Origin: Kutzneria buriramensis
Lineage (GTDB): Bacteria > Actinomycetota > Actinomycetes > Mycobacteriales > Pseudonocardiaceae
Direction of reading: 5' to 3'
NCBI RefSeq assembly: GCF_003387475.1
Contig: NZ_QUNO01000031.1
Coordinates: forward strand, 1 to 64,000
Length of the DNA: 64,000 nucleotides
A program made the translations under genes and the position numbers. Shown here piece by piece: positions 1-64,000 of the stretch (positions are counted from its first letter, which is position 1; each line of letters opens with the position of its first letter). The notes under the pieces are model-generated. The model had not been told where the DNA came from and made no database searches. It was given only the letters and a program-made list of their open reading frames with translations.

Positions 1-3
1 GAG

Positions 4-30
4 AGCCGGAGGGTGAGACTCCCTCCGGCT
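4..30. terminator. Strong inverted repeat (terminator-like or IS end)
   Basis: A perfect 10-bp inverted repeat, AGCCGGAGGG at 4-13 and CCCTCCGGCT at 21-30, encloses a 7-nt loop. It has no T-run. It could be a terminator for a gene left of the window or the end of an element. It lies just upstream of the transposase debris. Confidence 0.4.
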
Positions 31-239
31 ACTCGACGCCAAGATCGGGGTGATGGTCGCGAAGGGGCTGGTCTTGGCGGTCGTGTGCGATCCTGTTTCG
101 AGGTGGGCGTGGAGTCCTTGATGGAAGAGCTCTCGCCAAAGAAGACCTTCACGTCACGTTCGTGCCAGGCTCGATGGTCCGCGTGCACTTGTCCAGTACG
201 TCGGCCTGCTACTCAAGGTTGATAGTTGCATACGGAGCG

Positions 240-640
240 CTTGCCGCGAGCGTCGCGCGTTGACCTGCTTTCACCAGGCCGTGTTGGGCTTGCGTTGGCT
301 CCGCCGGAACATCGACTGTTCTCGCGCTGGCCCGCGACCGCGGCATCTCTCGGGCTACCGTTACCTCGACGAGGTCATCACAGTGCTCGCCGAGCAAGCA
401 TCGGACCTGCACGAGGTGCTCAGTACGGCCAAAGCCGACGGCGTGACGCACCTGATCCTGGACAGCGAACTGCTCTCCACCGATCGTCTGGGCGAGCAGA
501 CCACCAGCGTCACAGGCGGGCAGATTGACGCCTGGCACTCAGGCAAGCACCGCGAACCCGGCGGCGACGTCCAAGCGCTCACCGAACTCCACGGGTTCCC
601 GCTGTGGCTGTCGAGACCTTGTGGCCAACGCCGTAGGTCC
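240..640 (+). mobile_element. IS5-family (DDE_Tnp_4 type) transposase remnant
   Basis: Decayed coding sequence for an IS5-type DDE transposase. The readable part runs from a recognition-helix-like GISRAT, then after a frame change into YLDEVITVLAEQA, HLILDSELL and GFPLWLS. These match the helix-turn-helix and first catalytic-Asp region of this family, and a paralogous stretch (YQDEVITV, HLILDGQV, GFPLWVS) occurs on the minus strand at about 29.4-29.8 kb. The reading frame shifts near position 350 and ends soon after the first catalytic block, so no active transposase is made. I see no clear terminal repeats or target duplication. Confidence 0.65.
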
Positions 641-951
641 GAGTCGAGGCGTTGCGCCGCAGTTCCCGGAAACCCTCGAGGCATCCCGGCCAAGCCGTTG
701 GGCAATCGCCGCACGCCGAGGCCATGTGCGCGCAGCAGCGCAATGTCCTCGCGCTCAACGAAGGAGAAGTGCCGGCCAGAGACCGTTGTGGACAGTTGAG
801 GGTTCACTCCGTCAGCGTGGTGGAAACAGTGGTTAGCCGACCGATGCCGACACGCCCGCCGCTTCCGATGCCTCGTCGGTCAGGACGCCGGTGGTGATCG
901 CGGCCCAAAACCTGGCACGGTGTTCGCGTCAGGCAACCGTCGGCCGACTCG
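641..951. other. Stretch between IS remnants, no gene recognised
   Basis: No open frame here has recognisable protein similarity or a good ribosome binding site. It lies between an IS5-type and an IS3-type remnant and is probably transposon-derived filler. Confidence 0.5.
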
Positions 952-1329
952 GTGACGGGACCTGACCAAGGTAGACACGAACCTGCTTCTGCTTCGGCCT
1001 ATACTGCGTCGCTCCACCTTCCAGCCAGGGCGTTCCGACGGTCAGCCGAACTCGCTCAATATCTGTCCATTCGCTACAGGCAGCGATTGGCCGAGGTGAG
1101 CGTGACCGCGTCGGTCGGGTCGGTAGCCAACTCCTACGACAACGCGATGGACGAGGCGTTCAAGGGCACGTTCAAGGTCGAGTTGATCGATCGGTGGACC
1201 TGGTCGAACCAGGCGGCGGTCGGACGCGCCGTGCTGCCGTGGGTCGGCTGGTGCAACAATGACCGGTCGCAGAGTGCGGTTGGCCATGTCCCGAAGGCCG
1301 TCCGAAGAGGTCAACCGAGCTTTTCTTGA
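952..1329 (+). mobile_element. IS3-family transposase OrfB, C-terminal fragment
   Basis: This frame encodes the end of an IS3-family integrase-core transposase. SVGSVANSYDNAMDEAFKGT is the hallmark block around the second catalytic Asp and the Glu, followed by a W-V-GWCNNDRSQSAVGH stretch typical of the family's last block. The N-terminal part of OrfB and all of OrfA are missing, and the left end of the frame is not transposase-like. It is a truncated, inactive remnant. A second, shorter trace of an IS3-type gene is at about 2.57-2.66 kb. Confidence 0.75.
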
Positions 1330-1697
1330 AGGGTAGTTGCTCGCCTACGTTGAGTGATTCTCGGCCTGATTGTGAGATCGATTATCGTACGACTGCCTAG
1401 AGGTGCGGGTGCTATGGGAACTGGGTGTATCCAAAAGTGAGTGATTTTTTCCCTAAAATGCGGAAAAAGCCTTCCGTGGCCGACGTGGAGTGGGGAAGTG
1501 TGGTTGGGTAGTAGTCTCTTCGTCGTCCCAGTGCCAGATGGGCCCGCCGCCTTCGATGGACTGTGAGAGCTTGAGCACTGGCCGAACGGGGCTCCCCGGT
1601 AGAACAGTGCGAGCGTCGCATCGGCTTCGGTCGACATTCGGTAGGAGCTCCAGGGGAAGCTTGTTGGTCAGAAGGCCGTAGAGAGGAGCAAAGAAAA
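1330..1697. other. Intergenic region upstream of small secreted protein
   Basis: No coding signal is recognised. The right end (about 1680-1697) holds AGAGGAGCAAAGAAAA, a plausible ribosome binding site for the gene starting at 1698. Any promoter for that gene should lie here, but I cannot assign -35/-10 boxes with confidence. Confidence 0.4.
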
Positions 1698-2144
1698 ATG
1701 ACGAAGTTTCGCTTCAGCGTCGCTCGCCGGGGGGGATCTCTGGCGGGGAGGCGGGCGGGTGCCCTTGTCGCTGGAATAACCTTGCTGCTGACGTCGGGTT
1801 TCTCGATGGAAGCGCATGCGGCCTCCAAGCCGGCGCACAACCACTTTATGCAATTTGTGCCTCGGCCCGTCTATGTGGCCTCTAACACCTGGTCGGCCCA
1901 GGCCAACCTCTATGACCGCAACGGGAACCTGGTCTACCACTGGCAGACAGGGTCCATAGACAAGCAGGGGGAAAGCGTCAACTGGGGTTACTTTAGTAGG
2001 GATCCTCAGGCTTGGCTTGATATGTGGGCCCGGACCGGCAATGGGATGGTTTATTCATTCCTGCACAAATCCGCGGTGTGTGACTATACGATCTCTTTCG
2101 ATGGTGCCGCTGGTAACGAGGTGCATAGCTGTTACGACGCCTGA
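1698..2144 (+). CDS. Small secreted protein of unknown function
   Basis: A 148-residue protein with a clear Sec signal peptide: a basic N-terminus (MTKFRFSVARRG), a hydrophobic stretch around residues 22-36, and a likely cleavage after AHA near residue 42. The mature part of about 105 residues is rich in Trp, Tyr and Asn (YDRNGNLVYHWQTG, NWGYFSRDPQAW) and has two cysteines near its C-terminus that could pair. The ATG at 1698 follows an AGGAG-type ribosome binding site. I do not recognise the family. Size and layout suggest a small exported beta-rich protein, but that is inference. It stands alone between IS remnants. Confidence 0.65.
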   Translation: MTKFRFSVARRGGSLAGRRAGALVAGITLLLTSGFSMEAHAASKPAHNHFMQFVPRPVYVASNTWSAQANLYDRNGNLVYHWQTGSIDKQGESVNWGYFSRDPQAWLDMWARTGNGMVYSFLHKSAVCDYTISFDGAAGNEVHSCYDA

Positions 2145-2570
2145 GGTGTTCTCGGTCGGCGAGGTGAGTTGATCGCCTGCGTATGTGTCGACACCGTCCG
2201 TTCCTGTCCGGTTCGGCAGCGAGAGGCGCGGCCCCTGATGATCAAAATTGCCGAAGGCTTTGATCACGAGCAGGGGTCGCGTTGGCGTGTCATCCTCTGT
2301 GCGCGTGGCCTCGGCAAGGTCGTTGATGCTGGTCAAATACGAATCCGGGCAGTGCGAGCGATCGGGTGAAGTCACCGGCGGTGTGCCGGAGCGCGGACCG
2401 CGACGGTGCCGCGCATCCCATCGCAGGTGTCGGTCCCGTGTTTCACAGTTGTGGGCCGGTTCTGGTCGGCTCAGGAGGATGAAGTCGCAGGTCAGTCCCT
2501 TGAGTGCTAGTGATACGGCGAACTCCCCTGGTGAAGTGATCTCACCAAGATCGGGTTACTGATCGCGAAG
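2145..2570. other. Intergenic region with an imperfect inverted repeat
   Basis: No gene is recognised. At 2232-2276 there is an imperfect inverted repeat (CCCCTGATGATCAAA against TTTGATCA and CAGGGG) about 90 bases downstream of the secreted-protein gene, which could act as its terminator. The remainder shows no supported coding sequence. Confidence 0.4.
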
Positions 2571-2665
2571 GTGCGTCTTGGCAGTGGCGCCACCGGAACC
2601 TGCTGGGACAACAGCCCTGCCGACTCGTTGTGGTCGACGTTTACGAGAGTCACTTCCAGCGGCTA
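2571..2665 (+). mobile_element. IS3-family transposase trace
   Basis: A short stretch encodes GSGATGTCWDNSPADSLWST, the signature around the integrase-core Asp of IS3-family OrfB proteins (compare G-S-x-G-x-C-x-D-N-x-x-A-E-S-x-x-S-T). The frame loses similarity on both sides. It is only a scrap of an element and cannot be functional. Confidence 0.55.
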
Positions 2666-2964
2666 CCTCAGCCTCGCACGGCCCTGTCCGTCATTCGGCG
2701 TAAACTTCAGCCAAGCAGAGCGTGTCGAGATCGGCGATCGCTGTGCTGCGACCAGCGCATGGTGTGTCGATAGATCGGCGGTCGCGTCCGCGACGGTATC
2801 GGTGACTCGTTCGACCCGTCAGCGGATGCCGTCAAGTAGGGGCGGCGCGGCTCGGTGGCGTGGTGTTCGTGGCATTCGGTCTGCGCATGGCCGTTCCCTC
2901 GCGGGCTTCGTCTGACGCGCCTCGTGTCGGTCGTGGGATCCGACGCCTGCGGAGAGATTTCCTC
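2666..2964. other. No gene recognised
   Basis: I see no supported coding sequence or RNA gene in this stretch. It lies between the IS3 trace and the neocarzinostatin-like gene and may carry that gene's promoter. Confidence 0.4.
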
Positions 2965-3027
2965 ATGGGATTGATGCTGTCGCGGTTGTGTTGCCGCATG
3001 ACGACACGCGCCAGAACAATACGATGA
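2965..3027 (+). CDS. Possible 20-codon leader ORF, overlapping the next gene
   Basis: A short frame starts with ATG at 2965, seven bases after GGAGAG (2951-2956), the only good ribosome binding site here. It ends with a TGA that overlaps the ATG of the following secreted-protein gene (ATGA at 3024-3027). It would encode MGLMLSRLCCRMTTRARTIR. The overlap suggests translational coupling, since the downstream ATG lacks its own good ribosome binding site. It may equally be chance. Confidence 0.3.
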   Translation: MGLMLSRLCCRMTTRARTIR

Positions 3028-3632
3028 AACGTGTCGCAAGTGGAAGGATTTGGTTCGCAGTGCGCAATCCCCTTACAACGGTCATTACCCGCGGCCTGCC
3101 CGTCGTCGCGGCTGGACTGGCGCTGGTCGTCGCCCAGGCGGGGACCGCGGCCGCTTGCCCGGTTGTCGGAGTGGCCCACCGGGTGACCACGTCCCCGGAC
3201 GGCAGGGAGTTCCATCTGGACCTGATCGCCGGGCCAACCACGCTGCCCGTCGCCGGCGGCACCGTCCAGGTCGCCGGCTCCGGCTACAACGAGGACCAGG
3301 GCATCTTCCTCGCCTTCTGCGCGGTCAAGGACGGCGTGAAGGTCGGCGACCCGTCGACGTACACCACGCTGCCGACGCCGTGCCTGGGTGGCCGTGAGTC
3401 CACCGACGGTTCAGCCCGCCGGATCACCAACTCGGCGACCGGCACGCCGGGTGTCACGATTCCGTATGGGCCGCACGGGTCCTTCCGTACCACGCTCAAC
3501 CTCACGCCGCACCTGCCCGACGGCACCACCTGTGATGTGGACGTCCAGTGCGCCATCGTCACTCGCGCCGACTACACCGCCACCGACGACCGGACCTACG
3601 ACCAGTACATTGCGGTGCACTTCCACGGGTAG
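3024..3632 (+). CDS. Secreted neocarzinostatin-like protein
   Basis: A 202-residue exported protein (from ATG 3024; an in-frame ATG at 2988 is also possible). A hydrophobic segment, RGLPVVAAGLALVVAQAG, ends at AAA before a mature part starting with CPVV. The mature domain follows the neocarzinostatin layout: GGTVQVAGSGY strand, FLAFCAV, a later Cys, then a GSF-TTL strand, TTCDVDVQCAIVT with the second Cys pair, and a final IAVHF strand. In the known family this fold is an enediyne-binding apoprotein, but many actinobacterial homologues bind no known chromophore and no enediyne genes are in this window. A frameshifted paralogue lies at about 12.26-12.85 kb. The function is inferred from fold only. 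Confidence 0.7.
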   Translation: MKRVASGRIWFAVRNPLTTVITRGLPVVAAGLALVVAQAGTAAACPVVGVAHRVTTSPDGREFHLDLIAGPTTLPVAGGTVQVAGSGYNEDQGIFLAFCAVKDGVKVGDPSTYTTLPTPCLGGRESTDGSARRITNSATGTPGVTIPYGPHGSFRTTLNLTPHLPDGTTCDVDVQCAIVTRADYTATDDRTYDQYIAVHFHG

Positions 3633-3751
3633 GAGCAGGTGCTCGCCGTCGCGTCGGTGGCGACCCCTCGGCCGGCGGCGAGCGAGTGCAATGTTCGGTG
3701 GCCCGGACACGCGTGCTTCCTTTGTGGACTCGCAGTCAAGGGTTCGGCGAC

Positions 3752-4810
3752 TCAGGCGTCGGGCGCGGCCACGGAGTCGCGCGTTCGAACCGGCATGGAT
3801 ACGCGGTATGTTTCGCCCCTCGGCGGGGTTCCCTCACGGTTCCGGTCGATCTCGGCGAGGAGCACCTCCACGGCCTTGTGGCCGAGGTCGTAGTGGGGGA
3901 GCGCGACAGTGGTGAGCTTGGGACGGATCCAGCTTGCGACCGGGTGGTCGTCGAACGAGATGACGGAGACGTCCGAGGGCACCTTGAGGCCGACGTCGTC
4001 GAGGGCCTGGTAGGCGCCGACGGCGAGCCGGTCGTTGAGGCAGATCAGCGCGCGTGGCCGAGTGTCTTCCAGGAGTTGGCGGGTCGCCTCGTATCCGTGT
4101 TCGGGTTGCCAGTCGACGCAGACGTGGCCGCCGGCGATCCTCACCCTCGCACCGGCGAGGACCTCGCTGATGCCGGTGAGCCGTTGGACACCGGCGAGGG
4201 CCTCGGGGGGCACATCGCGGAGCCGAGGGCCTGCGCCGATGAGGTGGATTCCGTCGCGATGGCCCGCTTCGAGTAGAACTCGGGCGGCGCTGCGGCCCGC
4301 CTCGACCTCGTCCGGCACAACCGACGAGAGCGGGGATGTCCGCTTCGGCACCGCGTTGAGCAGCACGGCGGGACCGGCCGTCAGTGCCGCCGGCACCTTG
4401 ACGGCCCGGGTGAACATCGAGGCGAAGATGATGCCGTCGACCTGGCGATCGTGCATGGCCTGCAACAGGCCGCGCTCGAGATCCGCCTCGCCCTCGGTCT
4501 CGCCGATGAACAGCATCAGGCCCTGCTCGCGCGCGGCTTCGAGGGCTCCTTTGATCATGTCGCCGGCCAGACGGGACGTGGCGACGGTGTCCGAGACGAA
4601 GCCGAGCGTCCGGCTCATGCCGGTGCGCAGCCCGACGGACATGGCGTTGGGCCGGTACGCCAGCTCTCGCGCCGCCTCGACGACCCGCTGTTCGACGCTC
4701 TGCGAGATCCGCAGCTCTCGGGCCCGCCCCGCCAGCACGAGCGACGCTGTGGTGCGCGAGACGCCGGCGTGCTCGGCGACCTCGGCGAGCGTGACCCGTC
4801 GTGGACTCAA
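3752..4810 (-). CDS. LacI-family transcriptional repressor
   Basis: A sugar-responsive repressor of about 352 residues. The N-terminus has the LacI helix-turn-helix (VTLAEVAEHAGVSRTTASLV) and the hinge region RPNAMSVGLRTG. This is followed by a periplasmic-binding-protein-like effector domain with YEATRQLL, LNDRLAVGAYQAL, SVISFDD and a C-terminal PxLTTVALP block. I prefer the TTG at 4810, which has a G-rich ribosome binding site and puts the protein start just before the helix-turn-helix. The ATG at 4885 in the same frame would begin inside the palindromic operator. The gene is divergent from a sugar ABC importer and levansucrase, which it most likely represses, together with itself. Confidence 0.9.
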   Translation of the reverse strand: MSPRRVTLAEVAEHAGVSRTTASLVLAGRARELRISQSVEQRVVEAARELAYRPNAMSVGLRTGMSRTLGFVSDTVATSRLAGDMIKGALEAAREQGLMLFIGETEGEADLERGLLQAMHDRQVDGIIFASMFTRAVKVPAALTAGPAVLLNAVPKRTSPLSSVVPDEVEAGRSAARVLLEAGHRDGIHLIGAGPRLRDVPPEALAGVQRLTGISEVLAGARVRIAGGHVCVDWQPEHGYEATRQLLEDTRPRALICLNDRLAVGAYQALDDVGLKVPSDVSVISFDDHPVASWIRPKLTTVALPHYDLGHKAVEVLLAEIDRNREGTPPRGETYRVSMPVRTRDSVAAPDA

Positions 4811-4863
4811 GGCGACCCCCAGCGTGCTTCTTGACTTCGGCTGGCGTGGAGCGTAACACTTCA

Positions 4864-4887
4864 GCTTGCTAACTCGATTTAGCAAGC
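4864..4887. promoter_or_regulatory. Palindromic LacI-type operator
   Basis: A perfect inverted repeat with 9-bp arms, GCTTGCTAA at 4864-4872 and TTAGCAAGC at 4879-4887, separated by CTCGAT. It sits in the short divergent region between the LacI-family gene and the ABC importer operon. That position and symmetry are what a LacI-family dimer needs. Binding is inferred. Confidence 0.75.
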
Positions 4888-4931
4888 GGCGCGACGCCGA
4901 TCTGCCCCGACGAGCACACCGAGGAGACGCA

Positions 4932-6284
4932 ATGCCGCGTCACAGCAGATACCGCAGGAGCGCGATCGGGATCGTCGTGCTGACGGCGGCGTTGGCGGCC
5001 GCCTGCGGCGGGCCGGGGAGCAGCAGCACCCAGTCGGCCGACGCGGGCGCGGTCCTCACCCAGAAGCCGACCTGCGGCACGGATCCGGTCACGCTCAGCG
5101 GGTACTTCGAGACCGGCTTCCCGATGACCAAGGCGCTGACCGACGAGTTCTCCAAGCAGTTCCCGAACGTCAAGTGGGACATCCGCGAGGACCAGTTCGC
5201 GGTGATCACCCAGAACGCGCCGCGCATGCTGGCCGACGACCCGCCGGACCTGATGCGGCTGCCGCAGGTCTCCGAGCTGGTGAAGGACAACCTGCTGCGC
5301 AACCTCGACGGGTACGCCGGGGTGTTCGGCTGGAACTCCTGGCCCGCGTCGCAGCTGGAGCAGCTGCGGATGAAGCCCGGCGGCGGCGCGCGCGGTGCGG
5401 GCTCGCTGTTCGCGATGGGTCTGAACTTCAGCATCACCGGCGTCTTCTACAACAAGACGCTCGCCGCGCGGATCGGGATGACCACCCCGCCGGCCACGCT
5501 CGTCGAGTTCGACGCCGCGTTGGCGAAAGCCAAGCAGGCCGGCATCACGCCGATCGTCCAGTTCAACGGCGGCGCCACCGGCGGATTCGCGTTCCCGCTG
5601 CAGAACCTGATGGCGGCCTACGGCCAGCCGGGCCCAATCAACGACTGGATCTTCCAGAAGCCGGGCGCCACGATCGACACCCCGCCCAACCAGAAGGCGG
5701 CGCAACACCTTCAGGACTGGATCAAGGCGGGTTACTTCACCGCGGACGCCAACGCCATGGACTACGCCAAGATGATGAGCGAGTTCCAGGCCGGCGGCGG
5801 ACTGTTCATGTTCAACGGCGACTGGGAGTCCGGCAACCTCGACAAGCAGATGGCCGGCAAGGTCGGGTTCTTCCCGCTGCCCACCGAGCAGGGCGGCAAG
5901 GTGGTCACGATGTCGGCGCCGCTCACGGTCGGCATCGCCGCCAAGGCGAAGCACGCCGACTGCGCGGCGTTCTTCCTGAACTGGGTCGCGACCAACGCGG
6001 ACGCCCGTCGCATCGCCGTGCAGGTCGGCGGCTCGCACCCGATGGGGCCGGCCGACGCGCCGATGCCACAGATCGAGCAGGGCACTGTCACCGCGGCGAC
6101 GCTCGCCGCCGGCGCCCGGATCGCCCAGGACAACGGCGCGATGGACTTCATCGCCAACGCCACCGGCTCGATCTACGCCAAGAGCTGGACCCCGCAGCTG
6201 CAGAAGCTGTTCGCGGGGCAGCAGACCCCACAGGGGCTGCTGCAGTCGGTGCAGAGCGACTACAAGACCCAGGTCGGGAGCTGA
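4932..6284 (+). CDS. Sugar ABC transporter substrate-binding lipoprotein
   Basis: A 450-residue extracellular solute-binding protein (family 1, carbohydrate type). From ATG 4932, preceded by GAGGAGA, it has a lipoprotein signal: basic start, hydrophobic core and lipobox LAAAC, where the Cys would be lipidated. The mature part shows the family's YNKTLAARIGM, the glycine/Phe region GGFAFPLQNLMAAYG, and FMFNGDWESGN near the ligand site. It is the first gene of an operon with two permeases and a GH68 enzyme, so a sucrose- or fructan-derived sugar is the likely ligand (inferred). Expression is probably controlled by the adjacent LacI repressor through the palindrome at 4864-4887. Confidence 0.92.
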   Translation: MPRHSRYRRSAIGIVVLTAALAAACGGPGSSSTQSADAGAVLTQKPTCGTDPVTLSGYFETGFPMTKALTDEFSKQFPNVKWDIREDQFAVITQNAPRMLADDPPDLMRLPQVSELVKDNLLRNLDGYAGVFGWNSWPASQLEQLRMKPGGGARGAGSLFAMGLNFSITGVFYNKTLAARIGMTTPPATLVEFDAALAKAKQAGITPIVQFNGGATGGFAFPLQNLMAAYGQPGPINDWIFQKPGATIDTPPNQKAAQHLQDWIKAGYFTADANAMDYAKMMSEFQAGGGLFMFNGDWESGNLDKQMAGKVGFFPLPTEQGGKVVTMSAPLTVGIAAKAKHADCAAFFLNWVATNADARRIAVQVGGSHPMGPADAPMPQIEQGTVTAATLAAGARIAQDNGAMDFIANATGSIYAKSWTPQLQKLFAGQQTPQGLLQSVQSDYKTQVGS

Positions 6285-6285
6285 G

Positions 6286-7233
6286 GTGGCCGGCGCGACG
6301 CTGACCCCGTCGGCCGAACGGACCGAGGTTCGGCCCAAGGGTGCGAAGGCCACCGGTCGGGCGCCGCGGCACGGCCAGCGGTGGATCGGCTGGCTGTTCG
6401 CCGCCCCGGCGATCGCGGTCTACACGGTGTTCGTGCTGGCGCCGATGGTCCAGACGGTGCGGTACTCGTTCTACCAGTGGGACGGCATCGGCTCGTCGCC
6501 GTGGGTCGGCTTCGCCAACTACGTGCGGGTGTTCACCGACCCGGAGCTGGTCGGCACGATCGTCCACGCGTTCGAGCTGATCGTGTTCTTCAGCGGCATC
6601 CCGGTGCTGCTCGGCCTGGCGATCGCGGCCACCATCCGGCGCATCGCCACCAGCAGGCTCGCCGCCGTCGCACGGGCGGTGCTGTTCATCCCCCAGGTGA
6701 TTCCGCTTGTCGCCGCCGGTATCGCGTGGACCTGGCTGTTGTCCTCGGACGGCCTGGTCAACCAGCTGCTGTCCGCGATCGGGTTGGGCGGCGTGACCCG
6801 GGCGTGGCTGGGCGACTTCGCCACCGCACTGCCGGCGGTCGGCGTGATCGGCGCCTGGGTGCTGTTGGGTCTGTGCACGCTGCTGCTGTTGGCCGGCATG
6901 AGCAAGATCGACCCGGCGCTGTACGAGGCCGGGCGGCTCGACGGCGCCGGACCGTTGCGGGAGTTCTTCTCGATCACCGTGCCGAATCTGCGGCAGGAGA
7001 TCGGCGTCTGCGTCACGGTCACGGTGATCGCGGCCCTGGCCAGCTTCGACATCATCTACATCGCCACGCAGGGCGGCCCCGGCAACACGACGATGGTGCC
7101 CGGCCTGGAGATCTACTACCGGGCCTTCGTCGAACGGCAGGTCGGCGTCGCCTCCGCGCTCGGGGTGGTGCTGGTGGTCCTGGTGCTCGTCTGCGTGCTT
7201 CCGATCCAGCGGCTCACCAGGGAGGAATCGTGA
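6286..7233 (+). CDS. Sugar ABC transporter permease (MalF type)
   Basis: A 315-residue inner-membrane permease starting at GTG 6286, one base after the binding-protein stop codon. It has a short cytoplasmic N-terminus, six hydrophobic segments starting with WLFAAPAIAVYTVFVLAPM, and the cytoplasmic EAA loop (EAGRLDGAGPLREFFSITVP) that contacts the ATPase. It pairs with the next permease. No ATP-binding subunit is encoded nearby; in actinomycetes such CUT1 importers often use a shared ATPase (MsiK) encoded elsewhere, so that is assumed here. Confidence 0.9.
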   Translation: MAGATLTPSAERTEVRPKGAKATGRAPRHGQRWIGWLFAAPAIAVYTVFVLAPMVQTVRYSFYQWDGIGSSPWVGFANYVRVFTDPELVGTIVHAFELIVFFSGIPVLLGLAIAATIRRIATSRLAAVARAVLFIPQVIPLVAAGIAWTWLLSSDGLVNQLLSAIGLGGVTRAWLGDFATALPAVGVIGAWVLLGLCTLLLLAGMSKIDPALYEAGRLDGAGPLREFFSITVPNLRQEIGVCVTVTVIAALASFDIIYIATQGGPGNTTMVPGLEIYYRAFVERQVGVASALGVVLVVLVLVCVLPIQRLTREES

Positions 7234-8054
7234 TCGTCCGGGGTCGCGAGGCGTGGACGGGGCGAGTGTTCCTCGTCCTGCTGATGGTGGCCACGATCGT
7301 GCCGTTCGTGAGCCTGTTCCTCACCGCGCTGCACCCGTCCGGCACGTACCCGGCCGGCCTGGACTGGCCGAGCGACCCCCAGTGGGGCAACTTCCTGACC
7401 GCGTTCAACGCCGCGCACATGGGCGAGCTGCTCACGTCCAGCGCGCTGATCGTGCTCGGCGTCGTGCCCATCTCGTTGCTGGTGGCCACGATGGCCGGCT
7501 TCGCCATCGGCCACCTGAAGATGGCGGGCCGGCGGGTGGTGTTCCTGGCGTTCGTGCTCGGCCTGACGCTCCCGTTCGAGAGCATCATCACCCCGCTGTA
7601 CTACCAGATCCGGGACATGGGCCTGCTCAACACCAGGTGGGCGATCATCCTGCCGCTGGTCGGGCTGTTCATGCCCTTCGGCGTGTTCTGGATGCGTGCC
7701 CACTTCGTGACCGTTCCGGGCGAGATTTCCGAAGCGGCCCACATCGACGGCGCCACCAGCTGGCAGCAGTTCTGGCGCATCCAGGTGCCGCTGGCGATGC
7801 CGGCGATCTCGTCGCTGGCGATCCTGTTGTTCCTGTGGACCTGGAACCAGTTCCTGCTGGCGATCGTCCTCGTCGACGACCCGACCCAGCGGACGATGGC
7901 CGGTGCGCTCGGTGCCTTCCAGGGGCAGTGGGGAACCGACATCCCGTTGCTGTGCGCCGGATCGCTGCTCGTGCTGACGCCCACGTTCGTCGTCTTCCTG
8001 ATCTTCCAACGCCGGTTCGCCGCCGCCCTGCTTCAGGGCTCCTTGAAGGGCTGA
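7230..8054 (+). CDS. Sugar ABC transporter permease (MalG type)
   Basis: A 274-residue permease. The GTG at 7230 overlaps the stop of the upstream permease by four bases and follows GGGAGGAA. It has six membrane segments, beginning with VFLVLLMVATIVPFVSLFL, and the conserved EAA loop (EAAHIDGATSWQQFWRIQVP). It ends with FQRRFAAALLQGSLKG, the usual C-terminus of MalG-type subunits. It forms the translocation pore with the preceding MalF-type subunit and is followed within a few bases by the GH68 gene. Confidence 0.9.
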   Translation: MIVRGREAWTGRVFLVLLMVATIVPFVSLFLTALHPSGTYPAGLDWPSDPQWGNFLTAFNAAHMGELLTSSALIVLGVVPISLLVATMAGFAIGHLKMAGRRVVFLAFVLGLTLPFESIITPLYYQIRDMGLLNTRWAIILPLVGLFMPFGVFWMRAHFVTVPGEISEAAHIDGATSWQQFWRIQVPLAMPAISSLAILLFLWTWNQFLLAIVLVDDPTQRTMAGALGAFQGQWGTDIPLLCAGSLLVLTPTFVVFLIFQRRFAAALLQGSLKG

Positions 8055-8058
8055 TCCA

Positions 8059-9180
8059 CTGACCGACATCCGAACCGCCCGATGGACCCCTCATCATCTC
8101 GCCCGGCTTGCCGAGGCTCCGGCAACCACCGCACCGACCATCGGCCGCGCACTGCGGGCGCTGCCGTACCACGACATCTGGGACAGCTGGCCGGTGCAGG
8201 AGGAGGACGGTTCGACCGCTGTCGTCGACGGCGCCGAACTGTGGATGGCACTGACCGCACCCGCGGTCGGTCACCCCGAGCAACGCCACGACCGTGCCCG
8301 TATCCGGTTGCTGGCCAGGACCGCCGACCGTTGGCGTGACCTCGGCGACGTGTTCCCCGACGGCGCATCGCCGGGAAGCCGTGAATGGTCGGGGTCTGCT
8401 GTCCGTCGACTGGACGGCACGGTGTCGGTCTTCTACACCGCTGCCGGTTTGCGCGGCGAGTCCCGCACGACGTTCCGTCAGCGGGTCGTCGAAGCTCGGG
8501 CGCGGCTCGGCGCGGTCGATGGGGTCGTCCAGTTCGAACCACACGTCGAGCACCACGTCGTGCTGCGCGGGGAGGGCCCGTACCTGCCGGCGGACGAGGT
8601 CGAAGGAGGCCCTGGGCGCATCATGGCGTTCCGGGATCCCGGGCGGTTCCGCGACCCCGCCGACGGACGCGAGTACCTCCTCATCGCCGCCTCCGTGCCG
8701 TGGCGCGGCCACTTCACCGGTGCGGTCGCGCTCGCCGGCGCAACCACTGCGGGTTGGGATCTCCTGCCACCCCTGCTGGTCTCCGCGGGCGTCAACCACG
8801 AGATCGAACGGCCGCACATGGTTGTCCACCAAGGCCGGTACTATCTGTTCTTCTGCACCAGCCGGCAGGCCTTCCATCCGGCGGGCAGCGCGCCGACGGG
8901 GCTCTACGGCTTCGTCGCACCCGCGCTGACCGGACCCTACGAGCCGCTCAACGGCTCCGGCCTGGTGATCCAGAATCCGCCCGCCCAACCCGACCAGGCC
9001 TATGCCTGGCTCGTGCTTCCCGACCGGAGTGTGGAGAGCTTCGTGAACTATCTGTCCACCGACGGCGGAGATCCCCGCCTGGCCGAGCCCGAGACGGCGC
9101 GGGCCTGTTTCGGTGGCACGGCCGCCCCCACACTGAACCTCGCGCTGCACGAGGCCGGCACCGCACTGCTCGGCGCGTGA
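8059..9180 (+). CDS. GH68 levansucrase/inulosucrase-like enzyme
   Basis: About 373 residues with the GH68 active-site set: WDSWPV (nucleophile Asp), EWSGSAV (sucrose binding), AFRDPGRF (RDP, transition-state Asp) and NHEIERPHM (acid/base Glu). Members cleave sucrose and either transfer fructose to build fructan or release it. I start at CTG 8059, eight bases after GAAGGG, because the nucleophile motif IWDSWPV lies partly upstream of the GTG at 8194; starting there would remove the catalytic Asp. No signal peptide is visible, which is unusual for levansucrases and suggests a cytoplasmic or non-classically exported enzyme, fitting use on imported sugar. It is the last gene of the importer operon. 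Confidence 0.85.
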   Translation: MTDIRTARWTPHHLARLAEAPATTAPTIGRALRALPYHDIWDSWPVQEEDGSTAVVDGAELWMALTAPAVGHPEQRHDRARIRLLARTADRWRDLGDVFPDGASPGSREWSGSAVRRLDGTVSVFYTAAGLRGESRTTFRQRVVEARARLGAVDGVVQFEPHVEHHVVLRGEGPYLPADEVEGGPGRIMAFRDPGRFRDPADGREYLLIAASVPWRGHFTGAVALAGATTAGWDLLPPLLVSAGVNHEIERPHMVVHQGRYYLFFCTSRQAFHPAGSAPTGLYGFVAPALTGPYEPLNGSGLVIQNPPAQPDQAYAWLVLPDRSVESFVNYLSTDGGDPRLAEPETARACFGGTAAPTLNLALHEAGTALLGA

Positions 9181-9431
9181 GCTCGCGAAAACGGGGAATG
9201 CGCTTTTGGCCTCGATCCACAGACGAAGGTTGAGGGTCCGCGTGGTGCCCGGCCGCACCGCGGACCGCGGTGGCCGGGCACCTGCAGCCGCCGCCTGAGG
9301 ACAGAACGTCCCGTCGGCGCCGGGTTCAGGTCGGGAACGGGAAGTCGGCCGTCCGGGTTCCGGCGGGACTGGCGTGCGAGGGTCTGTCAGGTCCGTCGAG
9401 GCGCAGCCGCCAGGGGTGGGGCTGTCGGTGG

Positions 9432-9871
9432 TCACCCGCAGGAGGCCGCCCTCCCGGCGCAGATGGAAGCGGCTGTTTCGCCCGGTCCCACGGCGCTGGG
9501 GATCACCACCGTGCGTTCGGCTCCGTCGGCGAAGGCATGGACCCGCAGTTCGAGGCCGTCCACCCAGGCCGAGAGCGGGTCCTGGTCGTAGGCGGCCACC
9601 GGGATGACCGAGTCGTTGGCCTTCGAGCCTTCCGTCAACGCCGCCCGCACCTGGCTCACCTGTTCGTCGGACAACCAAGGGCGCCGCCCGGCGCCCTCCA
9701 GTGCCGCACGGCTGCCAGCCAGTCGCGATGCCAGCGCAAGACGGTCTGCGCCGAGACACCCACCTCGGCCACGACACCAACCTGTCGCTTGCCTCGCTCG
9801 AAGTGGTCTGGCACTTGTGGCGGGGGCCGGTCAGCGATTCCGAAGTCGACCTGACCGGAGTGGATCGCCAA
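9432..9871 (-). mobile_element. IS630-family transposase N-terminal remnant
   Basis: Reading leftwards, one frame gives a helix-turn-helix VSAQTVLRWHRDWLA, and after a frame change a second gives LSDEQVSQVRAALTEGSKAN. Both are typical of the N-terminal DNA-binding part of IS630-type transposases. The DDE catalytic domain is absent and the frame is broken, so this is a dead fragment. Confidence 0.6.
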
Positions 9872-10009
9872 GAACCTCGCCGTCTTCGACTTCGCACTGA
9901 CCGACGCCGAACTCGCGACGATCGATGGACTCGACCGCGGCGTGCGGTGTGGCCCGAGCCGGTCTCGGTCACGCTGGAGAACTTCGGCCGGAAGATCCCA
10001 GAGGCCTGA
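9868..10009 (+). pseudogene. Aldo/keto reductase C-terminal fragment
   Basis: The stretch encodes NLAVFDFALTDAELATIDGL, then after a frame change EPVSVTLENFGRKIPEA. This is the C-terminal helix region of 2,5-diketogluconate-type aldo/keto reductases (FDFxLTDxEMAxIDxLD). The rest of the gene is missing, so it is a remnant. It is not a piece of the intact reductase at 16.8-17.8 kb, which has a different C-terminus. Confidence 0.55.
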
Positions 10010-10174
10010 CCGTCATGTGTGCCGCGGTGCAACCGCGGCGGCTCGGTCGTATGGCTGACGACGCCCGTCCTTCGTCGTCGAAGCGTCGACATGGCTCAGA
10101 AATCGCGGAGAGTTTGCCGCATCACGTGATGGTCGCTCTTCTCCAGCTCACCCGTTGACGCTTATGTTCGGCCC

Positions 10175-10480
10175 ATGAGTCCTCTTGAGATCGTTGCCAC
10201 CAGAGATGTTCCCGCGCAGGGAGGCGTTCTCGCCCCGCTCCAGCCGGCGGGCCGGGCCGCCCCGGTGAGTTGCTTCGCCGCCGCCACCGACGCCCTTCTC
10301 ACCGTCCAGCTCGCGCGGCAGGCGACCGCCCGGGCGGCGGCTGCGTACTGGGTCGGCCAGGTCGACCGCGCGCTGGCTCAGGCTGTCGGTGGGTACGTCG
10401 CCTCGGGCAGCGCCGGTTCCGGTCTGAGCGGGAGCGGCGCCGACATGTCGATCGCTGAGTTGGTTCACGCGATCGGCTGA
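10175..10480 (+). CDS. Small PVxC-motif protein, copy 1
   Basis: A 101-residue protein of the repeated family described under findings. It has LEIV near the start, a Pro/Ala linker, the central APVSCFAAATDALL motif, a long Ala/Gln-rich helix (LARQATARAAAAYWVGQV), a Gly/Ser-rich spacer and the C-terminal MSIAELVHAIG. There is no signal peptide by the usual pattern. The ribosome binding site is weak. The family is unknown to me. Membership rests on the shared Cys motif and shared C-terminal S-I/V-x-x-L pattern. Confidence 0.6.
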   Translation: MSPLEIVATRDVPAQGGVLAPLQPAGRAAPVSCFAAATDALLTVQLARQATARAAAAYWVGQVDRALAQAVGGYVASGSAGSGLSGSGADMSIAELVHAIG

Positions 10481-11782
10481 TCGGAAAGGCAGACGGGCGT
10501 CGCATGTGCCGTTCGATGGTCCCGCGAGATCGGTGGCAAGGACAGCCTGGCTCGCGGTGGCGAGGTCGACGACTTCAGCAGCGCACCGTGCTTGTCGGCC
10601 ATGTCGGGCTGGAGCTGAGCGTGGGAATGTGAGATGTAGGTCAGCATCGCCACGTTCGGATCGTGGTGATTTCGGCGAGCACGTGGCTCGGGTCCAACAA
10701 CTCGGCCGCGTAGTGGCGCACCCGGCGACACCCGCTGGCTTCTCATCCTGGACACGGCCATCGCCGCGATACTCGCTGTGATCGACTCCGGGCAGCGCAT
10801 GCGTAGCACGGCGATCATGTGCCTGGCCACGTTGACCTCTGCCCGAGCAGTGATCATCAGATACGCTGACGACTGGGCCATGTCCTTCACACCGACGTCG
10901 ATCAGATCGTCGGGCGACGGGTTGGCCTCGCTCAGCAGGGCCCGCTCGCGTGGCGGTCGAAGACCGCAGACCAGCTGCCGTCCGTCCTGTGACGTGCTGC
11001 GAGCTGCCGCAGCTCGACAGGCAGGAACGGCACCACACGTGCTGCCGTACGAACAACGGCGCCACGGCGCCAGTGGGCGCGCTGTTCGACGGCGCGCCGT
11101 ACTGCCAGCTCGCCGGGCTCGACGGCTTTGAGCTGTCGGATGATCTCCCTGGCGAAGGCCAACAAGGAACGGAACAACCCGCCGATGTGGGCGCTGCCTC
11201 AGCCGTGGACGCTGCCTCAGCCGGAGCTCGACACCGGCAGAGTGACCATGCGCCGGCTCAGCAGGCTTGTGCATCCCTGGATCACCTGCGCAGCAAGCAC
11301 CACGGTCCGGGCGAGGGCCTGAGCGGGAGCGTCCGGTGGTTGAGCTCGCCACTGGTGTCGACGAGTCAGCGCCCGAGTTCACGGCGGTGGTTTGTGGTCG
11401 CGAGGGTCCTGACCGTGCGTGCCTCCAGATCCTGGCAGCTCCCCGCGACGTCGCAGTTCTGGCTGAATTCGACGATCGACTCGGCCTGGTGGACGTCGAC
11501 GCGCTGGAGACGGTTGACCGCCGCCTGGTCGTCGGCGCCGACGGTGGGGAGAAGCTGCTGGGGAATCGGTTGGACAGCAGCCAGGTCCCTTCCCGGTCGA
11601 CAGCGGCACAGCGAAACCGCGAGCTGGCTGCGTGGCACTGATCTCTGTGGAAAATCGTGCAGATCGGTTGGCCACGGGCGACAGATTCAGAACATCTCGG
11701 AAATCCCGCGGGTGCCGTGGTCACCCCGAGACGGTCGGACATAAAGTGAAGTGGGTCGTGGCAAGTCAGAACGGGAGGTTAT
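10481..11782. other. Decayed region with possible minus-strand gene remnants
   Basis: No intact gene is convincing. On the minus strand, protein-like stretches occur in more than one frame: MFRSLLAFAREIIRQLK near 11.18 kb and SPDDLIDVGVKDMAQSSAYL near 10.9 kb. They may be parts of one broken gene of unknown family. The rest looks non-coding. Confidence 0.35.
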
Positions 11783-11920
11783 ATGAGTCGTTCTCATGTT
11801 GTCTTCGCGGCGCTGGTCAGTGGCGCGCTCGTTGCCTTGGTGGCGGTCCTTTCCGCCATGTCCGAGCCTGCCTCACCGCAGGTCGACGCGGCCGACCTCG
11901 ACGCCGAGCCGACCGTGTGA
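11783..11920 (+). CDS. 45-residue single-pass membrane peptide
   Basis: ATG at 11783 follows a good ribosome binding site (GGGAGG, 11773-11778). The product is 45 residues: MSRSH, then a hydrophobic helix VVFAALVSGALVALVAVLSA that can span the membrane, then an acidic tail (DAADLDAEPTV). It resembles the many small membrane peptides of actinomycetes with no known role. It has no obvious operon partner. Confidence 0.5.
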   Translation: MSRSHVVFAALVSGALVALVAVLSAMSEPASPQVDAADLDAEPTV

Positions 11921-12257
11921 CGGGCCCGGCCATCGACCATGACCAGCAGGCCTCGGCCGGCCTGAACCCGCAGGCCTCGGCCGTCATCGTCGCGGATGGA
12001 GAGCGGCTGACCGGAGAACGAAACTGTCACCGCCCCTGACCGTCACGTTCTCCGGAATGGCCGGCTGCTCCGCCGTCGACAACCGGACGCCGCGCGGATC
12101 GCCCGAACGCGCGGTGTCCGGCTATATCAGCGGTCTCGGCCTTCGGCCGGCCGAGTCAGTCGCGGTGAATGCTCATACGGTTCCGCTGTTCTCGGATTTG
12201 CTCCGAACTTGGTCGGACGCTGGCTGTCGGCCATTGCCCACGATCCGGCCGAAAGTA

Positions 12258-12850
12258 CTCGGAGCAGCTCGCTTCGCAGTGCGCAAGCCCACCATGAACA
12301 TGCTCGTACAAGGCATTCCGGCTGCGGCAGCCGACACTCGCGCTTGTCGTCGTGCATGCCGGGACCGCGATCGCCTGCCCGGCGGTCGGCGCCGCCCGTC
12401 GCGAGACCACGTCCACGCACGGCCAGAAGTTCGTGCCGAACTTGATCGCCGCCCCAGCCACCCTGCCGGCTACTGATGGCACTGGCTCAGCCGATGGCCT
12501 GGGATACCACGAGAACCAGGCATATTCCTTGCCTTCTGCGTCGTCAAGGACAGTGTGACAGCCGGTGATCCGTCGACGTACACTACGCTGCCGACGCTCC
12601 GTCTGGCCGGCCGCGAGGTCAAGGGCGGTTCGTCGCGCAGAATCACCAACTCCGCGACGGCGCCCCGGGGACCACGATCCCGACCGAGCCGGGTGGCTCG
12701 TTCTACACCACGCTCAAACTCAAGCCGCAGCTTCCCGATGGCACCACGTGTGATGTGGACGTCCAGTGCGCGATCGTCACGTGCGCCGACTTCACCGCCA
12801 CCGCCGACCGGTTCTACGGCGAGTACATCCCGGTGCACTTCCGCGGGTAG
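12258..12850 (+). pseudogene. Frameshifted neocarzinostatin-like paralogue
   Basis: A decayed copy of the gene at 3024-3632. Matching blocks appear in different frames: RFAVRKP (intact WFAVRNP), AGTAIACPAVGAARRETTST (intact AGTAAACPVVGVAHRVTTSP), AGDPSTYTTLPT and RRITNSAT, then TTCDVDVQCAIVT-like sequence in a third frame and a stop at the same relative place. At least three frameshifts and small deletions prevent a full protein. It shows that the family was once duplicated here. Confidence 0.75.
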
Positions 12851-12879
12851 GAAAGAGCGGCTCGAAGCCTCGTCCAAGC

Positions 12880-13288
12880 TCGCGTCGGGTGGACTGCTCG
12901 TACTGTCCCAGGACATCACGAGCAGCGCGGCAACCCCGCGGTCCACCTACGGCCGGGTGCTCAGCGCGTTGAGCCAAGGCGAGAACGTGTCCGTCTCGGT
13001 GTCGTTCGCGCAGTACACGTCGGTGGCGATAGGCGCCCGGGCCCGGCGGTCAGCGGCGGTCTGTGCGTCAACGGATACCTGGTCTCCGAACACATCGCGT
13101 TCTCCGACGTGCGCTGCCCGCTGGAATCGAACAACCATCCGGTGACCGAATACATCCGCTACGCGGTGACGACGGACGACGTCATCACGGTCAGCACCAC
13201 GGCGCTCGCCGCCGACGGCACAGTGCTCACGAACAACGAGTACCGCTGGCTCAACGGAAAGGGCGCCTCGTTCGCCATTCGCCAGTGA
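12880..13288 (+). pseudogene. Remnant of a secreted beta-rich protein
   Basis: Two frames carry protein-like sequence: LSQGENVSVSVSFAQYTSVA, then GLCVNGYLVSEHIAFSDVRC in a second frame from about 13058, continuing to a stop at 13288 (WLNGKGASFAIRQ). The alternating polar/hydrophobic pattern and Cys residues suggest an exported beta-sandwich. No start or signal peptide is left. The family is not recognised. Confidence 0.4.
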
Positions 13289-13304
13289 TCCTCAGTGGTC
13301 GAAC

Positions 13305-13736
13305 TGGTCGTCGAGCCCCGCCACGGCCAGTTCGCCCCGGGACCCGTAACCGGTGCGGGCGAAGGCCTGGGCGATCCTGCCCTATGCGGTCTTCCGGCTG
13401 ATTCGCAGCACCCTCGCCAGTTGGTCGTTGCTGAGACCCTCGCTGAGCAGAACGGCGAGCAGGCGTTCGTTTTCCTCGACGATCGGCCGGCGGCGGCCCG
13501 GTGTCGTGATGCCGCACGCCTGCATCGAGCCGCGCAGCCAGTGTCGGCGGAGCACGATGTTCAGCCACGCCAGGGATGTCGTACGCCTCACAGAGCAGGG
13601 CGGGATCGGCGACGCCGAACCGGATCAGACAGTTGGTCGTGCTCGCCAATTCCATTGGCTGGGCGCGCTTCGGTGCCAGGCGCAGCGCCGCACCGGCCAC
13701 GCCATGGTCACGGTCGCGGGCCGCCACCAGTGACAT
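13305..13736 (-). pseudogene. Broken LuxR-type regulator (minus strand)
   Basis: The minus strand encodes ENERLLAVLLSEGLSNDQLA and RVLRISRKTA, a LuxR/GerE helix-turn-helix, followed after a one-base frame break by a tail AQAFARTGYGSRGELAVAGL to a stop. Upstream, FGVADPALLCEAYDIPGVAE looks like the end of a large regulator's helical domain. The N-terminal ATPase is gone. It is a dead LAL- or LuxR-type regulator. Confidence 0.55.
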
Positions 13737-13799
13737 CCGGAGCAGTTCGGCGGCGGCGCAACCGGCCTTGGCGACCGCGGCGAAGCGGCCGGGACGACC

Positions 13800-14793
13800 T
13801 GCTGCACGCTAACGCCCAATTCGACCTGGTCAACGTCTTCCGCAGCATCTACGGGGACAGTTACGGCCACCGCACGACGGGCTGCTCGCCGCGTACCACC
13901 AACTGTTGCGTGATGACATCAGAGGCGGTTGGGACGCGGCGGTGACCGCAGCGATCGATCTGGACCTGACCAGGCCGAAGACGCCGATGCGCGGGCTGGC
14001 TCGGCTTGTGGTTGCCGAGAGGTGCTCCAATCGCGGCGAGCTCCAGCAGTCGAGCTGCTGGCTGACCGACGACACGACCAGCACCCTCTTGGCCGCCCGC
14101 GGCTGAGTGGAATGTGGTCTGCTCGCAGGGAAAGGCGACAAAGGCGAGGGCATGGTTGTCGGTCTGCGCGCCTACGAAGAGACCCCCGCGGCTGGGCGAC
14201 GACGTCGGGATGAACCTGCTGATGCTGCGGCTGTGGGCCGGCGCGCCGGCAGTGACCAGCCCGAACTCGTGCGGCAGCTGCTCGATAAGGCTGTGGAGCG
14301 GCATTTCCGGCAGCCCGGTCGCGCGTCGCGGTTGACGCGTGATGCTCGTGCGGGCGATGGTGGAGAAGGACGCCGAGGACGTGATGGCCGTGGTCCACGA
14401 GGCGCGGCGGGCGCCGGAGAACCAGTTGGCGCAGTTGCCTGCCGACGCGGTCGCGGCGGTGCTGGCTGAGGATCCGGGAGTCCTGTTCGAGCAATCGATC
14501 GAAATCCTCGCCAGGATGGGACTGATGCCCATGCACAGATTGTCAAACAGATGGTGCGGCGGCACGGTCGTTCCCCAGCCCGAGGGAAGGCACGATTTCC
14601 GACACCGAGTGTCGGATCGTCGAGCTGGCCGCCCAGGGGGCGGATCAACCGTCAGATCGCCGCCGGCGTCCGGGCGAGCGAGAAGACCGTTGGGAACAGC
14701 CTGACCCGGGTTTTCGCCAAGGCGGGCTGCCATGCGCGAGTGGACCTGGCGACCGTCCACCTGGCCGACCATCTCGACGCGATGGACTGCTGA
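13800..14793 (+). pseudogene. Broken LuxR-type regulator (plus strand)
   Basis: The plus strand carries helical repeat-like sequence in one frame (LLAAYHQLLRDDIRGGWDAA), another block in a second frame (VEKDAEDVMAVVHEARRAPE), and finally a LuxR helix-turn-helix in a third: QIAAGVRASEKTVGNSLTRV through HLADHLDAMDC to a stop at 14793. Several frame changes show it is inactive. It abuts, in opposite orientation, the LuxR remnant on the left, so two dead regulators lie back to back. Confidence 0.6.
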
Positions 14794-14934
14794 GGGCATA
14801 CGCGGATGGCGGAAGAAATCCAAGCCACGGATCGAATAATTCTGATTGTGGAGGCTGTTGATGGTCGGCCGCTTGGCCCGGTGGTTTGCTATAGGGCGTA
14901 CGGGCCTATTCCATTGGTAGTCGGAGGTTCTTTC

Positions 14935-15204
14935 ATGGGTAGTGCGGCCACGATCGAGACCCGGGTGTCCGAGGCGCTCGACAAGGTTGTGTCACGCAAC
15001 GTCGGTACCCCGTCAGCGGCGGATTCCCCGCAGTTCATTGGCCATATCGCCCACGTGGTTGAGCAAGCGTTCGCGGCTTACGGCGCGGCCAACTACGGTC
15101 CGGGTGTCATCACCAGCAAGGCCGTTGTTGCGGCGGCTGGCGACGGGGTTACGGCGCGGTCATCGGTCCTGGACCTGCTGTCGGTGCGTGAGCGTTCCGT
15201 CTGA
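14935..15204 (+). CDS. Small protein, possible divergent family copy 2 (no Cys)
   Basis: An 89-residue protein from ATG 14935, six bases after GGAGG. It begins MGSAATIETRVSEALDKVV and ends SSVLDLLSVRERSV, so it keeps the I-E start and the S-V-x-x-L end of the family, but it has no cysteine and no P-V-x-C motif. The middle is predicted helical (HIAHVVEQAFAAYGAANYG). It is followed by a very strong terminator shared with the convergent family copy 3. Assignment to the family is tentative. Confidence 0.55.
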   Translation: MGSAATIETRVSEALDKVVSRNVGTPSAADSPQFIGHIAHVVEQAFAAYGAANYGPGVITSKAVVAAAGDGVTARSSVLDLLSVRERSV

Positions 15205-15207
15205 TCA

Positions 15208-15252
15208 AATAAATGGGGTGAGGTTGCCGGCGGCGACCTCACCCCATTTATT
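15208..15252. terminator. Strong bidirectional terminator
   Basis: A perfect 17-bp inverted repeat, AATAAATGGGGTGAGGT (15208-15224) and ACCTCACCCCATTTATT (15236-15252), with an 11-base loop. The A/T-rich ends give a T-run on both strands. It lies exactly between convergent small-protein genes and should stop transcription from both sides. Confidence 0.9.
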
Positions 15253-15265
15253 GTCTTTGGCGAAT

Positions 15266-15553
15266 TCAGCTGACTCCGGCGTGGCGCATCAGGGTCAACT
15301 CCTCCACCGTGGCCTGCTCGTTGCCGAGCTGGGCCGGGATGTCCTCTGTCCCGTCGAAGGTGCCGTGGTTGTGGGCTCGTGCCGCGAAGTAGGCGAAGCC
15401 AGCCGCGCCGAGTGCGAGGCCGACCAGGTCGGCGGTCTTTACGGTGGTCAGGGCCGCGCAGGTGACTGGCTGCGCGGCGGACACGAATCCGGGGGGAGAC
15501 ACCTCGCAGCTGCTGCCGAAGAATGACGCCATCGTGTATTCGACTCTGTTCAC
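15266..15553 (-). CDS. Small PVxC-motif protein, copy 3
   Basis: A 95-residue protein starting at GTG 15553, eight bases after GGAGGG. It starts MNRVEYTMASFF, has the central AAQPVTCAALTTVKTADLV motif, a hydrophobic Gly/Ala-rich segment (GLALGAAGFAYFAARAHNHG), and ends ATVEELTLMRHAGVS. The first five codons (GTG AAC AGA GTC GAA) are identical to those of copy 4 next door. The hydrophobic segment could insert in or lie on a membrane. Family unknown. Confidence 0.7.
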   Translation of the reverse strand: MNRVEYTMASFFGSSCEVSPPGFVSAAQPVTCAALTTVKTADLVGLALGAAGFAYFAARAHNHGTFDGTEDIPAQLGNEQATVEELTLMRHAGVS

Positions 15554-15685
15554 TGCACGGCCCTCCGGCGAGATGGTAATTGCTCCACGGTTCAATCGGG
15601 TTGCTTATGGTAAGCGTTGGTTTCTTGGAGAAACTACTCGGACACGGGTGGGATGTCATCCACCATAGTGCTGAGCGGTGTCCAT

Positions 15686-15952
15686 TCAGTCCAGAACCGC
15701 GAGCCTGAGGCCGGCCAATTCGGAGACCGAGTGGTCGGCCACGTCGCTCGAGTACATGGTGTGGGAGTCCTCGAGAATATGGCCGCCGTGGTAGTGCGCC
15801 TTGCAGAAGTTGAACGCGGTGGCGGCGGCGGCGAGGGCGACGAACGTGAAGTCCACGGCCGCCGGGCAACACGTGATGGTTGGTGTTGATTCACCCTGCC
15901 ACAGTGACTGTGGTGCCACGTGCGACGTGAACGCGCTTTCGACTCTGTTCAC
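15686..15952 (-). CDS. Small PVxC-motif protein, copy 4
   Basis: An 88-residue protein starting at GTG 15952 after GGGAGGG. It starts MNRVESAFTSHV, has TPTITCCPAAVDFTFVALAA in the centre (double Cys), then FNFCKAHYHGGHI, and ends HSVSELAGLRLAVLD. The His/Cys-rich KAHYHGGH patch parallels ARAHNHGT in copy 3 and THYHIGHY in the copy at 33.7-34.0 kb. It is tandem to copy 3 on the same strand with its own ribosome binding site. Confidence 0.7.
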   Translation of the reverse strand: MNRVESAFTSHVAPQSLWQGESTPTITCCPAAVDFTFVALAAAATAFNFCKAHYHGGHILEDSHTMYSSDVADHSVSELAGLRLAVLD

Positions 15953-16450
15953 GGACCTGCCCTCCCGGGGACGCCCAATCCTGCTGTCTCGCGGCTGCGA
16001 TGGACGGATTTGTTACCCGGGTCACCCGTGTTCCAGCAACGCGCTGGCCGCTCCTTCCGGCAAAGTCGAACGGGCGGTCACGCGGTCGCGGATGGTCGCA
16101 CCAGAGGGTCGTCACAATGGTGGAGACCGGTTGGTCATGGTTGAATCGGATGTCGAATCTTCGCCGTGACGGGATCGCCGAGCTGTGGCCGCTCGTCGTC
16201 GCCTCCGGCGGCCGGCGCGGTACCGGTCATCCTCCCTGGATGTCTGCGGCGGTCTCGTCCGCCGGGTGTCGGCACGCTTGCAGGTAGCATGCCTGGACTT
16301 CTTGCCGAACGCGGTGTCCGGATTTCTCTGACTATCTCGACCCTCTGGTCGATTCTTGTTTGAATTTGAAAAACTAGATCGATACAGCGCGGCCGGGTAT
16401 GGGTAGCGTCGGTTTCTCTGGTTCGGGATCGCTGTGGAAGAGGAAACGCC

Positions 16451-16746
16451 ATGAACAGTGTTGAAAGCGTTCTGAACAGCGTGCGGAGTGTCCTCGGCTC
16501 GATCGAGCCGCTCGGCTTCGCGACGGAAGTTGTTCCGGTGAGCTGCCTGTTCGCCGGCATCGTCCGAGCCATCGCCGGCCAGGCCCAGCTCGCCCGGGCG
16601 GCGAAGTTCGCCGCCCAGCGCAACAACTCTATCGCGCGCTCGCGGCCTCGGGCTACCTGCCCGGCTCGACCGTGCCGGGCGGCGTGGCCGAGCCACCCGT
16701 GGATCGGTCCAGCGAGCAGCTGATCGCCCTGATGAGCGTTCGCTGA
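16451..16746 (+). pseudogene. Small PVxC-motif protein, copy 5 (frameshifted)
   Basis: The ATG at 16451 opens MNSVESVLNSVRSVLGSIE, then EVVPVSCLFAGIVRAIAG and a helix LARAAKFAAQRNN. The frame then leaves the family pattern. Shifting by one base at about 16625 restores LYRALAASGYLPGSTV and the family end SSEQLIALMSVR with a stop at 16744-16746. One base therefore appears missing: either a true frameshift, a sequencing error, or (less likely) programmed slippage. A terminator follows directly. Confidence 0.6.
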
Positions 16747-16750
16747 GCGC

Positions 16751-16793
16751 GATTGCCCGCGGCGGCGCCGTGTCGTGTCACCGCGGGCGATTT
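16751..16793. terminator. Terminator between small protein and reductase
   Basis: Inverted repeat ATTGCCCGCGG (16752-16762) and CCGCGGGCGAT (16781-16791), with one G-U pair and a T-run (TTT) at the right end. It sits five bases after the stop of copy 5 and before the convergent aldo/keto reductase gene. Confidence 0.75.
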
Positions 16794-16817
16794 GGCCTTG
16801 CGCCGGCCAACCTTGTG

Positions 16818-17798
16818 TCACGCCGGGTGCGAAGCGCGTTCCATATCGCCGACGGCCAGTTCGCGCATGTGGTCGTGGTCAAGGAGGATGTGCACCGCCT
16901 CGATGCACTCGTTGAGCTGGTCGAGTGAGCTGACGCCGATCACGGGCACCACCGAGGGCGTGCTGTGCAGCATCCATGCCAACACCACCTGGTTGAGCGT
17001 GGCACCGAGCTGATGGGCGACCCGGCTGAGTGTGAGCAGCCGGGGCGGCGTTCCGGCGTGCAGATAGTGCGGGAGCAGTGGCCGGTCGGGTCGTGCGTAG
17101 GCGCCGGACAGGAGCGGGGAATAGCCCAGTACCAGCAGGTTCGACTCGGACGCCGCGTAGTCGGCGAGTTCACGGTCGAGCGGGATTTGCGGACCGAACG
17201 AGGTGCCCGGCATCGGCTGTAGGTAACTGTGCCGCTGCTGCACACACCCGGCCGGCGCCCAACCGTTGCTCTTGGCCAGCTCTCGCGCCGCGCACACGTC
17301 GGTGGCACTGTGGTTGCTCAGTCCGATCGCGTCCAACAGGCCCAGCTGCCGCTGCTCCTCGAACGCGCCCAAGGTCTCCGCCAGTCCGACGGACTCGTCG
17401 CGCACGTGCGAGTAGCAGAGCTTCAGGTGATCGACACCTAGCCGGCGCAGGCTTTCCCTCACCGCGTGGCGGACGGCGCCTGCGCTGAGTCCCTCGAATT
17501 CGGTCGTCGAACCGGGAGTTGTCGGCCGTCCGCCGACCTTCGTCGCGACGACCAGCGAGTCCTGGTCGGACCGACCGCGCAGCCACTCACCGACGGTCAG
17601 CTCGCTCTCGTCGCCGGTGCCGGACCAGCTGTTGTAGCAGTTCGCGGTGTCCACGAAGTTGCCGCCGGCCTCGACGAAGGTGTCCAACAGCGCGAATGAC
17701 GTCGCGCGGTCGATGGCGCCACCGAAATCCAGTGTGCCCAGGCAGAGTTCACTCACCGAGCTCACCGACCGGTTGCCGTGAAGTTCTTGTCGTCGCAT
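16818..17798 (-). CDS. Aldo/keto reductase
   Basis: A 326-residue NADPH-dependent aldo/keto reductase of the YhdN/YajO-like group (TIM barrel). The catalytic tetrad is visible: Asp and Tyr in FVDTANCYNSW, Lys in VVATKVGG, His in LKLCYSHV. The cofactor-binding end has VIPVIGVSSLDQLNE-like sequence (VVPVIGVSSLDQLNECIEA). The substrate is not deducible. It is divergent from the PucR-type regulator and Dap genes; the shared 450-bp intergenic region with direct repeats hints at common control. It could supply a reduction for the nearby pathway or be unrelated. Confidence 0.88.
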   Translation of the reverse strand: MRRQELHGNRSVSSVSELCLGTLDFGGAIDRATSFALLDTFVEAGGNFVDTANCYNSWSGTGDESELTVGEWLRGRSDQDSLVVATKVGGRPTTPGSTTEFEGLSAGAVRHAVRESLRRLGVDHLKLCYSHVRDESVGLAETLGAFEEQRQLGLLDAIGLSNHSATDVCAARELAKSNGWAPAGCVQQRHSYLQPMPGTSFGPQIPLDRELADYAASESNLLVLGYSPLLSGAYARPDRPLLPHYLHAGTPPRLLTLSRVAHQLGATLNQVVLAWMLHSTPSVVPVIGVSSLDQLNECIEAVHILLDHDHMRELAVGDMERASHPA

Positions 17799-18250
17799 CA
17801 GTTCACCTTTCGGTCGTCGGGACTTCCGGCGAGGTGGATCCGGGCTTGGCCGGCCAGGGGTGAACAGTTATTCTCGCTGATCCTTTCAGATTGATGGCGG
17901 TGTCGGTATCCGAGTAAATCGGAAGGAACCTTGAGATCGGCGTCGGTCGTGAGGGTGTGTTCGCCGTGCTCGGGCCGCCGATCCGCGGTGTACGAGTCAT
18001 CTGTCCGAGGTGTCCGAGTCATCTGAACGCCGATGGTCGGGGCTTTCCAAACCGTGGATGAGTGGAATGACGGAAACCTTCCGCGTTTTTCGCGTCACCC
18101 ATCTGAGGAACTTTTGAGCTCATCTTTAGCCTGGTCGGGTGATGATGTGAGTCACTCGCCGTAAATGGACTCGGACGTTGACTGCGAGCTGGTCTGCGGG
18201 GACCACAGGTTGGTCCGGCAGTGGGATCAGGCGATACGAGGTGAAGTCAG
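17799..18250. promoter_or_regulatory. Divergent intergenic region with 17-bp direct repeats
   Basis: This region separates the reductase (minus) from the PucR-type regulator (plus). At 17987-18003 and 18009-18025 are two direct repeats, GGTGTACGAGTCATCTG and GGTGTCCGAGTCATCTG, which differ at one base and start 22 bp apart, about two helical turns. This spacing suits a regulator binding the same face of DNA twice. No gene is seen here. Confidence 0.5.
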
Positions 18251-19345
18251 ATGGTGGCTTACATCAGTGCTGTGGTCAGTGATCTCGGCGCCCGCGCCGT
18301 CCTGCCGGCGGCGGCCGAGAACGAGCCCGTGGACCGCGACGACCTGCCACGGCAGGTGGTCATGCGCTGCGTGCTGCCCTTGCTAGCGCCGGCCCAGCCC
18401 ATCGGAAGGTGCCCGGAGATCGAAAGCGTTCGCCAGGTCGGCCGCTCATGGGCGGAAGCCGGCCGGGACGTGGACGTGTTGCTGGCGGAGGTCCGGCAGT
18501 TGACCAGCGACCTGGTGGACCAAGCCCTCGCCCGGTCAGGCGTCGACGCTGCCCAGCGTTGCGCCGACGTCCGCCGGGTCAGCCGGCTCGGCAGCCAGGT
18601 GCTGGTCGAGATCGCCGCCGGGTTCCAGGGCGGACGTGCCGCGGCACAGCGGATGTCCGGTCCTGACGGGGTGGCCGCTCTGCTCGCCGTGAATTCGTCG
18701 GATCTGGTCGAGCCGGGTCCGGGGCTCGGGTACGCCGTGGTGGCGGTGGGCGCCGTTGGCGAACGCCATGGCGCGCTCGAGCGGGCCCTGCTGCGCTGGG
18801 GAGGACCGGCGACGGTGTCGGTGCTTGGCCCGGAAGGCGGACACGTGGTGCTGGCTGCCGTCGACGAGGAAGACGCGGCCAAGCGCTGCGCATGCGCGCT
18901 TCGCGCCGTCGGCACCGACATCAGGCTTGCCCTGGTGTGGTCGGAGAACCGCACGCTGCCGTCGGCCAAGGCTGTCGCCGACGAGATCCTGGCCACCGCG
19001 GTCGCCCAGCAGTTCGCCGGCGGGGTGTACCGGATGCGGGACGTGCTCATCGAGTTCGCCGCCTCCCGCGCTCCGGAGGTGTCCAACGCGCTGCTACGGG
19101 TGATCCAGCCGCTGGTCAAGCAGCGGGTGCTCTGGGAGACGCTGCAGGTGTTGTTGGAGGAGGACGGCAACCGCGGCCGAGCGGCCGAGCGGCTGATCAT
19201 CCACCGCAGCACCGTCGACTACCGGTTGCAGCGCATCGGCCAACTGACCGGGTACTCACCCTGCTCGGTGCGAGGTCTGAGAGTGCTAGCCGCCGCGACG
19301 GCGATGTACCGGCTCGCCGCACTCCGCAACCGGCGCGCCGCCTGA
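18251..19345 (+). CDS. PucR/CdaR-type transcriptional regulator
   Basis: A 364-residue regulator. The C-terminal 60 residues form the PucR-family helix-turn-helix: LLEEDGNRGRAAERLIIHRS then TVDYRLQRIGQLTGY and a final RVLAAATAMYRLA. The middle (about 170-270) looks like a degenerate GGDEF-like sensor (LRWGGPATVSVLGPEGGHVV, VWSENRTLPSAKAVADEI), and the N-terminus is helical. The family usually activates nearby metabolic or antibiotic genes. It lies 25 bases upstream of the Dap genes on the same strand, so it is the best candidate for their regulator. Start chosen at ATG 18251; GTG 18254 is possible. Confidence 0.85.
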   Translation: MVAYISAVVSDLGARAVLPAAAENEPVDRDDLPRQVVMRCVLPLLAPAQPIGRCPEIESVRQVGRSWAEAGRDVDVLLAEVRQLTSDLVDQALARSGVDAAQRCADVRRVSRLGSQVLVEIAAGFQGGRAAAQRMSGPDGVAALLAVNSSDLVEPGPGLGYAVVAVGAVGERHGALERALLRWGGPATVSVLGPEGGHVVLAAVDEEDAAKRCACALRAVGTDIRLALVWSENRTLPSAKAVADEILATAVAQQFAGGVYRMRDVLIEFAASRAPEVSNALLRVIQPLVKQRVLWETLQVLLEEDGNRGRAAERLIIHRSTVDYRLQRIGQLTGYSPCSVRGLRVLAAATAMYRLAALRNRRAA

Positions 19346-19370
19346 CCGGCGACCGACCTGAGGAGAGTCC

Positions 19371-20399
19371 TTGTCTCATCCTGTTTTCTCTGTGGTGTCC
19401 GGCGCCCAGGTCCTCGACGTCCTCGCGGGCAGGGAGAAGGCGACCATGGACATCGTCGAGGCGGCTTACCGGATGCACGGCGCTGGCTTGACGGTCAATC
19501 CGCCGTCCTACTTCCTCCGCTTCCCGGACCGGCCGGACGCACGCATCATCGCGTTGCCCGCGTCGGTCGGCGGCGAGGCGCCGGTGCACGGTCTCAAGTG
19601 GATCAGCAGCTTCCCCGCCAATACGGGCGTCGGCCTGCCGCGGGCGTCCGCGGTGCTTGTGCTCAACGATCCCATGACGGGCTATCCCTTCGCGTGCCTA
19701 GAGTCCTCGGTGATCAGCGCATCCCGGACGGCCGCGTCGGCTGCGCTGGCGGCCGACTGGCTCACCCGCGGCCGGCGGCGTCCCCGCCGCGTCGGCTTCA
19801 TCGGCACCGGACTGATCGCGAGATACGTGCACACCTACCTGGCCGCCACCGACTGGGACTTCGACGAGATCGGGCTCCACGACGTGACCGCGGAGCACGC
19901 CCGGCAGTTCGGCGACCACCTCCGGCGCGCCGGCAGCGGCGCCGAGATCACCACTTATTCGGGTGCCGAGCACCTCATCAGAGCCAGCGACCTTGTCGTG
20001 TTCGCGACGGTCACCGGTGAACCGCACGTTCACGACCCGTCGTGGTTCGAACACAACCCGGTAGTGCTGCACGTGTCCCTGCGCGATCTCGCGCCGGAGA
20101 TCATCCTGTCCGCAGTCAATATCGTCGATGACGTCGAGCACTGTCTGAAGGCTGGCACCTCGCCACACCTGGCCGAGCAGTTGACCGGAAACCGGAACTT
20201 CGTGCATGGCACGCTCGACGACGTGATGGCCGGCCGTCTCCTGCTGCCCGCCGACCGGCCGGTCATCTTCTCGCCGTTCGGCCTCGGGGTGCTGGACCTG
20301 GCCGTCGGCCGCCATGTCTACCACGAACTCGAGCGGGCGGGCGAACTGGTCGCGGTACCGGGCTTCTTCACCGACCTGGACCACTACGGACGGCGGTGA
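19371..20399 (+). CDS. sbnB: SbnB-like dehydrogenase for L-2,3-diaminopropionate
   Basis: A 342-residue protein of the ornithine cyclodeaminase/mu-crystallin family, closest in layout to SbnB, N-(2-amino-2-carboxyethyl)-L-glutamate dehydrogenase. SbnB oxidises the SbnA product with NAD+ and releases L-2,3-diaminopropionate and 2-oxoglutarate. It starts with TTG 19371 after AGGAGAG. Visible features are HGLKWISSFP (substrate Lys), LNDPMTGYPFACLE, the NAD-binding GFIGTGLIARYV and a C-terminal FSPFGLGVLDLAVG. The next gene is SbnA-like, four bases downstream. The pair is diagnostic of Dap supply for a nonribosomal peptide. Confidence 0.9.
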   Translation: MSHPVFSVVSGAQVLDVLAGREKATMDIVEAAYRMHGAGLTVNPPSYFLRFPDRPDARIIALPASVGGEAPVHGLKWISSFPANTGVGLPRASAVLVLNDPMTGYPFACLESSVISASRTAASAALAADWLTRGRRRPRRVGFIGTGLIARYVHTYLAATDWDFDEIGLHDVTAEHARQFGDHLRRAGSGAEITTYSGAEHLIRASDLVVFATVTGEPHVHDPSWFEHNPVVLHVSLRDLAPEIILSAVNIVDDVEHCLKAGTSPHLAEQLTGNRNFVHGTLDDVMAGRLLLPADRPVIFSPFGLGVLDLAVGRHVYHELERAGELVAVPGFFTDLDHYGRR

Positions 20400-20403
20400 C
20401 CCG

Positions 20404-21357
20404 GTGCCCATCATCTCGTCGCCAGTCGACTTCAACGCCGACGACGTCTATCTCGACCTGCGCGCCAGCCTGGCGGTGCCACTGTTGATCAAATGCGAGG
20501 GCTTCAACTTCGCCCGGTCCATCAAGCTCAAGGCGGCCTCGGAGATGGTGGCCGCCGCCGAGCGGGACGGAACGCTGACAGCCGGCTCGACCATTGTGGA
20601 GTCCTCGTCGGGCAACCTGGGCGTCGCCCTCAGCGTGATCGCGGCCAGCCGCGGCTACCACTTCATCTGCGTGACCGACGTTCGGTGCACGGCGTCGAGC
20701 CAGCGTGCCATGGAGGCTCTCGGCACCGAGGTGCACGTCATCAGAGAGCCGGCGCCGGTGGGCGGGTTTCTTGAGGCCCGGCTGGAGCAGGTCCGAACGC
20801 TGTGCGCGGAGAACCCCGAGGCCGTGTGGCTCGACCAATATCACAACGAGAACAACTGGGGCGCGCACTACCGTCGCACCGGACCGGCACTGCTGCGTGC
20901 GTTTCCGGGCCTCGACGTGCTCTTCGTCGGGGCGGGGACCGCCGGCACGCTGATGGGCTGCGCCCGTTATCTCAGGGATGCCGGCAGCTCGGCGACCGTT
21001 GTCGCGGTCGATGCGGCCGGCTCGGTGACGTTCGGCGGGCCCTCTGGTGTGCGGATGATTCCCGGCCTCGGCGCCGGCGTACGCCCCGCGCTACTCGACG
21101 AGTCCTATGTGGACGAGGTGGTGATTGTCGAAGAACAGGACACGGTGCGGACCTGTCGCGCCTTGGCGGCCAAGGGAATGCTGTTCGGCGGGTCGACCGG
21201 AACCGTGGTCGGCGGGGCCATTCGGTGGCTGGCCGACCATCGTGATGGGCGGGACGTCACCGCGGTCGCCATTGCGCCCGACTTTGGTGAGAGTTACCTG
21301 GACTCCGTCTACGACGACGGCTGGACTGAGGAGTTCGGGCTCGCACCGCGAGGCTGA
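20404..21357 (+). CDS. sbnA: SbnA-like PLP-dependent synthase for L-2,3-diaminopropionate
   Basis: A 317-residue member of the cysteine synthase (fold type II) family, like SbnA, which joins O-phospho-L-serine and L-glutamate to give N-(2-amino-2-carboxyethyl)-L-glutamate. SIKLKAA carries the PLP Lys, ESSSGNLGVAL is the phosphate/asparagine loop, and FVGAGTAGTLMGCARYL the PLP-phosphate glycine loop. The last Ser motif is FGGSTGTVVGG. I chose GTG 20404, four bases after the sbnB stop, because upstream codons in this frame do not resemble the family. With sbnB it makes the Dap likely used by NRPS-A and NRPS-B. Confidence 0.9.
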   Translation: MPIISSPVDFNADDVYLDLRASLAVPLLIKCEGFNFARSIKLKAASEMVAAAERDGTLTAGSTIVESSSGNLGVALSVIAASRGYHFICVTDVRCTASSQRAMEALGTEVHVIREPAPVGGFLEARLEQVRTLCAENPEAVWLDQYHNENNWGAHYRRTGPALLRAFPGLDVLFVGAGTAGTLMGCARYLRDAGSSATVVAVDAAGSVTFGGPSGVRMIPGLGAGVRPALLDESYVDEVVIVEEQDTVRTCRALAAKGMLFGGSTGTVVGGAIRWLADHRDGRDVTAVAIAPDFGESYLDSVYDDGWTEEFGLAPRG

Positions 21358-21414
21358 GTGAACAACGTCGTCGGCCTCGCCCTGCTACGTGCTGGGCCGA
21401 CGGCGCTTTGTGGC

Positions 21415-21690
21415 TGACTCAGAGGGAAGTCCGCCGTCCACCCGAAACACGGAACCGGAGACGTAGGCGGCCTGGCCCCAGGCCAGGAAGGCGGTCAGCT
21501 CGGCGAGCTCAGTCGCCAAGCCGAAGCGGGCAAGGGGATGGCATCGGCCGGCTTCGTCCGCGCTTTGTCCGACATGCGTGCGGTCATGTCGGACTCGGCC
21601 ATCCCGGGCGCCACCACATTGGCCTGCACGCCGAAGCGGTCGAGCTCCTTGGCCAGTGCCTTGGTGAACCTGATGATGCCAGCCTAGGCC
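21415..21690 (-). pseudogene. Ketoreductase C-terminal remnant (second cluster copy)
   Basis: The minus strand encodes IRFTKALAKELDRFGVQANV, APGMAESDMTARMSDKAR and, after a frame break, AAYVSGSVFRVDGG. This matches block by block the C-terminal half of the intact ketoreductase at 37.7-38.4 kb (IAFTKTLAKEVGRYGVRANV, APGLIETDMTGELTDKAR, AAYVTGSVFHIDGG). The N-terminal half with the nucleotide-binding site is missing. It is a dead duplicate. Confidence 0.75.
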
Positions 21691-21734
21691 GCAGAGTAGG
21701 AGCAGGGCCTGTGCGTCCGTCTGCGGCGCCCAGG

Positions 21735-21960
21735 TGGTGACGACCCGTTGCCCGCAACGAGTTCAAGTATCTCGTCCACGAGCAGCATCGGCGGCCAGTG
21801 TGGGAGGGCCCGGCGATGTCGATCACGACGGCTCCGGCCGCACGGTCGCGACCTCGTGTCGCGAGGTACGGACGACGACAGACACCAGGGAAGATGGGCA
21901 AACCAGGGAAGTGGCCGGCGAACATTGACTCGTCAGGGTCGATCGAGAACGCCACGGCGG
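21735..21960 (-). pseudogene. Remnants of two hotdog dehydratases (second cluster copy)
   Basis: Two fused scraps are present. FSIDPDESMFAGHFPGLPIF plus PGVC matches the start of the intact dehydratase at 38.8-39.2 kb (ISPDEPVFAGHYPDSPIFPG). IDIAGPSH followed, in another frame, by PPMLLVDEILELVAG matches the start of the intact dehydratase at 38.4-38.8 kb (EISEILAHRPPMLLVDSVRE). The order is the same as in the intact operon. Confidence 0.75.
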
Positions 21961-22004
21961 ACGGTCAACGCGTCGAAGCGGTGCCGTCACCACAACCATC
22001 CGAA

Positions 22005-22257
22005 CTACCAACCGGTGGCTTCCATGACGACTGCGATCACACCGGACAGCGTGGCCATGCCGGCCAACTGTTCCTGGGTGAGCTCGATGTCGAACTCGCG
22101 CTCCACGTTGGACCAGTTCGATTGCGGCCACGGAGTCCACCCCATGGTCGTCCACGAAGCTGCCGTCCGCCGTGACCTCGTTCGCGTCGAGCGCGAAGAC
22201 GTCGCACACCAGGTCCCTGATCCGAACGGACAGCTCATCGTTGATGACCGCGCGCAT
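22005..22257 (-). pseudogene. Acyl carrier protein, frameshifted (second cluster copy)
   Basis: Starting at ATG 22257: IRDLVCDVFALDANEVTADG, SFVDDHGVDSVAAIELVQ (Ser of the phosphopantetheine site present), then a frame break, then VEREFDIELTQEQLAGMATL and VMEATGW to a stop at 22005. It parallels the intact ACP at 52.8-53.1 kb (FVHDHGVDSMGAIEL, LEREFDVEIEPEQLARMTTL). One base has been gained or lost near 22110. It would be a functional ACP if the shift were a sequencing error. Confidence 0.75.
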
Positions 22258-22364
22258 GATGTCTCTCCTCGGGTGACGCTACCCTCGCGGGTGGTGTTTT
22301 TCCCACCACCGATGGTCGGACACCATCCGCGACCGCCGAGAGGAAGTCTCAGGTGTTGTTGTAA

Positions 22365-23162
22365 TCAGCGGCTTTTCTCACTTGCGGTGCGGTAAAGTCG
22401 CGCACTCAGCGGCACCACGGCTATGATGAGGAACGCAATCGTCGCCAGGGCCGCCGCCGCGGGATGGGTGATCGCGAGGCTGTCTCCGGTGTTCGCGACC
22501 GGGTTTCCCCACAGCTGGCGGGTCGCGGTGACCACCGTGCTGATCGGGCTCCACTCCGCGACCGGTCGCAGCCAGCCGGGCAGGCTCGACAGCGGGACGA
22601 ACGCGCTGGACAGGAACGAGCCCACGACCAGCACCAGCCCGGACAGCGAGTTCACCGCCGACATGCTGTGTACCACGAGACCGGCCAGCACCCCGAACCA
22701 GGACAACAGGAAAGTCAGCGCCAACAGCAGGGCGAAGCCGGCCAGCGCGGGCAGCAGTCCGGTGTGGATCCGCCAGCCGAGCAGCCAGCCGACCGCCCCC
22801 GCGAGCGCCATGCCCACGCCGGTGAGCGCGAGATCGGACAGGGTTTGCGCCAGCAGCACTGGAATCCGGTGGACCGGCAGCGACCGGAACCGATCGACCA
22901 GGCCGTTGCGCAGATCATCGGCGACCGAGATGGCGCTGGTACCGAAACACCCCAGGCCGACTTGGGCCCCGGCCCCGGCCATCATGAAGTCCAGGTAGTT
23001 TGCGTTGCCGGGCATGGTGATCGCCTTGTTGAGCAGATAGCCGACCACCACCACCATCGTAACCGGGGTGAGGGTCACACCGAGCAGCTCACCGGGCGCC
23101 CGGCGCAGGTGGCGAAGTTTCCGGTCCAGCATCGTCAACGTGTCGACGACAGCGGTGGTCAT
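22365..23162 (-). CDS. ABC-2 type exporter permease (DrrB-like)
   Basis: A 265-residue membrane protein with six hydrophobic segments (VTMVVVVGYLLNKAI, LTGVGMALAGAVGWLLGW, ALLLALTFLLSWFGVLAG and others). It also has the DrrB-family signature region SAFVPLSSLPGWLRPVAEWS followed by ATRQLWGNP. Its ATG overlaps the ATPase stop by four bases, so the two are co-translated. In antibiotic clusters such pairs export the product and give self-resistance. Here the pair sits amid the decayed second copy of the pathway but is itself intact, so it may serve the live operon. Confidence 0.9.
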   Translation of the reverse strand: MTTAVVDTLTMLDRKLRHLRRAPGELLGVTLTPVTMVVVVGYLLNKAITMPGNANYLDFMMAGAGAQVGLGCFGTSAISVADDLRNGLVDRFRSLPVHRIPVLLAQTLSDLALTGVGMALAGAVGWLLGWRIHTGLLPALAGFALLLALTFLLSWFGVLAGLVVHSMSAVNSLSGLVLVVGSFLSSAFVPLSSLPGWLRPVAEWSPISTVVTATRQLWGNPVANTGDSLAITHPAAAALATIAFLIIAVVPLSARLYRTASEKSR

Positions 23163-24106
23163 AGCTGTGCTCCCTGGCTGGTGGGGCCGGTGAGACTGAA
23201 GTAGACGTCGTCGAGCGACGGACGCCGGATCGCGAAGTCGGCGATCTCCAGGCCGGCGTCGCGCAGCGCCACGGCGGCGGCGGCCACCGTGGACATGCCG
23301 TCGCTGAGCGGAACCGAGAGCCGGCCCTCGGCCGCATCACGGTCCTTGGGCCGCAACGGGGCCAGCACGGACCAGGCGTAAGGCAGGTCGGCCGGCGTGG
23401 CCAGGGACACCTCGAGCCACTCGCCGCCGACGTCGCGCTTGAGCTGGTCGGGTGTGCCCTCGGCGACAACCTCGCCCGCGGCCAGGACGGCGATCCGGTC
23501 GGCCAGCTGGTCGGCCTCCTCCAGGTACTGCGTGGTCAGCAGCACAGTCGTGCCCGCGTCGACCTGAGCCCGGATCTCGGCCCACAGCAACTGTCGGCTG
23601 GCCGGGTCCAGACCGGCGCTGGGCTCGTCGAGGAAGAGCACGGACGGCCGGTGCACCAGGCAGCACGCGAGATCCAGACGGCGGCGCATGCCGCCGGAGT
23701 ACATGCCAGCCAGGCGGTCGGCCGCGGCCGTGAGATCGAACTGGGCCAGCAGCTCAACGGCACGAGCTCTGGCGTCACGTGGGCTGAGCCGGGTCAGGCG
23801 GCCGAGCAGGACGAGGTTCTCCCGACCGGTCAACTGGCCGTCGACGGCGGCATACTGGCCGGCGAGACCGATGTGCCGCCGAGCCGACAGCGGGTCGCTC
23901 GCCACATCGTGGCCGGCCACTCGAGCCTGCCCTCCGTCGGCGCGCAGCAGGGTCGCCAGGATCCGCACCGTCGTGGTTTTGCCCGCGCCGTTGTGCCCGA
24001 GCAGGCCGAAGACCGTGCCGGCCGGAACCTGGAGGTCGATGCCCCGCAACGCCTCATGCCCGGGGAAACGCTTGCGCAGTCCGTGGGTTTCAATGATCGT
24101 GTCCAC
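23159..24106 (-). CDS. ABC exporter ATP-binding protein (DrrA-like)
   Basis: A 315-residue ATPase starting at GTG 24106. Walker A GLLGHNGAGKTTTVRIL, Q-loop, signature YSGGMRRRLDLACCL, Walker B VLFLDEPSAGLDP and switch His region TTVLLTTQYLEEADQ are all intact. The C-terminal extension (RRPSLDDVYFSLTG) is the DrrA-family signature. It energises the permease encoded directly downstream. Substrate likely the local peptide product, inferred from position. Confidence 0.92.
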   Translation of the reverse strand: MDTIIETHGLRKRFPGHEALRGIDLQVPAGTVFGLLGHNGAGKTTTVRILATLLRADGGQARVAGHDVASDPLSARRHIGLAGQYAAVDGQLTGRENLVLLGRLTRLSPRDARARAVELLAQFDLTAAADRLAGMYSGGMRRRLDLACCLVHRPSVLFLDEPSAGLDPASRQLLWAEIRAQVDAGTTVLLTTQYLEEADQLADRIAVLAAGEVVAEGTPDQLKRDVGGEWLEVSLATPADLPYAWSVLAPLRPKDRDAAEGRLSVPLSDGMSTVAAAAVALRDAGLEIADFAIRRPSLDDVYFSLTGPTSQGAQL

Positions 24107-24429
24107 TGCGGACCGTCCTTCCCGCTGACATCCCGTGTGATCCTGTCCGAAATGGATGGGCACGGCGCCAACGGCGCATTGGCGGTTTGCCAGTCCCGCC
24201 CTCCGAATACTGTCGCCTTCGGGCGATGGCGATGGGTCATGCTGGAGGCCCAGAGCCTGCGCGTGCGGTTCCGGGTCGAGCAGGAGCATCAGCGCTAGGT
24301 CGTGCTGCCGGCCGAGGCCGCCATCGAGGTCACTGCGTGGGCCTCCAAGCGGACGACGGTCGATGCGGTTCCGATCGGCAAGCCGGTGCGGGGACACGCA
24401 GGTTTGCGTTATTGACGGGAACGTTCGGC

Positions 24430-25736
24430 TGGTGCCGGCCGGCGCGGGAAGGGAGATGCACCTGCCGGGCATGAACCTGGCTCGCGATTATCTCGGCCGA
24501 CCGGACCTGACCGCGGAGAGGTTCGTGGCCAATCCGTCCGGCGAGCTGGGCGATCGGATGTGCCGCACGGGCGACCGTACCCGCTGGAAGCCCAGTACGC
24601 GTCTCCGACGGCGAGGTGCGCACGGATGCCTTCCCCCTGACGAGGAGCGCGTAGTTGGGCCGCAAGGCGCTGCTGGAGCTGACCGTTCATGTCGCGGGCC
24701 GTGAACCCGGTATTTGGGACCGAGCACAGGCTGTGCGCGCTGTTCGCCGAGGCACTCGGGCTGGAGAAGGTCGGTGTGGACGACGATTTCTTTGATCTCG
24801 GAGGGCATTCGCTGACGGCGATCCGGCTGGGCAGCTGCATCCGTGCGGAGTTCGGGGTGGAGCTGGGTGTCCAGGCGATCTTCGAGCAGCCGACGGGTGC
24901 GGGCTTGGCCAAGCGGATCGCCCGGCAGGCCGACGACGCCGGGGAGTTCGACATGCTGATTGCCCAGCGCGCCGGCGGCAACCGCCCACCACTGTTCTGC
25001 GCGCACCCGGTGTGCAGTCTGAGCCCATCGTACGTCCGCCTCGCCAAGCACCTCGACGTCGAGATCCGCTGTACAGGCTCCGGACCCACGGCCTGACCCG
25101 CGACGAGGAGCTGCTGCGGTCCATCGAGGAGATGGCCAGGGACTACGTCGAGCAGATAAGGACAGTGCAGCCGGACGGGCCGTACCACCTGCTCGGCTGG
25201 TCTTTCGGCGGGCTGTTGGCGCAGCACATGGTCGTGCTGTTGCAACGGCAGAGCCACAAAGTTGGCGATCGTGGTCACTCTGGACAGCCACCCGCTGCAC
25301 AACCACTGCGCCAGCACGGTTGAGGATCAGGAAATCTACTCCGTGATCCTGAACGCCCTCGGACAGCGGCCCCGTCCGAGCTGCTGACAGCGACGACGGT
25401 CGCCCGACTGGTGGCGGACGCCGACCTCGACGAGACGCGCCTGCGCCGACAGACAAGGGCGTGGCGCAAACAACGAGGAGCTGTCATCGAGGTTCGTGCC
25501 GGACAGCTACACCGCAACGCTGGTGCGTCCCTCGCCGCCGACACGGCCGCAATAAAGGCCGAGGCCGCGACGAGCTGGCACCCCTATGTGGACGGTGCAG
25601 TCCAGGTCCACCGGGTTCGACTGCTCGCATGTCGACATGACCAAGGCGGAACCGCTCGCGTGGATTGGCGAAACGCTCACCCGCACGCTGGGAGAGTTGG
25701 CGCCGCACACACCGGAAACCGAGGAGACACGATGAC
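24430..25736 (+). pseudogene. NRPS A-PCP-TE remnant (second cluster copy)
   Basis: Fragments in several frames follow NRPS order. There is an A-domain end (NLARDYLGRPDLTAERFVAN, MCRTGDRTRW), an intact-looking PCP ([18 protein letters not shown]), then a thioesterase start ([11 protein letters not shown]), its nucleophile region after a frame change ([17 protein letters not shown]), and a C-terminal piece with the Cys-Ser-His motif (CSHVDMTKAEPLAWIGETL) ending at the next gene's ATG. The intact NRPS-B also ends PCP...TE immediately before a KS. The A core motifs and most of the TE are missing or out of frame. Confidence 0.75.
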
Positions 25737-26844
25737 CAACCGCGTGCTTGTGACTGGCCTCGGTGTGGTCTTCAGCATCAGCACCGGCCGCGCCGAGTTC
25801 ACCGAGGCGCTCCGCGCCGGGCGCAGCGGGGTCCGGCGGATCACCGTGTTCGACGCCACCGGGTTCGAACACACCAACGGCTGCGAGATCCGGAGCTTCG
25901 ACCCGTCGAGGTGGATTCGCCGAAGCGACGTCGAGGAGCTGAGTCGGCCGCGCCGGTTCGCGGTCGCGACGGTATGCTCGGCCGGCAACTACGCCATCGG
26001 CGACGGTTTCGACGCGGTCCGCGCGGGCGAGGTCGACTTCGCCCTCTGTGGCGGTGCCGCGCCCTGTGCCGCAAGACGTTCGCCGGTTTCTACCGCCACG
26101 GCACCGTCGCGCTGGACTGCCGCCCGACGTTCGACAAGGGCCGCGAGGGAATCCTCACCGACGAGGAGGCCGAAGTGCTCGTGCTGGAGAGCATAAACTC
26201 CGCGCTGGGCTGCGGCCCCCGACCTACGCCGAGATCCTCGCCTACAGCCTCACCTGAGACGGCCCACTACCCGGCCGCGCCCGACCAGACCAGCATCAAG
26301 GAGTGCGTCGAGTTGGCGCTGCGGGATGCCGCCGCCGAGCCGGGACAGGTGGACCTCACATCCGCGCACAGCATCGGCATGCTTGCCAACGACGTCACCG
26401 AGACAGCCGTCATCCGCGGCGTCTACGCCGACCAGCCGCCGCCGGAGGTATCGGTGAAATCGATGCTCGGACACACCATGGGCGCGGCGAGCCTGCTGCG
26501 CAACGGTTGGGCGCTGACCGTGCTGGTCGGGGCCGTTGAAGAGTTCTCCCACACCCGGTCAGTGATCGAACGCCCCAGCGGCAACGACGAACGGCTTGGC
26601 GAGGGATGCGTCATGCTGAGCATGGAAACCTACGCCGGACGTCGCCGACCTGGAGGGCGTGCTTCGGCCCGACGCGCTGGACGATCGCCCGATCGCACAG
26701 TTGATCGGCGACACTGGGGCCGCGTCGCCTCTGTTCCAGGTGGCGCATGTGCTGGTGAGGATGGAACAGCGGGGGCAAGCGGACTGGCCCTGGTCAGTGC
26801 CGTGGATCGGGCCGGTGCTGTCGCGTGCGCCTTGCTGCGAGTGA
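25732..26844 (+). pseudogene. KS-CLF deletion fusion, decayed (second cluster copy)
   Basis: It begins as a good ketosynthase ([40 protein letters not shown] retains the active-site Cys), although a stretch just before the Cys is deleted. After frame changes, KS-type [17 protein letters not shown] runs directly into NGWALTVLVGAVEEFSHTRS, which corresponds to the middle of a CLF (intact VVAGAVEEFSDQRC at about 51 kb). It ends with the CLF C-terminus (ALDDRPIAQLIGDTGAASPL). The KS C-terminus and CLF N-terminus were lost in one deletion. It cannot make working subunits. Confidence 0.8.
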
Positions 26845-26847
26845 CTG

Positions 26848-27444
26848 ATGTGGTGGGGTAGGGCGGTCCGTCGGGTCGCTCTGGTCGACTGTGGACCGTC
26901 GGGGATCGGTTCCGACACCGCGATGCGCCTGGCCAGGGACGGATTCGACCTCAGCGTCCGGCGGACCGCCGACGACGTTGACGGTCTCGCGGCGGTGCGG
27001 GCCGTCGGCCGCCGGGTGCTGACCACGGGCGTCGACCTGGGCGACCCGGACGACGTGCGACAGTGGATCTCCCGCACCGAGGAGTTGCTCGGACCCGTAT
27101 CCGCGGCGGTGACCATCGCGATGGCGGCGACCGTCGACAGCGATTCCACAGGTCTGCACAACATTTTTCGGGCGGTTGTCGTGAGAATGATGAAAAGGCA
27201 GGAGGGTGTGGTCGTGGCCATCTGTTCGCCCGCTCAGTCATGCGACTCGGTCGGACACGACAACTGCGTCGCTGGGACGATCGCCTTCTGCCGGGCGCTG
27301 GCCGCCGACGTGCGACGCTACGGTGTGCGGGTCAACGTCCTGGTTCCAGGCCGCTGTCGGCCCGACGAGGTCGCCGAACGCGTCGGCCACCTGATCTCCG
27401 GCCGGGCCAGGCACGTGACCGGCGCGGTGCTGCGGATGAACTGA
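26848..27444 (+). pseudogene. Degenerate ketoreductase-like SDR (second cluster copy)
   Basis: An open frame of 198 residues, against 244 for the intact ketoreductase. It keeps a nucleotide-binding motif variant (VALVDCGPSGIGSDTAMRLA) and RRYGVRVNVLVPGR, but the catalytic Tyr-x-x-x-Lys (YSASKAG in the intact enzyme) is replaced by sequence around HDNCVAGTIAF, and central segments are missing. It may still be translated but should not be an active reductase. It closes the decayed TE-KS-CLF-KR series. Confidence 0.7.
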
Positions 27445-27563
27445 ATCATCCGCGTTGTTCGGACATCGTTCCCGATGAATTGCGGAATTCGTGCTACCCG
27501 CGACACCCGGTGCATAGCATGTGCCCACATATCGAGGAATCCATTGTCGGGGAGGATTTGGCG

Positions 27564-28235
27564 ATGTCCGAGGCTGTCAGCGCGACCGTCCTGCGGCTGC
27601 GGGACGACCGCGTCCGAGCGGTGGACACCGACGACTCGGGACTGAGCCGGCCGCTGTTCGACCGGTCCGGCGCCGGCGTCGCTGTGCTGAACCGAGAACT
27701 GCTCGTCACCAATGCCAGCGCCGCCCTCGGCGCTCTGTTCGATACCCGGCCTTCGACTTTGGTTGGCATCCGCTTTCCCGATCTGTTCCTCGCGCCGGTC
27801 CATGACACCATGCGTCGGCAGCTCGCCGAGCTTGCGGTCGGCCGGCGCCTCCGGTTCGCCGAACGACTGGTCGGAATGCGGCCGGGGGAACGGGTCTTCT
27901 TCGCGGACGTCACGGGCCGCTTCCTGGATCCGTCATCGCTGATCATGGTCGTCGATCCGGGTGACACGCCGTGGCGGGTGTGGGACGACGGGCCGTCGGT
28001 CCTACTGAGCAAGGTGGACGCGCGGATCCTGGAGGGTCTGGCGGCAGGGGAGTCGGCCGTCCGGATGGCGTTGCGCCTGCACCTGAGCCGCCAGTCGGTC
28101 GACTACCACGTGGGCGCGATGCTGCGGCGGCTGAGCGTGCCGAGTCGAACCGCGTTGGTGGCAAAGGCGTGCGCCGCCGGCCTTCTCGACTCGACCACCT
28201 GGCCGCTGCGCGTGCCGGCCAAGCACATCCACTGA
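27564..28235 (+). CDS. PAS-LuxR regulator, first of tandem pair
   Basis: A 223-residue regulator from ATG 27564, preceded by GGGGAGG. Residues 30-140 look like a PAS sensor (GAGVAVLNRELLVTNASAAL, FPDLFLAPVHDTM). The C-terminus has a LuxR/GerE helix-turn-helix (LEGLAAGESAVRMALRLHLS then RQSVDYHVGAMLRRL). PAS-LuxR proteins such as PimM activate antibiotic clusters in Streptomyces. The second paralogue starts ten bases downstream. A copy of its last part is found at about 60.93-61.07 kb. Likely controls the nearby biosynthetic or small-protein genes (inferred). Confidence 0.85.
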   Translation: MSEAVSATVLRLRDDRVRAVDTDDSGLSRPLFDRSGAGVAVLNRELLVTNASAALGALFDTRPSTLVGIRFPDLFLAPVHDTMRRQLAELAVGRRLRFAERLVGMRPGERVFFADVTGRFLDPSSLIMVVDPGDTPWRVWDDGPSVLLSKVDARILEGLAAGESAVRMALRLHLSRQSVDYHVGAMLRRLSVPSRTALVAKACAAGLLDSTTWPLRVPAKHIH

Positions 28236-28244
28236 GGACTGACC

Positions 28245-28826
28245 ATGAACGAGACCAACGACCGTTGGTTTGTGGCGAGCCTGGACACCGAACTCCGGAT
28301 CTCTTTCGCGGACAGGGAGTTCAGCGCCATCTTCGGCGTTCCCCCTGAGCAGTTGCGACAGCGGTGTGTGCTGGAGTTGCTGCATCCCAGCGTGTCGCGG
28401 GAGCAGGGGCGGACGCTGAGCCTGCTGGCTCAGGCTGGTCAGGGTGAGATCAGCACAACAACCATGCTGTCGCTGCCTGACGGACAGGCAACGCCCGCCA
28501 TGATGACTGCCCTCGCCATCCCCCAGAACCGGATCGTGGTGACACTCTGCGTTGTCCCGTATGAGACTCCCGAGCGCAGGGGCCGCCAGCGGGACCTCTC
28601 GCTGCTGGACGCCCAGCTGCTGGAAGCTGTCGCCGCGGGCGTGCCCACGACCAGACTGGCTACCCGGTTGAACCTGAGTCGACAGGGGCTGGAATACCAC
28701 CTCGGCCGGATGGCCAGGAAGTTCGGCGTGACCAACCGGACCGGGCTGGTCGCCAAGGCCTATTCGTCCGGGCTGTTCAGGCCCGACTGTTGGCCCCCGC
28801 GGGTCGCGCCGGAGTTCATGGCCTAG
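28245..28826 (+). CDS. PAS-LuxR regulator, second of tandem pair
   Basis: A 193-residue paralogue of the preceding gene. N-terminal PAS-like part: ASLDTELRISFADREFSAIF and LRQRCVLELLHPSV. C-terminal LuxR-type helix-turn-helix: LLEAVAAGVPTTRLATRLNL and SRQGLEYHLGRMARKF. The ATG at 28245 lies after a GAGGACTGACC spacer just past the upstream stop, so the two are one transcription unit. A decayed, insertion-split copy is at about 61.08-62.08 kb. Confidence 0.85.
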   Translation: MNETNDRWFVASLDTELRISFADREFSAIFGVPPEQLRQRCVLELLHPSVSREQGRTLSLLAQAGQGEISTTTMLSLPDGQATPAMMTALAIPQNRIVVTLCVVPYETPERRGRQRDLSLLDAQLLEAVAAGVPTTRLATRLNLSRQGLEYHLGRMARKFGVTNRTGLVAKAYSSGLFRPDCWPPRVAPEFMA

Positions 28827-29049
28827 CATTCCAGCCGGGACGCAACGTGGATGGTGCGAGGACTCAGTCGAACCCGAACCAGTTCAGGCCTTTGCAGAGC
28901 GTTGCTAGAACTCGCCGGGTCCGGACCTCGAACCGCGGGTAGAGCCGTCGTCCTCGCACCGAGCAATGCTCGATATCTGTAGATCGGCCGGTGAAGTGCG
29001 CACTTTTCCGGTGATCGAGTAACTGGTCTCAAGCAGGCCAACGTTGGCG

Positions 29050-29290
29050 CGTCGTTCGGAAGCCACGTCCAGGATGCTGGCCAAAGCGCTGCTGGCCGAG
29101 GTCGATGCCTATGTTGCCGCGTTCGCCGACGAGCGTGACGAGCACGGTCACCGCCTGGTCGTGCGCAACGGCTATCACTAGTCCCGGGAGGTCCTCACCG
29201 TCGCGGGAACGGTGGACGTCATCACGCCGTGGCCAATGACAAGCGCGTCGATCCTGAGACCGGCGAGCGCCGCAGGTTCGCCTCGGCGAT
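29050..29290 (+). mobile_element. IS256-family (mutator) transposase remnant
   Basis: MLAKALLAEVDAYVAAFADE then RDEHGHRLVVRNGYH, an in-frame TAG, SREVLTVAGTVDV, and in the next frame DKRVDPETGERRRFASAI. This is the N-terminal region of IS256-type transposases. The stop codon and frame shift show decay, and the catalytic domain is absent. It runs into an IS5-type remnant on the opposite strand. Confidence 0.7.
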
Positions 29291-29782
29291 CAGGCCCGCC
29301 TGGGTCCAAAGGCTCTGAAGATCATCGAAATGCCGCAGTTGTCGACATCGAGCACCTGGCCATCGAAGGGCGGCTTGACCGGCGTGTGTACGCCGGCCGG
29401 CCCCGGTATAGCCGCCGTCGCCAGCGTCGGCAGATCCAGTTGGGAGGCGGCCCAGCACATGCTTGTGGGCGGCGGTCAGGTCGTGGACCGAGCCGGTCTC
29501 GACGTCACTGACCCACAGCGGGAACCCTGTCGGCGCCGACAGCACTTGGGCATTGCCGCCGTGCTCGTCGGTCTCTCCCCAGTACCACGCGTCGATCTGC
29601 TTCCCTGTGGCGGTGATGGTCTGTTCGCCGCAGCGGTCAGTGGTGAAGACCTGCCCATCCAGGATGAGGTGGGTCATGCCGTCGTCTTTGGCTTTCCGTG
29701 AGGCGTCGTGCAGGTCCGGTGGCTGATCGGCAGGGACGGTGATGACCTCGTCCTGGTACCGGTAGTCGGTCGCGCGTGACAT
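29291..29782 (-). mobile_element. IS5-family (DDE_Tnp_4 type) transposase remnant
   Basis: Minus-strand frame with MSRATDYRYQDEVITVPADQ, MTHLILDGQVFTTDRCGEQT and GFPLWVSDVETGSVHDLTAA, the helix-turn-helix and first catalytic block of IS5-type DDE transposases. It is clearly related to the remnant at 240-640. The rest of the catalytic domain (GGYTGAG region onwards) drifts out of frame. Inactive. Confidence 0.7.
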
Positions 29783-29789
29783 CCCATGA

Positions 29790-30360
29790 TCACGACGTAG
29801 ATGGGGTGGCGTTGGAGGATGCGGCGGGCTCCGCGCGAGCCTTTGGCGGGTTAGTGGCGGACCAGGAGTGCTTGCGCGGCTGGGTGTCGGCGTTCCTGCA
29901 CGATCGCGGCGGTGTAGACGACACTGTTGAGCCGGTGGTTGCCGCGGCGGTGCAGCCGACGCGCTTCTGGTCGGCGGAGTAGACAGCGATCGGTGCGCAG
30001 CCGGTGTAGCGCGCGAGCTTGGCCGAGGCGGCGAACCGGGTGATGTCACCGCTCTCGGTGATCAGGGCCGCTGGCGACTTGTGACTGATCCCGGTGACCT
30101 TCAGCAACGCAGGCGCTAACGGGCTCACGAGCTACCTGATCGTGGTGTCGAGGTCGTGGACCCGGCGGTTGATCTCGGCGATCTCGGTGATCATGTCGAT
30201 CAGCGCCTGGCGGGCATGCGTCGTGGTCGTCGTGCTGTTCACCAGCGCTGTCACCGTCGCCAGGTTCCGGCGCGAGCCAGACGTGCAGCTGGGCCTTGAG
30301 CTCGTTGATCGCCACCGTGCGGCGCTTGATGAGATCGCTCCACAGAACTCGGAACAACCT
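29790..30360 (-). mobile_element. IS110-family transposase remnant
   Basis: Reading leftwards: a coiled-coil-like stretch (RRTVAINELKAQLHVWLAPE) and then, in another frame, KVTGISHKSPAALITESGDI and TRFAASAKLARYTGCAPI. The latter is the C-terminal Transposase_20 domain of IS110-family enzymes. The N-terminal DEDD catalytic domain is missing and the frames do not join. Inactive remnant. Confidence 0.65.
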
Positions 30361-30597
30361 CCTCTAATCGGCGCATCCACTCACCGCGTGCTACTTCACG
30401 TCACGCTCCAACAGTACGAAGCGTGACGTGAAGTAGGCCGCCTGGCGGGGCCTTACGGCCTTGATTGTGAAATCTGCGGAATTCTCCTTTAAATCGGTAG
30501 GGGCGGCGCAGTGCCGGTGTAATCTGGTGTCGCCCGAGCAACGGTCGGGGTGGCGGCAAAGAGGCGCCGATGAAGACGAAGAAGATGAGGATTTTCG

Positions 30598-30882
30598 ATG
30601 ATGGGTGCTGTTGAAGCTGTCGCCGTCGAGGCGGTGCCCGCCTCCGGCGGTGCACTGGGCCCGCTGGAGTTCGCGGTCGCCGAGAACCTGGTGAGCTGTG
30701 CTGTGCTGGAGACGTGGGCGCTCGCAAAGGCTGCCCAGCAGGCTGGCCAGTGGGGCCTGGCCAAGATATATCTGGCGAGGATCGCCGCAGCAGGTGCCTT
30801 CCATCAGTCGGCAGATGCCGCCGCGGCCTTTTCCACGGGGAATCTGTCGGTCGACGAACTGGCCGCGCTCCGTCTGGCCTAA
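30598..30882 (+). CDS. Small PVxC-motif protein, copy 6
   Basis: A 94-residue protein with tandem ATGs at 30598 and 30601 behind GATGAGG. MMGAVEAVAVEAVPASGG, then AENLVSCAVLETWALAKAAQ, a helix around QWGLAKIYLARIAAA, and the end LSVDELAALRLA, which nearly matches VSELAGLRLAVLD of copy 4. The Cys motif here is L-V-S-C rather than P-V-S-C. Isolated between IS110 debris and a decayed gene. Family unknown. Confidence 0.7.
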   Translation: MMGAVEAVAVEAVPASGGALGPLEFAVAENLVSCAVLETWALAKAAQQAGQWGLAKIYLARIAAAGAFHQSADAAAAFSTGNLSVDELAALRLA

Positions 30883-31041
30883 AGACAATACCGGTGACTT
30901 AAGGGTTATCCGGTAGGTCGTGCTTCCAGGAGGCGCCTGGGTGCCGCGGCGCGGACAGGTCAAGCCCGACACAGACGTCCGGTTGTCGGACCGAATCGCG
31001 ATCGGGCTGCAGACCAGGATGTTCCCGCAGGAGTTGGTGGA

Positions 31042-32189
31042 TCAGGTGATCACACAGCCCTGACCGACCCGTTCAGCATCCAGGATCCGGCGGTTGACCG
31101 CACGGGCTTTGGTCTGCAGGTCGTCGAGGTTGGGCAGACGGGCGTTGCAGCCCAGGTCTCGAGGTGCGTTGATGATGGTCTCGATGCGCATCGCGGGGCC
31201 GTCCTTTAGGTATTGCTTGATGCGAGAGAGTGCTTGTAGTACACGTTGAGCAGCACACCGCCGTTGCCGCGGCGGTCGATCGCGGTGTGAAAGGTGCCGA
31301 CCGTGTCGCGACGGACCGGCCGATTGAACAGGATCTCGACGTTGTGGGGTCGACCGAGGTCGAGGTTGTCCACGATGAGGGCTTCGCAGAAGCTGCGGGC
31401 GTGTCGGGGTGCGCCAACACGATGGTGTGGGAGATCTCGATCTGCCGCATCGAGGTTTCCCACCAGTAGCCGGCGTCCCTGTCGCTGTCACCGAAGGGCA
31501 GCGGCAGCCGGGCCAGCCAACGCCTGACGAACACAGTGATCACGCCGGCGCCGAGCCGGTCGTAGATCGCCTGCAGCACGACGGGGTCGTCGGTGGTGGC
31601 GAAGCCGTTGGATAGTGCGGTGAACCCGAGCCTGGCCCGGTCCGCTTGCCGCTTGGCCCACTCGTGGCCATTGAGCTAGATCTTGGCCGGGCAGGGGAAG
31701 TAGCTGCAGACCTTGACGAACGCCGGGCCGAAGTCGATGTCCCACAGGTAGAAGTAGTACACGGTCACTCGCCGTTCGGTCTTGACGGACGACTACTGCT
31801 GGGCGCCGGAGGCCAACTGGCGTTCGTAGGCGGTTGAGACCCGCAGGGACTCCTGCGCGACTCCGCTTGCCGCGACGCCGGAGCGGCCGGTGGCGGCCTG
31901 TGTGGTCTAGGTGCGGGCGCATGATCTCCAGCTTGCCGCCGACGTCGTGCTTGCCGAATTTGATCCAGGGGATGTTGTTGGCCTGGGCGTAGGAGGCCAC
32001 TGGCCGGCGGAAGCGGTCACCGGACTGCCGGAACAGCGCCAGCGAGGGGAACGGGTAGCTGACGTTACCGGTCAGGAAGGCCACAACCTGGGCGCTGGTC
32101 TGCAGGGGGACGTAGGCGTTGAGGTAGATCCGGTCCAGGCGCTGGATGTCCAGCGCGACGTGACCGTCGTGCATGTCGTTGACTGTCAT
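31042..32189 (-). pseudogene. Multiply frameshifted gene of unrecognised family
   Basis: From ATG 32189 the minus strand encodes MTVNDMHDGHVALDIQRLDR, then NNIPWIKFGKHD, and, in other frames, WLARLPLPFGDSDRDAGYWW, ETSMRQIEISHTIV and DLGCNARLPNL, ending QTKARAVNRRILDAERVGQG. The pieces are collinear and look like one protein of about 400 residues broken by several frameshifts. I recognise the pattern as a recurrent actinobacterial protein but cannot assign a function. It may belong to a mobile element, given its surroundings. Confidence 0.5.
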
Positions 32190-32269
32190 CGCTTGGGTGC
32201 TCGTGACCAGCCTCCGCAACCACGAGACTACGGGATCGAGGGTGCACCCGACCGCAGGCTGTGATGTTT

Positions 32270-32520
32270 GAGGTGTTGCCGCTGGTAGTGGCATCGTCGG
32301 GCACGGTCTCCACCGCAACATGCTGGCTCTATGTCACCGAAGTCGTCGAACTGCAGGCCGGGCGGGCCCCGAAGCTGGGGTCCGCGCTGCGCAAGGCGAA
32401 ACGACTGGGCGTGGCCTACGTACGTGGTGATCGACCGGACGCTGATCCCGATCGACTGGGTCGCCGCCGACCGGCCCTTCTACTCCAGCGAACACAAGAT
32501 ACGCGGGGGCGATTTAGTTG
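32270..32520 (+). mobile_element. IS5-like transposase remnant
   Basis: Two frames give TEVVELQAGRAPKLGSALRK and then YVVIDRTLIPIDWVAADRPF with YSSEHKIRGGDL. The order, and the VIDRTLIP block with the first catalytic Asp, match another subgroup of DDE_Tnp_4 (IS5-type) transposases. It is broken by a frameshift near 32425 and truncated. Confidence 0.6.
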
Positions 32521-32602
32521 ATCTAGCCCTGTCGGCGAGACTGACTTGCGGTCGGCCGACCGGTCTTGAGTATGATCAGGTCATCCGACCGCCTTCACGT
32601 GC

Positions 32603-32869
32603 TTATTGGTGCGTGGTTCGCAGCGTGATCAGTCGATGCACCGATGGTCCGAGTCGGACCTCGGCCGCGTCTGCGGAACTCAAGTATCGTTCCGTGTGGA
32701 AACCGTGTCCCTCGACTGCGGCCTGCTTTGTCAGAACGCGTACAAATCGCGCGAACGCCGTGGTGGCGACGACGGCCTCCCCGGCGGCGCAAGTGATCGG
32801 ATGCATCGCCGTCATGTCTTCGAGTGGAGTCAAGGATGCCGTCGTGGCGGCCTGCTCGATTCGGCGCAC
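32603..32869 (-). CDS. Small PVxC-motif protein, copy 7
   Basis: An 88-residue protein from GTG 32869, preceded by GAAAGGGA. MRRIEQAATTASL, central MTAMHPITCAAGEAVVATTA, a helix FARFVRVLTKQAA, and the end GPSVHRLITLRTTHQ. The I-E start, the P-I-T-C motif and the S-V-x-x-L end place it in the family. An upstream ATG at 32929 would add 20 unrelated residues and lacks a better ribosome binding site. Confidence 0.6.
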   Translation of the reverse strand: MRRIEQAATTASLTPLEDMTAMHPITCAAGEAVVATTAFARFVRVLTKQAAVEGHGFHTERYLSSADAAEVRLGPSVHRLITLRTTHQ

Positions 32870-32929
32870 AAAAATCCCTTTCCGATCGGTGTGTGACTGC
32901 TGGCCGGCCGACGTGGGCCGCGCGTCCAC

Positions 32930-33655
32930 CGAGATGCTGATTCGTCCTGACTGTTAGTTTCGTCAGAGTGAATGTTGGCGAATTGTCACGCTATGGCGGT
33001 GGTGGCTGATGTCTTTGCCCGGCCGCCTGCCGCCACCGTCGGGTCGATCGGCCCGCGAGCGGAGCAGTTGAGGATCTCCTCGCGTGTCATGTGAGGAAAC
33101 CCTTCACGACAGACGGGTGGACCCGAACTCTTGGAGCCATCAGGTCAGTCAAACATTTTACACGTCGTCGACGAGGTCGTCGAGCGATACGCGGGACGGG
33201 CTTGTTCAGCAATGACCGCACGGTGACGCGGTCAGTGAGAAAGTCTGGTCTGTCGGGGTTGTTAAAGCCGACGGTACCCTTACAACCGGCGCGCATGCCC
33301 GCATAGGGGTAGCGCTGAAATCGCGGGTGTTAATACACCCCGCGGATGCCGGTTTCGCAATCTCGGGTGGCGTGACAAATACTGGCCATGCCACTCTCGG
33401 GTGGCGAGTTAAATGTGGTCTCTTGTCGCTTTCCTCCGGACTTTTTCGCCCCTTGGGGCGTGTCAAGTGTGATCAGATGGGTCAGCTGGTTCAGGAACGC
33501 GGGCATCGGCGATGATCGGGCGGCAGGCGCGGCACTCCTCGGTGATCATTGGGACTCGACATCCAGATGATCACTGACGGCCGTGCCTGCCTCTTACTTG
33601 GCCTGACCAGCCCTATACGACTTTGCCCCCAGACCCTGACTCGAGCGCGTGTAGG
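32930..33655. other. Intergenic region with a near-palindrome
   Basis: No gene is supported. At 33323-33344 is CGCGGGTGT-TAAT-ACACCCCGCG-like sequence, an almost perfect palindrome with one extra C, which could be an operator or attachment-type site. Shortly after, CTCGGGTGGCG occurs twice about 35 bases apart (near 33362 and 33397). The rest has no clear signal. Confidence 0.35.
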
Positions 33656-33970
33656 TCAGTCGTGCAGGCTTGCCGCCAGCGTCGTCAGTGCGGCGCTGGA
33701 CAGGTCCGTACCTGGGACGCCGCCAGCCGGCAGGGTCACCGGGGCCGACGTGTAGTGGCCGATGTGGTAGTGGGTGGCAAGAGCACCACCGATGAAGCCG
33801 GCGATACCGGCGGTGACGATGGCGGCCGCGCCGAATCCCTTGCCCGCCACCACGGCCGCCTCGGCGGCCGTGGCGGCCGCGGCGCAGGCGACCGGCGAGT
33901 TTGAGACGCTGAACGCCAGCGGCGAGTTGTCGACCCGCTGTAGATTGACGAACGACTCGATATCAATCAT
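33656..33970 (-). CDS. Small PVxC-motif protein, copy 8
   Basis: A 104-residue protein from ATG 33970, preceded by GCGAGGGCAACGTG. MIDIESFVNLQRVDNSP, central SNSPVACAAAATAAEAAVVA, a Gly/Ala-rich hydrophobic stretch (FGAAAIVTAGIAGFIGGALA) that could span a membrane, then THYHIGHYTSAPV and the end SSAALTTLAASLHD. The His patch after the hydrophobic helix is shared with copies 3 and 4, so these three may form a subgroup. Confidence 0.7.
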   Translation of the reverse strand: MIDIESFVNLQRVDNSPLAFSVSNSPVACAAAATAAEAAVVAGKGFGAAAIVTAGIAGFIGGALATHYHIGHYTSAPVTLPAGGVPGTDLSSAALTTLAASLHD

Positions 33971-34679
33971 CACGTTGCCCTCGCAGACGTTATCGTGGGA
34001 AGTTGACGAAAGTGCCAACAGCAACTTCCGGCCAAAGCTATCCAACTCCCGTCACTGTCACATCCACCGACCTGAGGATGCCCAGTTCCGTGTTCTCACC
34101 ATTGATCTCCGCTAAATGATGACATATTATCCGGGGGTGGCGAGGCTCAATTAGTCAGGATTTCCCGTTGGTCAAGCTGCTGGATCCGCAACGAAGGCGT
34201 CGGCCCGATCGGCGGCGTGTCAGGACGGGTTGGTGGTGCATCGAGCCGTGGCCGGGTGTATTGACGGGTCCCCAGGGTGTCGCATCGCGCGCAAGCCGGC
34301 CGACCAAGGCGACGTTGTCGTCCCACGCAAGGCGGGCGGCCGCGCGGACGGCAGGCCTGATTGACAGCACATCGGCGGCTTGGCCGAGAGCCGCGCGCCA
34401 TGCCGTCACGTCCGATGCTGTCATTCGCGGGGCTTCGCACGGTGCACCTGACCCGCCGGATCCGCCCGCTATTGTCAGCGGCGCGTCCGGAGTCGTGCTA
34501 TTGCGGCATTACCGGGTGAAAACTCGACACCTTCGAGATCGACGATTCAGCGAATGCAGAAGATTCTCCCTCACCTCTCTGGTGGTCATCTTGGTGTGAT
34601 TATTGCTAGACTTTCCGGTGTATCGGCTAGGAAACCCGGAGCGCACCTTCTGGTGTTGTCCTTCTAACTAGGGGAATGT
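33971..34679. other. Intergenic region between divergent small-protein genes
   Basis: No confident gene. On the minus strand at about 34.24-34.42 kb, AWRAALGQAADVLSIRPAVR followed by LAWDDNVALVGRLARDATPW looks protein-like but has no convincing end or family, so I treat it as possible debris. The right end carries AGGGGAATG, the ribosome binding site for the gene at 34680. Confidence 0.35.
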
Positions 34680-34964
34680 ATGGAGATCAACTCTGTCGAA
34701 AAGGCTGCTCGTCGATGGGGTGCAGGATCGGTTGAATCGATGGAGATGTCGACCGAGATGCTTCCGTTGCTGTGCGCCACCGTCATATGCACGGAAGCCC
34801 TCGCGGAACGGTTTGCTTACGCGCTAGAGCGGACGCGCGCAGCTCGCGCGGTGCGGGGGGGCGCGGCGTCTCTTCAGTCGACGCGATCGGATCTGATTGC
34901 CGCGCGGGGCGAGCTCTCCGCTATGTCGGTGGATGACTTGAACACCATGATCTCGAACATCTAA
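34680..34964 (+). CDS. Small PVxC-motif protein, copy 9
   Basis: A 94-residue protein from ATG 34680 with a good AGGGGA ribosome binding site. MEINSVEKAARRWGAG, then MLPLLCATVICTEALAERFA (the Cys motif is T-V-I-C here, with a second Cys before it), a charged helix YALERTRAARAV, and the end MSVDDLNTMISNI. It is more charged than the other copies. A strong terminator follows 27 bases after the stop. Confidence 0.65.
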   Translation: MEINSVEKAARRWGAGSVESMEMSTEMLPLLCATVICTEALAERFAYALERTRAARAVRGGAASLQSTRSDLIAARGELSAMSVDDLNTMISNI

Positions 34965-34991
34965 CCTGGTTGCGACCAACTGGATTGCTGT

Positions 34992-35034
34992 CGGAACGGG
35001 GTTGTCGACGCACGCGATCGACGACCCCGTTCCG
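34992..35034 (+). terminator. Terminator after small-protein copy 9
   Basis: Inverted repeat CGGAACGGGGTTGTCGA (34992-35008) and TCGACGACCCCGTTCCG (35018-35034), 17 bp with one G-U pair and a 9-base loop. It lies directly downstream of the copy 9 stop codon. Confidence 0.8.
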
Positions 35035-36038
35035 GCATTGACGCGGCTGCAGGCACCCACGTGATCGCGCCATCGCGGTCGCCGGTCGGTGCGGCACGCA
35101 GACGAGCTGAACCCCGGTTTGCGGTCAGGGCGGCCACCGACAATTCGGCCCCGCGCCCGCTGCCAGCGGCCCCAGCCGACCTGGTGTGAAACTGCAGGCC
35201 GTCGTCACCGACTCGCCTCGTCGTCATCGCGGTCCGCCAACGACGCTCCTGACACCGAGCGCTCGCCAAGCGCTGGTCCGCCGACTGGTCGACGCCGGGC
35301 TGATGACGCGATGAGCTCGCCCGTGGGGCTCGCCCAACGCGCCAGGCTTGCGCTGCCGCAACGGGTACTGCTACTGCTGGCGGTCGCGGTGGCGAACTTG
35401 GTCATCAAACTCCGCTCCGGCGGCTGCGTCAGGTCCTGGAGCGGCTCAGCCGCGGTGCTCGCCCCGCGACCAATCGTCAGGCATCGGCCGCGCGGACCGC
35501 GGTGGTGTTGGTGAGCCCGCGCTGCGCGCAGGACGGATGCCTGAAACGGTCTGTGGCCGCCGCACTGCTGTGTCGGGCCTGGGGGAACGTGGCCGACGTG
35601 GTGTGTCGGGGCTCGCAGCAGGGAGTTTGCCGCCCACGCCTGTGTGGTCGTCGGGGACCAGGGTTTCTTTCAGGCGATTCAGACCACGGCCAGCGGCAGC
35701 AGGGCGCACCGGGCTGGGTAGCTCGGATGAACCGATCGGGTAGCTGCGACGGCGTGTGCCACCGAGCGTCCCTCGGCGATTGCCCATACCACCAGCGACG
35801 CACCCCGGTGGGCGCCACACAGCCGAAACACCGGGTGTGGCGGTCGGAACCGACGGAAAGCGTGCCGCGGGCGGAAAGCTGAAGGCCGAGACGACCTCAC
35901 CCTGGCGTCGTTTCCCGCCGGCTGTTCCCCACGTCACTTGCGATGGCCGCCGCAGGGACCCACCCCCGGGTCTGTACGCATGGCTACCTGGTCTGCGGCG
36001 GTGCCGCGCTGGTCGCTGTGGTGATGGGCTGAGCTGTC
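35035..36038. other. No gene recognised downstream of the main operon
   Basis: About 1 kb with no supported coding sequence, although high GC leaves several random open frames on both strands. It separates the small-protein block from the 3' end of the biosynthetic operon. No clear operon terminator was found after 36039. Confidence 0.5.
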
Positions 36039-37658
36039 TCAGCGCCTGTCGATGCGGGCCAGGCCGCGGGCGTCACGTCGGGCGATGCCCCGGGAAACCC
36101 GCAGCGGATCCCAGCCTCTTGTTCGATCGGGTAGCAACGAGGTGTTGGCGAACACGGTGCCGGCTCGGACTTCTGACAGCACGTCACGGCCGAGGATCTC
36201 GCCGGCGCACAGTGCGCCGCCGATCATGGTGCCGGCGACGCCGATGCCGGCGCGAGTGCTCTGGCCGACGACGTACAGCCCGGCGACCGGTGTCAGGAAG
36301 CTCGGCCGGCGGCTGATGCCGCCCCAGTTGGCCACTCCGTACGGGGTGCCGCCGCTCGAACCCACGTAGCGCCGTTGGGTCAGCGGCGTGGCCAGTTCCT
36401 GGTGCACGATGCTGCCGCGCAGCGGGCCGAGGGCTCGTTCGCCAGCCGCCAGCATCGCCGCGGCCCATCGCCGCTTGGCGGCCAGGTAGTTGCTGTCACG
36501 GCGATAGTCTCCGGCGCCCCACGGGTATCCAGTCGGGGCCAGCGTGATCAGTTGCAGGTTGCTGTGCCCCGGCGGACATGTCGTCGAATACGGGTCCTTG
36601 ACCGAGGCGAAGGAACAGAACAGGCTCGGAGTGTCGGGCATCTCGCCGGCGTCGAGCCCGGCCCAACTGCGTTCGACATCCTCGGTCGGATGCCACCACA
36701 GGTTGGCATTGGGCAGCTCGAACCTGCGGTCCAGCCCGAGATACAACACAACGACGGCCGACCGCATCGCGGCTCGTTCGGTGCGGGCGATCAGCGCCTG
36801 GGGGAAGTTGCGGGCGCCGCCAGCCAAACGTAGGACGGTGGCGCGATAGTCAGCGTTGGAGACGACCAGCGGCGCGTGCTCGATGGCGCCGTCGGTCAGC
36901 CGCACGCCCCGAGCCCGGCCGTCCTCGATGAGGATCTCCGCGACGGGCGTGCGCGTGCGCAGCTCGCCGCCGTGGCTTTCCAGCACCTCGACGAGACCGG
37001 CGACCATCGTCTGGCCGCCGCCCTCGGGATAGTAGGCGCCGCGCAGATAGGAGTCGAGCATGTCGAGGTGATTGCCGACGGTGATCTTCGACGGTGCGGC
37101 GCCGTAGTTACCGGCCTGAGCGGCGAGAACTGTCCGGGCTCGGGGCGTCAGCCCACAGTGGTCGAACAGTTCCGAGAGACTGCGTCGCCGCCATCCGGTC
37201 AGCTCGGGGTTGGCCAGCAGGGACTCGACGCTCGCCGTGCGCACCGGGTCGCAGATCGAGGAACAGATGCGGATGAACTCATCGATCCCGCTAGTCTCGA
37301 CGGGCAGGGCGCGCACCAGGCGGTCGCGGTAGCGAGGCCAGCCGGTCGGCACGTCCACGGCCAGGCTGGGCAGCACAATCCGGTCGAAGCCGTCCTGGTC
37401 CATCGGCAGGAACCGGACCCGGTCTCGTAGCCCGAGCCCGGACAGCACAGCAGGCAGTGTCCCGTCGGGGCCGCAGTCGCCGAGGTAGTGCACGCCAACG
37501 TCGAACTCGTACGTCCGGCGCCGACGGAACACGTGGCCGTTGCCGCCCGCGACATCGTGCTGTTCTGCGACGAGCACGCGGTATCCGTGCGTGGCGAGAT
37601 AGGCGGCGCATGTCAGGCCGCCGAACCCGCCGCCGACGACGATCGCGTCCCAGCCCAT
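36039..37658 (-). CDS. CrtI-like FAD-dependent desaturase/isomerase
   Basis: A 539-residue flavoprotein of the phytoene desaturase/carotenoid isomerase family. It has an N-terminal dinucleotide site (AIVVGGGFGGLTCAAYLATH), the EQHDVAGGNGHVF block, a central YYPEGGGQTMVAGLVEVLE, and the C-terminal FAD-contact LYVVGQSTRAGIGVAGTMIG. ATG 37658 follows GAGGAG, nine bases after the ketoreductase stop. No carotenoid genes are present. In type II PKS/NRPS clusters that make cinnamoyl or polyene acyl chains, such enzymes are thought to isomerise or oxidise the polyene, for instance in forming an aryl ring; I infer the same here. It is the last gene of the operon. Confidence 0.85.
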   Translation of the reverse strand: MGWDAIVVGGGFGGLTCAAYLATHGYRVLVAEQHDVAGGNGHVFRRRRTYEFDVGVHYLGDCGPDGTLPAVLSGLGLRDRVRFLPMDQDGFDRIVLPSLAVDVPTGWPRYRDRLVRALPVETSGIDEFIRICSSICDPVRTASVESLLANPELTGWRRRSLSELFDHCGLTPRARTVLAAQAGNYGAAPSKITVGNHLDMLDSYLRGAYYPEGGGQTMVAGLVEVLESHGGELRTRTPVAEILIEDGRARGVRLTDGAIEHAPLVVSNADYRATVLRLAGGARNFPQALIARTERAAMRSAVVVLYLGLDRRFELPNANLWWHPTEDVERSWAGLDAGEMPDTPSLFCSFASVKDPYSTTCPPGHSNLQLITLAPTGYPWGAGDYRRDSNYLAAKRRWAAAMLAAGERALGPLRGSIVHQELATPLTQRRYVGSSGGTPYGVANWGGISRRPSFLTPVAGLYVVGQSTRAGIGVAGTMIGGALCAGEILGRDVLSEVRAGTVFANTSLLPDRTRGWDPLRVSRGIARRDARGLARIDRR

Positions 37659-37667
37659 GATGGCTCC

Positions 37668-38402
37668 TCAGATGGCGATGCCGCCGTCGATATGGAAAAC
37701 GGATCCGGTCACGTACGCCGCCCGCTCGGAGGCGAGGAAGGCGGTGAGCCCGGCGACCTCGTCCACCGTGCCGAACCGGCCGAGCGGGACGGCGTCGAGC
37801 AGCCGCGCGCGGGCCTTGTCGGTGAGCTCGCCGGTCATGTCGGTCTCGATCAGGCCCGGTGCGACCACATTCGCCCGCACTCCATACCGTCCGACCTCCT
37901 TGGCCAGCGTCTTGGTGAAGGCGATCACGCCCGCCTTGGACGCCGAGTAGTTGCTCTGGGTCGGATTGCCGTACACGCCCGACACCGACGAGATGGTGAC
38001 CAGGCTGCCGGACCGGCGTTTGACCATGCCGAACGCGACCGCCTTGCACACGTGGTAAACCCCGTCCAGGTTGGTGTTCATCACGGCGTGCCAGTCCTCG
38101 TCCTTCATCAGCACGAGCGGCGCGTCCCGGGTGATTCCCGCCGAGGTGACGGCCACGTCAACAGGCCCAAGGTCCCGTTCGGTCGCCCGGATCCAGAGCT
38201 GGACGGCGAGCGGGTCCGTGACGTCGACCCGCTCGGCCCGCACCCGGCCGCCGAACTCCGCCGCCTGCTTGATCAGATCCTCCGCTGCCCGCTCGTCGGA
38301 GCGGAAGCAGAAGCTGACGTCGTGCCCGTCCTCGGCCAGCCGGAGCACGCAGGCCCGGCCGATTCCACGGGATCCGCCGCTGACCAATGCCACTTTGGAC
38401 AT
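37668..38402 (-). CDS. 3-Ketoacyl-ACP reductase (FabG-like)
   Basis: A 244-residue short-chain dehydrogenase. NADPH motif VALVSGGSRGIGRACVLRLA, NAG-like VAVTSAGITRD, catalytic Ser in VTISSVSGVYG and Tyr/Lys in NYSASKAG, and C-terminal AAYVTGSVFHIDGG. ATG 38402 has GGATGGTGAG upstream and lies two bases after the dehydratase stop. In a discrete type II PKS it reduces each 3-ketoacyl-ACP before dehydration. Partial duplicates lie at about 21.5 kb and 26.85-27.44 kb. Confidence 0.93.
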   Translation of the reverse strand: MSKVALVSGGSRGIGRACVLRLAEDGHDVSFCFRSDERAAEDLIKQAAEFGGRVRAERVDVTDPLAVQLWIRATERDLGPVDVAVTSAGITRDAPLVLMKDEDWHAVMNTNLDGVYHVCKAVAFGMVKRRSGSLVTISSVSGVYGNPTQSNYSASKAGVIAFTKTLAKEVGRYGVRANVVAPGLIETDMTGELTDKARARLLDAVPLGRFGTVDEVAGLTAFLASERAAYVTGSVFHIDGGIAI

Positions 38403-38404
38403 TC

Positions 38405-38824
38405 TCACCATCCTTTGTGGAGATTCCGGTAGCTGACCGCCATCCTGGACACCGTGAGGACGGGTGCGCCCCGGACCGAGCTGCCGCCCGTGAAGATCAT
38501 CGTGTCGCCGAGCACCGCGGCGACGCTGACGCGGTGCTCCAGAAGGTCGCCTGGCAGGACAGGGCGATGGAACTCGACCTCGGTCGCGGCGCCGAGCAGC
38601 ATCGTGGCGCCGGCGTCGGGCTTGCCGGCGAGCACGCCGGCGCTCTGCGCCCACGACTCGACCAATAGCACCTGGGGATACGCGCCATCGGCGCCGTGGT
38701 ACCAGGGCTCATCCCGGGTGATCTTCCTGACGGTGTGGATATGGCGACCGGCAACGAGTTCTCGCACCGAATCGACGAGCAACATCGGCGGTCGGTGCGC
38801 GAGGATCTCGCTGATCTCGGTCAC
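38405..38824 (-). CDS. FabZ/FabA-like hotdog dehydratase 1
   Basis: A 139-residue hotdog-fold protein. It starts at GTG 38824, overlapping the previous stop (GTGA). EISEILAHRPPMLLVDSVRE is the typical FabZ/FabA start, WYHGADGAYPQVLLVESWAQ corresponds to the catalytic-helix region, and the last strand is RGAPVLTVSRMAVSYR. In FabZ the first catalytic His is in FxGHFPxxP; here that region reads YHGADGAYP, so the His shifts and it may need dehydratase 2 as a partner. Together they would dehydrate the 3-hydroxyacyl-ACP. Confidence 0.85.
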   Translation of the reverse strand: MTEISEILAHRPPMLLVDSVRELVAGRHIHTVRKITRDEPWYHGADGAYPQVLLVESWAQSAGVLAGKPDAGATMLLGAATEVEFHRPVLPGDLLEHRVSVAAVLGDTMIFTGGSSVRGAPVLTVSRMAVSYRNLHKGW

Positions 38825-39186
38825 GCCGTTCCTCCCACTCGCAGACGGAGCCGGACTGTGGCCACGGCACCGCGACCGGTCGACGCGTGTGCGGAACAGC
38901 GCCACCGCTGGCCGTCCCGGCGCCAGCTGACGGTGATGGTGAGCTCGTCGCCAGGCAGCACCGGCGCCCTGAACCGCGCCGATTCGAGTGCAGCCAGCTC
39001 GAGGCCGGCCTCGGGCGCGAGCAGCAGCGCGCCGAGTCGCGCGTACTCGACCAGGCACATGCCGGGGAAGATGGGGGAGTCCGGGTAGTGGCCGGCGAAC
39101 ACCGGCTCGTCCGGACTGATCGGCACGCGGACCGTGTCGCCGGACACCACCTGGAGCTGCCCGATGACGGGGCTCACAGTCTTCAA
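38821..39186 (-). CDS. FabZ-like hotdog dehydratase 2
   Basis: A 121-residue hotdog protein from TTG 39186, whose TTGA overlaps the CLF1 stop. ISPDEPVFAGHYPDSPIFPG carries the FabZ catalytic His (FAGHYP). It is followed by MCLVEYARLGALLL, ARFRAPVLPGDELTITV and a C-terminal strand ATVRLRLRV. Unlike dehydratase 1 it has the His motif but lacks the usual N-terminal ILPHRxP part, so the two small proteins may form a heteromeric enzyme. This is inference from complementary motifs. Confidence 0.82.
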   Translation of the reverse strand: MKTVSPVIGQLQVVSGDTVRVPISPDEPVFAGHYPDSPIFPGMCLVEYARLGALLLAPEAGLELAALESARFRAPVLPGDELTITVSWRRDGQRWRCSAHASTGRGAVATVRLRLRVGGTA

Positions 39187-40163
39187 CGCGGGCTCCCGAT
39201 CAGCCGGAGGACCACGCACGCCGACGATCCGTCCGTGTCGACCGCGGTGACCAGCGCGAATCGGTCCACATGAGACGGATTGAGCTCGGCGGCGGCAAGT
39301 ACGGAGACGAGTTGGAAGGTGGCTGAGGCCGACGACGCGTCCCCCGGCAGGCCGTCGATCCACGTCGGCCGCCCCGCCAGCAGTTCCCTTTCCTGCGTGG
39401 TTCCAGTGCCGGACACGGCCCAGATCCTGTTCCCGGCACAGGAAGCCGACACCAGGGCGGCGTCCACACAGTCACGCAGGGCAGCGCCCGGACTCCCGTC
39501 CAGACACAGCCGCGACCGGACCGCGAGAATCTCGGCGCGGCCTGGCGCGTCGTGGTCGACCGACTCGGCCAGCGTCGCGGCGCAGCCTTCGGTCAGCGGC
39601 TTCGGGATCTCGTGGGGCGGACGGGCGAGGTCGATCAGCCGTGCCCGCGCCGGACTGCACTCCTCGGCGGCGCCGACCAGCACACGTTTCGCACGGTGGG
39701 AGCGGATCAGCCTGCCGGTGTAGGAAAGAGCCATCAGACCCGCCGTCCGGCCGCCGGCGATCGTCACGTTCGGGCCGCGCAGCCCGTGCCAGATCGCGCA
39801 TTGACCGGCCGCGCAGTTCATCACCGTGTTGGGGAACAGTGCCGGGTCGACCCGGTGCGGTCGCGCGGCGGTCAGCGACGAGCGGGTGAAGTCCATCATG
39901 CTCTGCGCGCTGCCGGTGGTGGTGCCCAGCACCAGCCCGGTATCCGCGCCGGTGTCGCAGCCCGTGTCGGCGATCAGATCGCCGACGGTGGCGATGGCCA
40001 GCGCCGTGAGTCGAGTCATCGACCGCGTTCCCTTGCTGCCGAGCGCCTCCCGCGCGCTGAAGTCCGGCACATCGTGGCCGGTGGCCCTGCGTCCGAGGAA
40101 GGCCTCGCGGCCCCGTCCGTACGGCGAGATCGCGGACCATCCGGTGAGCACGAGTTTGGTCAC
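39183..40163 (-). CDS. Chain length factor-like KS-beta 1 (CLF1)
   Basis: A 326-residue ketosynthase homologue without a nucleophile. It starts at GTG 40163, overlapping the KS1 stop (GTGA). The thiolase fold is visible (LGTTTGSAQSMMDFTRSSL, MNCAAGQCAIWHGLRGPNVT), but the position of the active-site Cys reads IAGGRTAGLMAL and the two catalytic His motifs are absent. Such subunits pair with a KS to set chain length in type II PKSs. It is the partner of KS1 upstream. Confidence 0.88.
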   Translation of the reverse strand: MTKLVLTGWSAISPYGRGREAFLGRRATGHDVPDFSAREALGSKGTRSMTRLTALAIATVGDLIADTGCDTGADTGLVLGTTTGSAQSMMDFTRSSLTAARPHRVDPALFPNTVMNCAAGQCAIWHGLRGPNVTIAGGRTAGLMALSYTGRLIRSHRAKRVLVGAAEECSPARARLIDLARPPHEIPKPLTEGCAATLAESVDHDAPGRAEILAVRSRLCLDGSPGAALRDCVDAALVSASCAGNRIWAVSGTGTTQERELLAGRPTWIDGLPGDASSASATFQLVSVLAAAELNPSHVDRFALVTAVDTDGSSACVVLRLIGSPR

Positions 40164-41377
40164 GACCGCTCCCGGTGCCTGCCAAGGATCACGACGGCGT
40201 TGTTGCCACCGAACGCGAGTCCGTTGTTCTGTACGATGTCCAACTCCGCGGCCACGGCCTCGTTGGGCACACAGTCGATGGCGCACTCCGGATCGGTGCG
40301 CACGTGGTTGATCGTCGGCGGGATGAAGCCGTGTGTGATCGCCAGCGAACAGGCGACGGCTCCGATCGCGCTGGCCGCGCCCATGGTGTGCCCCAGCATC
40401 GATTTCAGGGACACCGTCGGGGGCGGCCGGTCGCCGTAGACCTGGCGGATCGCCTTGGTTTCGGAGACGTCGTTCACCTTGGTGCCGGTGCCGTGCGCCG
40501 AGATCAAGTCGACCTGGTCCGGGGTGATGCCGGCGTCGGCAAGGGCCAGTTCGACACAGCGCGCGACACTGTCCTGGTCGGGTGCGACAGGGTGGAAGGC
40601 ATCGCAGTTCAGACCCCAGCCCAACACCTCCGCGTAGATGCGCGCACCACGGGCGAGCGCGGAGTCCACCGTCTCCATGAACACCACGCCGGCGCCCTCG
40701 CCGGTCAGGATGCCCTTGCGGTCGACGTCGAACGGCTGGCAGTGCTCGGGCGCGATCGTGCCGAGCCGGTAGAAGCCGGCGAAGGTCTTGCGGCAGATCG
40801 CGTCGGCGCCGCCGCAGATCGCGAAGTCGACTTCGCCGGCGCGGACCGCATCGAAACCGTCGCCGATCGAGTAGTTGCCTGCGGCGCAAGCGGTCCCGAC
40901 GGTCATGATCTCCACATCGGAGAGTCGCAGCTCGCGCGCGACCTCGGTGGCCAGCCGGCTGGCCACGGCACGGCGGGCCAGCAGCGGATCGAGCGCGCTC
41001 CCGCCGGCCAGCTCCGACTCGGTCAGCGTGTCGAGCTCGTGCGCCTCGCCGTCAGTGGTGCCGATGGAGATCAGCCCCCGACGGTCGCGCAGGGTCTGTT
41101 CGTCGGTACCGGCATCCCGGACGGCCATCCGGGCCGCCGCGACGGAGAACCGGCTGGCTCGGCCGAGTTCGCCCACCGGCATCGTGCGGATCCAGTGCTC
41201 CGGCCGGAAATCGGTCACCTCGCAGCCGTTTCCCGATGCGAAGCCGGTGGTGTCGAACACCGTGATCGGCCGGACACCGCTGCGGCCGGAGCGCAGCCCG
41301 TCGGTGAACTCCGGCACACCGATGCCGATGCTGGAGATCACGCCCAGTCCGGTCAGCACGACCCGGTTGGTCCTCAT
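40160..41377 (-). CDS. Ketosynthase KS1 (type II PKS)
   Basis: A 405-residue 3-ketoacyl-ACP synthase (FabF/KS-alpha type). The catalytic triad is intact: Cys near residue 162 in [15 protein letters not shown], His near 293 in [11 protein letters not shown] and His near 328 in [14 protein letters not shown] 41377 overlaps the NRPS-B stop (ATGA). It extends the acyl chain with malonyl-ACP together with CLF1. The KS/CLF sequences differ from aromatic type II PKSs in context: here they travel with KR, DH and a CrtI-like enzyme, as in highly reducing polyene/cinnamoyl systems. Confidence 0.93.
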
Positions 41378-44300
41378 GGCCGCCTCCCCAGTTCCGCCGC
41401 CAGCAGCGGGCCGATGGTCGCCAACGGCGCCGGCAACAGCATGAGCTCGTGCTCGCTGTCGATGTCGTGGCACGTGAACTCGCCGGCCACATGCGGTGAC
41501 CAGCGGCGGACCGCTTCGTCGGCCGGCGGCGCGTCCCGGCCGGCCCGGAAGAACGTCACGTCGCCGGCGAAACGGCGCGGCACGAACCGGGTACCGAGCT
41601 TCCCGTGATTGCCGATGACGGCGATCAGGTTGCGCAGCTGGTCGGCGCCGAAGCCGGCCAGCGCGGGGTTCTCCGCCGTTACCGCCGCCAGAATCGAGCC
41701 GACGTCCTGGTCGTCGCCGAAGTGGTCGGCGCGATATCCCAGGTAGGCCAACAGCTGCACGAGCAGTTCACGCTCCGGGAGGATCGGCTGTGCCCGTTCG
41801 GCCGGGTAGGTGTCGAGGATGGCCAGCAGGTCGACCTGCTGGCCCTGGTCCTGTAACCGCACGGCGATCTCGTGGGCGACGTAGCCGCCGAACGACCACC
41901 CGAGAAGCCGGTACGGTCCGTTCGGCTGGATCCGCCTGATCCGCTCGACATGATCGGCCGCGATTGCCGACACGCTCTTCGCGGGCCTGGCGGGTTCGAG
42001 GATGCCGCCGGTCTGCAACCCGTAGATCGGCGTGTCCAGATGAGCGGACAGGCCGAGATACGGCCACGCGAGACCGACGCCGCCGTGCACGCAGAACAGG
42101 GGAGGCTGGTCGTCGCCGGGCCGGATCGGCAACACCGGCGCGAACGCCTCCCGGCTACGGATCGACGGCCGGGCGCAGAGTTCGGCGACTCGGCCGGCCC
42201 ACAGAAAGCCGATCGTCTCGACGTCCTCGGTGGCCAGCAGCTCATTGGCCCAGGTCCAGTTCGCCACCAGGGTGTCGTCCTGGATCAGGGTATCGACCGC
42301 GAGCACGTGACGCAGCGGCATCTCGTCATCGGCGCCTGCGCCGATGAACTCGTTCTCCGCTGCCGGGGACCAGTCACCGGCGACCGGCTTGAGCCGGCCG
42401 AGATAGTTGAACCCGATCTGTGGTGCGGATAGCGCGGCCAGTGCCGGCGCGGTCTCCGGATTGAGGTGTCGTAGCAAGCCGTAGCCGATCCCGTTGTCGG
42501 GCACCGCGTCGAGCCTGCGTGTCACCTCGTCGAGCGCCTCGGCGGGGGAGCGCCCGGTGACGTCGAGGCTGACCGGGTAGGCGCTGGTGAACCAGCCGAC
42601 GGTCCGGGTCAGGTCCACATCGGACATCAGCGCCTCGCGTCCGTGCCCTTCCAGTTCGACGGCCACCGGACCCTCACCGCGCCAGTCCGTGAGTGCCAGC
42701 GCCAACCCCGTGAGTAGTGTCCGCTCGATGTCGAGGCCGTTGAGTGGTGCGGCGGGCAGTGCGGTCCGCAACGTACCCATGGTGGCAGTCTTGTCGCGCG
42801 TGGGGGAAAGGTCGGCTTCCAGCAGGCGGCCGGCGTGCATAGCCGTCCACAGCGGCAGCTCGGACCCGCGATCGGCAGCTGCGTCCCGCAGCACCTCGGA
42901 CCAACGCCGCGCCGATGTCAGCGTCGGTTCAAGGGTTTCGCCCTGGTAGGCGGCGAGCAGGTCCGGCAGCAGCACGCGCCAGGACACGCCGTCCACCGCG
43001 AGGTGATGCACGGTGATCAGTAGGCGTCCCCGCTCCCGAGGGCCACCGTCGAACCACACGATCTGAACGACAACGCCGTCCGGCGGCTGCAGCAGTTCGC
43101 GCGTCGCACGTGCCGTCTCGCGGACGAGATCGGGCAAGCCGTCCGCCGCGAAGTCCACTGTGGACACGACGTTGGCCGCGTCGACCGAGCCGACGGGCAG
43201 GACGTCGATAGTCCAGTCGTCGTTCAACCGCATGCGCAGCATGTCGTGGTGGTCGATCACCTTCTGCGCGGCGGAGGTCAGGGCGTCGAGGCGAAGCCCT
43301 GCCGGCACGTCGAGCAGCACCGACTGGCTGAATCCGTCTACCGGGCCGCCCAGTTCCCGCAGGTCGTGCATGACAGGCGTCAGCTCGACCCGTCCGACGC
43401 CATCGTCCGGCGCGACGACAGCGGCGCCGCGGCCGGCCGCGGTCGCCAGACCGGCGACGGTCCGGTGGGTGAACACGTCGGCGGGCGTGATCCTCAGACC
43501 GGCGCGGCGGGCCAGACTGACGAGCTGGATCGACAGGATGCTGTCGCCGCCGAGGTCGAAGAAGCTGTCGTCCGCACCGACTTCGGGCACGCCGAGCACG
43601 GACTCGAACACCTCCGCGAGCAGCTTCTCGACCCGTGTGTGGGCGGGCCGACTCGACCTCGAGACCAGATCGGGCGTCGGCAGCACCTTGCGGTCCAGCT
43701 TGCCGTTGGCGGTGAGCGGCAGCTGGTCCAGCGTGACCAGCGCCGTCGGCACCAGATGGTCCGGCAGCACCTCCGCCGCGAGCGCATGGGCGGTTGCCGG
43801 CTCGGGGCCGCCGACGAGATAGCCGACCAGGGTCGATCCGCGCACGGCCGCCGCCGCGGCACGCACGCCGGGCAGCGTGCGCAGCGCGACCTCGACCTCG
43901 CCGAGTTCGATCCGATGCCCACGCACCTTCACCTGATGATCAAGCCGTTCGATGAACTCCAGTTGGCCATCGGCACGCTGCCGTACCCGGTCGCCGGTGC
44001 GGTACATCCGGGCGCCCGGCGGCCCGAACGGGTCGGCGACGAAGGCCCGCGAGGTCTTGTCCGTGTCGCCGAGATAGCCGAGGCCGACGCCGTGGCCACC
44101 CACGTATAGCTCGCCGGTGACACCGACGCCGACCAGGGCGAGCCTTTCGTCCAGGACGTACAGCCGGGTGTTGAGGATCGGATCGCCGATCGGCGTCCGG
44201 CCGGCGGGCGCCTCGAGCAGCACCGCGTGGGTGACGTCGTCGGAGCATTCAGTCGGTCCGTAGGCGTTGACCAGTGGAATTCGGGGAAATCGGGCGAACC

Positions 44301-47300
44301 AACGGGCACAGAGGTCCGGTGCCAGCAGCTCGCCCGTCACGATCAGACAGTGCAGCGTCGGTAGCTGAGGGACTTGGGCGAGCGAGTCCCAGGCATCCAG
44401 CGTCGCGCGCAGCAGCGAAGGCACGACCTCCAGCACAGTAATGGCCCGATCCAGGGTCACGCCGAACAACTCGCCCGGATCCGCCGCGGTTTCCCGGGGC
44501 ACGGTGATGACCCGGCCGCCGACCATCAGAGCGCCGAACATCTGCCAGACGGAGATGTCGAAGGTCAGTGGGGCGTTCTGCACCACCCGGCTGTCGGGGT
44601 CCAGCGCCAGGTTGTCGACCTTGGCGAGCAGGTGGTTGACCAACCCGCCGTGGTGCACCATCGCGCCCTTGGGTCGGCCCGTCGAGCCCGAGGTGAAGAT
44701 GACGTACGCCAGATCAAGCGGATCGGGCACGACGGGCGTCCAGTCGTCCACTGTGGAGCCGTCGAGGACCATAACCTCGGCGAGCTGCGAACCGAGATCC
44801 GCCAAGCCTGGACTGACGAGCAGCAGCTCGACGCCGGCGTCGGCCACCAGCGTCTTCAGGCGGCCCAGCGGGGCCCGGGTGTCCAGCGGGACGTACGCTG
44901 ATCCGGCGCCCCAGACGCCCAGCACACCGGCGATGACGTCGGGGCCCGGCTCCGCCAGGATGCCGATCAGCCGGCCCGGCGACAGCCGCGTCGCGACGGA
45001 ACCCGCGCGTGCCAACAGCTCTCGGTAGCTGACCGAGTCGACGGCCGGCTCATCGCCCGAGTGCCGGACGATGCTGGCCAGCACCCCTGGGTGTTCCGCG
45101 CCCGCCGGTCCGACCAGCGGCGACGCGCTGAAGACGTCGATCGCCGCGACAGGTTGATCCGGGTCGCGGACCACTTCAGCGAGCAGGCGCCGCAGCCAGC
45201 CACCGATCCGTTCGGCCGTCGAGGCGTCGAAGAGATCGGCCGCGTACTCCAGTTGCAGTCGCATGCCGGATTTGCCGTGTTCGACGAATTCGAACGACAG
45301 GTCGAACTTGGCGGTGCCGGTGGACATCGGCTCGATCGTGCATTCGACGCCGGGCAGCGGCGGCGGCGTCCAGCTGTCGTCGTGTACGCCGATCAACACC
45401 TGGAACAGCGGCTCGCGGGACCTTGACCGCTCCGGCCCGACGGCGTCGATGAGCCGCTCGAAGGGCAGGTCCTGGTGCGCGTACGCGGCGAGGTCGGCGA
45501 CGCGCACCCGCTCCAGCAGCTCACGGAAAGTCGGTGTGCCCGACACATCGGTGCGGAGCACCAGGGTGTTGACGAAGACGCCGATCAGGTCGTCGGTCGC
45601 CTCGTCGAGACGGCCGGTCACGGCCGTACCCAGTGGGATGTCCTGGCCCGCGCCGAGGCGGCTCAACAACGCCGCCACCGCGGCTTGCAGCAGCATGAAC
45701 ACGGTCGTCGAGCTCGTGCGAGCCAGCTCCACGATGCCGCGGTGTGCGGCCGCGTCCCAGTCGACCGTGACGACGCCGCCCCGCTGGCTGGCGACCGCCG
45801 GCCGCGGTCGGTCGGTCGGCAGGGTGATCTCCTCGGGCAGGTCGCGCAACGCTTCCCGCCAGTAGGTGTCGTCGACGGGTAGGTCGCGCTGCCAGAGCGC
45901 GTAGTCCGCGTACTGCACCGGCAGGTCGGTCCAGTTCGGCGGTTGGCCGGCCAGCCGTGCCGTGTAGGCGTCCGTCAGGTCGTTGCTGAGCGGCCGCAGC
46001 GAGCCCTCGTCGCCCGCGATGTGATGCAGGACGAGCAGAAGCACGCTGGCCTCGTCACCGACGAACAGTTCGGCACGCAACGGCACGTCCCGCACCAGGG
46101 CGAAACCGCGGCGTGCGCTGTCCCACGCCGCCCGATCCGGATCGTGCGTCTCGATCACGTCCATGGTCACCGGCTGGCCGAGAATGTGTTGGTACGGCAG
46201 ACCGTCGACGTCCGGGAAAACCGTCCGCAGGCTCTCGTGTCGCAGGCTCAGATCGCCGATCGCCGATCGCAGCACGGCGACGTCGAGGCCGCCGGTGAAC
46301 CGGAAGGTCAGCGGCATGTTGTAGGCGGGGCTGTCCGGCTCCAGCCGGTTGAGGAACCACAGCCGTTGCTGCGCATAGGACAGCGGGATCGGATCCGGTC
46401 GCTCGACCGCCCGCAGCGGCGGCCGGGCCGGGGCTGTCCCGTCCAGCCGACGGGCGAGGCCGGCGACGGTCGGCGCTTCGAACAGCGTCCGTACGGACAG
46501 CTCGACGCCCAGCGCCGACCGGACCCGCTTCACCAGCCGCACGGCCGTCAGTGAATGTCCGCCCAGGGCGAAGAAGTCGTCGTCCACGCCGACGCTTGGC
46601 ACGTCGAGCACCTCGGCGAACAGGCCGGCCAACAGCTGTGCGCGCGGATCGGTGGCCGGGCGATCGACTGGTTTCACGGTCGACTCCGGGGCGGGCAGTC
46701 GACCTCGGTCGAGCTTGCCGTTGCCGTTGGTGGGCAACGCGTCCAACACGACTACCACGCCGGGAACCATGTAGGTCGGCAGGAATTCGGCGACCGCCTT
46801 GCGCAGCAGGGTCGCCTCGACCGCACCGGCCACGTAGCCAACCAGACGTTTGTCGCCCGGCTTGTCCTCGCGCAGCAGCACGGCCGCGTGTGTGACGCCC
46901 GGCTGGCTGGCGAGCGCCGCCTCGACCTCGCCGAGTTCGATGCGGTGACCGCGCAGCTTGACCTGGAAGTCGATCCGGCCGGCATACTCCAGCGTACCGC
47001 CGTCCGTCCACCGGGCCAGGTCGCCGCTGCGGTACATGCGCGAGCCGGGCGGCCCGAACGGATCCGCGACAAATCGCTGGGCGGTCAGCTCGGCGCGGTC
47101 GAGGTAGCCGCGGGCCAGTCCCGCGCCGCCGATGTAGAGCTCGCCGAGGACGCCAGCCGGCACTGGTCGCAGCGCGCCGTCCAGCACGTAGACGCTGGTG
47201 TTGGCCAACGGACGACCGATCGACGGCGTGCCCTGCTCGTTGGACGTGGAGTAGATGGTGGTCTCGCTCGGACCGTACGCGTTGATGACGGCCTTCGCGG

Positions 47301-49407
47301 CCGTTCGCAGCGCTTCGGACAGTGCGTCGGTCAGCGGCTCGCCGGCCGTCAGCACGGTGATGCCCGCCAGGCAGTCCGAACGACTGTCCACAAGTGACTT
47401 CCAGAGCGTCGGCGTCGCCTGCATGATCGTGGCGCGTGCGGCGATGGCCAGGTCCGCGAGTTGGTCTGGGTCACGGACCTCGCTGTGTGTCGCCAGCACC
47501 AGCCGGCCGCCGGTCAGCATCGGGACGAACAGCTCAGTGTTGCAGATGTCGAAGCCGAAGGTGCTGACGCTGAGCAGCACATCACCGCTGTGCGCCGCCA
47601 GCCGTCCGCACATGTCCATCAGCACGTTGACCAGGCTGGACCAGGTGACGACTACACCCTTGGGCACACCGGTCGAGCCGGAGGTGTAGAGCACGTAGGC
47701 CGCGCCGTCAGGATCGGCTTGAACGCCGAGGCTGCTGGCGTCATAGCCGTCCGCGCCGGCGGTATCTGTCAGCACGACAACAGGTTGCGCGTCGTCGAGA
47801 ATGAACTTGACGCGGTCGGCCGGATATCCCGGATCGATCGGCAGGCACACCGCCCCCGCCTTGCACACCGCCAACGCCGCTACGACCATGTCGATCGAGC
47901 GGGGAATCACCACCGCCACCGGACGTTCCGGGCCGGCGCCACGGTCGACGAGCATTCGGGCGAGTCGGTTCGCCCTGGTGTGCAACTCGCGGTGGGTCAG
48001 CTGCTGGCCGTCGCACACCACGGCGGCCGCGTCGCTCTCGCAGTGGCGTTCCAGCAGCTCGACAAAGCCCTGCCAAGGCAGCGCACGCTCGGTCTCATTC
48101 CACTGGCCGACGATCTTGTCGTGCTCCGCCAGGTCCAGGAAGCTCAGCCAGGCAAGGGGAAGGTCGGCGTTCTCGGGCACTCGGCGCAGCAGCATGGCCA
48201 GCCTGGAGGCCAGCGCCTCGGTCTGCGCGCGGGTCGCTCGGGCCGGCGAGTATTCGACGCGCAGGCTGAGTCCGGTGCCGGGCTCGACGAAGACCGTCAG
48301 CGGGTAGTGCGTGCCGCTGAACATATCGACGCCGCGGAGCCGCAGGCCGGAGGCAACCTCTTCGCGCCGTTGGCCGCTCAGCGACTTGTTCTGGAACACG
48401 AACATGGTGTCGAACAGCTCGCCGACGCCGACGGCCCGTTGTACCGCAGCTAGACCGATGTGGTTGTGCGGCTGCAATGACAACTGCCGATCCTGGATTC
48501 CGGTCAGCAGTTCGGTGACGGTCGCGGATGGGTCGAGCTGGACCCGGGCCGGCACGGTGTCCAGGAACAGGCCGATCATGGCCTCCACGCCGGACAGCTC
48601 CGGCGGCCGACTCGAGTTGACCGTGCCGTAGACGACGTCGGTCTTGCCGGTCAGCATGCCGAGCAGGACGGCGTAGCAGCCTTGAGCCACCGTGCTCAAC
48701 GTCAGGCCACGCGACCGCGCCCACCGCGTGAGCCGGTCGGTGTCCACCGCCGACAGCTCCACCGTCACCCGCTCCGGCATCATGGCGGGGCCGTCGGCGT
48801 ACAGCCGTGTCGGCTCGGCGAAGTCGGCGAATACCCGCCGCCAAGCAGTCACTGCGGCGTCGCGGTCGCGGCCCGCGAGCCACGCCAGGTAGTCGCGGTA
48901 CGGGGTGACAGGTGGCAGTACGGCGGCCGCGCCGTGCTGGTAGTACGCAAGCAACTCGTCGACCAGCAAGGGCATCGACCACCCGTCGATCAACAGGTGG
49001 TGGATGGTGAAGACGAAGCTGTGCGCGGCGGGACCGGTGTGGACGAGGGCGACGCGGAGCAGCGGCGGCCGGCCGAGGTCGAACCGTCGAGAACGTTCGG
49101 CGAGCGCGACGGCGGGCACCTCGCCGGCTGGCGCGTTGATCTCACGCCAGGGTACGGCGACGGCGTCGGGAATCAACGCGGCGACCCGGCCGGACCGGCC
49201 GTAGCGGAACGCGGCTCGCAGGTTGTCATGTCGGGCCAGCAGCAGCTGGACCGCTTCGCGCAGCGCCGAGGAGTCCAGCTCGCCATCGAGCTCGGCGACC
49301 AGTTGCTCGCAGTAGACGTCCACGCCGTGCTGGTCGAAACCGGAGTGGAACAGCATGCCTTCCTGGAGCGGCGTGACCGCCAGGACGTCGGACAGACTCG
49401 TGCGCAC
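41374..49407 (-). CDS. NRPS-B: C-A-PCP-C-A-PCP-E-TE
   Basis: A 2677-residue synthetase from GTG 49407 (AAAGGACG upstream). Order by motif with rough residues: C ([11 protein letters not shown] at the N-terminus, HHLLIDG 145), A ([11 protein letters not shown] 580, NAYGPSETT), PCP ([11 protein letters not shown] 950), C (HHIAGDEG 1127), A ([11 protein letters not shown] 1573, [11 protein letters not shown]), PCP ([11 protein letters not shown] 1950), epimerase ([10 protein letters not shown] 2136, FNYLGRL) and thioesterase (LLGWSFGG 2506; His in DIDSEHELM near 2648). It adds residues 3 and 4, epimerises the last and releases the peptide, possibly by cyclisation. A2 has an acid-lined pocket like A1 of NRPS-A. 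The first C may be a D-L type, since the NRPS-A final PCP has the GGDS form. Confidence 0.95.
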
Positions 49408-49426
49408 GCGTTCGTCCTTTCTGGGA

Positions 49427-50521
49427 TCAGCTTCGCTTGGCCAGCAGCACCCGGTGCATCGGTGTGTCCACCAGTGCGATCCGATGCAGCCCAGCGCTTT
49501 CCAACCAGGCGTCATAGTCGTCGACGGTGTACGCGCCGCCGCCGCCGGTGGCCAGCATCGAGGTGGCGAACAGCCGGAAGAAGCGGTTGTGTGTCGAGCG
49601 CGGGCCCTGCCGGTCATCGATGATCTGGTCGACGATCGCGACGATCCCGTTGTCGCCCAACGCCGAGGCGACCCGCTTGGCCAGCAGCCCTGCACTGTCG
49701 CCGCTCTGTAGGTGGAAGATGTTCACCAACAGCACCAGGTCGAAGTCGCGGCCGAGATCGTCGCTGGTGAAGTCGCCGTCGAAGGTGGCGAACCGGTCGG
49801 CGACGCCCAGCCGGAGGCTCTGCTCCACGGCGATCTTGAGTATGAGCTCCACGTCGATGCCGACGGCGGACAGTCCGGGGAACTCCTGAAGCAGCAGATG
49901 GCTGTAGAGGCCGGAGCCGCAGCCGATGTCCAGCATCCGGGCGGACTCCGTGGTCGGCCAGCCCAGCTCGCGCAGCGCGCGGCCCAGTTCGCGCACGATC
50001 GGCGGCGCCCAGAAGTTGATGCCGGTGACCAGCGATTCGTATTCGTACTCGGAGATCCGGTTGCCCTGCTCGGATCCGCTGGCGTCGTAGCGGCCGGACC
50101 GAACGGCGTCGGCCAGCCCGCGCCAGGCGTCCCAGGCCAGCTTGCGGTCGTAGCCGATCTTGCCGGTCAGGCTGAAAAGCCCGGTCGGCGACAGCACCTC
50201 GGCCATCGCCGGAGCCAGGGTGTAGCCGACGACGCCGTCGTCGGCGACCTCGCGAGCGACGATTTCATACGCGTACAGGGCCTCGAGCAGCACGCCGGTC
50301 GCCTTCGTGTCGGTGCCCAGCTGCTCGGCGAGCTCGTCGGCCCGCGCCGGGGCAGTGCCGAGCGCGTCGAAGACGCCCAGGTCGTGGGCAGCCTCGATGA
50401 CGCCCGGGGCCCACAGCGCGATGAGGTGCTCGTACACCCGGTGCGCAGCCATCACGACGTCCGAGTTGGCGCCGTCCGCTGGCAGCAGACCGGTATCGAC
50501 CAGCGGCAGGATGTTGGTCAT
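49427..50521 (-). CDS. SAM-dependent methyltransferase (O-methyltransferase family 2)
   Basis: A 364-residue protein from ATG 50521. An N-terminal winged-helix dimerisation part ([40 protein letters not shown]) is followed by a Rossmann SAM-binding domain ([45 protein letters not shown]). Layout matches plant/bacterial O-methyltransferases, though N- or C-methylation cannot be excluded. It lies between CLF2 and NRPS-B in the operon, so it probably methylates the acyl chain or the peptide. Confidence 0.88.
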
Positions 50522-50537
50522 GGTGTGCTCCTGGTGA

Positions 50538-51605
50538 CTACGTCGGTTTGTGCCGATTGCCCAGCCGCAGAACTGCGACTGCGAGCAGACCGTCGGGATC
50601 GACGGCCGTGATGACGGCGATGGCGGGTTCATCGGTTGCCGAGGCGAGCACTCCGGCGACGGCGAAGCCGGCGCTACTCGCCCCGGTGTCACCCACCAGC
50701 GCTGTCATGTCCGGCGCCCTGGTGAGCACGTCGTGATCAAAGACGTCGTCGAGCGCGCGGTGTGTGGCGTCTGGCGCGAATCCGCTGCGCGCCACGGCCC
50801 AGACCCGCGCCGGATCGATGCCGGCAGCAGCTAGTGCGTCAAGGACCGCCGTGCGCAGAATGCCGTCGACGTCGTTGTTGTTGTGCACGCGTGAAGTCAT
50901 GGCGAGGATCTCGGCGACCGGCCGACGGCCCTGCGGGACGGCGTCCGCCCGTTCGACCAGGAACAGCACGCCGCCTTCACCCAACGGGGCGCGGCGGTCG
51001 CACACCTCGCCCCACCGCCGGTGCTCCAGCCAGCATCGTTGGTCGGAGAATTCCTCGACCGCGCCGGCCACCACACTGGTCGCGCGGTTGTCGTCCAGTA
51101 GACGTTTCGCGTAGGCGAGGGCGGCCAGCCCGGCGGCCCGGCCGTTGGCGATCGTGGCGTTGGGCCCGCGGAGGCCGTACCAGATGGCGCACTGGCTGGC
51201 CGCGCGGTTCATCACCCCGTTGGGGATGACAGCCGGATCGACGAGCGTCGGCCGGCTGGCCAGCAACGAGGTCCTGGTGAACTCCATCATGCTCTGCAGG
51301 CTGCCGGTGGTGGTGCCGAGCACGATCGCCGTCTCCTCGTCGACGCCTGGGCCTTCGGCCAGTTCGCGCATCGCGACCAGTGCGATGGCGGTCGCGCGGT
51401 CGATCGCCCTGGTGCCCTTCCTGCCCAGGGCCGAGGTCGGACTGAAGGCCGGCAGCAGGTTGGCCAGCCGGTCCGGCACAGCCCACCGGTCGGCGTCCAC
51501 ATCGGCCGCTGTCGGCCGGCCGGTCCGCACGCCGTCGACCAGGGCCGCGCTGCCGATCCCGTACGGGGACACCGCGGACCAGGTGGTGATCACAGCGGCC
51601 GTCAT
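50538..51605 (-). CDS. Chain length factor-like KS-beta 2 (CLF2)
   Basis: A 355-residue KS homologue, ATG 51605 overlapping the KS2 stop (ATGA). LGTTTGSLQSMMEFTRTSLL and MNRAASQCAIWYGLRGPNAT parallel CLF1. The nucleophile position reads IANGRAAGLAAL, without Cys, and catalytic His motifs are missing. It pairs with KS2. Two KS/CLF pairs in one operon suggest that each pair handles a different part of chain building (start and extension, for example), but the sequence does not say which. Confidence 0.87.
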   Translation of the reverse strand: MTAAVITTWSAVSPYGIGSAALVDGVRTGRPTAADVDADRWAVPDRLANLLPAFSPTSALGRKGTRAIDRATAIALVAMRELAEGPGVDEETAIVLGTTTGSLQSMMEFTRTSLLASRPTLVDPAVIPNGVMNRAASQCAIWYGLRGPNATIANGRAAGLAALAYAKRLLDDNRATSVVAGAVEEFSDQRCWLEHRRWGEVCDRRAPLGEGGVLFLVERADAVPQGRRPVAEILAMTSRVHNNNDVDGILRTAVLDALAAAGIDPARVWAVARSGFAPDATHRALDDVFDHDVLTRAPDMTALVGDTGASSAGFAVAGVLASATDEPAIAVITAVDPDGLLAVAVLRLGNRHKPT

Positions 51606-52849
51606 CGTGTCGCCCCGTATCTGCCGAGCAGCACGATCGCGTTGTTGCCACCTAAGGCCAGGCCGTTGTTCTGGACCACGTTGAGCTCTGTGGCGACCGA
51701 CTTGTTGGGCACACAGTCGATGGGGCACTCGGGGTCGGTGCGCACGTGGTTGATGGTCGGCGGGATGAAACCGTGCTTGATCGCCAGCGCACAGGCGGCG
51801 ACGCCGAGCGCGCTGGCCGCGCCCATTGTGTGTCCCAGCATGGACTTCAGCGACACCGTGCGCGGCGGCCGGTCGCCGTAGACCTCGCTGATCGCCCCGA
51901 TCTCGGTGATGTCGTTGGCTTTGGTCCCGGTGCCGTGCGCGGAGATCAAGTCCACATCGGACGGTTTGACGCCCGAGCTGTTCAGCGCCTTGCGTATGCA
52001 GCGGGCGATGCTTGCCTGGTTGGGGGCGACCGGGTGGTGCGCGTCGCAGTTCAGCGCGCTGCCGAGCACCTCGGCGTAGATCTCGGCGCCTCGGCGAAGC
52101 GCCGAGTCGAGGCTCTCCAACAGCAGCACACCGGCGCCCTCCCCGGTCAGGATGCCCTTGCGGTCGGCGTCGAAAGGCTGGCAGTGCTCGGGTGCGATCG
52201 TGCCCAGCCGGTAGAATGCGGTGAACGTCTTGCGGCACATCGCGTCGGTGCCTCCGCAGAGGGCGAACTCGGATTCGCCCGAGCGGACGGCGTCGAAGCC
52301 GTGGGACACGGCGTAATTGCCGGCCGAACACGCCGTCCCGAAGGTCGTTGCCTCCACGTTGGACAATCCGAGCTCCTGTGCGGTGGCCGTGGCCAGCCGC
52401 ACCGGTGACACCCGCTCGACGACCAGCCGGTCGGTCGCGCCGAAGCCGTCGCTGATCTCGGTTTCCACCAGGCTGTCCAGATCGGCGGACTCGCCGTCGG
52501 TGGTGCCGATCGAGACCATGCCGCGCACGGCCCGCAGCTGCTCGGCGGTCAGACCGGCGTCGGCGACGGCCATGCTGGACGCCGCGGTGGCGAACTGGGT
52601 GGCCCGGCCGAGCCGGTCCGGGTCGAGCGTCCTGAGCCAGCGCCGCGGCTCGAAGTCGGGAACCTCGCACCCGTTGCCGCTGGCGAAGCCGGTGGTGTCG
52701 AAGCGGCTGATCGGGCGCACGCCGCTGCGACCGGCACGCAGGCCTGAGGTGAACTCCGCCGCTCCGGTGCCGATGCTGGAGACGGCCCCGATGCCCGTGA
52801 CAACCACCCGACGGCCGGTTGCGTGGTGTGTGGTTCCCATCCCCGTCAC
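51602..52849 (-). CDS. Ketosynthase KS2 (type II PKS)
   Basis: A 415-residue ketosynthase from GTG 52849 (GTGA overlap with the ACP stop). Active-site Cys near residue 172 in FGTACSAGNYAVSHG, His near 305 in [11 protein letters not shown], His near 338 in [11 protein letters not shown]. Very similar to KS1 (for instance [13 protein letters not shown] in both), so the two pairs arose by duplication. It condenses malonyl-ACP with the growing acyl chain together with CLF2. Confidence 0.93.
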   Translation of the reverse strand: MTGMGTTHHATGRRVVVTGIGAVSSIGTGAAEFTSGLRAGRSGVRPISRFDTTGFASGNGCEVPDFEPRRWLRTLDPDRLGRATQFATAASSMAVADAGLTAEQLRAVRGMVSIGTTDGESADLDSLVETEISDGFGATDRLVVERVSPVRLATATAQELGLSNVEATTFGTACSAGNYAVSHGFDAVRSGESEFALCGGTDAMCRKTFTAFYRLGTIAPEHCQPFDADRKGILTGEGAGVLLLESLDSALRRGAEIYAEVLGSALNCDAHHPVAPNQASIARCIRKALNSSGVKPSDVDLISAHGTGTKANDITEIGAISEVYGDRPPRTVSLKSMLGHTMGAASALGVAACALAIKHGFIPPTINHVRTDPECPIDCVPNKSVATELNVVQNNGLALGGNNAIVLLGRYGATR

Positions 52850-53097
52850 CAGCCGGCGACCTCGGCCAGCACCGTCTGCACGCCGGCGAGGGTGGTCATC
52901 CGGGCCAGCTGTTCGGGCTCGATCTCCACGTCGAACTCACGCTCGAGGGCGGCGAGCAGCTCGATCGCGCCCATCGAGTCGACGCCGTGGTCATGCACGA
53001 ACGAGCTGTCCAGCATGACCTCGTCCGGCTCGAGTTCCAGGATGTAGCAGACGATGCTCTTGATCTTGTCGGCGTTCTCGGCCAATGCGGTGCTCAC
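52846..53097 (-). CDS. Acyl carrier protein (type II PKS)
   Basis: An 83-residue ACP from GTG 53097. The phosphopantetheine Ser is in VHDHGVDSMGAIELL near residue 41, with helix 3 around EIEPEQLARMTTLAGV. It is the only intact ACP in the window and sits directly upstream of KS2/CLF2, so both KS/CLF pairs probably act on it. It should deliver the finished acyl chain to NRPS-A. A frameshifted paralogue is at 22005-22257. Confidence 0.92.
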   Translation of the reverse strand: MSTALAENADKIKSIVCYILELEPDEVMLDSSFVHDHGVDSMGAIELLAALEREFDVEIEPEQLARMTTLAGVQTVLAEVAGW

Positions 53098-53131
53098 GGT
53101 GGCTCCTCAGGGTCGGGGCGGGCAGGGGTGG

Positions 53132-53344
53132 TCAGCGGGCGGCCATGCGGGCGACGAGGCTGGCCGGTCGCAGATCGGTCCAGTGCTGCTGCACGTAGTC
53201 CAGGGCCTCTGTGCGGGTGCTCGCCTCCTTGACCACGTCCCAGCCGGCCGGCACCTCGGCGAACGACGGCCACAGGCTGTGCTGGTTCTCGTGGTTGCGC
53301 AGCACCAGGAAGGTGCCGTTCTCGTCGTCGAACGGATTGGTCAT
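53132..53344 (-). CDS. mbtH: MbtH-like protein
   Basis: A 70-residue MbtH-family protein. It has the conserved [36 protein letters not shown] and a C-terminal WTDLRPASL. These proteins bind A domains and are needed for activity of many NRPSs. ATG 53344 overlaps the NRPS-A stop (ATGA), giving balanced production with that enzyme. Confidence 0.95.
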
Positions 53345-56300
53345 AGCCAGGGCTCCCCTTCTGCGTCCATGTCGAATTCGGTGTCGAAATCTGTGGCGAT
53401 CTCGGCCAGCTGTCGCTGTGACAGGGCCGGCTCGGGCCTGCCCACCGGCTTCGGTCGGCAGGCCCGCACGACCAACGCCAGCGCCTCGGGGGTCTGGTGG
53501 GTGAACAGCTCCCTCGGGGTGACCGCCAGGCCGATCCGTTGCGCCCTGGCCGCCACCTGGACGGCCAGCAAGCTGTCGCCGCCGAGGTCGAAGAAGCCGT
53601 CGTCGGCGCCGACGGTCCCAACGCCGAGCACCTCGGCGAACACCGCGCACAGCTCCTTCTCCCGTGCTGTGGAAGGCCTTCGTCCCGTCGTGTGTGCGAA
53701 GTCGGGTGCCGGGAGCGCTCGGACGTCGACCTTTCCATTGGCAGTCAACGGAATCTCGGCGACCACGACCACCGCGGCCGGCACCATGTGTGCCGGCAGC
53801 GAACGCGCGACGAACGCGCGCAGCGTCCGGCTGTCCATGTCGGCCGTCGTGACGACGTAGCCGACCAACGTGGTCCGCCCAGGCGGGTCCTCACGGGCGA
53901 CAACGGCAGCCTGCGCCACGCCGGGATGGCAGCGCAGCGCCGAGGCGACTTCACCGAGCTCCACCCGGAAGCCGCGGATCTTGACCTGGTCGTCGGAGCG
54001 GCCGAGGTAGTCCAGCGTGCCGTCGGGCAGCCAGCGGGCGATGTCGCCGGTCCGGTACAACCGGTCGCCGGGGCGGCCGAGGGGATCGGCGACGAACCGG
54101 GCGGCGGTCAGCCCCGGGCGCCCGAGATAGCCGCGGGCGACTTGCTCGCCACCGACGTACAGCTCACCGCGCACGCCGGGCGGCACGGGACGCAGCTGCC
54201 CGTCGAGCACCCTGACCGTGGTGGTGCTCATCGGCCGGCCGATCGACGGCTTCCCGGTGCCGGTCAGCGGTGCGCTGACCGTCGCGCAGACGGTCGTCTC
54301 GGTCGGGCCGTAGCAGTTGTGCACCGGGTGACGTGCCGACCAGCGTTCGGCCAGCTCCGGCGGGCAGGACTCGCCAGCGACCAGCAGGGTCAACTCGGAC
54401 GGCAGTTCGACGTTCTCGGGGAACGCGGTGAGCACGGTCGGCGGCAGTACGGTGAGCGTGACCCGCTCGCGCCGGATCAAATCTGCCAGCGGGGCGCCGG
54501 GCGTCCGGTCGTCGGTGCCGGCGACCACCACGGTCGCACCGTCGAGGAGCGCCGCGAAGACCTCGAAGACCGACGCGTCGAAGCTGAACGACGCGAACTG
54601 GAGCAGCCGGGTGCCACTGCCGATCCCCAACCGTGTCGCGAAGTCCGTCACGAGCGCGTTCACGCCGTGGTGCCGGACCACGACACCCTTCGGCGCGCCG
54701 GTCGAGCCGGACGTGTAGATCACATAGGCGGCGTTGTCCGCGCCAAGCGCGCAAGTCCGCTCGTCGTCGGCTATGTCACCGTATGGCTGGTACCCGACGG
54801 TGACGTCGTCGATGAGCAGCCGCGCCTCACAGTGCGGGAGCGAGGATGCGATCGCGGCGGTGGTCACGACCGCCGCCGGTCGCGCGTCGGCGACCATGTG
54901 CGCGATCCGCTCGCGCGGGTACTCCGGGTCGACCGGTAGGAACGCGGCGCCGGCCTTGAGCACCGCGAGCATGGCCACGATCATCTCGGCCGAGCGGGGG
55001 AGCGCCAGCGCCACCACGGATTCCACGGCGACACCGGTCCGCAGCAGTTGGCGGGCCAATTGGTTCGCGCGGCTGTTGAGTTGTTCGTACGTCAAGGAGA
55101 CGCCGTCGAACACCACCGCCTTGTTGTGCGGCACCGTACGTGCGGTCGACTCGAACAACGCTGTCGTCGTGTTCGGCGGCACGACCGTCGCCGAGCCGGA
55201 CCAATCCCGCAGGATTCGACGCCGCTCGACTGGCGTCAGCACGTCTACCGATCCGATTCGCCGGGCCGGGTCGGACACCAATGTCGTCAGCACGGCCACT
55301 AGTCGCGCGGCCAACTGCTCAGCCGTGCCGCGGTCGTACAGGTCGGTGCTGTACTCCAGCAGGGCCGCCAGCTCGTCGTCCTGCTCGCTGAACTCGAACG
55401 TGAGGTCGAACTTGGCCGTGCCGGTGGAGATCATCTGCGTGTCGCAGCTCAGGCCGTCGAGGTCGAACACTGCGGCCGGTGCGGTGTTCAGAGTCAACAT
55501 CACCTGGAACAGCGGCTGGCGGGCCAACGAACGATCCGGAGCCAACAGGTCCACCAGCCGCTCGAACGGAACGTGCTGGTTGGCGTGTGCGGCGAGGTCC
55601 ACGGCGCGGATGCGGGCCAGCAGTTCGGTCAAGGTCGGATTGCCTGACAGGTCGTTGCGCAGAACCAGGGTGTTGACGAAAAAGCCGACCAGACCTTCGA
55701 GCGCGGTGTCAGTCCGGCCGGCGACCGGCGTGCCAATCGGGATGTCATCACCGGCGCCGAGCGCCGACAGCAGCACTGCGGTGGCTGCCTGCAGCACCAT
55801 GAACGGCGTGGTGGCGGTCCGTGCCGCCAGCGCGCCGATCTCCTTGCGCAGGCTCGCCGGCACGGTGAAGTGAATGGTGTCGCCGCGGTGGCTCGCCTCC
55901 GACGGGCGCGGCCGGTCGGTGGGCAGCTCCAGTTCGGCCGGCAGGTTGGCCAGCGCCTCCTGCCAGTAGGCGATTCCGTCGGCGTTCGGGTATTCCTGCT
56001 GCCACAGCGTGTAGTCGACGTACTGGACCGGCAGCGGAGTCCACTGTGGATCTTTGCCGGCCCGTCGGGCGCGGTAGGCGGTGGAGAGGTCGGCGGTGAT
56101 CCGGTGGAACGACCAGCCGTCGGTGGCCACGTGGTGGCTCACCAGGACGAGCTTGTGTCGGCCCGGTCCGGTGACGAACAGCCGTGCCCGTACGGGAAGT
56201 TCGGTGGCCAGGTCGAAGCCGGCCGTCACGGTGGCGGCAACGGCGTCGTCGAGTTCCTCGGCGGTCACCCGATGTGTCGTCAGCACCGGGTGCACCGGCT

Positions 56301-59300
56301 CCAGCACCGTCTGGCTCGGTGCTCCGTCGACCTCGGTGAAGACGGTCCTGAGCGCCTCATGGCGGCCGATCACGTCGCTGAACGCCGAGGTGAGCGCCGG
56401 GATGTCGACCTCGCCGGTCAACTCGACGACAACCGGCACGTTGTAGACGGGCTGACGCTCGTCGATGCGGTTGAGCAGCCACAGCCGGCGTTGGCCGGCG
56501 GACAGCGGAATCCGTTCCGGCCGAGGCATCACGCGTAGCGGCGGCCGGTCGGCGTGCCCGGTGAGCAGCGGTGCCAGCGCGGCGGCGGTGGGCGCGTCGA
56601 ACAGCGTTCGCAGCGGCAGTTCGACGTCGAATGTCGTACGGACGAGGGCGAGTAGTTGAGTACCCAGCAGGGAATGGCCGCCGAGATGGAAGAAATTCTC
56701 CTCGACGCCGACCGCCGGCAGGCCCAGCACGGTGGCGAACAGTTCGCACAGCAACTGCTCCTGCGGCGACCGCGCCTGCCGGGACGGCGTGGTGGCCAGC
56801 AGGGCGGCGGCGGGCAGCGCCCTGCGGTCGAGCTTGCCGTTGGGAGTCAGCGGGAGCCGGTCATGCACGGACCACAGCGCCGGCACCATGTACTCGGGCA
56901 ACAGTTCGGCGAGGTCGTCGCGGACGTCCTGCGCATCGCGCGCCGACACCAGATGAGCGGCCAGGCGGTTCGCGCCGGCCGCGTCCGTCTCCACCACGAC
57001 CGCCGCGTCCCGCACTCCGGCCACACCGCGCAGCGCGGTCTGGACCTCGCCGAGTTCGATTCGGTAGCCACGGACCTTGACCTGGCTGTCCCGGCGATCG
57101 AGGAACACCAACTGGCCGTCCGGCCGGCAGAGCACGCTGTCCCCGGTGCGGTACATGCGGGCCCCGGGCGTGCCCGCGTACGGGTCGGCCACGAACACCT
57201 GGCTGGTGCGCTCGGGCTTGCCGAGGTAGCCCATGCCGACGCCGGTCCCGCCGACGTAGAGCTCGCCGGGCACCCCGGCCGGCACCGGAGCCAGATCGCC
57301 GCCGAGCACGTACAGCGACGTGTTCCGCACGGCACGGCCGATCGGGACGTGGCCATCGACCGGAGCGGTGATGAATCCGTGCGTCACGTCGTCGGAGCAC
57401 TCGGTCGGCCCGTACGCGTTGACCATCGGGATGTCCGGCATCCGGGAAAGCCACCGGACACACAGATCCGGTGGCAGCGCCTCGCCGGTCGCGACCAGCC
57501 AGCGCAGCGAGCACAGGTGGGACACCGGAGTTCCTGCGTCCCAGCTGTCCAGCGCGGCCCGTAACAGGGACGGGACCACTTCCAGCACCGTCGCGTCGGC
57601 CGCCAGTTCGAACAGGGCGACCGGGTCGGTGGCGGTCGCCGGCGACGCGACGCGCACCCGACCACCGACCAGCAACGCGGCAAACAGCTGCCAGACTGAG
57701 ATGTCGAAGGTGACGGGGGCGTTCATCACCACCGTGTCCCCTGCGCCCAGCCCGAGGTCCTCGACCTTGGCGAGCAGGTGGTTGGCCATGCCCCGATGGG
57801 TGACCATCGCGCCCTTGGGAGTGCCGGTGGAGCCGGACGTGAAGATCACGTACGCCAGGTCGTCCGGATCGGGACCGCCGTCGGCCAGCGGCGGTGCGTC
57901 GACCTCGTCGAGGACGACGACCTGAGTGCCGGCCGGGGCCAGCCGCGCGCCGAGGTCCCGCATGTCGGCGGTGGTGAGCAGGCACCGCGGCGCGGCGTCC
58001 GCGAGCTGCCTCGCGGACCGCGCGACCGCACCCCCGGCGGCGACGGGGAGGTAGGCCGCGCCGACCGCCCAGGTCCCCAGGATCGTTGTCACCAAGGGCG
58101 TTCCGGGCGTTGCGAGCACGGCCACGACATCGCCGGCACTCACGCCGGCCGCGTGCAGGCGGCCAGCGGCCAGCTCCAGCTCGGTGACCAATTCGCGGTA
58201 GGTCAGCCGGGTGTCGTCGTCGACGACTGCGATCGTGTCGGGCGTGCGCAGCGCCCACTGGCGGACCTGGGCGACCAGGTCGACCGGCTCGACGGGCGCC
58301 GCCGGCCCGCGCAACTGGCGGAGTGCGGACTGCTGCTGCTCGGGCCCAACCGTGGCGATGTGCGCGATGGGCGCCGACGGGCTTGCGTTCGACATGCCAT
58401 GTAGGCAGGTCAGCAGCCGGTCCAGGTGCAGGTCTATCTCGTAGGGCGAGTACAACTCGGGGTTGGCACCGAGGTGCAGCAGCACGCCTCCGGCAGCCGT
58501 GTCGGTCACCGTGATCTGGAGGTCGTCCACCGGCCCGGTGTCCAGGTCGTGCGGCACCGGTACACAGCCGGCGAACTGGACCGCCGCCGCCGACGGCATG
58601 ATGTTGACTGTCGGACCGAACGGCCGGCCGTCACCGGCGGCCAAACCCATCTGCCGCCGAATCAGGTCGGCCGGGTAGCGTCGGTGCTTCAACGTGCTGC
58701 GGATGGCGGTCGACGCCGTACGCAGCAGGTCGCCGACGGTTGCCGCGGGCCGCACGGAAACCGGCACCGGCAGGAAGTTGGTGCACATGCCGGGAATCCG
58801 CTCGGTCCGGCCGGCGGTCCTGGTGTTGACGGTGAACGTGAGCAACACGTCGTCGCTGCCCGTCACCATCGACGTGTAGCGGGCGACGGCCGCGGTGATC
58901 AGTGCCGGCCAGGCGATCCGGGACTGCCAAGCCAGGTCCCGCAGACGGGCCGCAGTCGTGGCGTCGATCTCCGCGGTCCGGTGCATGCCGGATCGCGGGG
59001 CCCGCCATGGGCCGCGGGCGATCGGCGTCAGGGTGGGCGTGAATTCGAAGCGTTGCCGCCAGAACTGCTCGTCTTCGCCGAACTCCGACGACGTCAGGTA
59101 GCGCTGCTCGGCACCGACCAGTTCGGCCAGGCCCGCGTCGTGCGCTTGGGGAATCTCGTAGCCGCCGACGAGTGCGTTGTAGATCTCGCTGACTCGAGCG
59201 AAGATCAGTCGCGAGCCTGCGCCGTCGACCATCGAATGGTGCGTGTGCAGCACGACGAACACGCGGCCGGCGGACAGCCGCAGCACGGTGAACGGGGGCG

Positions 59301-59634
59301 AGGGCCACCGCCTGTCGCGCAGCCATTCGCTGGCCGCCTCCTCCGGGACGGGCGTGCCGCTCAGGTCGACCAGCGGTGTTGGGGCGTTCGACGGCGGGAA
59401 CGGAACCTGCACGGTGCCGTCTTGGCCGCTCTCGAAGGTGACGTGCAGGCAGTCAGCCTCGGCGACCGCCTGCGCCGTCGCGGCGAGCAGGTGGTCCTCG
59501 TGCACTGGGCCGAGCAATTCCAGGTAGCCGATGCTGCGTAGCGCGGGGTTGCCCGGCTCCAGCTGTTCGGCCAGCCACATCGCGGCCTGCGCGCTGGACA
59601 ACGGGAGGTGCATTGTGCGCAGGTCGCCTTCCAT
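53341..59634 (-). CDS. NRPS-A: starter C-A-PCP-C-A-PCP
   Basis: A 2097-residue synthetase, first gene of the operon, from ATG 59634 with GGAG upstream. Order with rough residues: a divergent starter C domain ([12 protein letters not shown] 131), A ([11 protein letters not shown] 598, [11 protein letters not shown]), PCP ([13 protein letters not shown] 981), C ([10 protein letters not shown] 1168), A ([11 protein letters not shown] 1640, [10 protein letters not shown]), PCP ([13 protein letters not shown] 2016). There is no TE, so the dipeptide passes to NRPS-B. A C domain at the very N-terminus, with a type II PKS in the same operon, implies N-acylation of residue 1. A1 pocket residues by hand alignment are D-I-W-E-A-G-A-D-D, acid-rich, suggesting a diamino acid such as Dap. 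A2 is hydrophobic (D-A-F-V-L-A-C-V-C). Confidence 0.95.
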
Positions 59635-59976
59635 GGCACGCTCCAGACGTCGGACTCTCCACGGCGGTTCGGCAGGAAAACATCGAATAGGTGCTGCCTG
59701 GCGACAGTTCTACCGGTGAGAATTGGACTATGCCATCCGCGAGTGCCGAGAGGAACTCCGGTACATCGCGGACGTGATTCACTGCGGCAGTCCGAAATCT
59801 GCCGGCGAAGGCCGTGCGGGTGCCGACAATCCGGGTCTTCGAGCTTGATCGGGGTCTGATGACTACGCGGTGGCAGTCTGGCCGTCAGACACCTGTTTGG
59901 GCGCTAGGAGAAGCCGTGGCTCTGTTGGTCATTGCTATTGTCTACGCAGGATGATCGCGCCAGAGGAACCGCGAGC
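59635..59976. promoter_or_regulatory. Likely promoter region of the biosynthetic operon
   Basis: This gene-free stretch lies directly upstream of NRPS-A, the first gene of the minus-strand operon, so the operon promoter should be here. I cannot place -35/-10 elements or an operator with confidence. No coding sequence is supported. Confidence 0.4.
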
Positions 59977-60225
59977 ATGGTCAACGACACGACCCGGCTG
60001 CCGGGCCTGGACGGCTTGGTCGTCACCATGGTCGACGACAACAACGACAACGGCCTATCAGTCGTACACATGGAAACCGCTGATGAGCGGGCACGGGTCT
60101 GCCGGCGCTGTGGGGTGGTCGCGACGCGGGTCAAGGAATGGGTTACCGCCCGTCCTTGGGATCTGCCGGTCGGCGGCAGGTTCTGCCAGCTGTGTTGGCG
60201 CAAACGCCGCTGGGTCTGCGAATGA
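59977..60225 (+). mobile_element. ISL3-family transposase N-terminal remnant
   Basis: MVNDTTRLPGLDGLVVTMVD then ETADERARVCRRCGVVATRV and RPWDLPVGGRFCQLCWRKRR, ending at a stop. This is the N-terminal zinc-ribbon region of ISL3-type transposases (CxxC pairs before the helix-turn-helix). The DDE domain is absent here; a separate scrap of an ISL3 catalytic domain is at about 61.27-61.43 kb. Confidence 0.65.
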
Positions 60226-60470
60226 GGTCGGGTGTGAAGGTCAGGGTCTGGTGCGACAGCGACAGCGCGGCGCGGTTGAACAGCATACGAAGCGTTCGGT
60301 GGTATGGACTGCTCTTGGTCGCCAGCCCTGCTACTGGAGGCTTCGTCCGTTGTCGCGTCGACACGGCGATGATCCTCCGTTTCTGAGCTACATCCGCTGC
60401 CTCTCAAGGCGTCCAGGCCAAGGCGAAAATGGTTCATTACCGAGCAAATTTCGATTGAAAGGTGAATATT

Positions 60471-60773
60471 GTGAATCATGTTGAAGCCGCGGTGGCGCAC
60501 GCCGGCGTGTCGTTGGACTCGGTGCTCGGTCCGTTCGAGGTAAGCTCGCCCGTCGCGTGCACCCCTGCGGCTGCCTGGCGCGCGGTGACCGCGCTGGTCA
60601 CGGCGGCGCGCGTCGTCGGGGAGCGCGAGTATGCCCGCGCCATCGCCCAGGGCCACCCCGACCTCAGCGTGCAGGGGTTCCACGCCAATGCGGCCGAGAT
60701 GGCGCACCGGACAGCGCCAGCGGGCAGCCTCTCGCTCGAGGCGTTGCTGGATGCCGTGGTCCAGTACGGCTGA
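60471..60773 (+). CDS. Small PVxC-motif protein, copy 10
   Basis: A 100-residue protein from GTG 60471 with GAAAGGTG upstream. MNHVEAAVAHAGVSLDSVLG, then EVSSPVACTPAAAWRAVTAL, a helix AARVVGEREYARAIAQG, and the end LSLEALLDAVVQYG. A decayed near-copy is at about 63.06-63.33 kb, and both are followed by sequence from the 3' end of an M16 peptidase gene on the opposite strand. Confidence 0.72.
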   Translation: MNHVEAAVAHAGVSLDSVLGPFEVSSPVACTPAAAWRAVTALVTAARVVGEREYARAIAQGHPDLSVQGFHANAAEMAHRTAPAGSLSLEALLDAVVQYG

Positions 60774-60807
60774 TCGTCGTTGACCAGCCGAGGTCGGTCC
60801 GAGTCCT

Positions 60808-60925
60808 GCCGGCTGCCTCGGTGACCTGGTCGGGTGTCACTGCGGCCAGTCGGTCGTCCTGTCCGCGCAGCCAGTCCAGCGTCAGGCCGTTCTGGTCGAG
60901 TTCGAGCAGCACTGCCGCCATGCCG
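60808..60925 (-). pseudogene. Duplicated 3' fragment of the M16 peptidase gene
   Basis: About 115 bases nearly identical by eye to 63.49-63.60 kb, encoding on the minus strand AVLLELDQNGLTLDWLRGQD followed by DRLAAVTPDQVTEAAG, the end of the M16 domain. Preceding sequence (60785-60803) also matches the terminator region beside the intact gene. The peptidase stop region is deleted. It stops abruptly where PAS-LuxR sequence begins. Confidence 0.75.
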
Positions 60926-61070
60926 CCAGTCGGTGGACTACCACGTGGCGCGATGCTGCGGCGGCTGAGTGTGTCGAGCCGAACGGCATTGATGGCCAGG
61001 GCGTGCGCCATCGGCCTGCTCGACCCGACCGCCTGGCCGCTGCGCGTGCCGGCCAAGCACATGTGCTGAG
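60926..61070 (+). pseudogene. 3' end of a duplicated PAS-LuxR regulator (first of pair)
   Basis: The sequence encodes, in broken frame, SVDYHVA-MLRRLSVSSRTAL and ACAIGLLDPTAWPLRVPAKH, matching the last 45 residues of the regulator ending at 28235 (ACAAGLLDSTTWPLRVPAKH). Only the helix-turn-helix end is left. It is followed ten bases later by the start of the second regulator's copy, the same spacing as in the intact pair. Confidence 0.75.
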
Positions 61071-61264
61071 GACTTACGATGAACGAATCCGGGCACCGCT
61101 GGTGTGCGGCGAGTCTTGACGCCGAACTCCGAATCACCTTTGCGCACGAGAAGTTCAGCGCCGCCTTCGGCGCTTCGTCGGAACAGTTACGGCGGAGGTG
61201 CGTGTTGGAGCTTCCGCACCCCACTGTACTGCGAGGGCCTGGCCAGATGCTGAACCTGCAAGGG

Positions 61265-61435
61265 AAACGTGTACGGCACCGTACTGCTCGACATCGACAC
61301 CGGCAAGGCAATCGATCTTCTGGACGGCCGAGAAGCCGAACCGCCTGCTCAATGGTTGCAAGACGACTCCGGAGCCGCGGCGATCTGCCGCGACCGCGCC
61401 GGCGCCTACTCCGAAGGCGCGAAAACTGCTCTGGG
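61265..61435 (+). mobile_element. ISL3-family transposase catalytic-domain scrap
   Basis: One frame reads YGTVLLDIDTGKAIDLLDGR, AEPPAQWLQDDSGAAAICRD and RAGAYSEGAK, the first DDE block of ISL3 transposases (V-L-V-D-x-x-T-G; C-R-D-R-A-G-A-Y-A-E-G). It lies inside the interrupted PAS-LuxR copy and is itself truncated on both sides. Confidence 0.7.
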
Positions 61436-61479
61436 CCCGCGAACAGGGCGTCGCCTATTGTGGGTTCCTGCGAACGCGC

Positions 61480-61690
61480 ACCCGCCGGTTCCGCAACGCT
61501 GCGGTGAGCGAGGCACGATTGAGCACGTCGGCGGGAAAGCGCGATCCTGGATCCCGTCGCGTGACAGGCTGGCCGTCAATTCCGCCAGGCGCTCGCCGCT
61601 GAGGGCGATCAGCGCGACGGGGTGACCGGCAGCCCCAAAACGCCGTGCGGCGGCGAGCCCGAGGCCGGGGCCCGGGCCGTTGACGCGGGC
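61480..61690 (-). pseudogene. Short-chain dehydrogenase N-terminal fragment
   Basis: Minus-strand GPGLGLAAARRFGAAGHPVA and LIALSGERLAELTASLSRDG, then in a shifted frame AFPADVLNRASLTAAL. This is a Rossmann nucleotide-binding start of an SDR. It ends after about 65 residues. It belongs to neither ketoreductase in the window and is part of the foreign insert splitting the PAS-LuxR copy. Confidence 0.6.
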
Positions 61691-62432
61691 CGGTCTCGGC
61701 GAGATCGGCACGACGACCATGCTGTCGTTGCCCGATGAACAGGCCATGCCGGCCATGATGACGCTCTCGCCTTATCATCAAACGGAATTGTTTGCGCTCT
61801 GCGTTGTCATGCATGAGACCCTCGACCGCCCCGGCCGGCATCGAGTCCTCTCGATTCCGGACGCCCTGGTGCTGGAAGGCGTCGCCGCGGGCGTGGCGAC
61901 GAGCAGATTGGTCACCCGACTGAACCTGGGCCGGCAGGGATTCGAGTACCACATCGGCCGTATCGCTCGGAAATTTGTGGTGACCAATCGGCCAGGCTGG
62001 TCGCCAAGGCCTACTCGGTCGGTCTGTTGGCCCCGTCTGTTGTCCCACTCCTCGGGGCGCGTCGGAGCGCATGGCCTAGCGTCGCAAGTCGCTGGGGCGT
62101 GGCTTCCAGGATCCTGGTCGGCAGTGATCGGCTGTCCTCATCACTCCACCTCACCGTGGCGCTCGCCCGACGGCCTGGCCGAGCCACTCGCGATCCAGGC
62201 TCCTGAACCGACCAATCGCCCACTACCGACGAACGCAGGCGCTGGTCACCAAGCGGTGGTGAGCGGTGCGAGTTGTCCATCCTCCGATTGGAGGATATCT
62301 CGCGGATTTTTCTCAAGCTGCTTCGGAATTCTCTCTATTGGGCGTCAGCACCGCCCGTGTGGACGGATTTGATGTTTATGATCGAGGCGTCCACTATCTG
62401 TGGATGGATCGCCGATTACCAGGGAGTTTGTT

Positions 62433-62699
62433 GTGAACATCGTTGAGCGCGCCGTCGCGGCGTCGGACGTGCTGTCGCCGCTGACTGTGGCGAACCCGGG
62501 CGAGCCGACGGCCTGCCTCGTTGAGGGCCTCGAGGGGATTGCGCGTTACGCCGGCGAGGTGGTGAATGAGACGGCCCAGTTCGCCCGCGCCCGCGCCCGC
62601 GGCCAGTTCGGTGCGCCGACGCGGAGCGGAAGCGCGTCCGGCGACGGTTCCGTGCTGTCGGTCGTCCAGCTGACCGAGGCCCTGGTCGCGGCTGTCTGA
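62433..62699 (+). CDS. Small PVxC-motif protein, copy 11
   Basis: An 88-residue protein from GTG 62433, seven bases after AGGGAG. MNIVERAVAASDVLSPLT, then NPGEPTACLVEGLEGIARYA, a helix EVVNETAQFARARARG, a Gly/Ser-rich spacer and the end LSVVQLTEALVAAV. The Cys motif is P-T-A-C. Next to the partial copies 12 and 13, so this end of the window has a small cluster of the family. Confidence 0.7.
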   Translation: MNIVERAVAASDVLSPLTVANPGEPTACLVEGLEGIARYAGEVVNETAQFARARARGQFGAPTRSGSASGDGSVLSVVQLTEALVAAV

Positions 62700-62826
62700 C
62701 CGACTCGATGAAGTGACCACCCGTGGCGGTGGGCGGCTAAAAGACCACTCCGTTGTTCGTGGTGCGGTGAAGGCGGTCAACCGCCGTGGGTCGGTCGCGT
62801 CCCGAGAGTTCCCTTGAATCATTTGT

Positions 62827-62990
62827 GGCCATCTGTATGTCGTCCGACGGCGATGGAATCGAACCGTTGGACCCGTTCGTGCCCACGGGGCCGGTGTCCT
62901 GCGTCGTCGCTTGGGAAATTCGCGCGGTTCAAACTGTCAACTTCGCCAAGGAGATCGAGATCCGGCGGGCCACCGGTCGGGCCGGCTCCG
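62827..62990 (+). pseudogene. Small PVxC-motif protein, copy 12 (partial)
   Basis: From GTG 62827 the frame reads MAICMSSDGDGIEPLDPFVP, TGPVSCVVAWEIRAVQTVNF and AKEIEIRRATGRAGS, with the family Cys motif and following helix. After about residue 55 it no longer resembles the family and no S-V-x-x-L end is found. It is probably a truncated copy fused to the next one. The frame stays open to 63214. Confidence 0.5.
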
Positions 62991-63059
62991 ACGTTGAGAC
63001 CGGTTACTGCCCAATCCGGGTCGCGACATTCTGTCCGGCGGTGGCGGTTCGATGCGCTA

Positions 63060-63327
63060 TGGAGATCTGTGGGTTCGGTGATCGCCCCGCTCGAACTGGG
63101 TTCGCTCTTCGCGTGTACCCGGGCGGCCGTCTGGAGGGCGGTGATCAGGCTGGCGACCGCCGAGCGCGTTGGGTAACGCGAGTACGCCTGCGCCAGCGCG
63201 CAAGAGCACCCTGACCTGCCGGGGACAGGGCTTTCATGTCGGTGTGGCCGAGTTCGCGCACAGGGCGGCGCCGACGGGCAGGCTGTCGTGCGAGGCGCTG
63301 CTGGATGCCGTGAGCAAGCACATCTGA
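63060..63327 (+). pseudogene. Small PVxC-motif protein, copy 13 (decayed twin of copy 10)
   Basis: Blocks in three frames match copy 10 in order: LELGSLFACTRAAVWRAVIR (copy 10 FEVSSPVACTPAAAWRAVTA), an in-frame stop, REYACASAQEHPDL (REYARAIAQGHPDL), QGFHVGVAEFAHRAAPTGRL (QGFHANAAEMAHRTAPAGSL) and SCEALLDAVSKHI to the stop. A stop codon and frameshifts inactivate it. It lies at the end of the M16 peptidase gene, as copy 10 does beside the duplicated fragment. Confidence 0.7.
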
Positions 63328-63343
63328 TCGGCAGACTGTCAGC

Positions 63344-63385
63344 CGAGGTTGGTCCGAGTGGAAACTCCAACTCGGACCGACCTCG
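63344..63385. terminator. Bidirectional terminator beside M16 peptidase
   Basis: A 16-bp inverted repeat, CGAGGTTGGTCCGAGT (63344-63359) and ACTCGGACCGACCTCG (63370-63385), with one G-U pair and a 10-base loop. It lies between the convergent small-protein copy 13 and the M16 gene. The left arm alone is preserved in the duplicated segment at about 60787-60801. Confidence 0.8.
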
Positions 63386-63417
63386 TCGATTTCCATCAAG
63401 CTTTCCGCCTGTTCCGC

Positions 63418-64000
63418 TCAGGTGAAGACCTTGTCCTTGTCGCACAGCAGGACCGACACCGCGTTCGACGCGGTCATGTGCCGACCGGCTGCCTCGGTGA
63501 CCTGGTCGGGTGTCACTGCGGCCAGTCGGTCGTCCTGGTCGCGCAGCCAGTCCAGCGTGAGGCCGTTCTGGTCCAGTTCGAGCAGCACTGCCGCCGTGCC
63601 GGTCAGGGTGGACAGCTGTAGGCGGAGGCTTCCGGCGGTGTAGCGGCGGGCGCGGTCGAGCTCGTCGGGGGTGACCGGGCAGGTGACCATGCGGGCCAGT
63701 TCGGCCAGTACTTCGGTTGCGACAGCGGTTGTGTTGGCGGTGACCGCGTCCACCGCGATGGTGATCAGACTCGCCTCGGCCACGTGTAGCACGCCGGAGC
63801 GCGGAGAGTAGGAGAGTCCTCTGTCCTCGCGAATGTTCTGCACCAGCCGGGACGAGAAGTAGCCGCCGAAGACCATGCACGCCATGGCCAGTGCCGGGGC
63901 CTCGGGTTCCGCGTGCCGCGGGGCCGGCATCGCCAGGCGCAGCAATGACTGCGTGGAACCAGGTAGGTCGACGACCTCGTCGCCGGGCACCCACGGCGGC
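63418..64000 (-). CDS. M16-family metallopeptidase, C-terminal part (runs off window)
   Basis: The visible 194 residues are the C-terminal domain of an M16 (insulinase/processing peptidase-like) protein. VVDLPGSTQSLLRLAMPAPR, FGGYFSSRLVQNIREDRGLS and YSPRSG form the R/Y substrate-binding signature, and PVTPDELDRARRYTAGSL is the usual helix. The zinc site HxxEH would be in the N-terminal domain beyond position 64000, so activity cannot be judged; M16B enzymes often work as an active/inactive pair. A GTG at 63990 in frame is not the real start. M16B peptidases remove leaders in some RiPP pathways, which is of interest beside the small-protein family. Confidence 0.88.
   Translation of the reverse strand, partial: PPWVPGDEVVDLPGSTQSLLRLAMPAPRHAEPEAPALAMACMVFGGYFSSRLVQNIREDRGLSYSPRSGVLHVAEASLITIAVDAVTANTTAVATEVLAELARMVTCPVTPDELDRARRYTAGSLRLQLSTLTGTAAVLLELDQNGLTLDWLRDQDDRLAAVTPDQVTEAAGRHMTASNAVSVLLCDKDKVFT

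What the first reader, a model, noticed from the sequence alone, without database searches (positions are those of the whole stretch)
10175..63327. A dispersed, unrecognised family of about thirteen small Cys-motif proteins
Copies at about 10.2, 14.9 (divergent), 15.3, 15.7, 16.5 (frameshifted), 30.6, 32.6, 33.7, 34.7, 60.5, 62.4, 62.8 (partial) and 63.1 kb (decayed) share four traits: 85-105 residues; V/I-E within the first six residues (MNRVE, MNSVE, MGAVE, MRRIE, MIDIE, MNHVE, MNIVE); a central P-[V/I/T]-x-C motif (PVSC, PVTC, PITC, PVAC, PTAC; variants LVSC and TVIC) followed by an Ala-rich helix; and a C-terminal S-[V/I/L]-x-x-L end (SVDELAALRLA, SVSELAGLRLA, SLEALLDAV, SIAELVHAI). The middle varies much more than the ends, as expected of peptide precursors or of variable partner-specific proteins. 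They are single genes on both strands with their own ribosome binding sites. I do not recognise the family. The motifs are seen; function is inference.
Basis: partly seen in the sequence, partly recalled or inferred. Interest (0 to 1): 0.82.

Follow-up and report, generated by a model that had tools for sequence, protein, structure and literature searches.

The report
Scattered precursors for one peptide-modifying machine
About twenty-five small genes scattered over a soil bacterium's genome look like raw material for short modified peptides, apparently served by one linaridin-type enzyme cluster that lies just beyond the window, so that one machine could make many different products.

Summary
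The family is real. A profile made from the nine finds more on three other contigs (best E 4e-7); I count 25 intact genes in this genome. The window copies match no Pfam or NCBIfam model. One member (contig C31:66318) lies 2.3 kb beyond the window, between an M16 peptidase pair and an operon HTTM – ABC exporter – alpha/beta hydrolase – DUF5819 – LuxR – DCC1. The same operon with similar small genes beside it occurs in other actinobacteria. Four of its proteins are homologous to those of a locus whose precursor passes NCBIfam's linaridin model. P-V-x-C falls on the linaridin PxxxTP hexapeptide, mostly degenerate here. Two Amycolatopsis species have the cluster without a precursor beside it and 18 and 16 scattered matches; 14 ortholog pairs give pooled dN/dS 0.47. 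Best reading: precursor peptides for one linaridin-type machine acting in trans, as known for prochlorosins; I found no report for linaridins. Products, cleavage site and activity are unknown.

The parts
10175..10480 (+). intact precursor-like gene (w10.2), 101 aa, motif PVSC
   Evidence: profile E 4e-11 from Amycolatopsis copies, 8e-6 from sister-cluster precursors
15266..15553 (-). intact precursor-like gene (w15.3), 95 aa, GTG start, motif PVTC
   Evidence: E 5e-7
15686..15952 (-). intact precursor-like gene (w15.7), 88 aa, GTG start, variant motif TITC
   Evidence: E 1e-9
16451..16624 (+). 5' part of a frameshifted copy, motif PVSC; intact relatives exist in two Amycolatopsis species
   Evidence: match 16451-16624, E 5.5e-7; E 1e-9
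30598..30882 (+). intact precursor-like gene (w30.6), 94 aa, variant motif LVSC
   Evidence: E 5e-7
32603..32869 (-). intact precursor-like gene (w32.6), 88 aa, GTG start, motif PITC
   Evidence: E 1e-10
33656..33970 (-). intact precursor-like gene (w33.7), 104 aa, motif PVAC; has the upstream TCGGTGGATG element
   Evidence: E 1e-8
34680..34964 (+). intact precursor-like gene (w34.7), 94 aa, motif PLLC
   Evidence: E 5e-8 and 1e-4
60462..60773 (+). intact precursor-like gene (w60.5), 103 aa (or 100 from the GTG at 60471); PVACTP matches the linaridin PxxxTP hexapeptide exactly
   Evidence: E 1.5e-8
62400..62699 (+). intact precursor-like gene (w62.4), 99 aa (or 88 from the GTG at 62433), motif PTAC
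   Evidence: E 9e-7
62837..63214 (+). partial or degraded copy, motif PVSC, no family C-terminus
   Evidence: weak, E 0.003
63145..63327 (+). decayed 3' end of a copy; 63075-63359 duplicates 60519-60804 at 73%
   Evidence: weak protein match E 0.003; DNA duplication
63418..64000 (-). 3' part of an M16 peptidase gene (M16a; continues to C31:64689 beyond the window); the partner M16b with HLFEH is at C31:64689-65993

Best explanation
The copies are genes for precursor peptides of a ribosomally made, modified peptide (RiPP) system of linaridin type. One maturation cluster at C31:63.4-71.9 kb, just outside the window, serves the member beside it and the other 24 scattered over four contigs. Parts: an M16B-like peptidase pair (one partner has HxxEH, the other not), an HTTM membrane protein (LinG-like), an ABC exporter (LinT-like), an alpha/beta hydrolase (LinE-like), a DUF5819 protein (LinL-like), a LuxR-type regulator and a DCC1-like thiol oxidoreductase. 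Proposed working (inferred): the conserved N-terminal part (MNxVExxA...PL) is the leader that the membrane enzymes bind; the P-V-x-C stretch, on the linaridin PxxxTP site, marks where leader and core part; the variable Ala/Gly/Val-rich stretch is the core; the conserved S-V-x-x-L tail is a follower or recognition tag; the M16 pair trims; the ABC protein exports. Because the leader is shared, one enzyme set can process many different cores in trans. Shown: family, gene neighbourhood, homology of the machinery, co-occurrence, copies elsewhere, purifying selection. Inferred: leader/core/follower division, processing in trans, export, product activity (probably membrane-active or signalling peptides).
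For: Member at C31:66318 next to the M16 pair and the HTTM-ABC-ABH-DUF5819-LuxR-DCC1 operon. The same operon, often with similar small genes, in other actinobacteria; a DUF5819 homolog in 50 of 52 loci fetched around HTTM genes. On 120 genomes of the family, precursor hits (E<=1e-4) fall in 5, all among the 10 with an HTTM gene (E<=1e-20) and none among the other 110; 4 of the 5 were not used to build the profile. A locus whose precursor passes NCBIfam's linaridin_RiPP model (E 1e-30) has homologs of this cluster's ABC (2e-143), HTTM (3e-50), DUF5819 (1e-23) and hydrolase (3e-14). Precursor profiles link in two steps: own to sister-cluster precursors, hhalign E 9e-14; those to linaridin-type precursors, E 7e-7; scores 70 and 37 against at most 17.6 and 12.1 in 100 column shuffles each. 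Two Amycolatopsis species have the cluster with no member found in those loci and 18 and 16 matches in their genomes; 14 ortholog pairs, pooled dN/dS 0.47. The HTTM model, made for the MtRt-6 protein (79% identical to the own one), resembles GGCX.
Against: Direct profile comparison of the own-genome family with linaridin-type precursors is not significant (hhalign E 0.27, score 9.7, below the best column shuffle at 11.1). Only 1 of 25 own copies keeps a full PxxxT/CP hexapeptide. No methyltransferase among the 10 proteins of the cluster and its surroundings scanned. Putative cores are only about 10% Ser+Thr, unlike Thr-rich linaridin cores. The conserved C-terminal tail is not part of the linaridin description I read. 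In the 120-genome test 5 genomes with an HTTM gene gave no precursor hit; 4 have distant HTTM genes, and the fifth, G029, has precursors by context that the profile missed at that cut-off. That the cluster acts on distant copies is inferred from shared sequence and co-occurrence. The shared upstream element is only partly reproducible: an 18-bp model trained on own copies exceeds the 95% control level in 12 of 17 MtRt-6 copies, the reverse in 3 of 25; with 22 bp 8 of 17 and 5 of 25. dN/dS near 0.5 also fits loosely constrained genes, and single pairs reach 0.99. In MtRt-6 the contig ends just after the LuxR gene, so a precursor beyond it could be missed.
Confidence: 0.78

Rival explanations
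1. SDP-like toxin precursors: the HTTM and DUF5819 proteins act like SdpB and SdpA, and the small proteins are matured by cleavage and disulfide formation into membrane-acting peptides, with no linaridin chemistry.
For: HTTM protein has a weak co-linear match to TIGR04033 export_SdpB (E 0.048); a DCC1-like thiol-disulfide oxidoreductase is in the operon; one or more Cys in all 25 members; SDP needs sdpA and sdpB for the active toxin (PMC5719810, passages).
Against: SdpB match far below its cut-off, and no SdpA or SdpC model among the hits; the machinery matches a linaridin locus much better; several sister precursors lack Cys although their operons also carry DCC1.
Confidence: 0.12
2. Two unrelated sets: the cluster matures only its neighbouring member, and the scattered copies are relics kept by duplication, with some other or no function.
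For: Several copies are frameshifted, decayed or cut short (16.5, 62.8, 63.1 kb; C26:26.7 kb); segmental duplication of a precursor with part of M16a is seen; the genes evolve fast.
Against: 25 intact frames with conserved Cys, Gly, S and L; in two Amycolatopsis species no member was found at the cluster, yet there are 16-18 matches elsewhere; pooled dN/dS 0.47 over 14 pairs.
Confidence: 0.12
3. Small folded cytoplasmic proteins (for example regulators or immunity proteins) that only sit near a peptide cluster by chance.
For: Length of 84-105 aa and a conserved C-terminal segment are unusual for short RiPP precursors (the comparison is recalled).
Against: Precursor hits only in genomes with the HTTM gene, 5 of 10 against 0 of 110; sister genes adjacent to HTTM in several genera; leader homology to linaridin-type precursors in two steps.
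Confidence: 0.05

Closest known systems
Linaridins (corynaridin, legonaridin, cypemycin and grisemycin types)
   Same: Machinery: LinG-type HTTM protein, LinE-type alpha/beta hydrolase, LinT-type ABC exporter and a LinL-position protein (DUF5819) are homologous to those of a locus whose precursor passes the linaridin model; several precursors of sister clusters carry PxxxTP, the motif described for linaridins (PMC9927463, section 5 read).
   Different: Own precursors mostly have Cys at position 4 of a degenerate hexapeptide, a long core with few Ser/Thr, and a conserved C-terminal tail; no methyltransferase seen; an M16 pair is present where the corynaridin paper says linaridin clusters contain no leader protease gene; precursors are scattered.
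Prochlorosins / ProcM and SyncM systems
   Same: One promiscuous modifying enzyme and many precursors: 29 for ProcM and 79 for SyncM, which can be scattered as single genes (PMC10783134, passages).
   Different: There the enzyme is a class II lanthipeptide synthetase (PMC10783134, abstract in listing, and passages); here a linaridin-type set in actinobacteria.
M16B heterodimeric proteases of class III lanthipeptides (Bcn-gP1/gP2, PttP1/P2)
   Same: Two-gene M16 pair, one with HxxEH, one without (PMC8960859, passages; own pair).
   Different: No lanthipeptide synthetase was seen beside this pair; the R/Y signature was looked for with a crude pattern only: found in the own M16a, not in the M16a proteins of L098 and L100.
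Vitamin K-dependent gamma-carboxylase (GGCX)
   Same: The AlphaFold2 model of the HTTM protein of Amycolatopsis sp. MtRt-6 (mean pLDDT 91) matches GGCX: E 6e-4, TM 0.61 by query length. GGCX, too, is one membrane enzyme acting on many propeptide-bearing substrates (recalled).
   Different: 13-14% identity in the GGCX rows; less than half the length of GGCX; the activity is not known.
SDP (sporulation-delaying protein) system
   Same: SdpB family is the only NCBIfam hit of the HTTM protein, weakly (E 0.048).
   Different: Far below cut-off; no SdpC-like precursor hit.

Membership tests
Linaridin | LinL homolog (the usual marker of linaridin clusters) | tested here: inconclusive
   DUF5819 protein is homologous (E 1e-23) to the protein in the corresponding place of a linaridin locus. 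That this protein is LinL is by elimination among the genes named in PMC9927463, not by comparison with a named LinL.
Linaridin | HTTM protein (LinG), alpha/beta hydrolase (LinE), ABC exporter (LinT) | tested here: met
   blastp to the linaridin locus: 3e-50, 3e-14, 2e-143
Linaridin | precursor passes the linaridin model NF033402 or NF033752 | tested here: not met
   no hit for 9 window copies and one partial copy or C31:66318; whole-genome search with NF033402 gave no own match; the other 15 own members were not scanned singly. Of 6 precursors of other genomes, 2 had weak hits (E 0.013, 0.03), far below cut-off.
Linaridin | PxxxTP motif in the precursor | tested here: not met
   1 of 25 own copies has PxxxT/CP (PVACTP at 60.5 kb); 20 of 25 have P-[VITLAPM]-x-C. 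Some sister precursors have it.
Linaridin | Thr-rich core with dehydrobutyrines | not testable with these tools
   putative cores have 6.1% Thr and 3.6% Ser, with core bounds set by me; dehydration needs mass spectrometry
Linaridin | local N-methyltransferase | tested here: not met
   none among the 10 proteins of and around the cluster scanned with Pfam. PMC10373908 (passages) says all characterized linaridins have it; corynaridin lacks one.
SDP system | SdpB, SdpA and SdpC models matched | tested here: not met
   SdpB E 0.048, 13.3 bits against a cut-off of 178; no SdpA or SdpC hit listed for the proteins scanned
Daptide | C-terminal Thr in the precursor; aminotransferase and alcohol dehydrogenase in the cluster | tested here: not met
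   0 of 25 own members end in Thr (sequences); neither enzyme among the 10 proteins scanned; features from PMC10036551, abstract and passages. RRE domains not tested.
Class III lanthipeptide with M16B proteases | LanKC-type kinase-cyclase near precursor | tested here: not met
   none of the 30 own-genome hits of PF00069 lies on C31, C26, C41 or C46
One-enzyme, many-precursor RiPP system (prochlorosin-like behaviour) | single modifying set with many scattered precursor genes in one genome | tested here: met
   one HTTM gene at E<=1e-20 and 25 intact copies on four contigs
One-enzyme, many-precursor RiPP system (prochlorosin-like behaviour) | the enzymes modify the scattered precursors | not testable with these tools
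   needs expression and mass spectrometry

The most novel reading that the evidence does not exclude
A new RiPP subclass: a linaridin-type membrane maturase built round a GGCX-fold (HTTM) enzyme, plus an M16 pair, which acts in trans on roughly 16 to 25 scattered precursors per genome in two genera. A shared leader, a Cys-bearing hexapeptide and a C-terminal follower frame a diversifying core, so that one bacterium makes a whole library of secreted modified peptides from one set of enzymes. It would be a bacterial counterpart of GGCX, one membrane enzyme serving many propeptide-tagged substrates.
Probability: 0.45. Interest if true: 0.86.

Novelty: new variant of a known kind. Interest (0 to 1): 0.74.

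Why it matters
RiPP precursors are usually sought beside their enzymes; here most are far away, and those scanned match no Pfam or NCBIfam model. If the reading is right, each of these genomes encodes a natural library of 16 or more modified peptides made by one linaridin-type enzyme set, whose exact mechanism is still called unclear (PMC9927463). It gives a direct way to find what the HTTM and DUF5819 proteins do, since many natural substrates with a common leader can be compared. The GGCX-like fold of the HTTM protein links this to propeptide-directed modification in animals. It also supplies a profile for finding more such genes.

Tried and rejected
Pfam and NCBIfam searches of 10 window sequences (9 intact, 1 partial): nothing near a cut-off. 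The first profile in 59 other genomes found only 2 weak hits; one (G029) later proved to lie beside HTTM genes, the other (G020, E 0.0036) was not followed. A wider profile in 393 other genomes of the class at E<=1e-4 found none, but only 13 candidates per genome were scored, so this is a weak negative.

Daptides were considered because a methyltransferase in a distant cluster matches the daptide model below its cut-off (E 4.5e-17, 62 against 175 bits); rejected for want of the other daptide parts tested. The SDP system was considered from the HTTM hit and kept as a rival. 'Strain-specific recent expansion' was my first idea; rejected when two Amycolatopsis genomes gave 18 and 16 matches.

The upstream element was found by counting short words in own and G770 upstreams, so its counts there are in-sample: exact GGTGGATG in 3 of 25, 4 of 17 and 4 of 16 (own, G770, G771; G771 copies are largely orthologs of G770 copies) against 0 of 119 and 0 of 103 control upstreams; with one mismatch 8 of 25, 7 of 17 and 7 of 16 against 9 of 119 and 7 of 103. 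A motif-finder's likelihood on the real set (125) was within the range of 20 control sets (mean 118, maximum 138). I treat it as a lead only. In one search shuffled sequences scored about half the real likelihood, but mononucleotide shuffles are a soft control.

Structure searches: the DUF5819 model has no fold match at E<=0.001; no PDB sequence relative for either protein. Direct comparison of the own family with linaridin-type precursors failed.

Rows dropped: members with E>1e-5 and reciprocal pairs under 40% identity were left out; several starts of Amycolatopsis copies were chosen by hand or left without a clear start. The count of 25 own members includes C26:31.3 kb, first seen in the gene list and weakly supported by profile (E 0.0014), and leaves out fragments at 16.5, 62.8, 63.1 kb, C26:26.7, C41:21.8 and C46:13.5. 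That member was left out of alignments A2 and A6 (24 own rows). Gene calls come from a home-made caller.

Papers: no report of scattered linaridin precursors in the listings; two key papers (Claesen and Bibb 2010; Georgiou et al. 2020) are not held, so absence from print is not shown.

Full report
Nine of the 13 listed genes are intact and align end to end, with shared M-x-x-[VI]-E, P-L, P-[VIT]-x-C, G and S-V-x-x-L positions in most rows. The nine and one partial copy match no Pfam or NCBIfam model. A profile from the nine alone finds further copies in the same 12-Mb genome on contigs C26, C41 and C46 (E 4.3e-7, 1.8e-6, 2.2e-6, 3.4e-6, 1.9e-5 for the best five) as well as the frameshifted window copy at 16.45 kb (E 4.8e-5). 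With gene calls on those contigs I count 25 intact members: 10 on C31 (9 in the window and one at 66318-66590), 13 on C26, 1 each on C41 and C46, plus fragments. The 14.9 kb gene is hit by no profile; 62.8 and 63.1 kb are weak. The 63.1 kb remnant is a DNA duplicate of the 60.5 kb copy (73% over 290 bp), and a stretch next to it, inside the M16a gene, is duplicated too (93% over 131 bp). Tetranucleotide use of the four contigs agrees with six other stretches of the genome (0.84 to 0.95) somewhat better than with two Amycolatopsis stretches (0.78 to 0.88); this speaks against contamination, but it is a soft test.

WHERE THE MACHINE IS. The member at C31:66318, 2.3 kb past the window's end, lies between a pair of M16 peptidase genes (63421-64689 and 64689-65993) and an operon: HTTM-domain protein (66676; HTTM match E 0.0075, below cut-off), ABC exporter (67522), alpha/beta hydrolase (69294), DUF5819 (70334, above its Pfam cut-off), LuxR-type regulator (70888), DCC1-like thiol oxidoreductase (71553). 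The second M16 gene has HLFEH; the first lacks it, as in the M16B pairs of PMC8960859 (passages). The genome has one such HTTM gene at E<=1e-20.

THE SAME SYSTEM ELSEWHERE. HTTM homologs (E<=1e-10) occur in 21 of 396 other genomes of the order. In the six nearest neighbourhoods read (L078-L083) the operon recurs, whole or in part, with two or three small genes of the same build. A scan of named records returned 52 loci, 50 of them with a DUF5819 homolog. In 16 of the 52 a small gene matches the combined profile at E<1e-5; 12 of the 16 were not used to build it, one of these (L104) being nearly identical to a used one. Hosts of the 52 include Amycolatopsis, Prauserella, Actinopolyspora, Saccharomonospora, Micromonospora, Streptomyces and Leifsonia. 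On 120 genomes of the family, precursor hits at E<=1e-4 occur in 5, all within the 10 that have an HTTM gene at E<=1e-20, none in the other 110 (that both calls drew the same 120 is inferred from shared handles; 43 candidates per genome were scored in 104). In 4 of the 5 the hits lie within 3 kb of an HTTM gene; the fifth is the window's own genome. Five genomes with HTTM gave no hit; one of them, G029, has precursors by context.

LINK TO LINARIDINS. In more distant clusters the small genes carry PVLATPA or PVMATPA, that is the PxxxTP hexapeptide. The corynaridin paper (PMC9927463, section 5 read) lists for linaridins a LinL protein, an HTTM protein, an alpha/beta hydrolase, an ABC transporter and PxxxTP precursors. 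I therefore searched 246 genomes with NCBIfam's linaridin_RiPP model; one passed (E 1e-30). Its ABC, HTTM, DUF5819-like and hydrolase proteins are homologs of those of the C31 cluster. The precursors link in two steps by profile comparison (E 9e-14 and 7e-7), well above column-shuffled controls; the direct step is no better than shuffles. P-V-x-C falls on PxxxTP with Cys at position 4: the 60.5 kb copy reads PVACTP, an A. vastitatis precursor PVVCTP, a Prauserella one PVLCCP. So the machine is of linaridin type, but the own-genome precursors fail the formal linaridin tests, and I do not file them as linaridins.

SCATTERED COPIES ARE NOT PECULIAR TO THIS STRAIN. With one profile the own genome gives 27 matches at E<=0.01, Amycolatopsis sp. 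MtRt-6 18 and A. kentuckyensis 16, while A. vastitatis gives 2, Micromonospora endolithica 3, and A. antarctica, A. palatopharyngis and A. marina 2 each. MtRt-6 and A. kentuckyensis have the cluster at 77-79% HTTM identity, but no member was found in those loci or between the M16 and HTTM genes; in MtRt-6 the contig ends after the LuxR gene. For 13 of the 17 MtRt-6 copies kept, a neighbouring gene has its homolog near a copy in A. kentuckyensis (counted by eye). Fourteen reciprocal-best pairs are 66-95% identical with pooled dN/dS 0.47, range 0.13 to 0.99. The own copies are 28-50% identical to their nearest Amycolatopsis relatives. The other 6 genomes of the own genus lack the HTTM gene at E<=1e-30. 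No call names the own genus; its family is inferred to be that of Saccharomonospora, because G029, called 'same family', has a contig of the same length (1,086,926) as the named S. piscinae record.

HOW IT PROBABLY WORKS. The leader would be bound by the membrane proteins. The HTTM model, made for the MtRt-6 protein from 42 sequences (mean pLDDT 91), matches GGCX over nearly its whole length (TM 0.61 by query length, E 6e-4), an enzyme that works on propeptide-tagged substrates (recalled). The DUF5819 model, also of MtRt-6 (mean pLDDT 87), has no significant fold match. The putative core is Ala, Gly and Val rich (24, 11 and 10%), so a hydrophobic or amphipathic helix is likely. The C-terminal S-V-x-x-L segment, seen in many sister precursors as S-x-x-E-L-L-x-x-R, would be a follower or second recognition site. 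Processing by the M16 pair and export by the ABC protein follow from their families. None of these steps is shown.

NOVELTY. One enzyme with many scattered precursors is known from prochlorosins, 29 and 79 precursors in two strains (PMC10783134, passages). I found no report of this for linaridin-type systems in nine searches (listings, and parts of eight papers), but key papers are not held. I rate it a new variant of a known kind.

Noticed in passing
window 36042-59634 (minus strand): Large secondary-metabolite cluster: two long genes of 2677 and 2097 aa (non-ribosomal synthetase-like by eye) with paired ketosynthase-like genes, dehydratase-like, ketoreductase-like, carrier-protein and MbtH-like small genes (names by eye). 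Homologs of several lie near scattered copies in Amycolatopsis sp. MtRt-6.
   Followed up: partly
window 28087-28425 and 60922-61259; 28433-28827 and 61688-62080: Two further segmental duplications (79% over 339 bp, 76% over 398 bp) that bring pieces of the genes at 27.6-28.8 kb between the 60.5 and 62.4 kb family members.
   Followed up: no
about 70-150 bp upstream of several family members (for example 33.7 and 15.3 kb in the window; a one-mismatch form in L098 upstream of HTTM): A recurring element near TCGGTGGATG; exact GGTGGATG in 11 of 58 member upstreams and 0 of 222 control upstreams, in-sample for own and G770; cross-training works in one direction only. Possible operator for the cluster's LuxR-type regulator.
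   Followed up: partly
L078, L079: Sister clusters carry a tryptophan-halogenase-like flavoprotein next to the operon (Pfam PF04820); none among the own-cluster proteins scanned.
   Followed up: no
L085, L088, L089, L092: In these distant clusters the HTTM gene is 613-629 aa long and also matches the alpha/beta hydrolase of the linaridin locus, so the two functions look fused.
   Followed up: partly
G000:C26:30.0-32.7 kb and G770:C12:537-540 kb: Five family members in a short array in the own genome and four matches in one in MtRt-6; two look like counterparts of Amycolatopsis copies (40 and 47% identity), so arrays as well as single genes occur.
   Followed up: partly
   Followed up: yes
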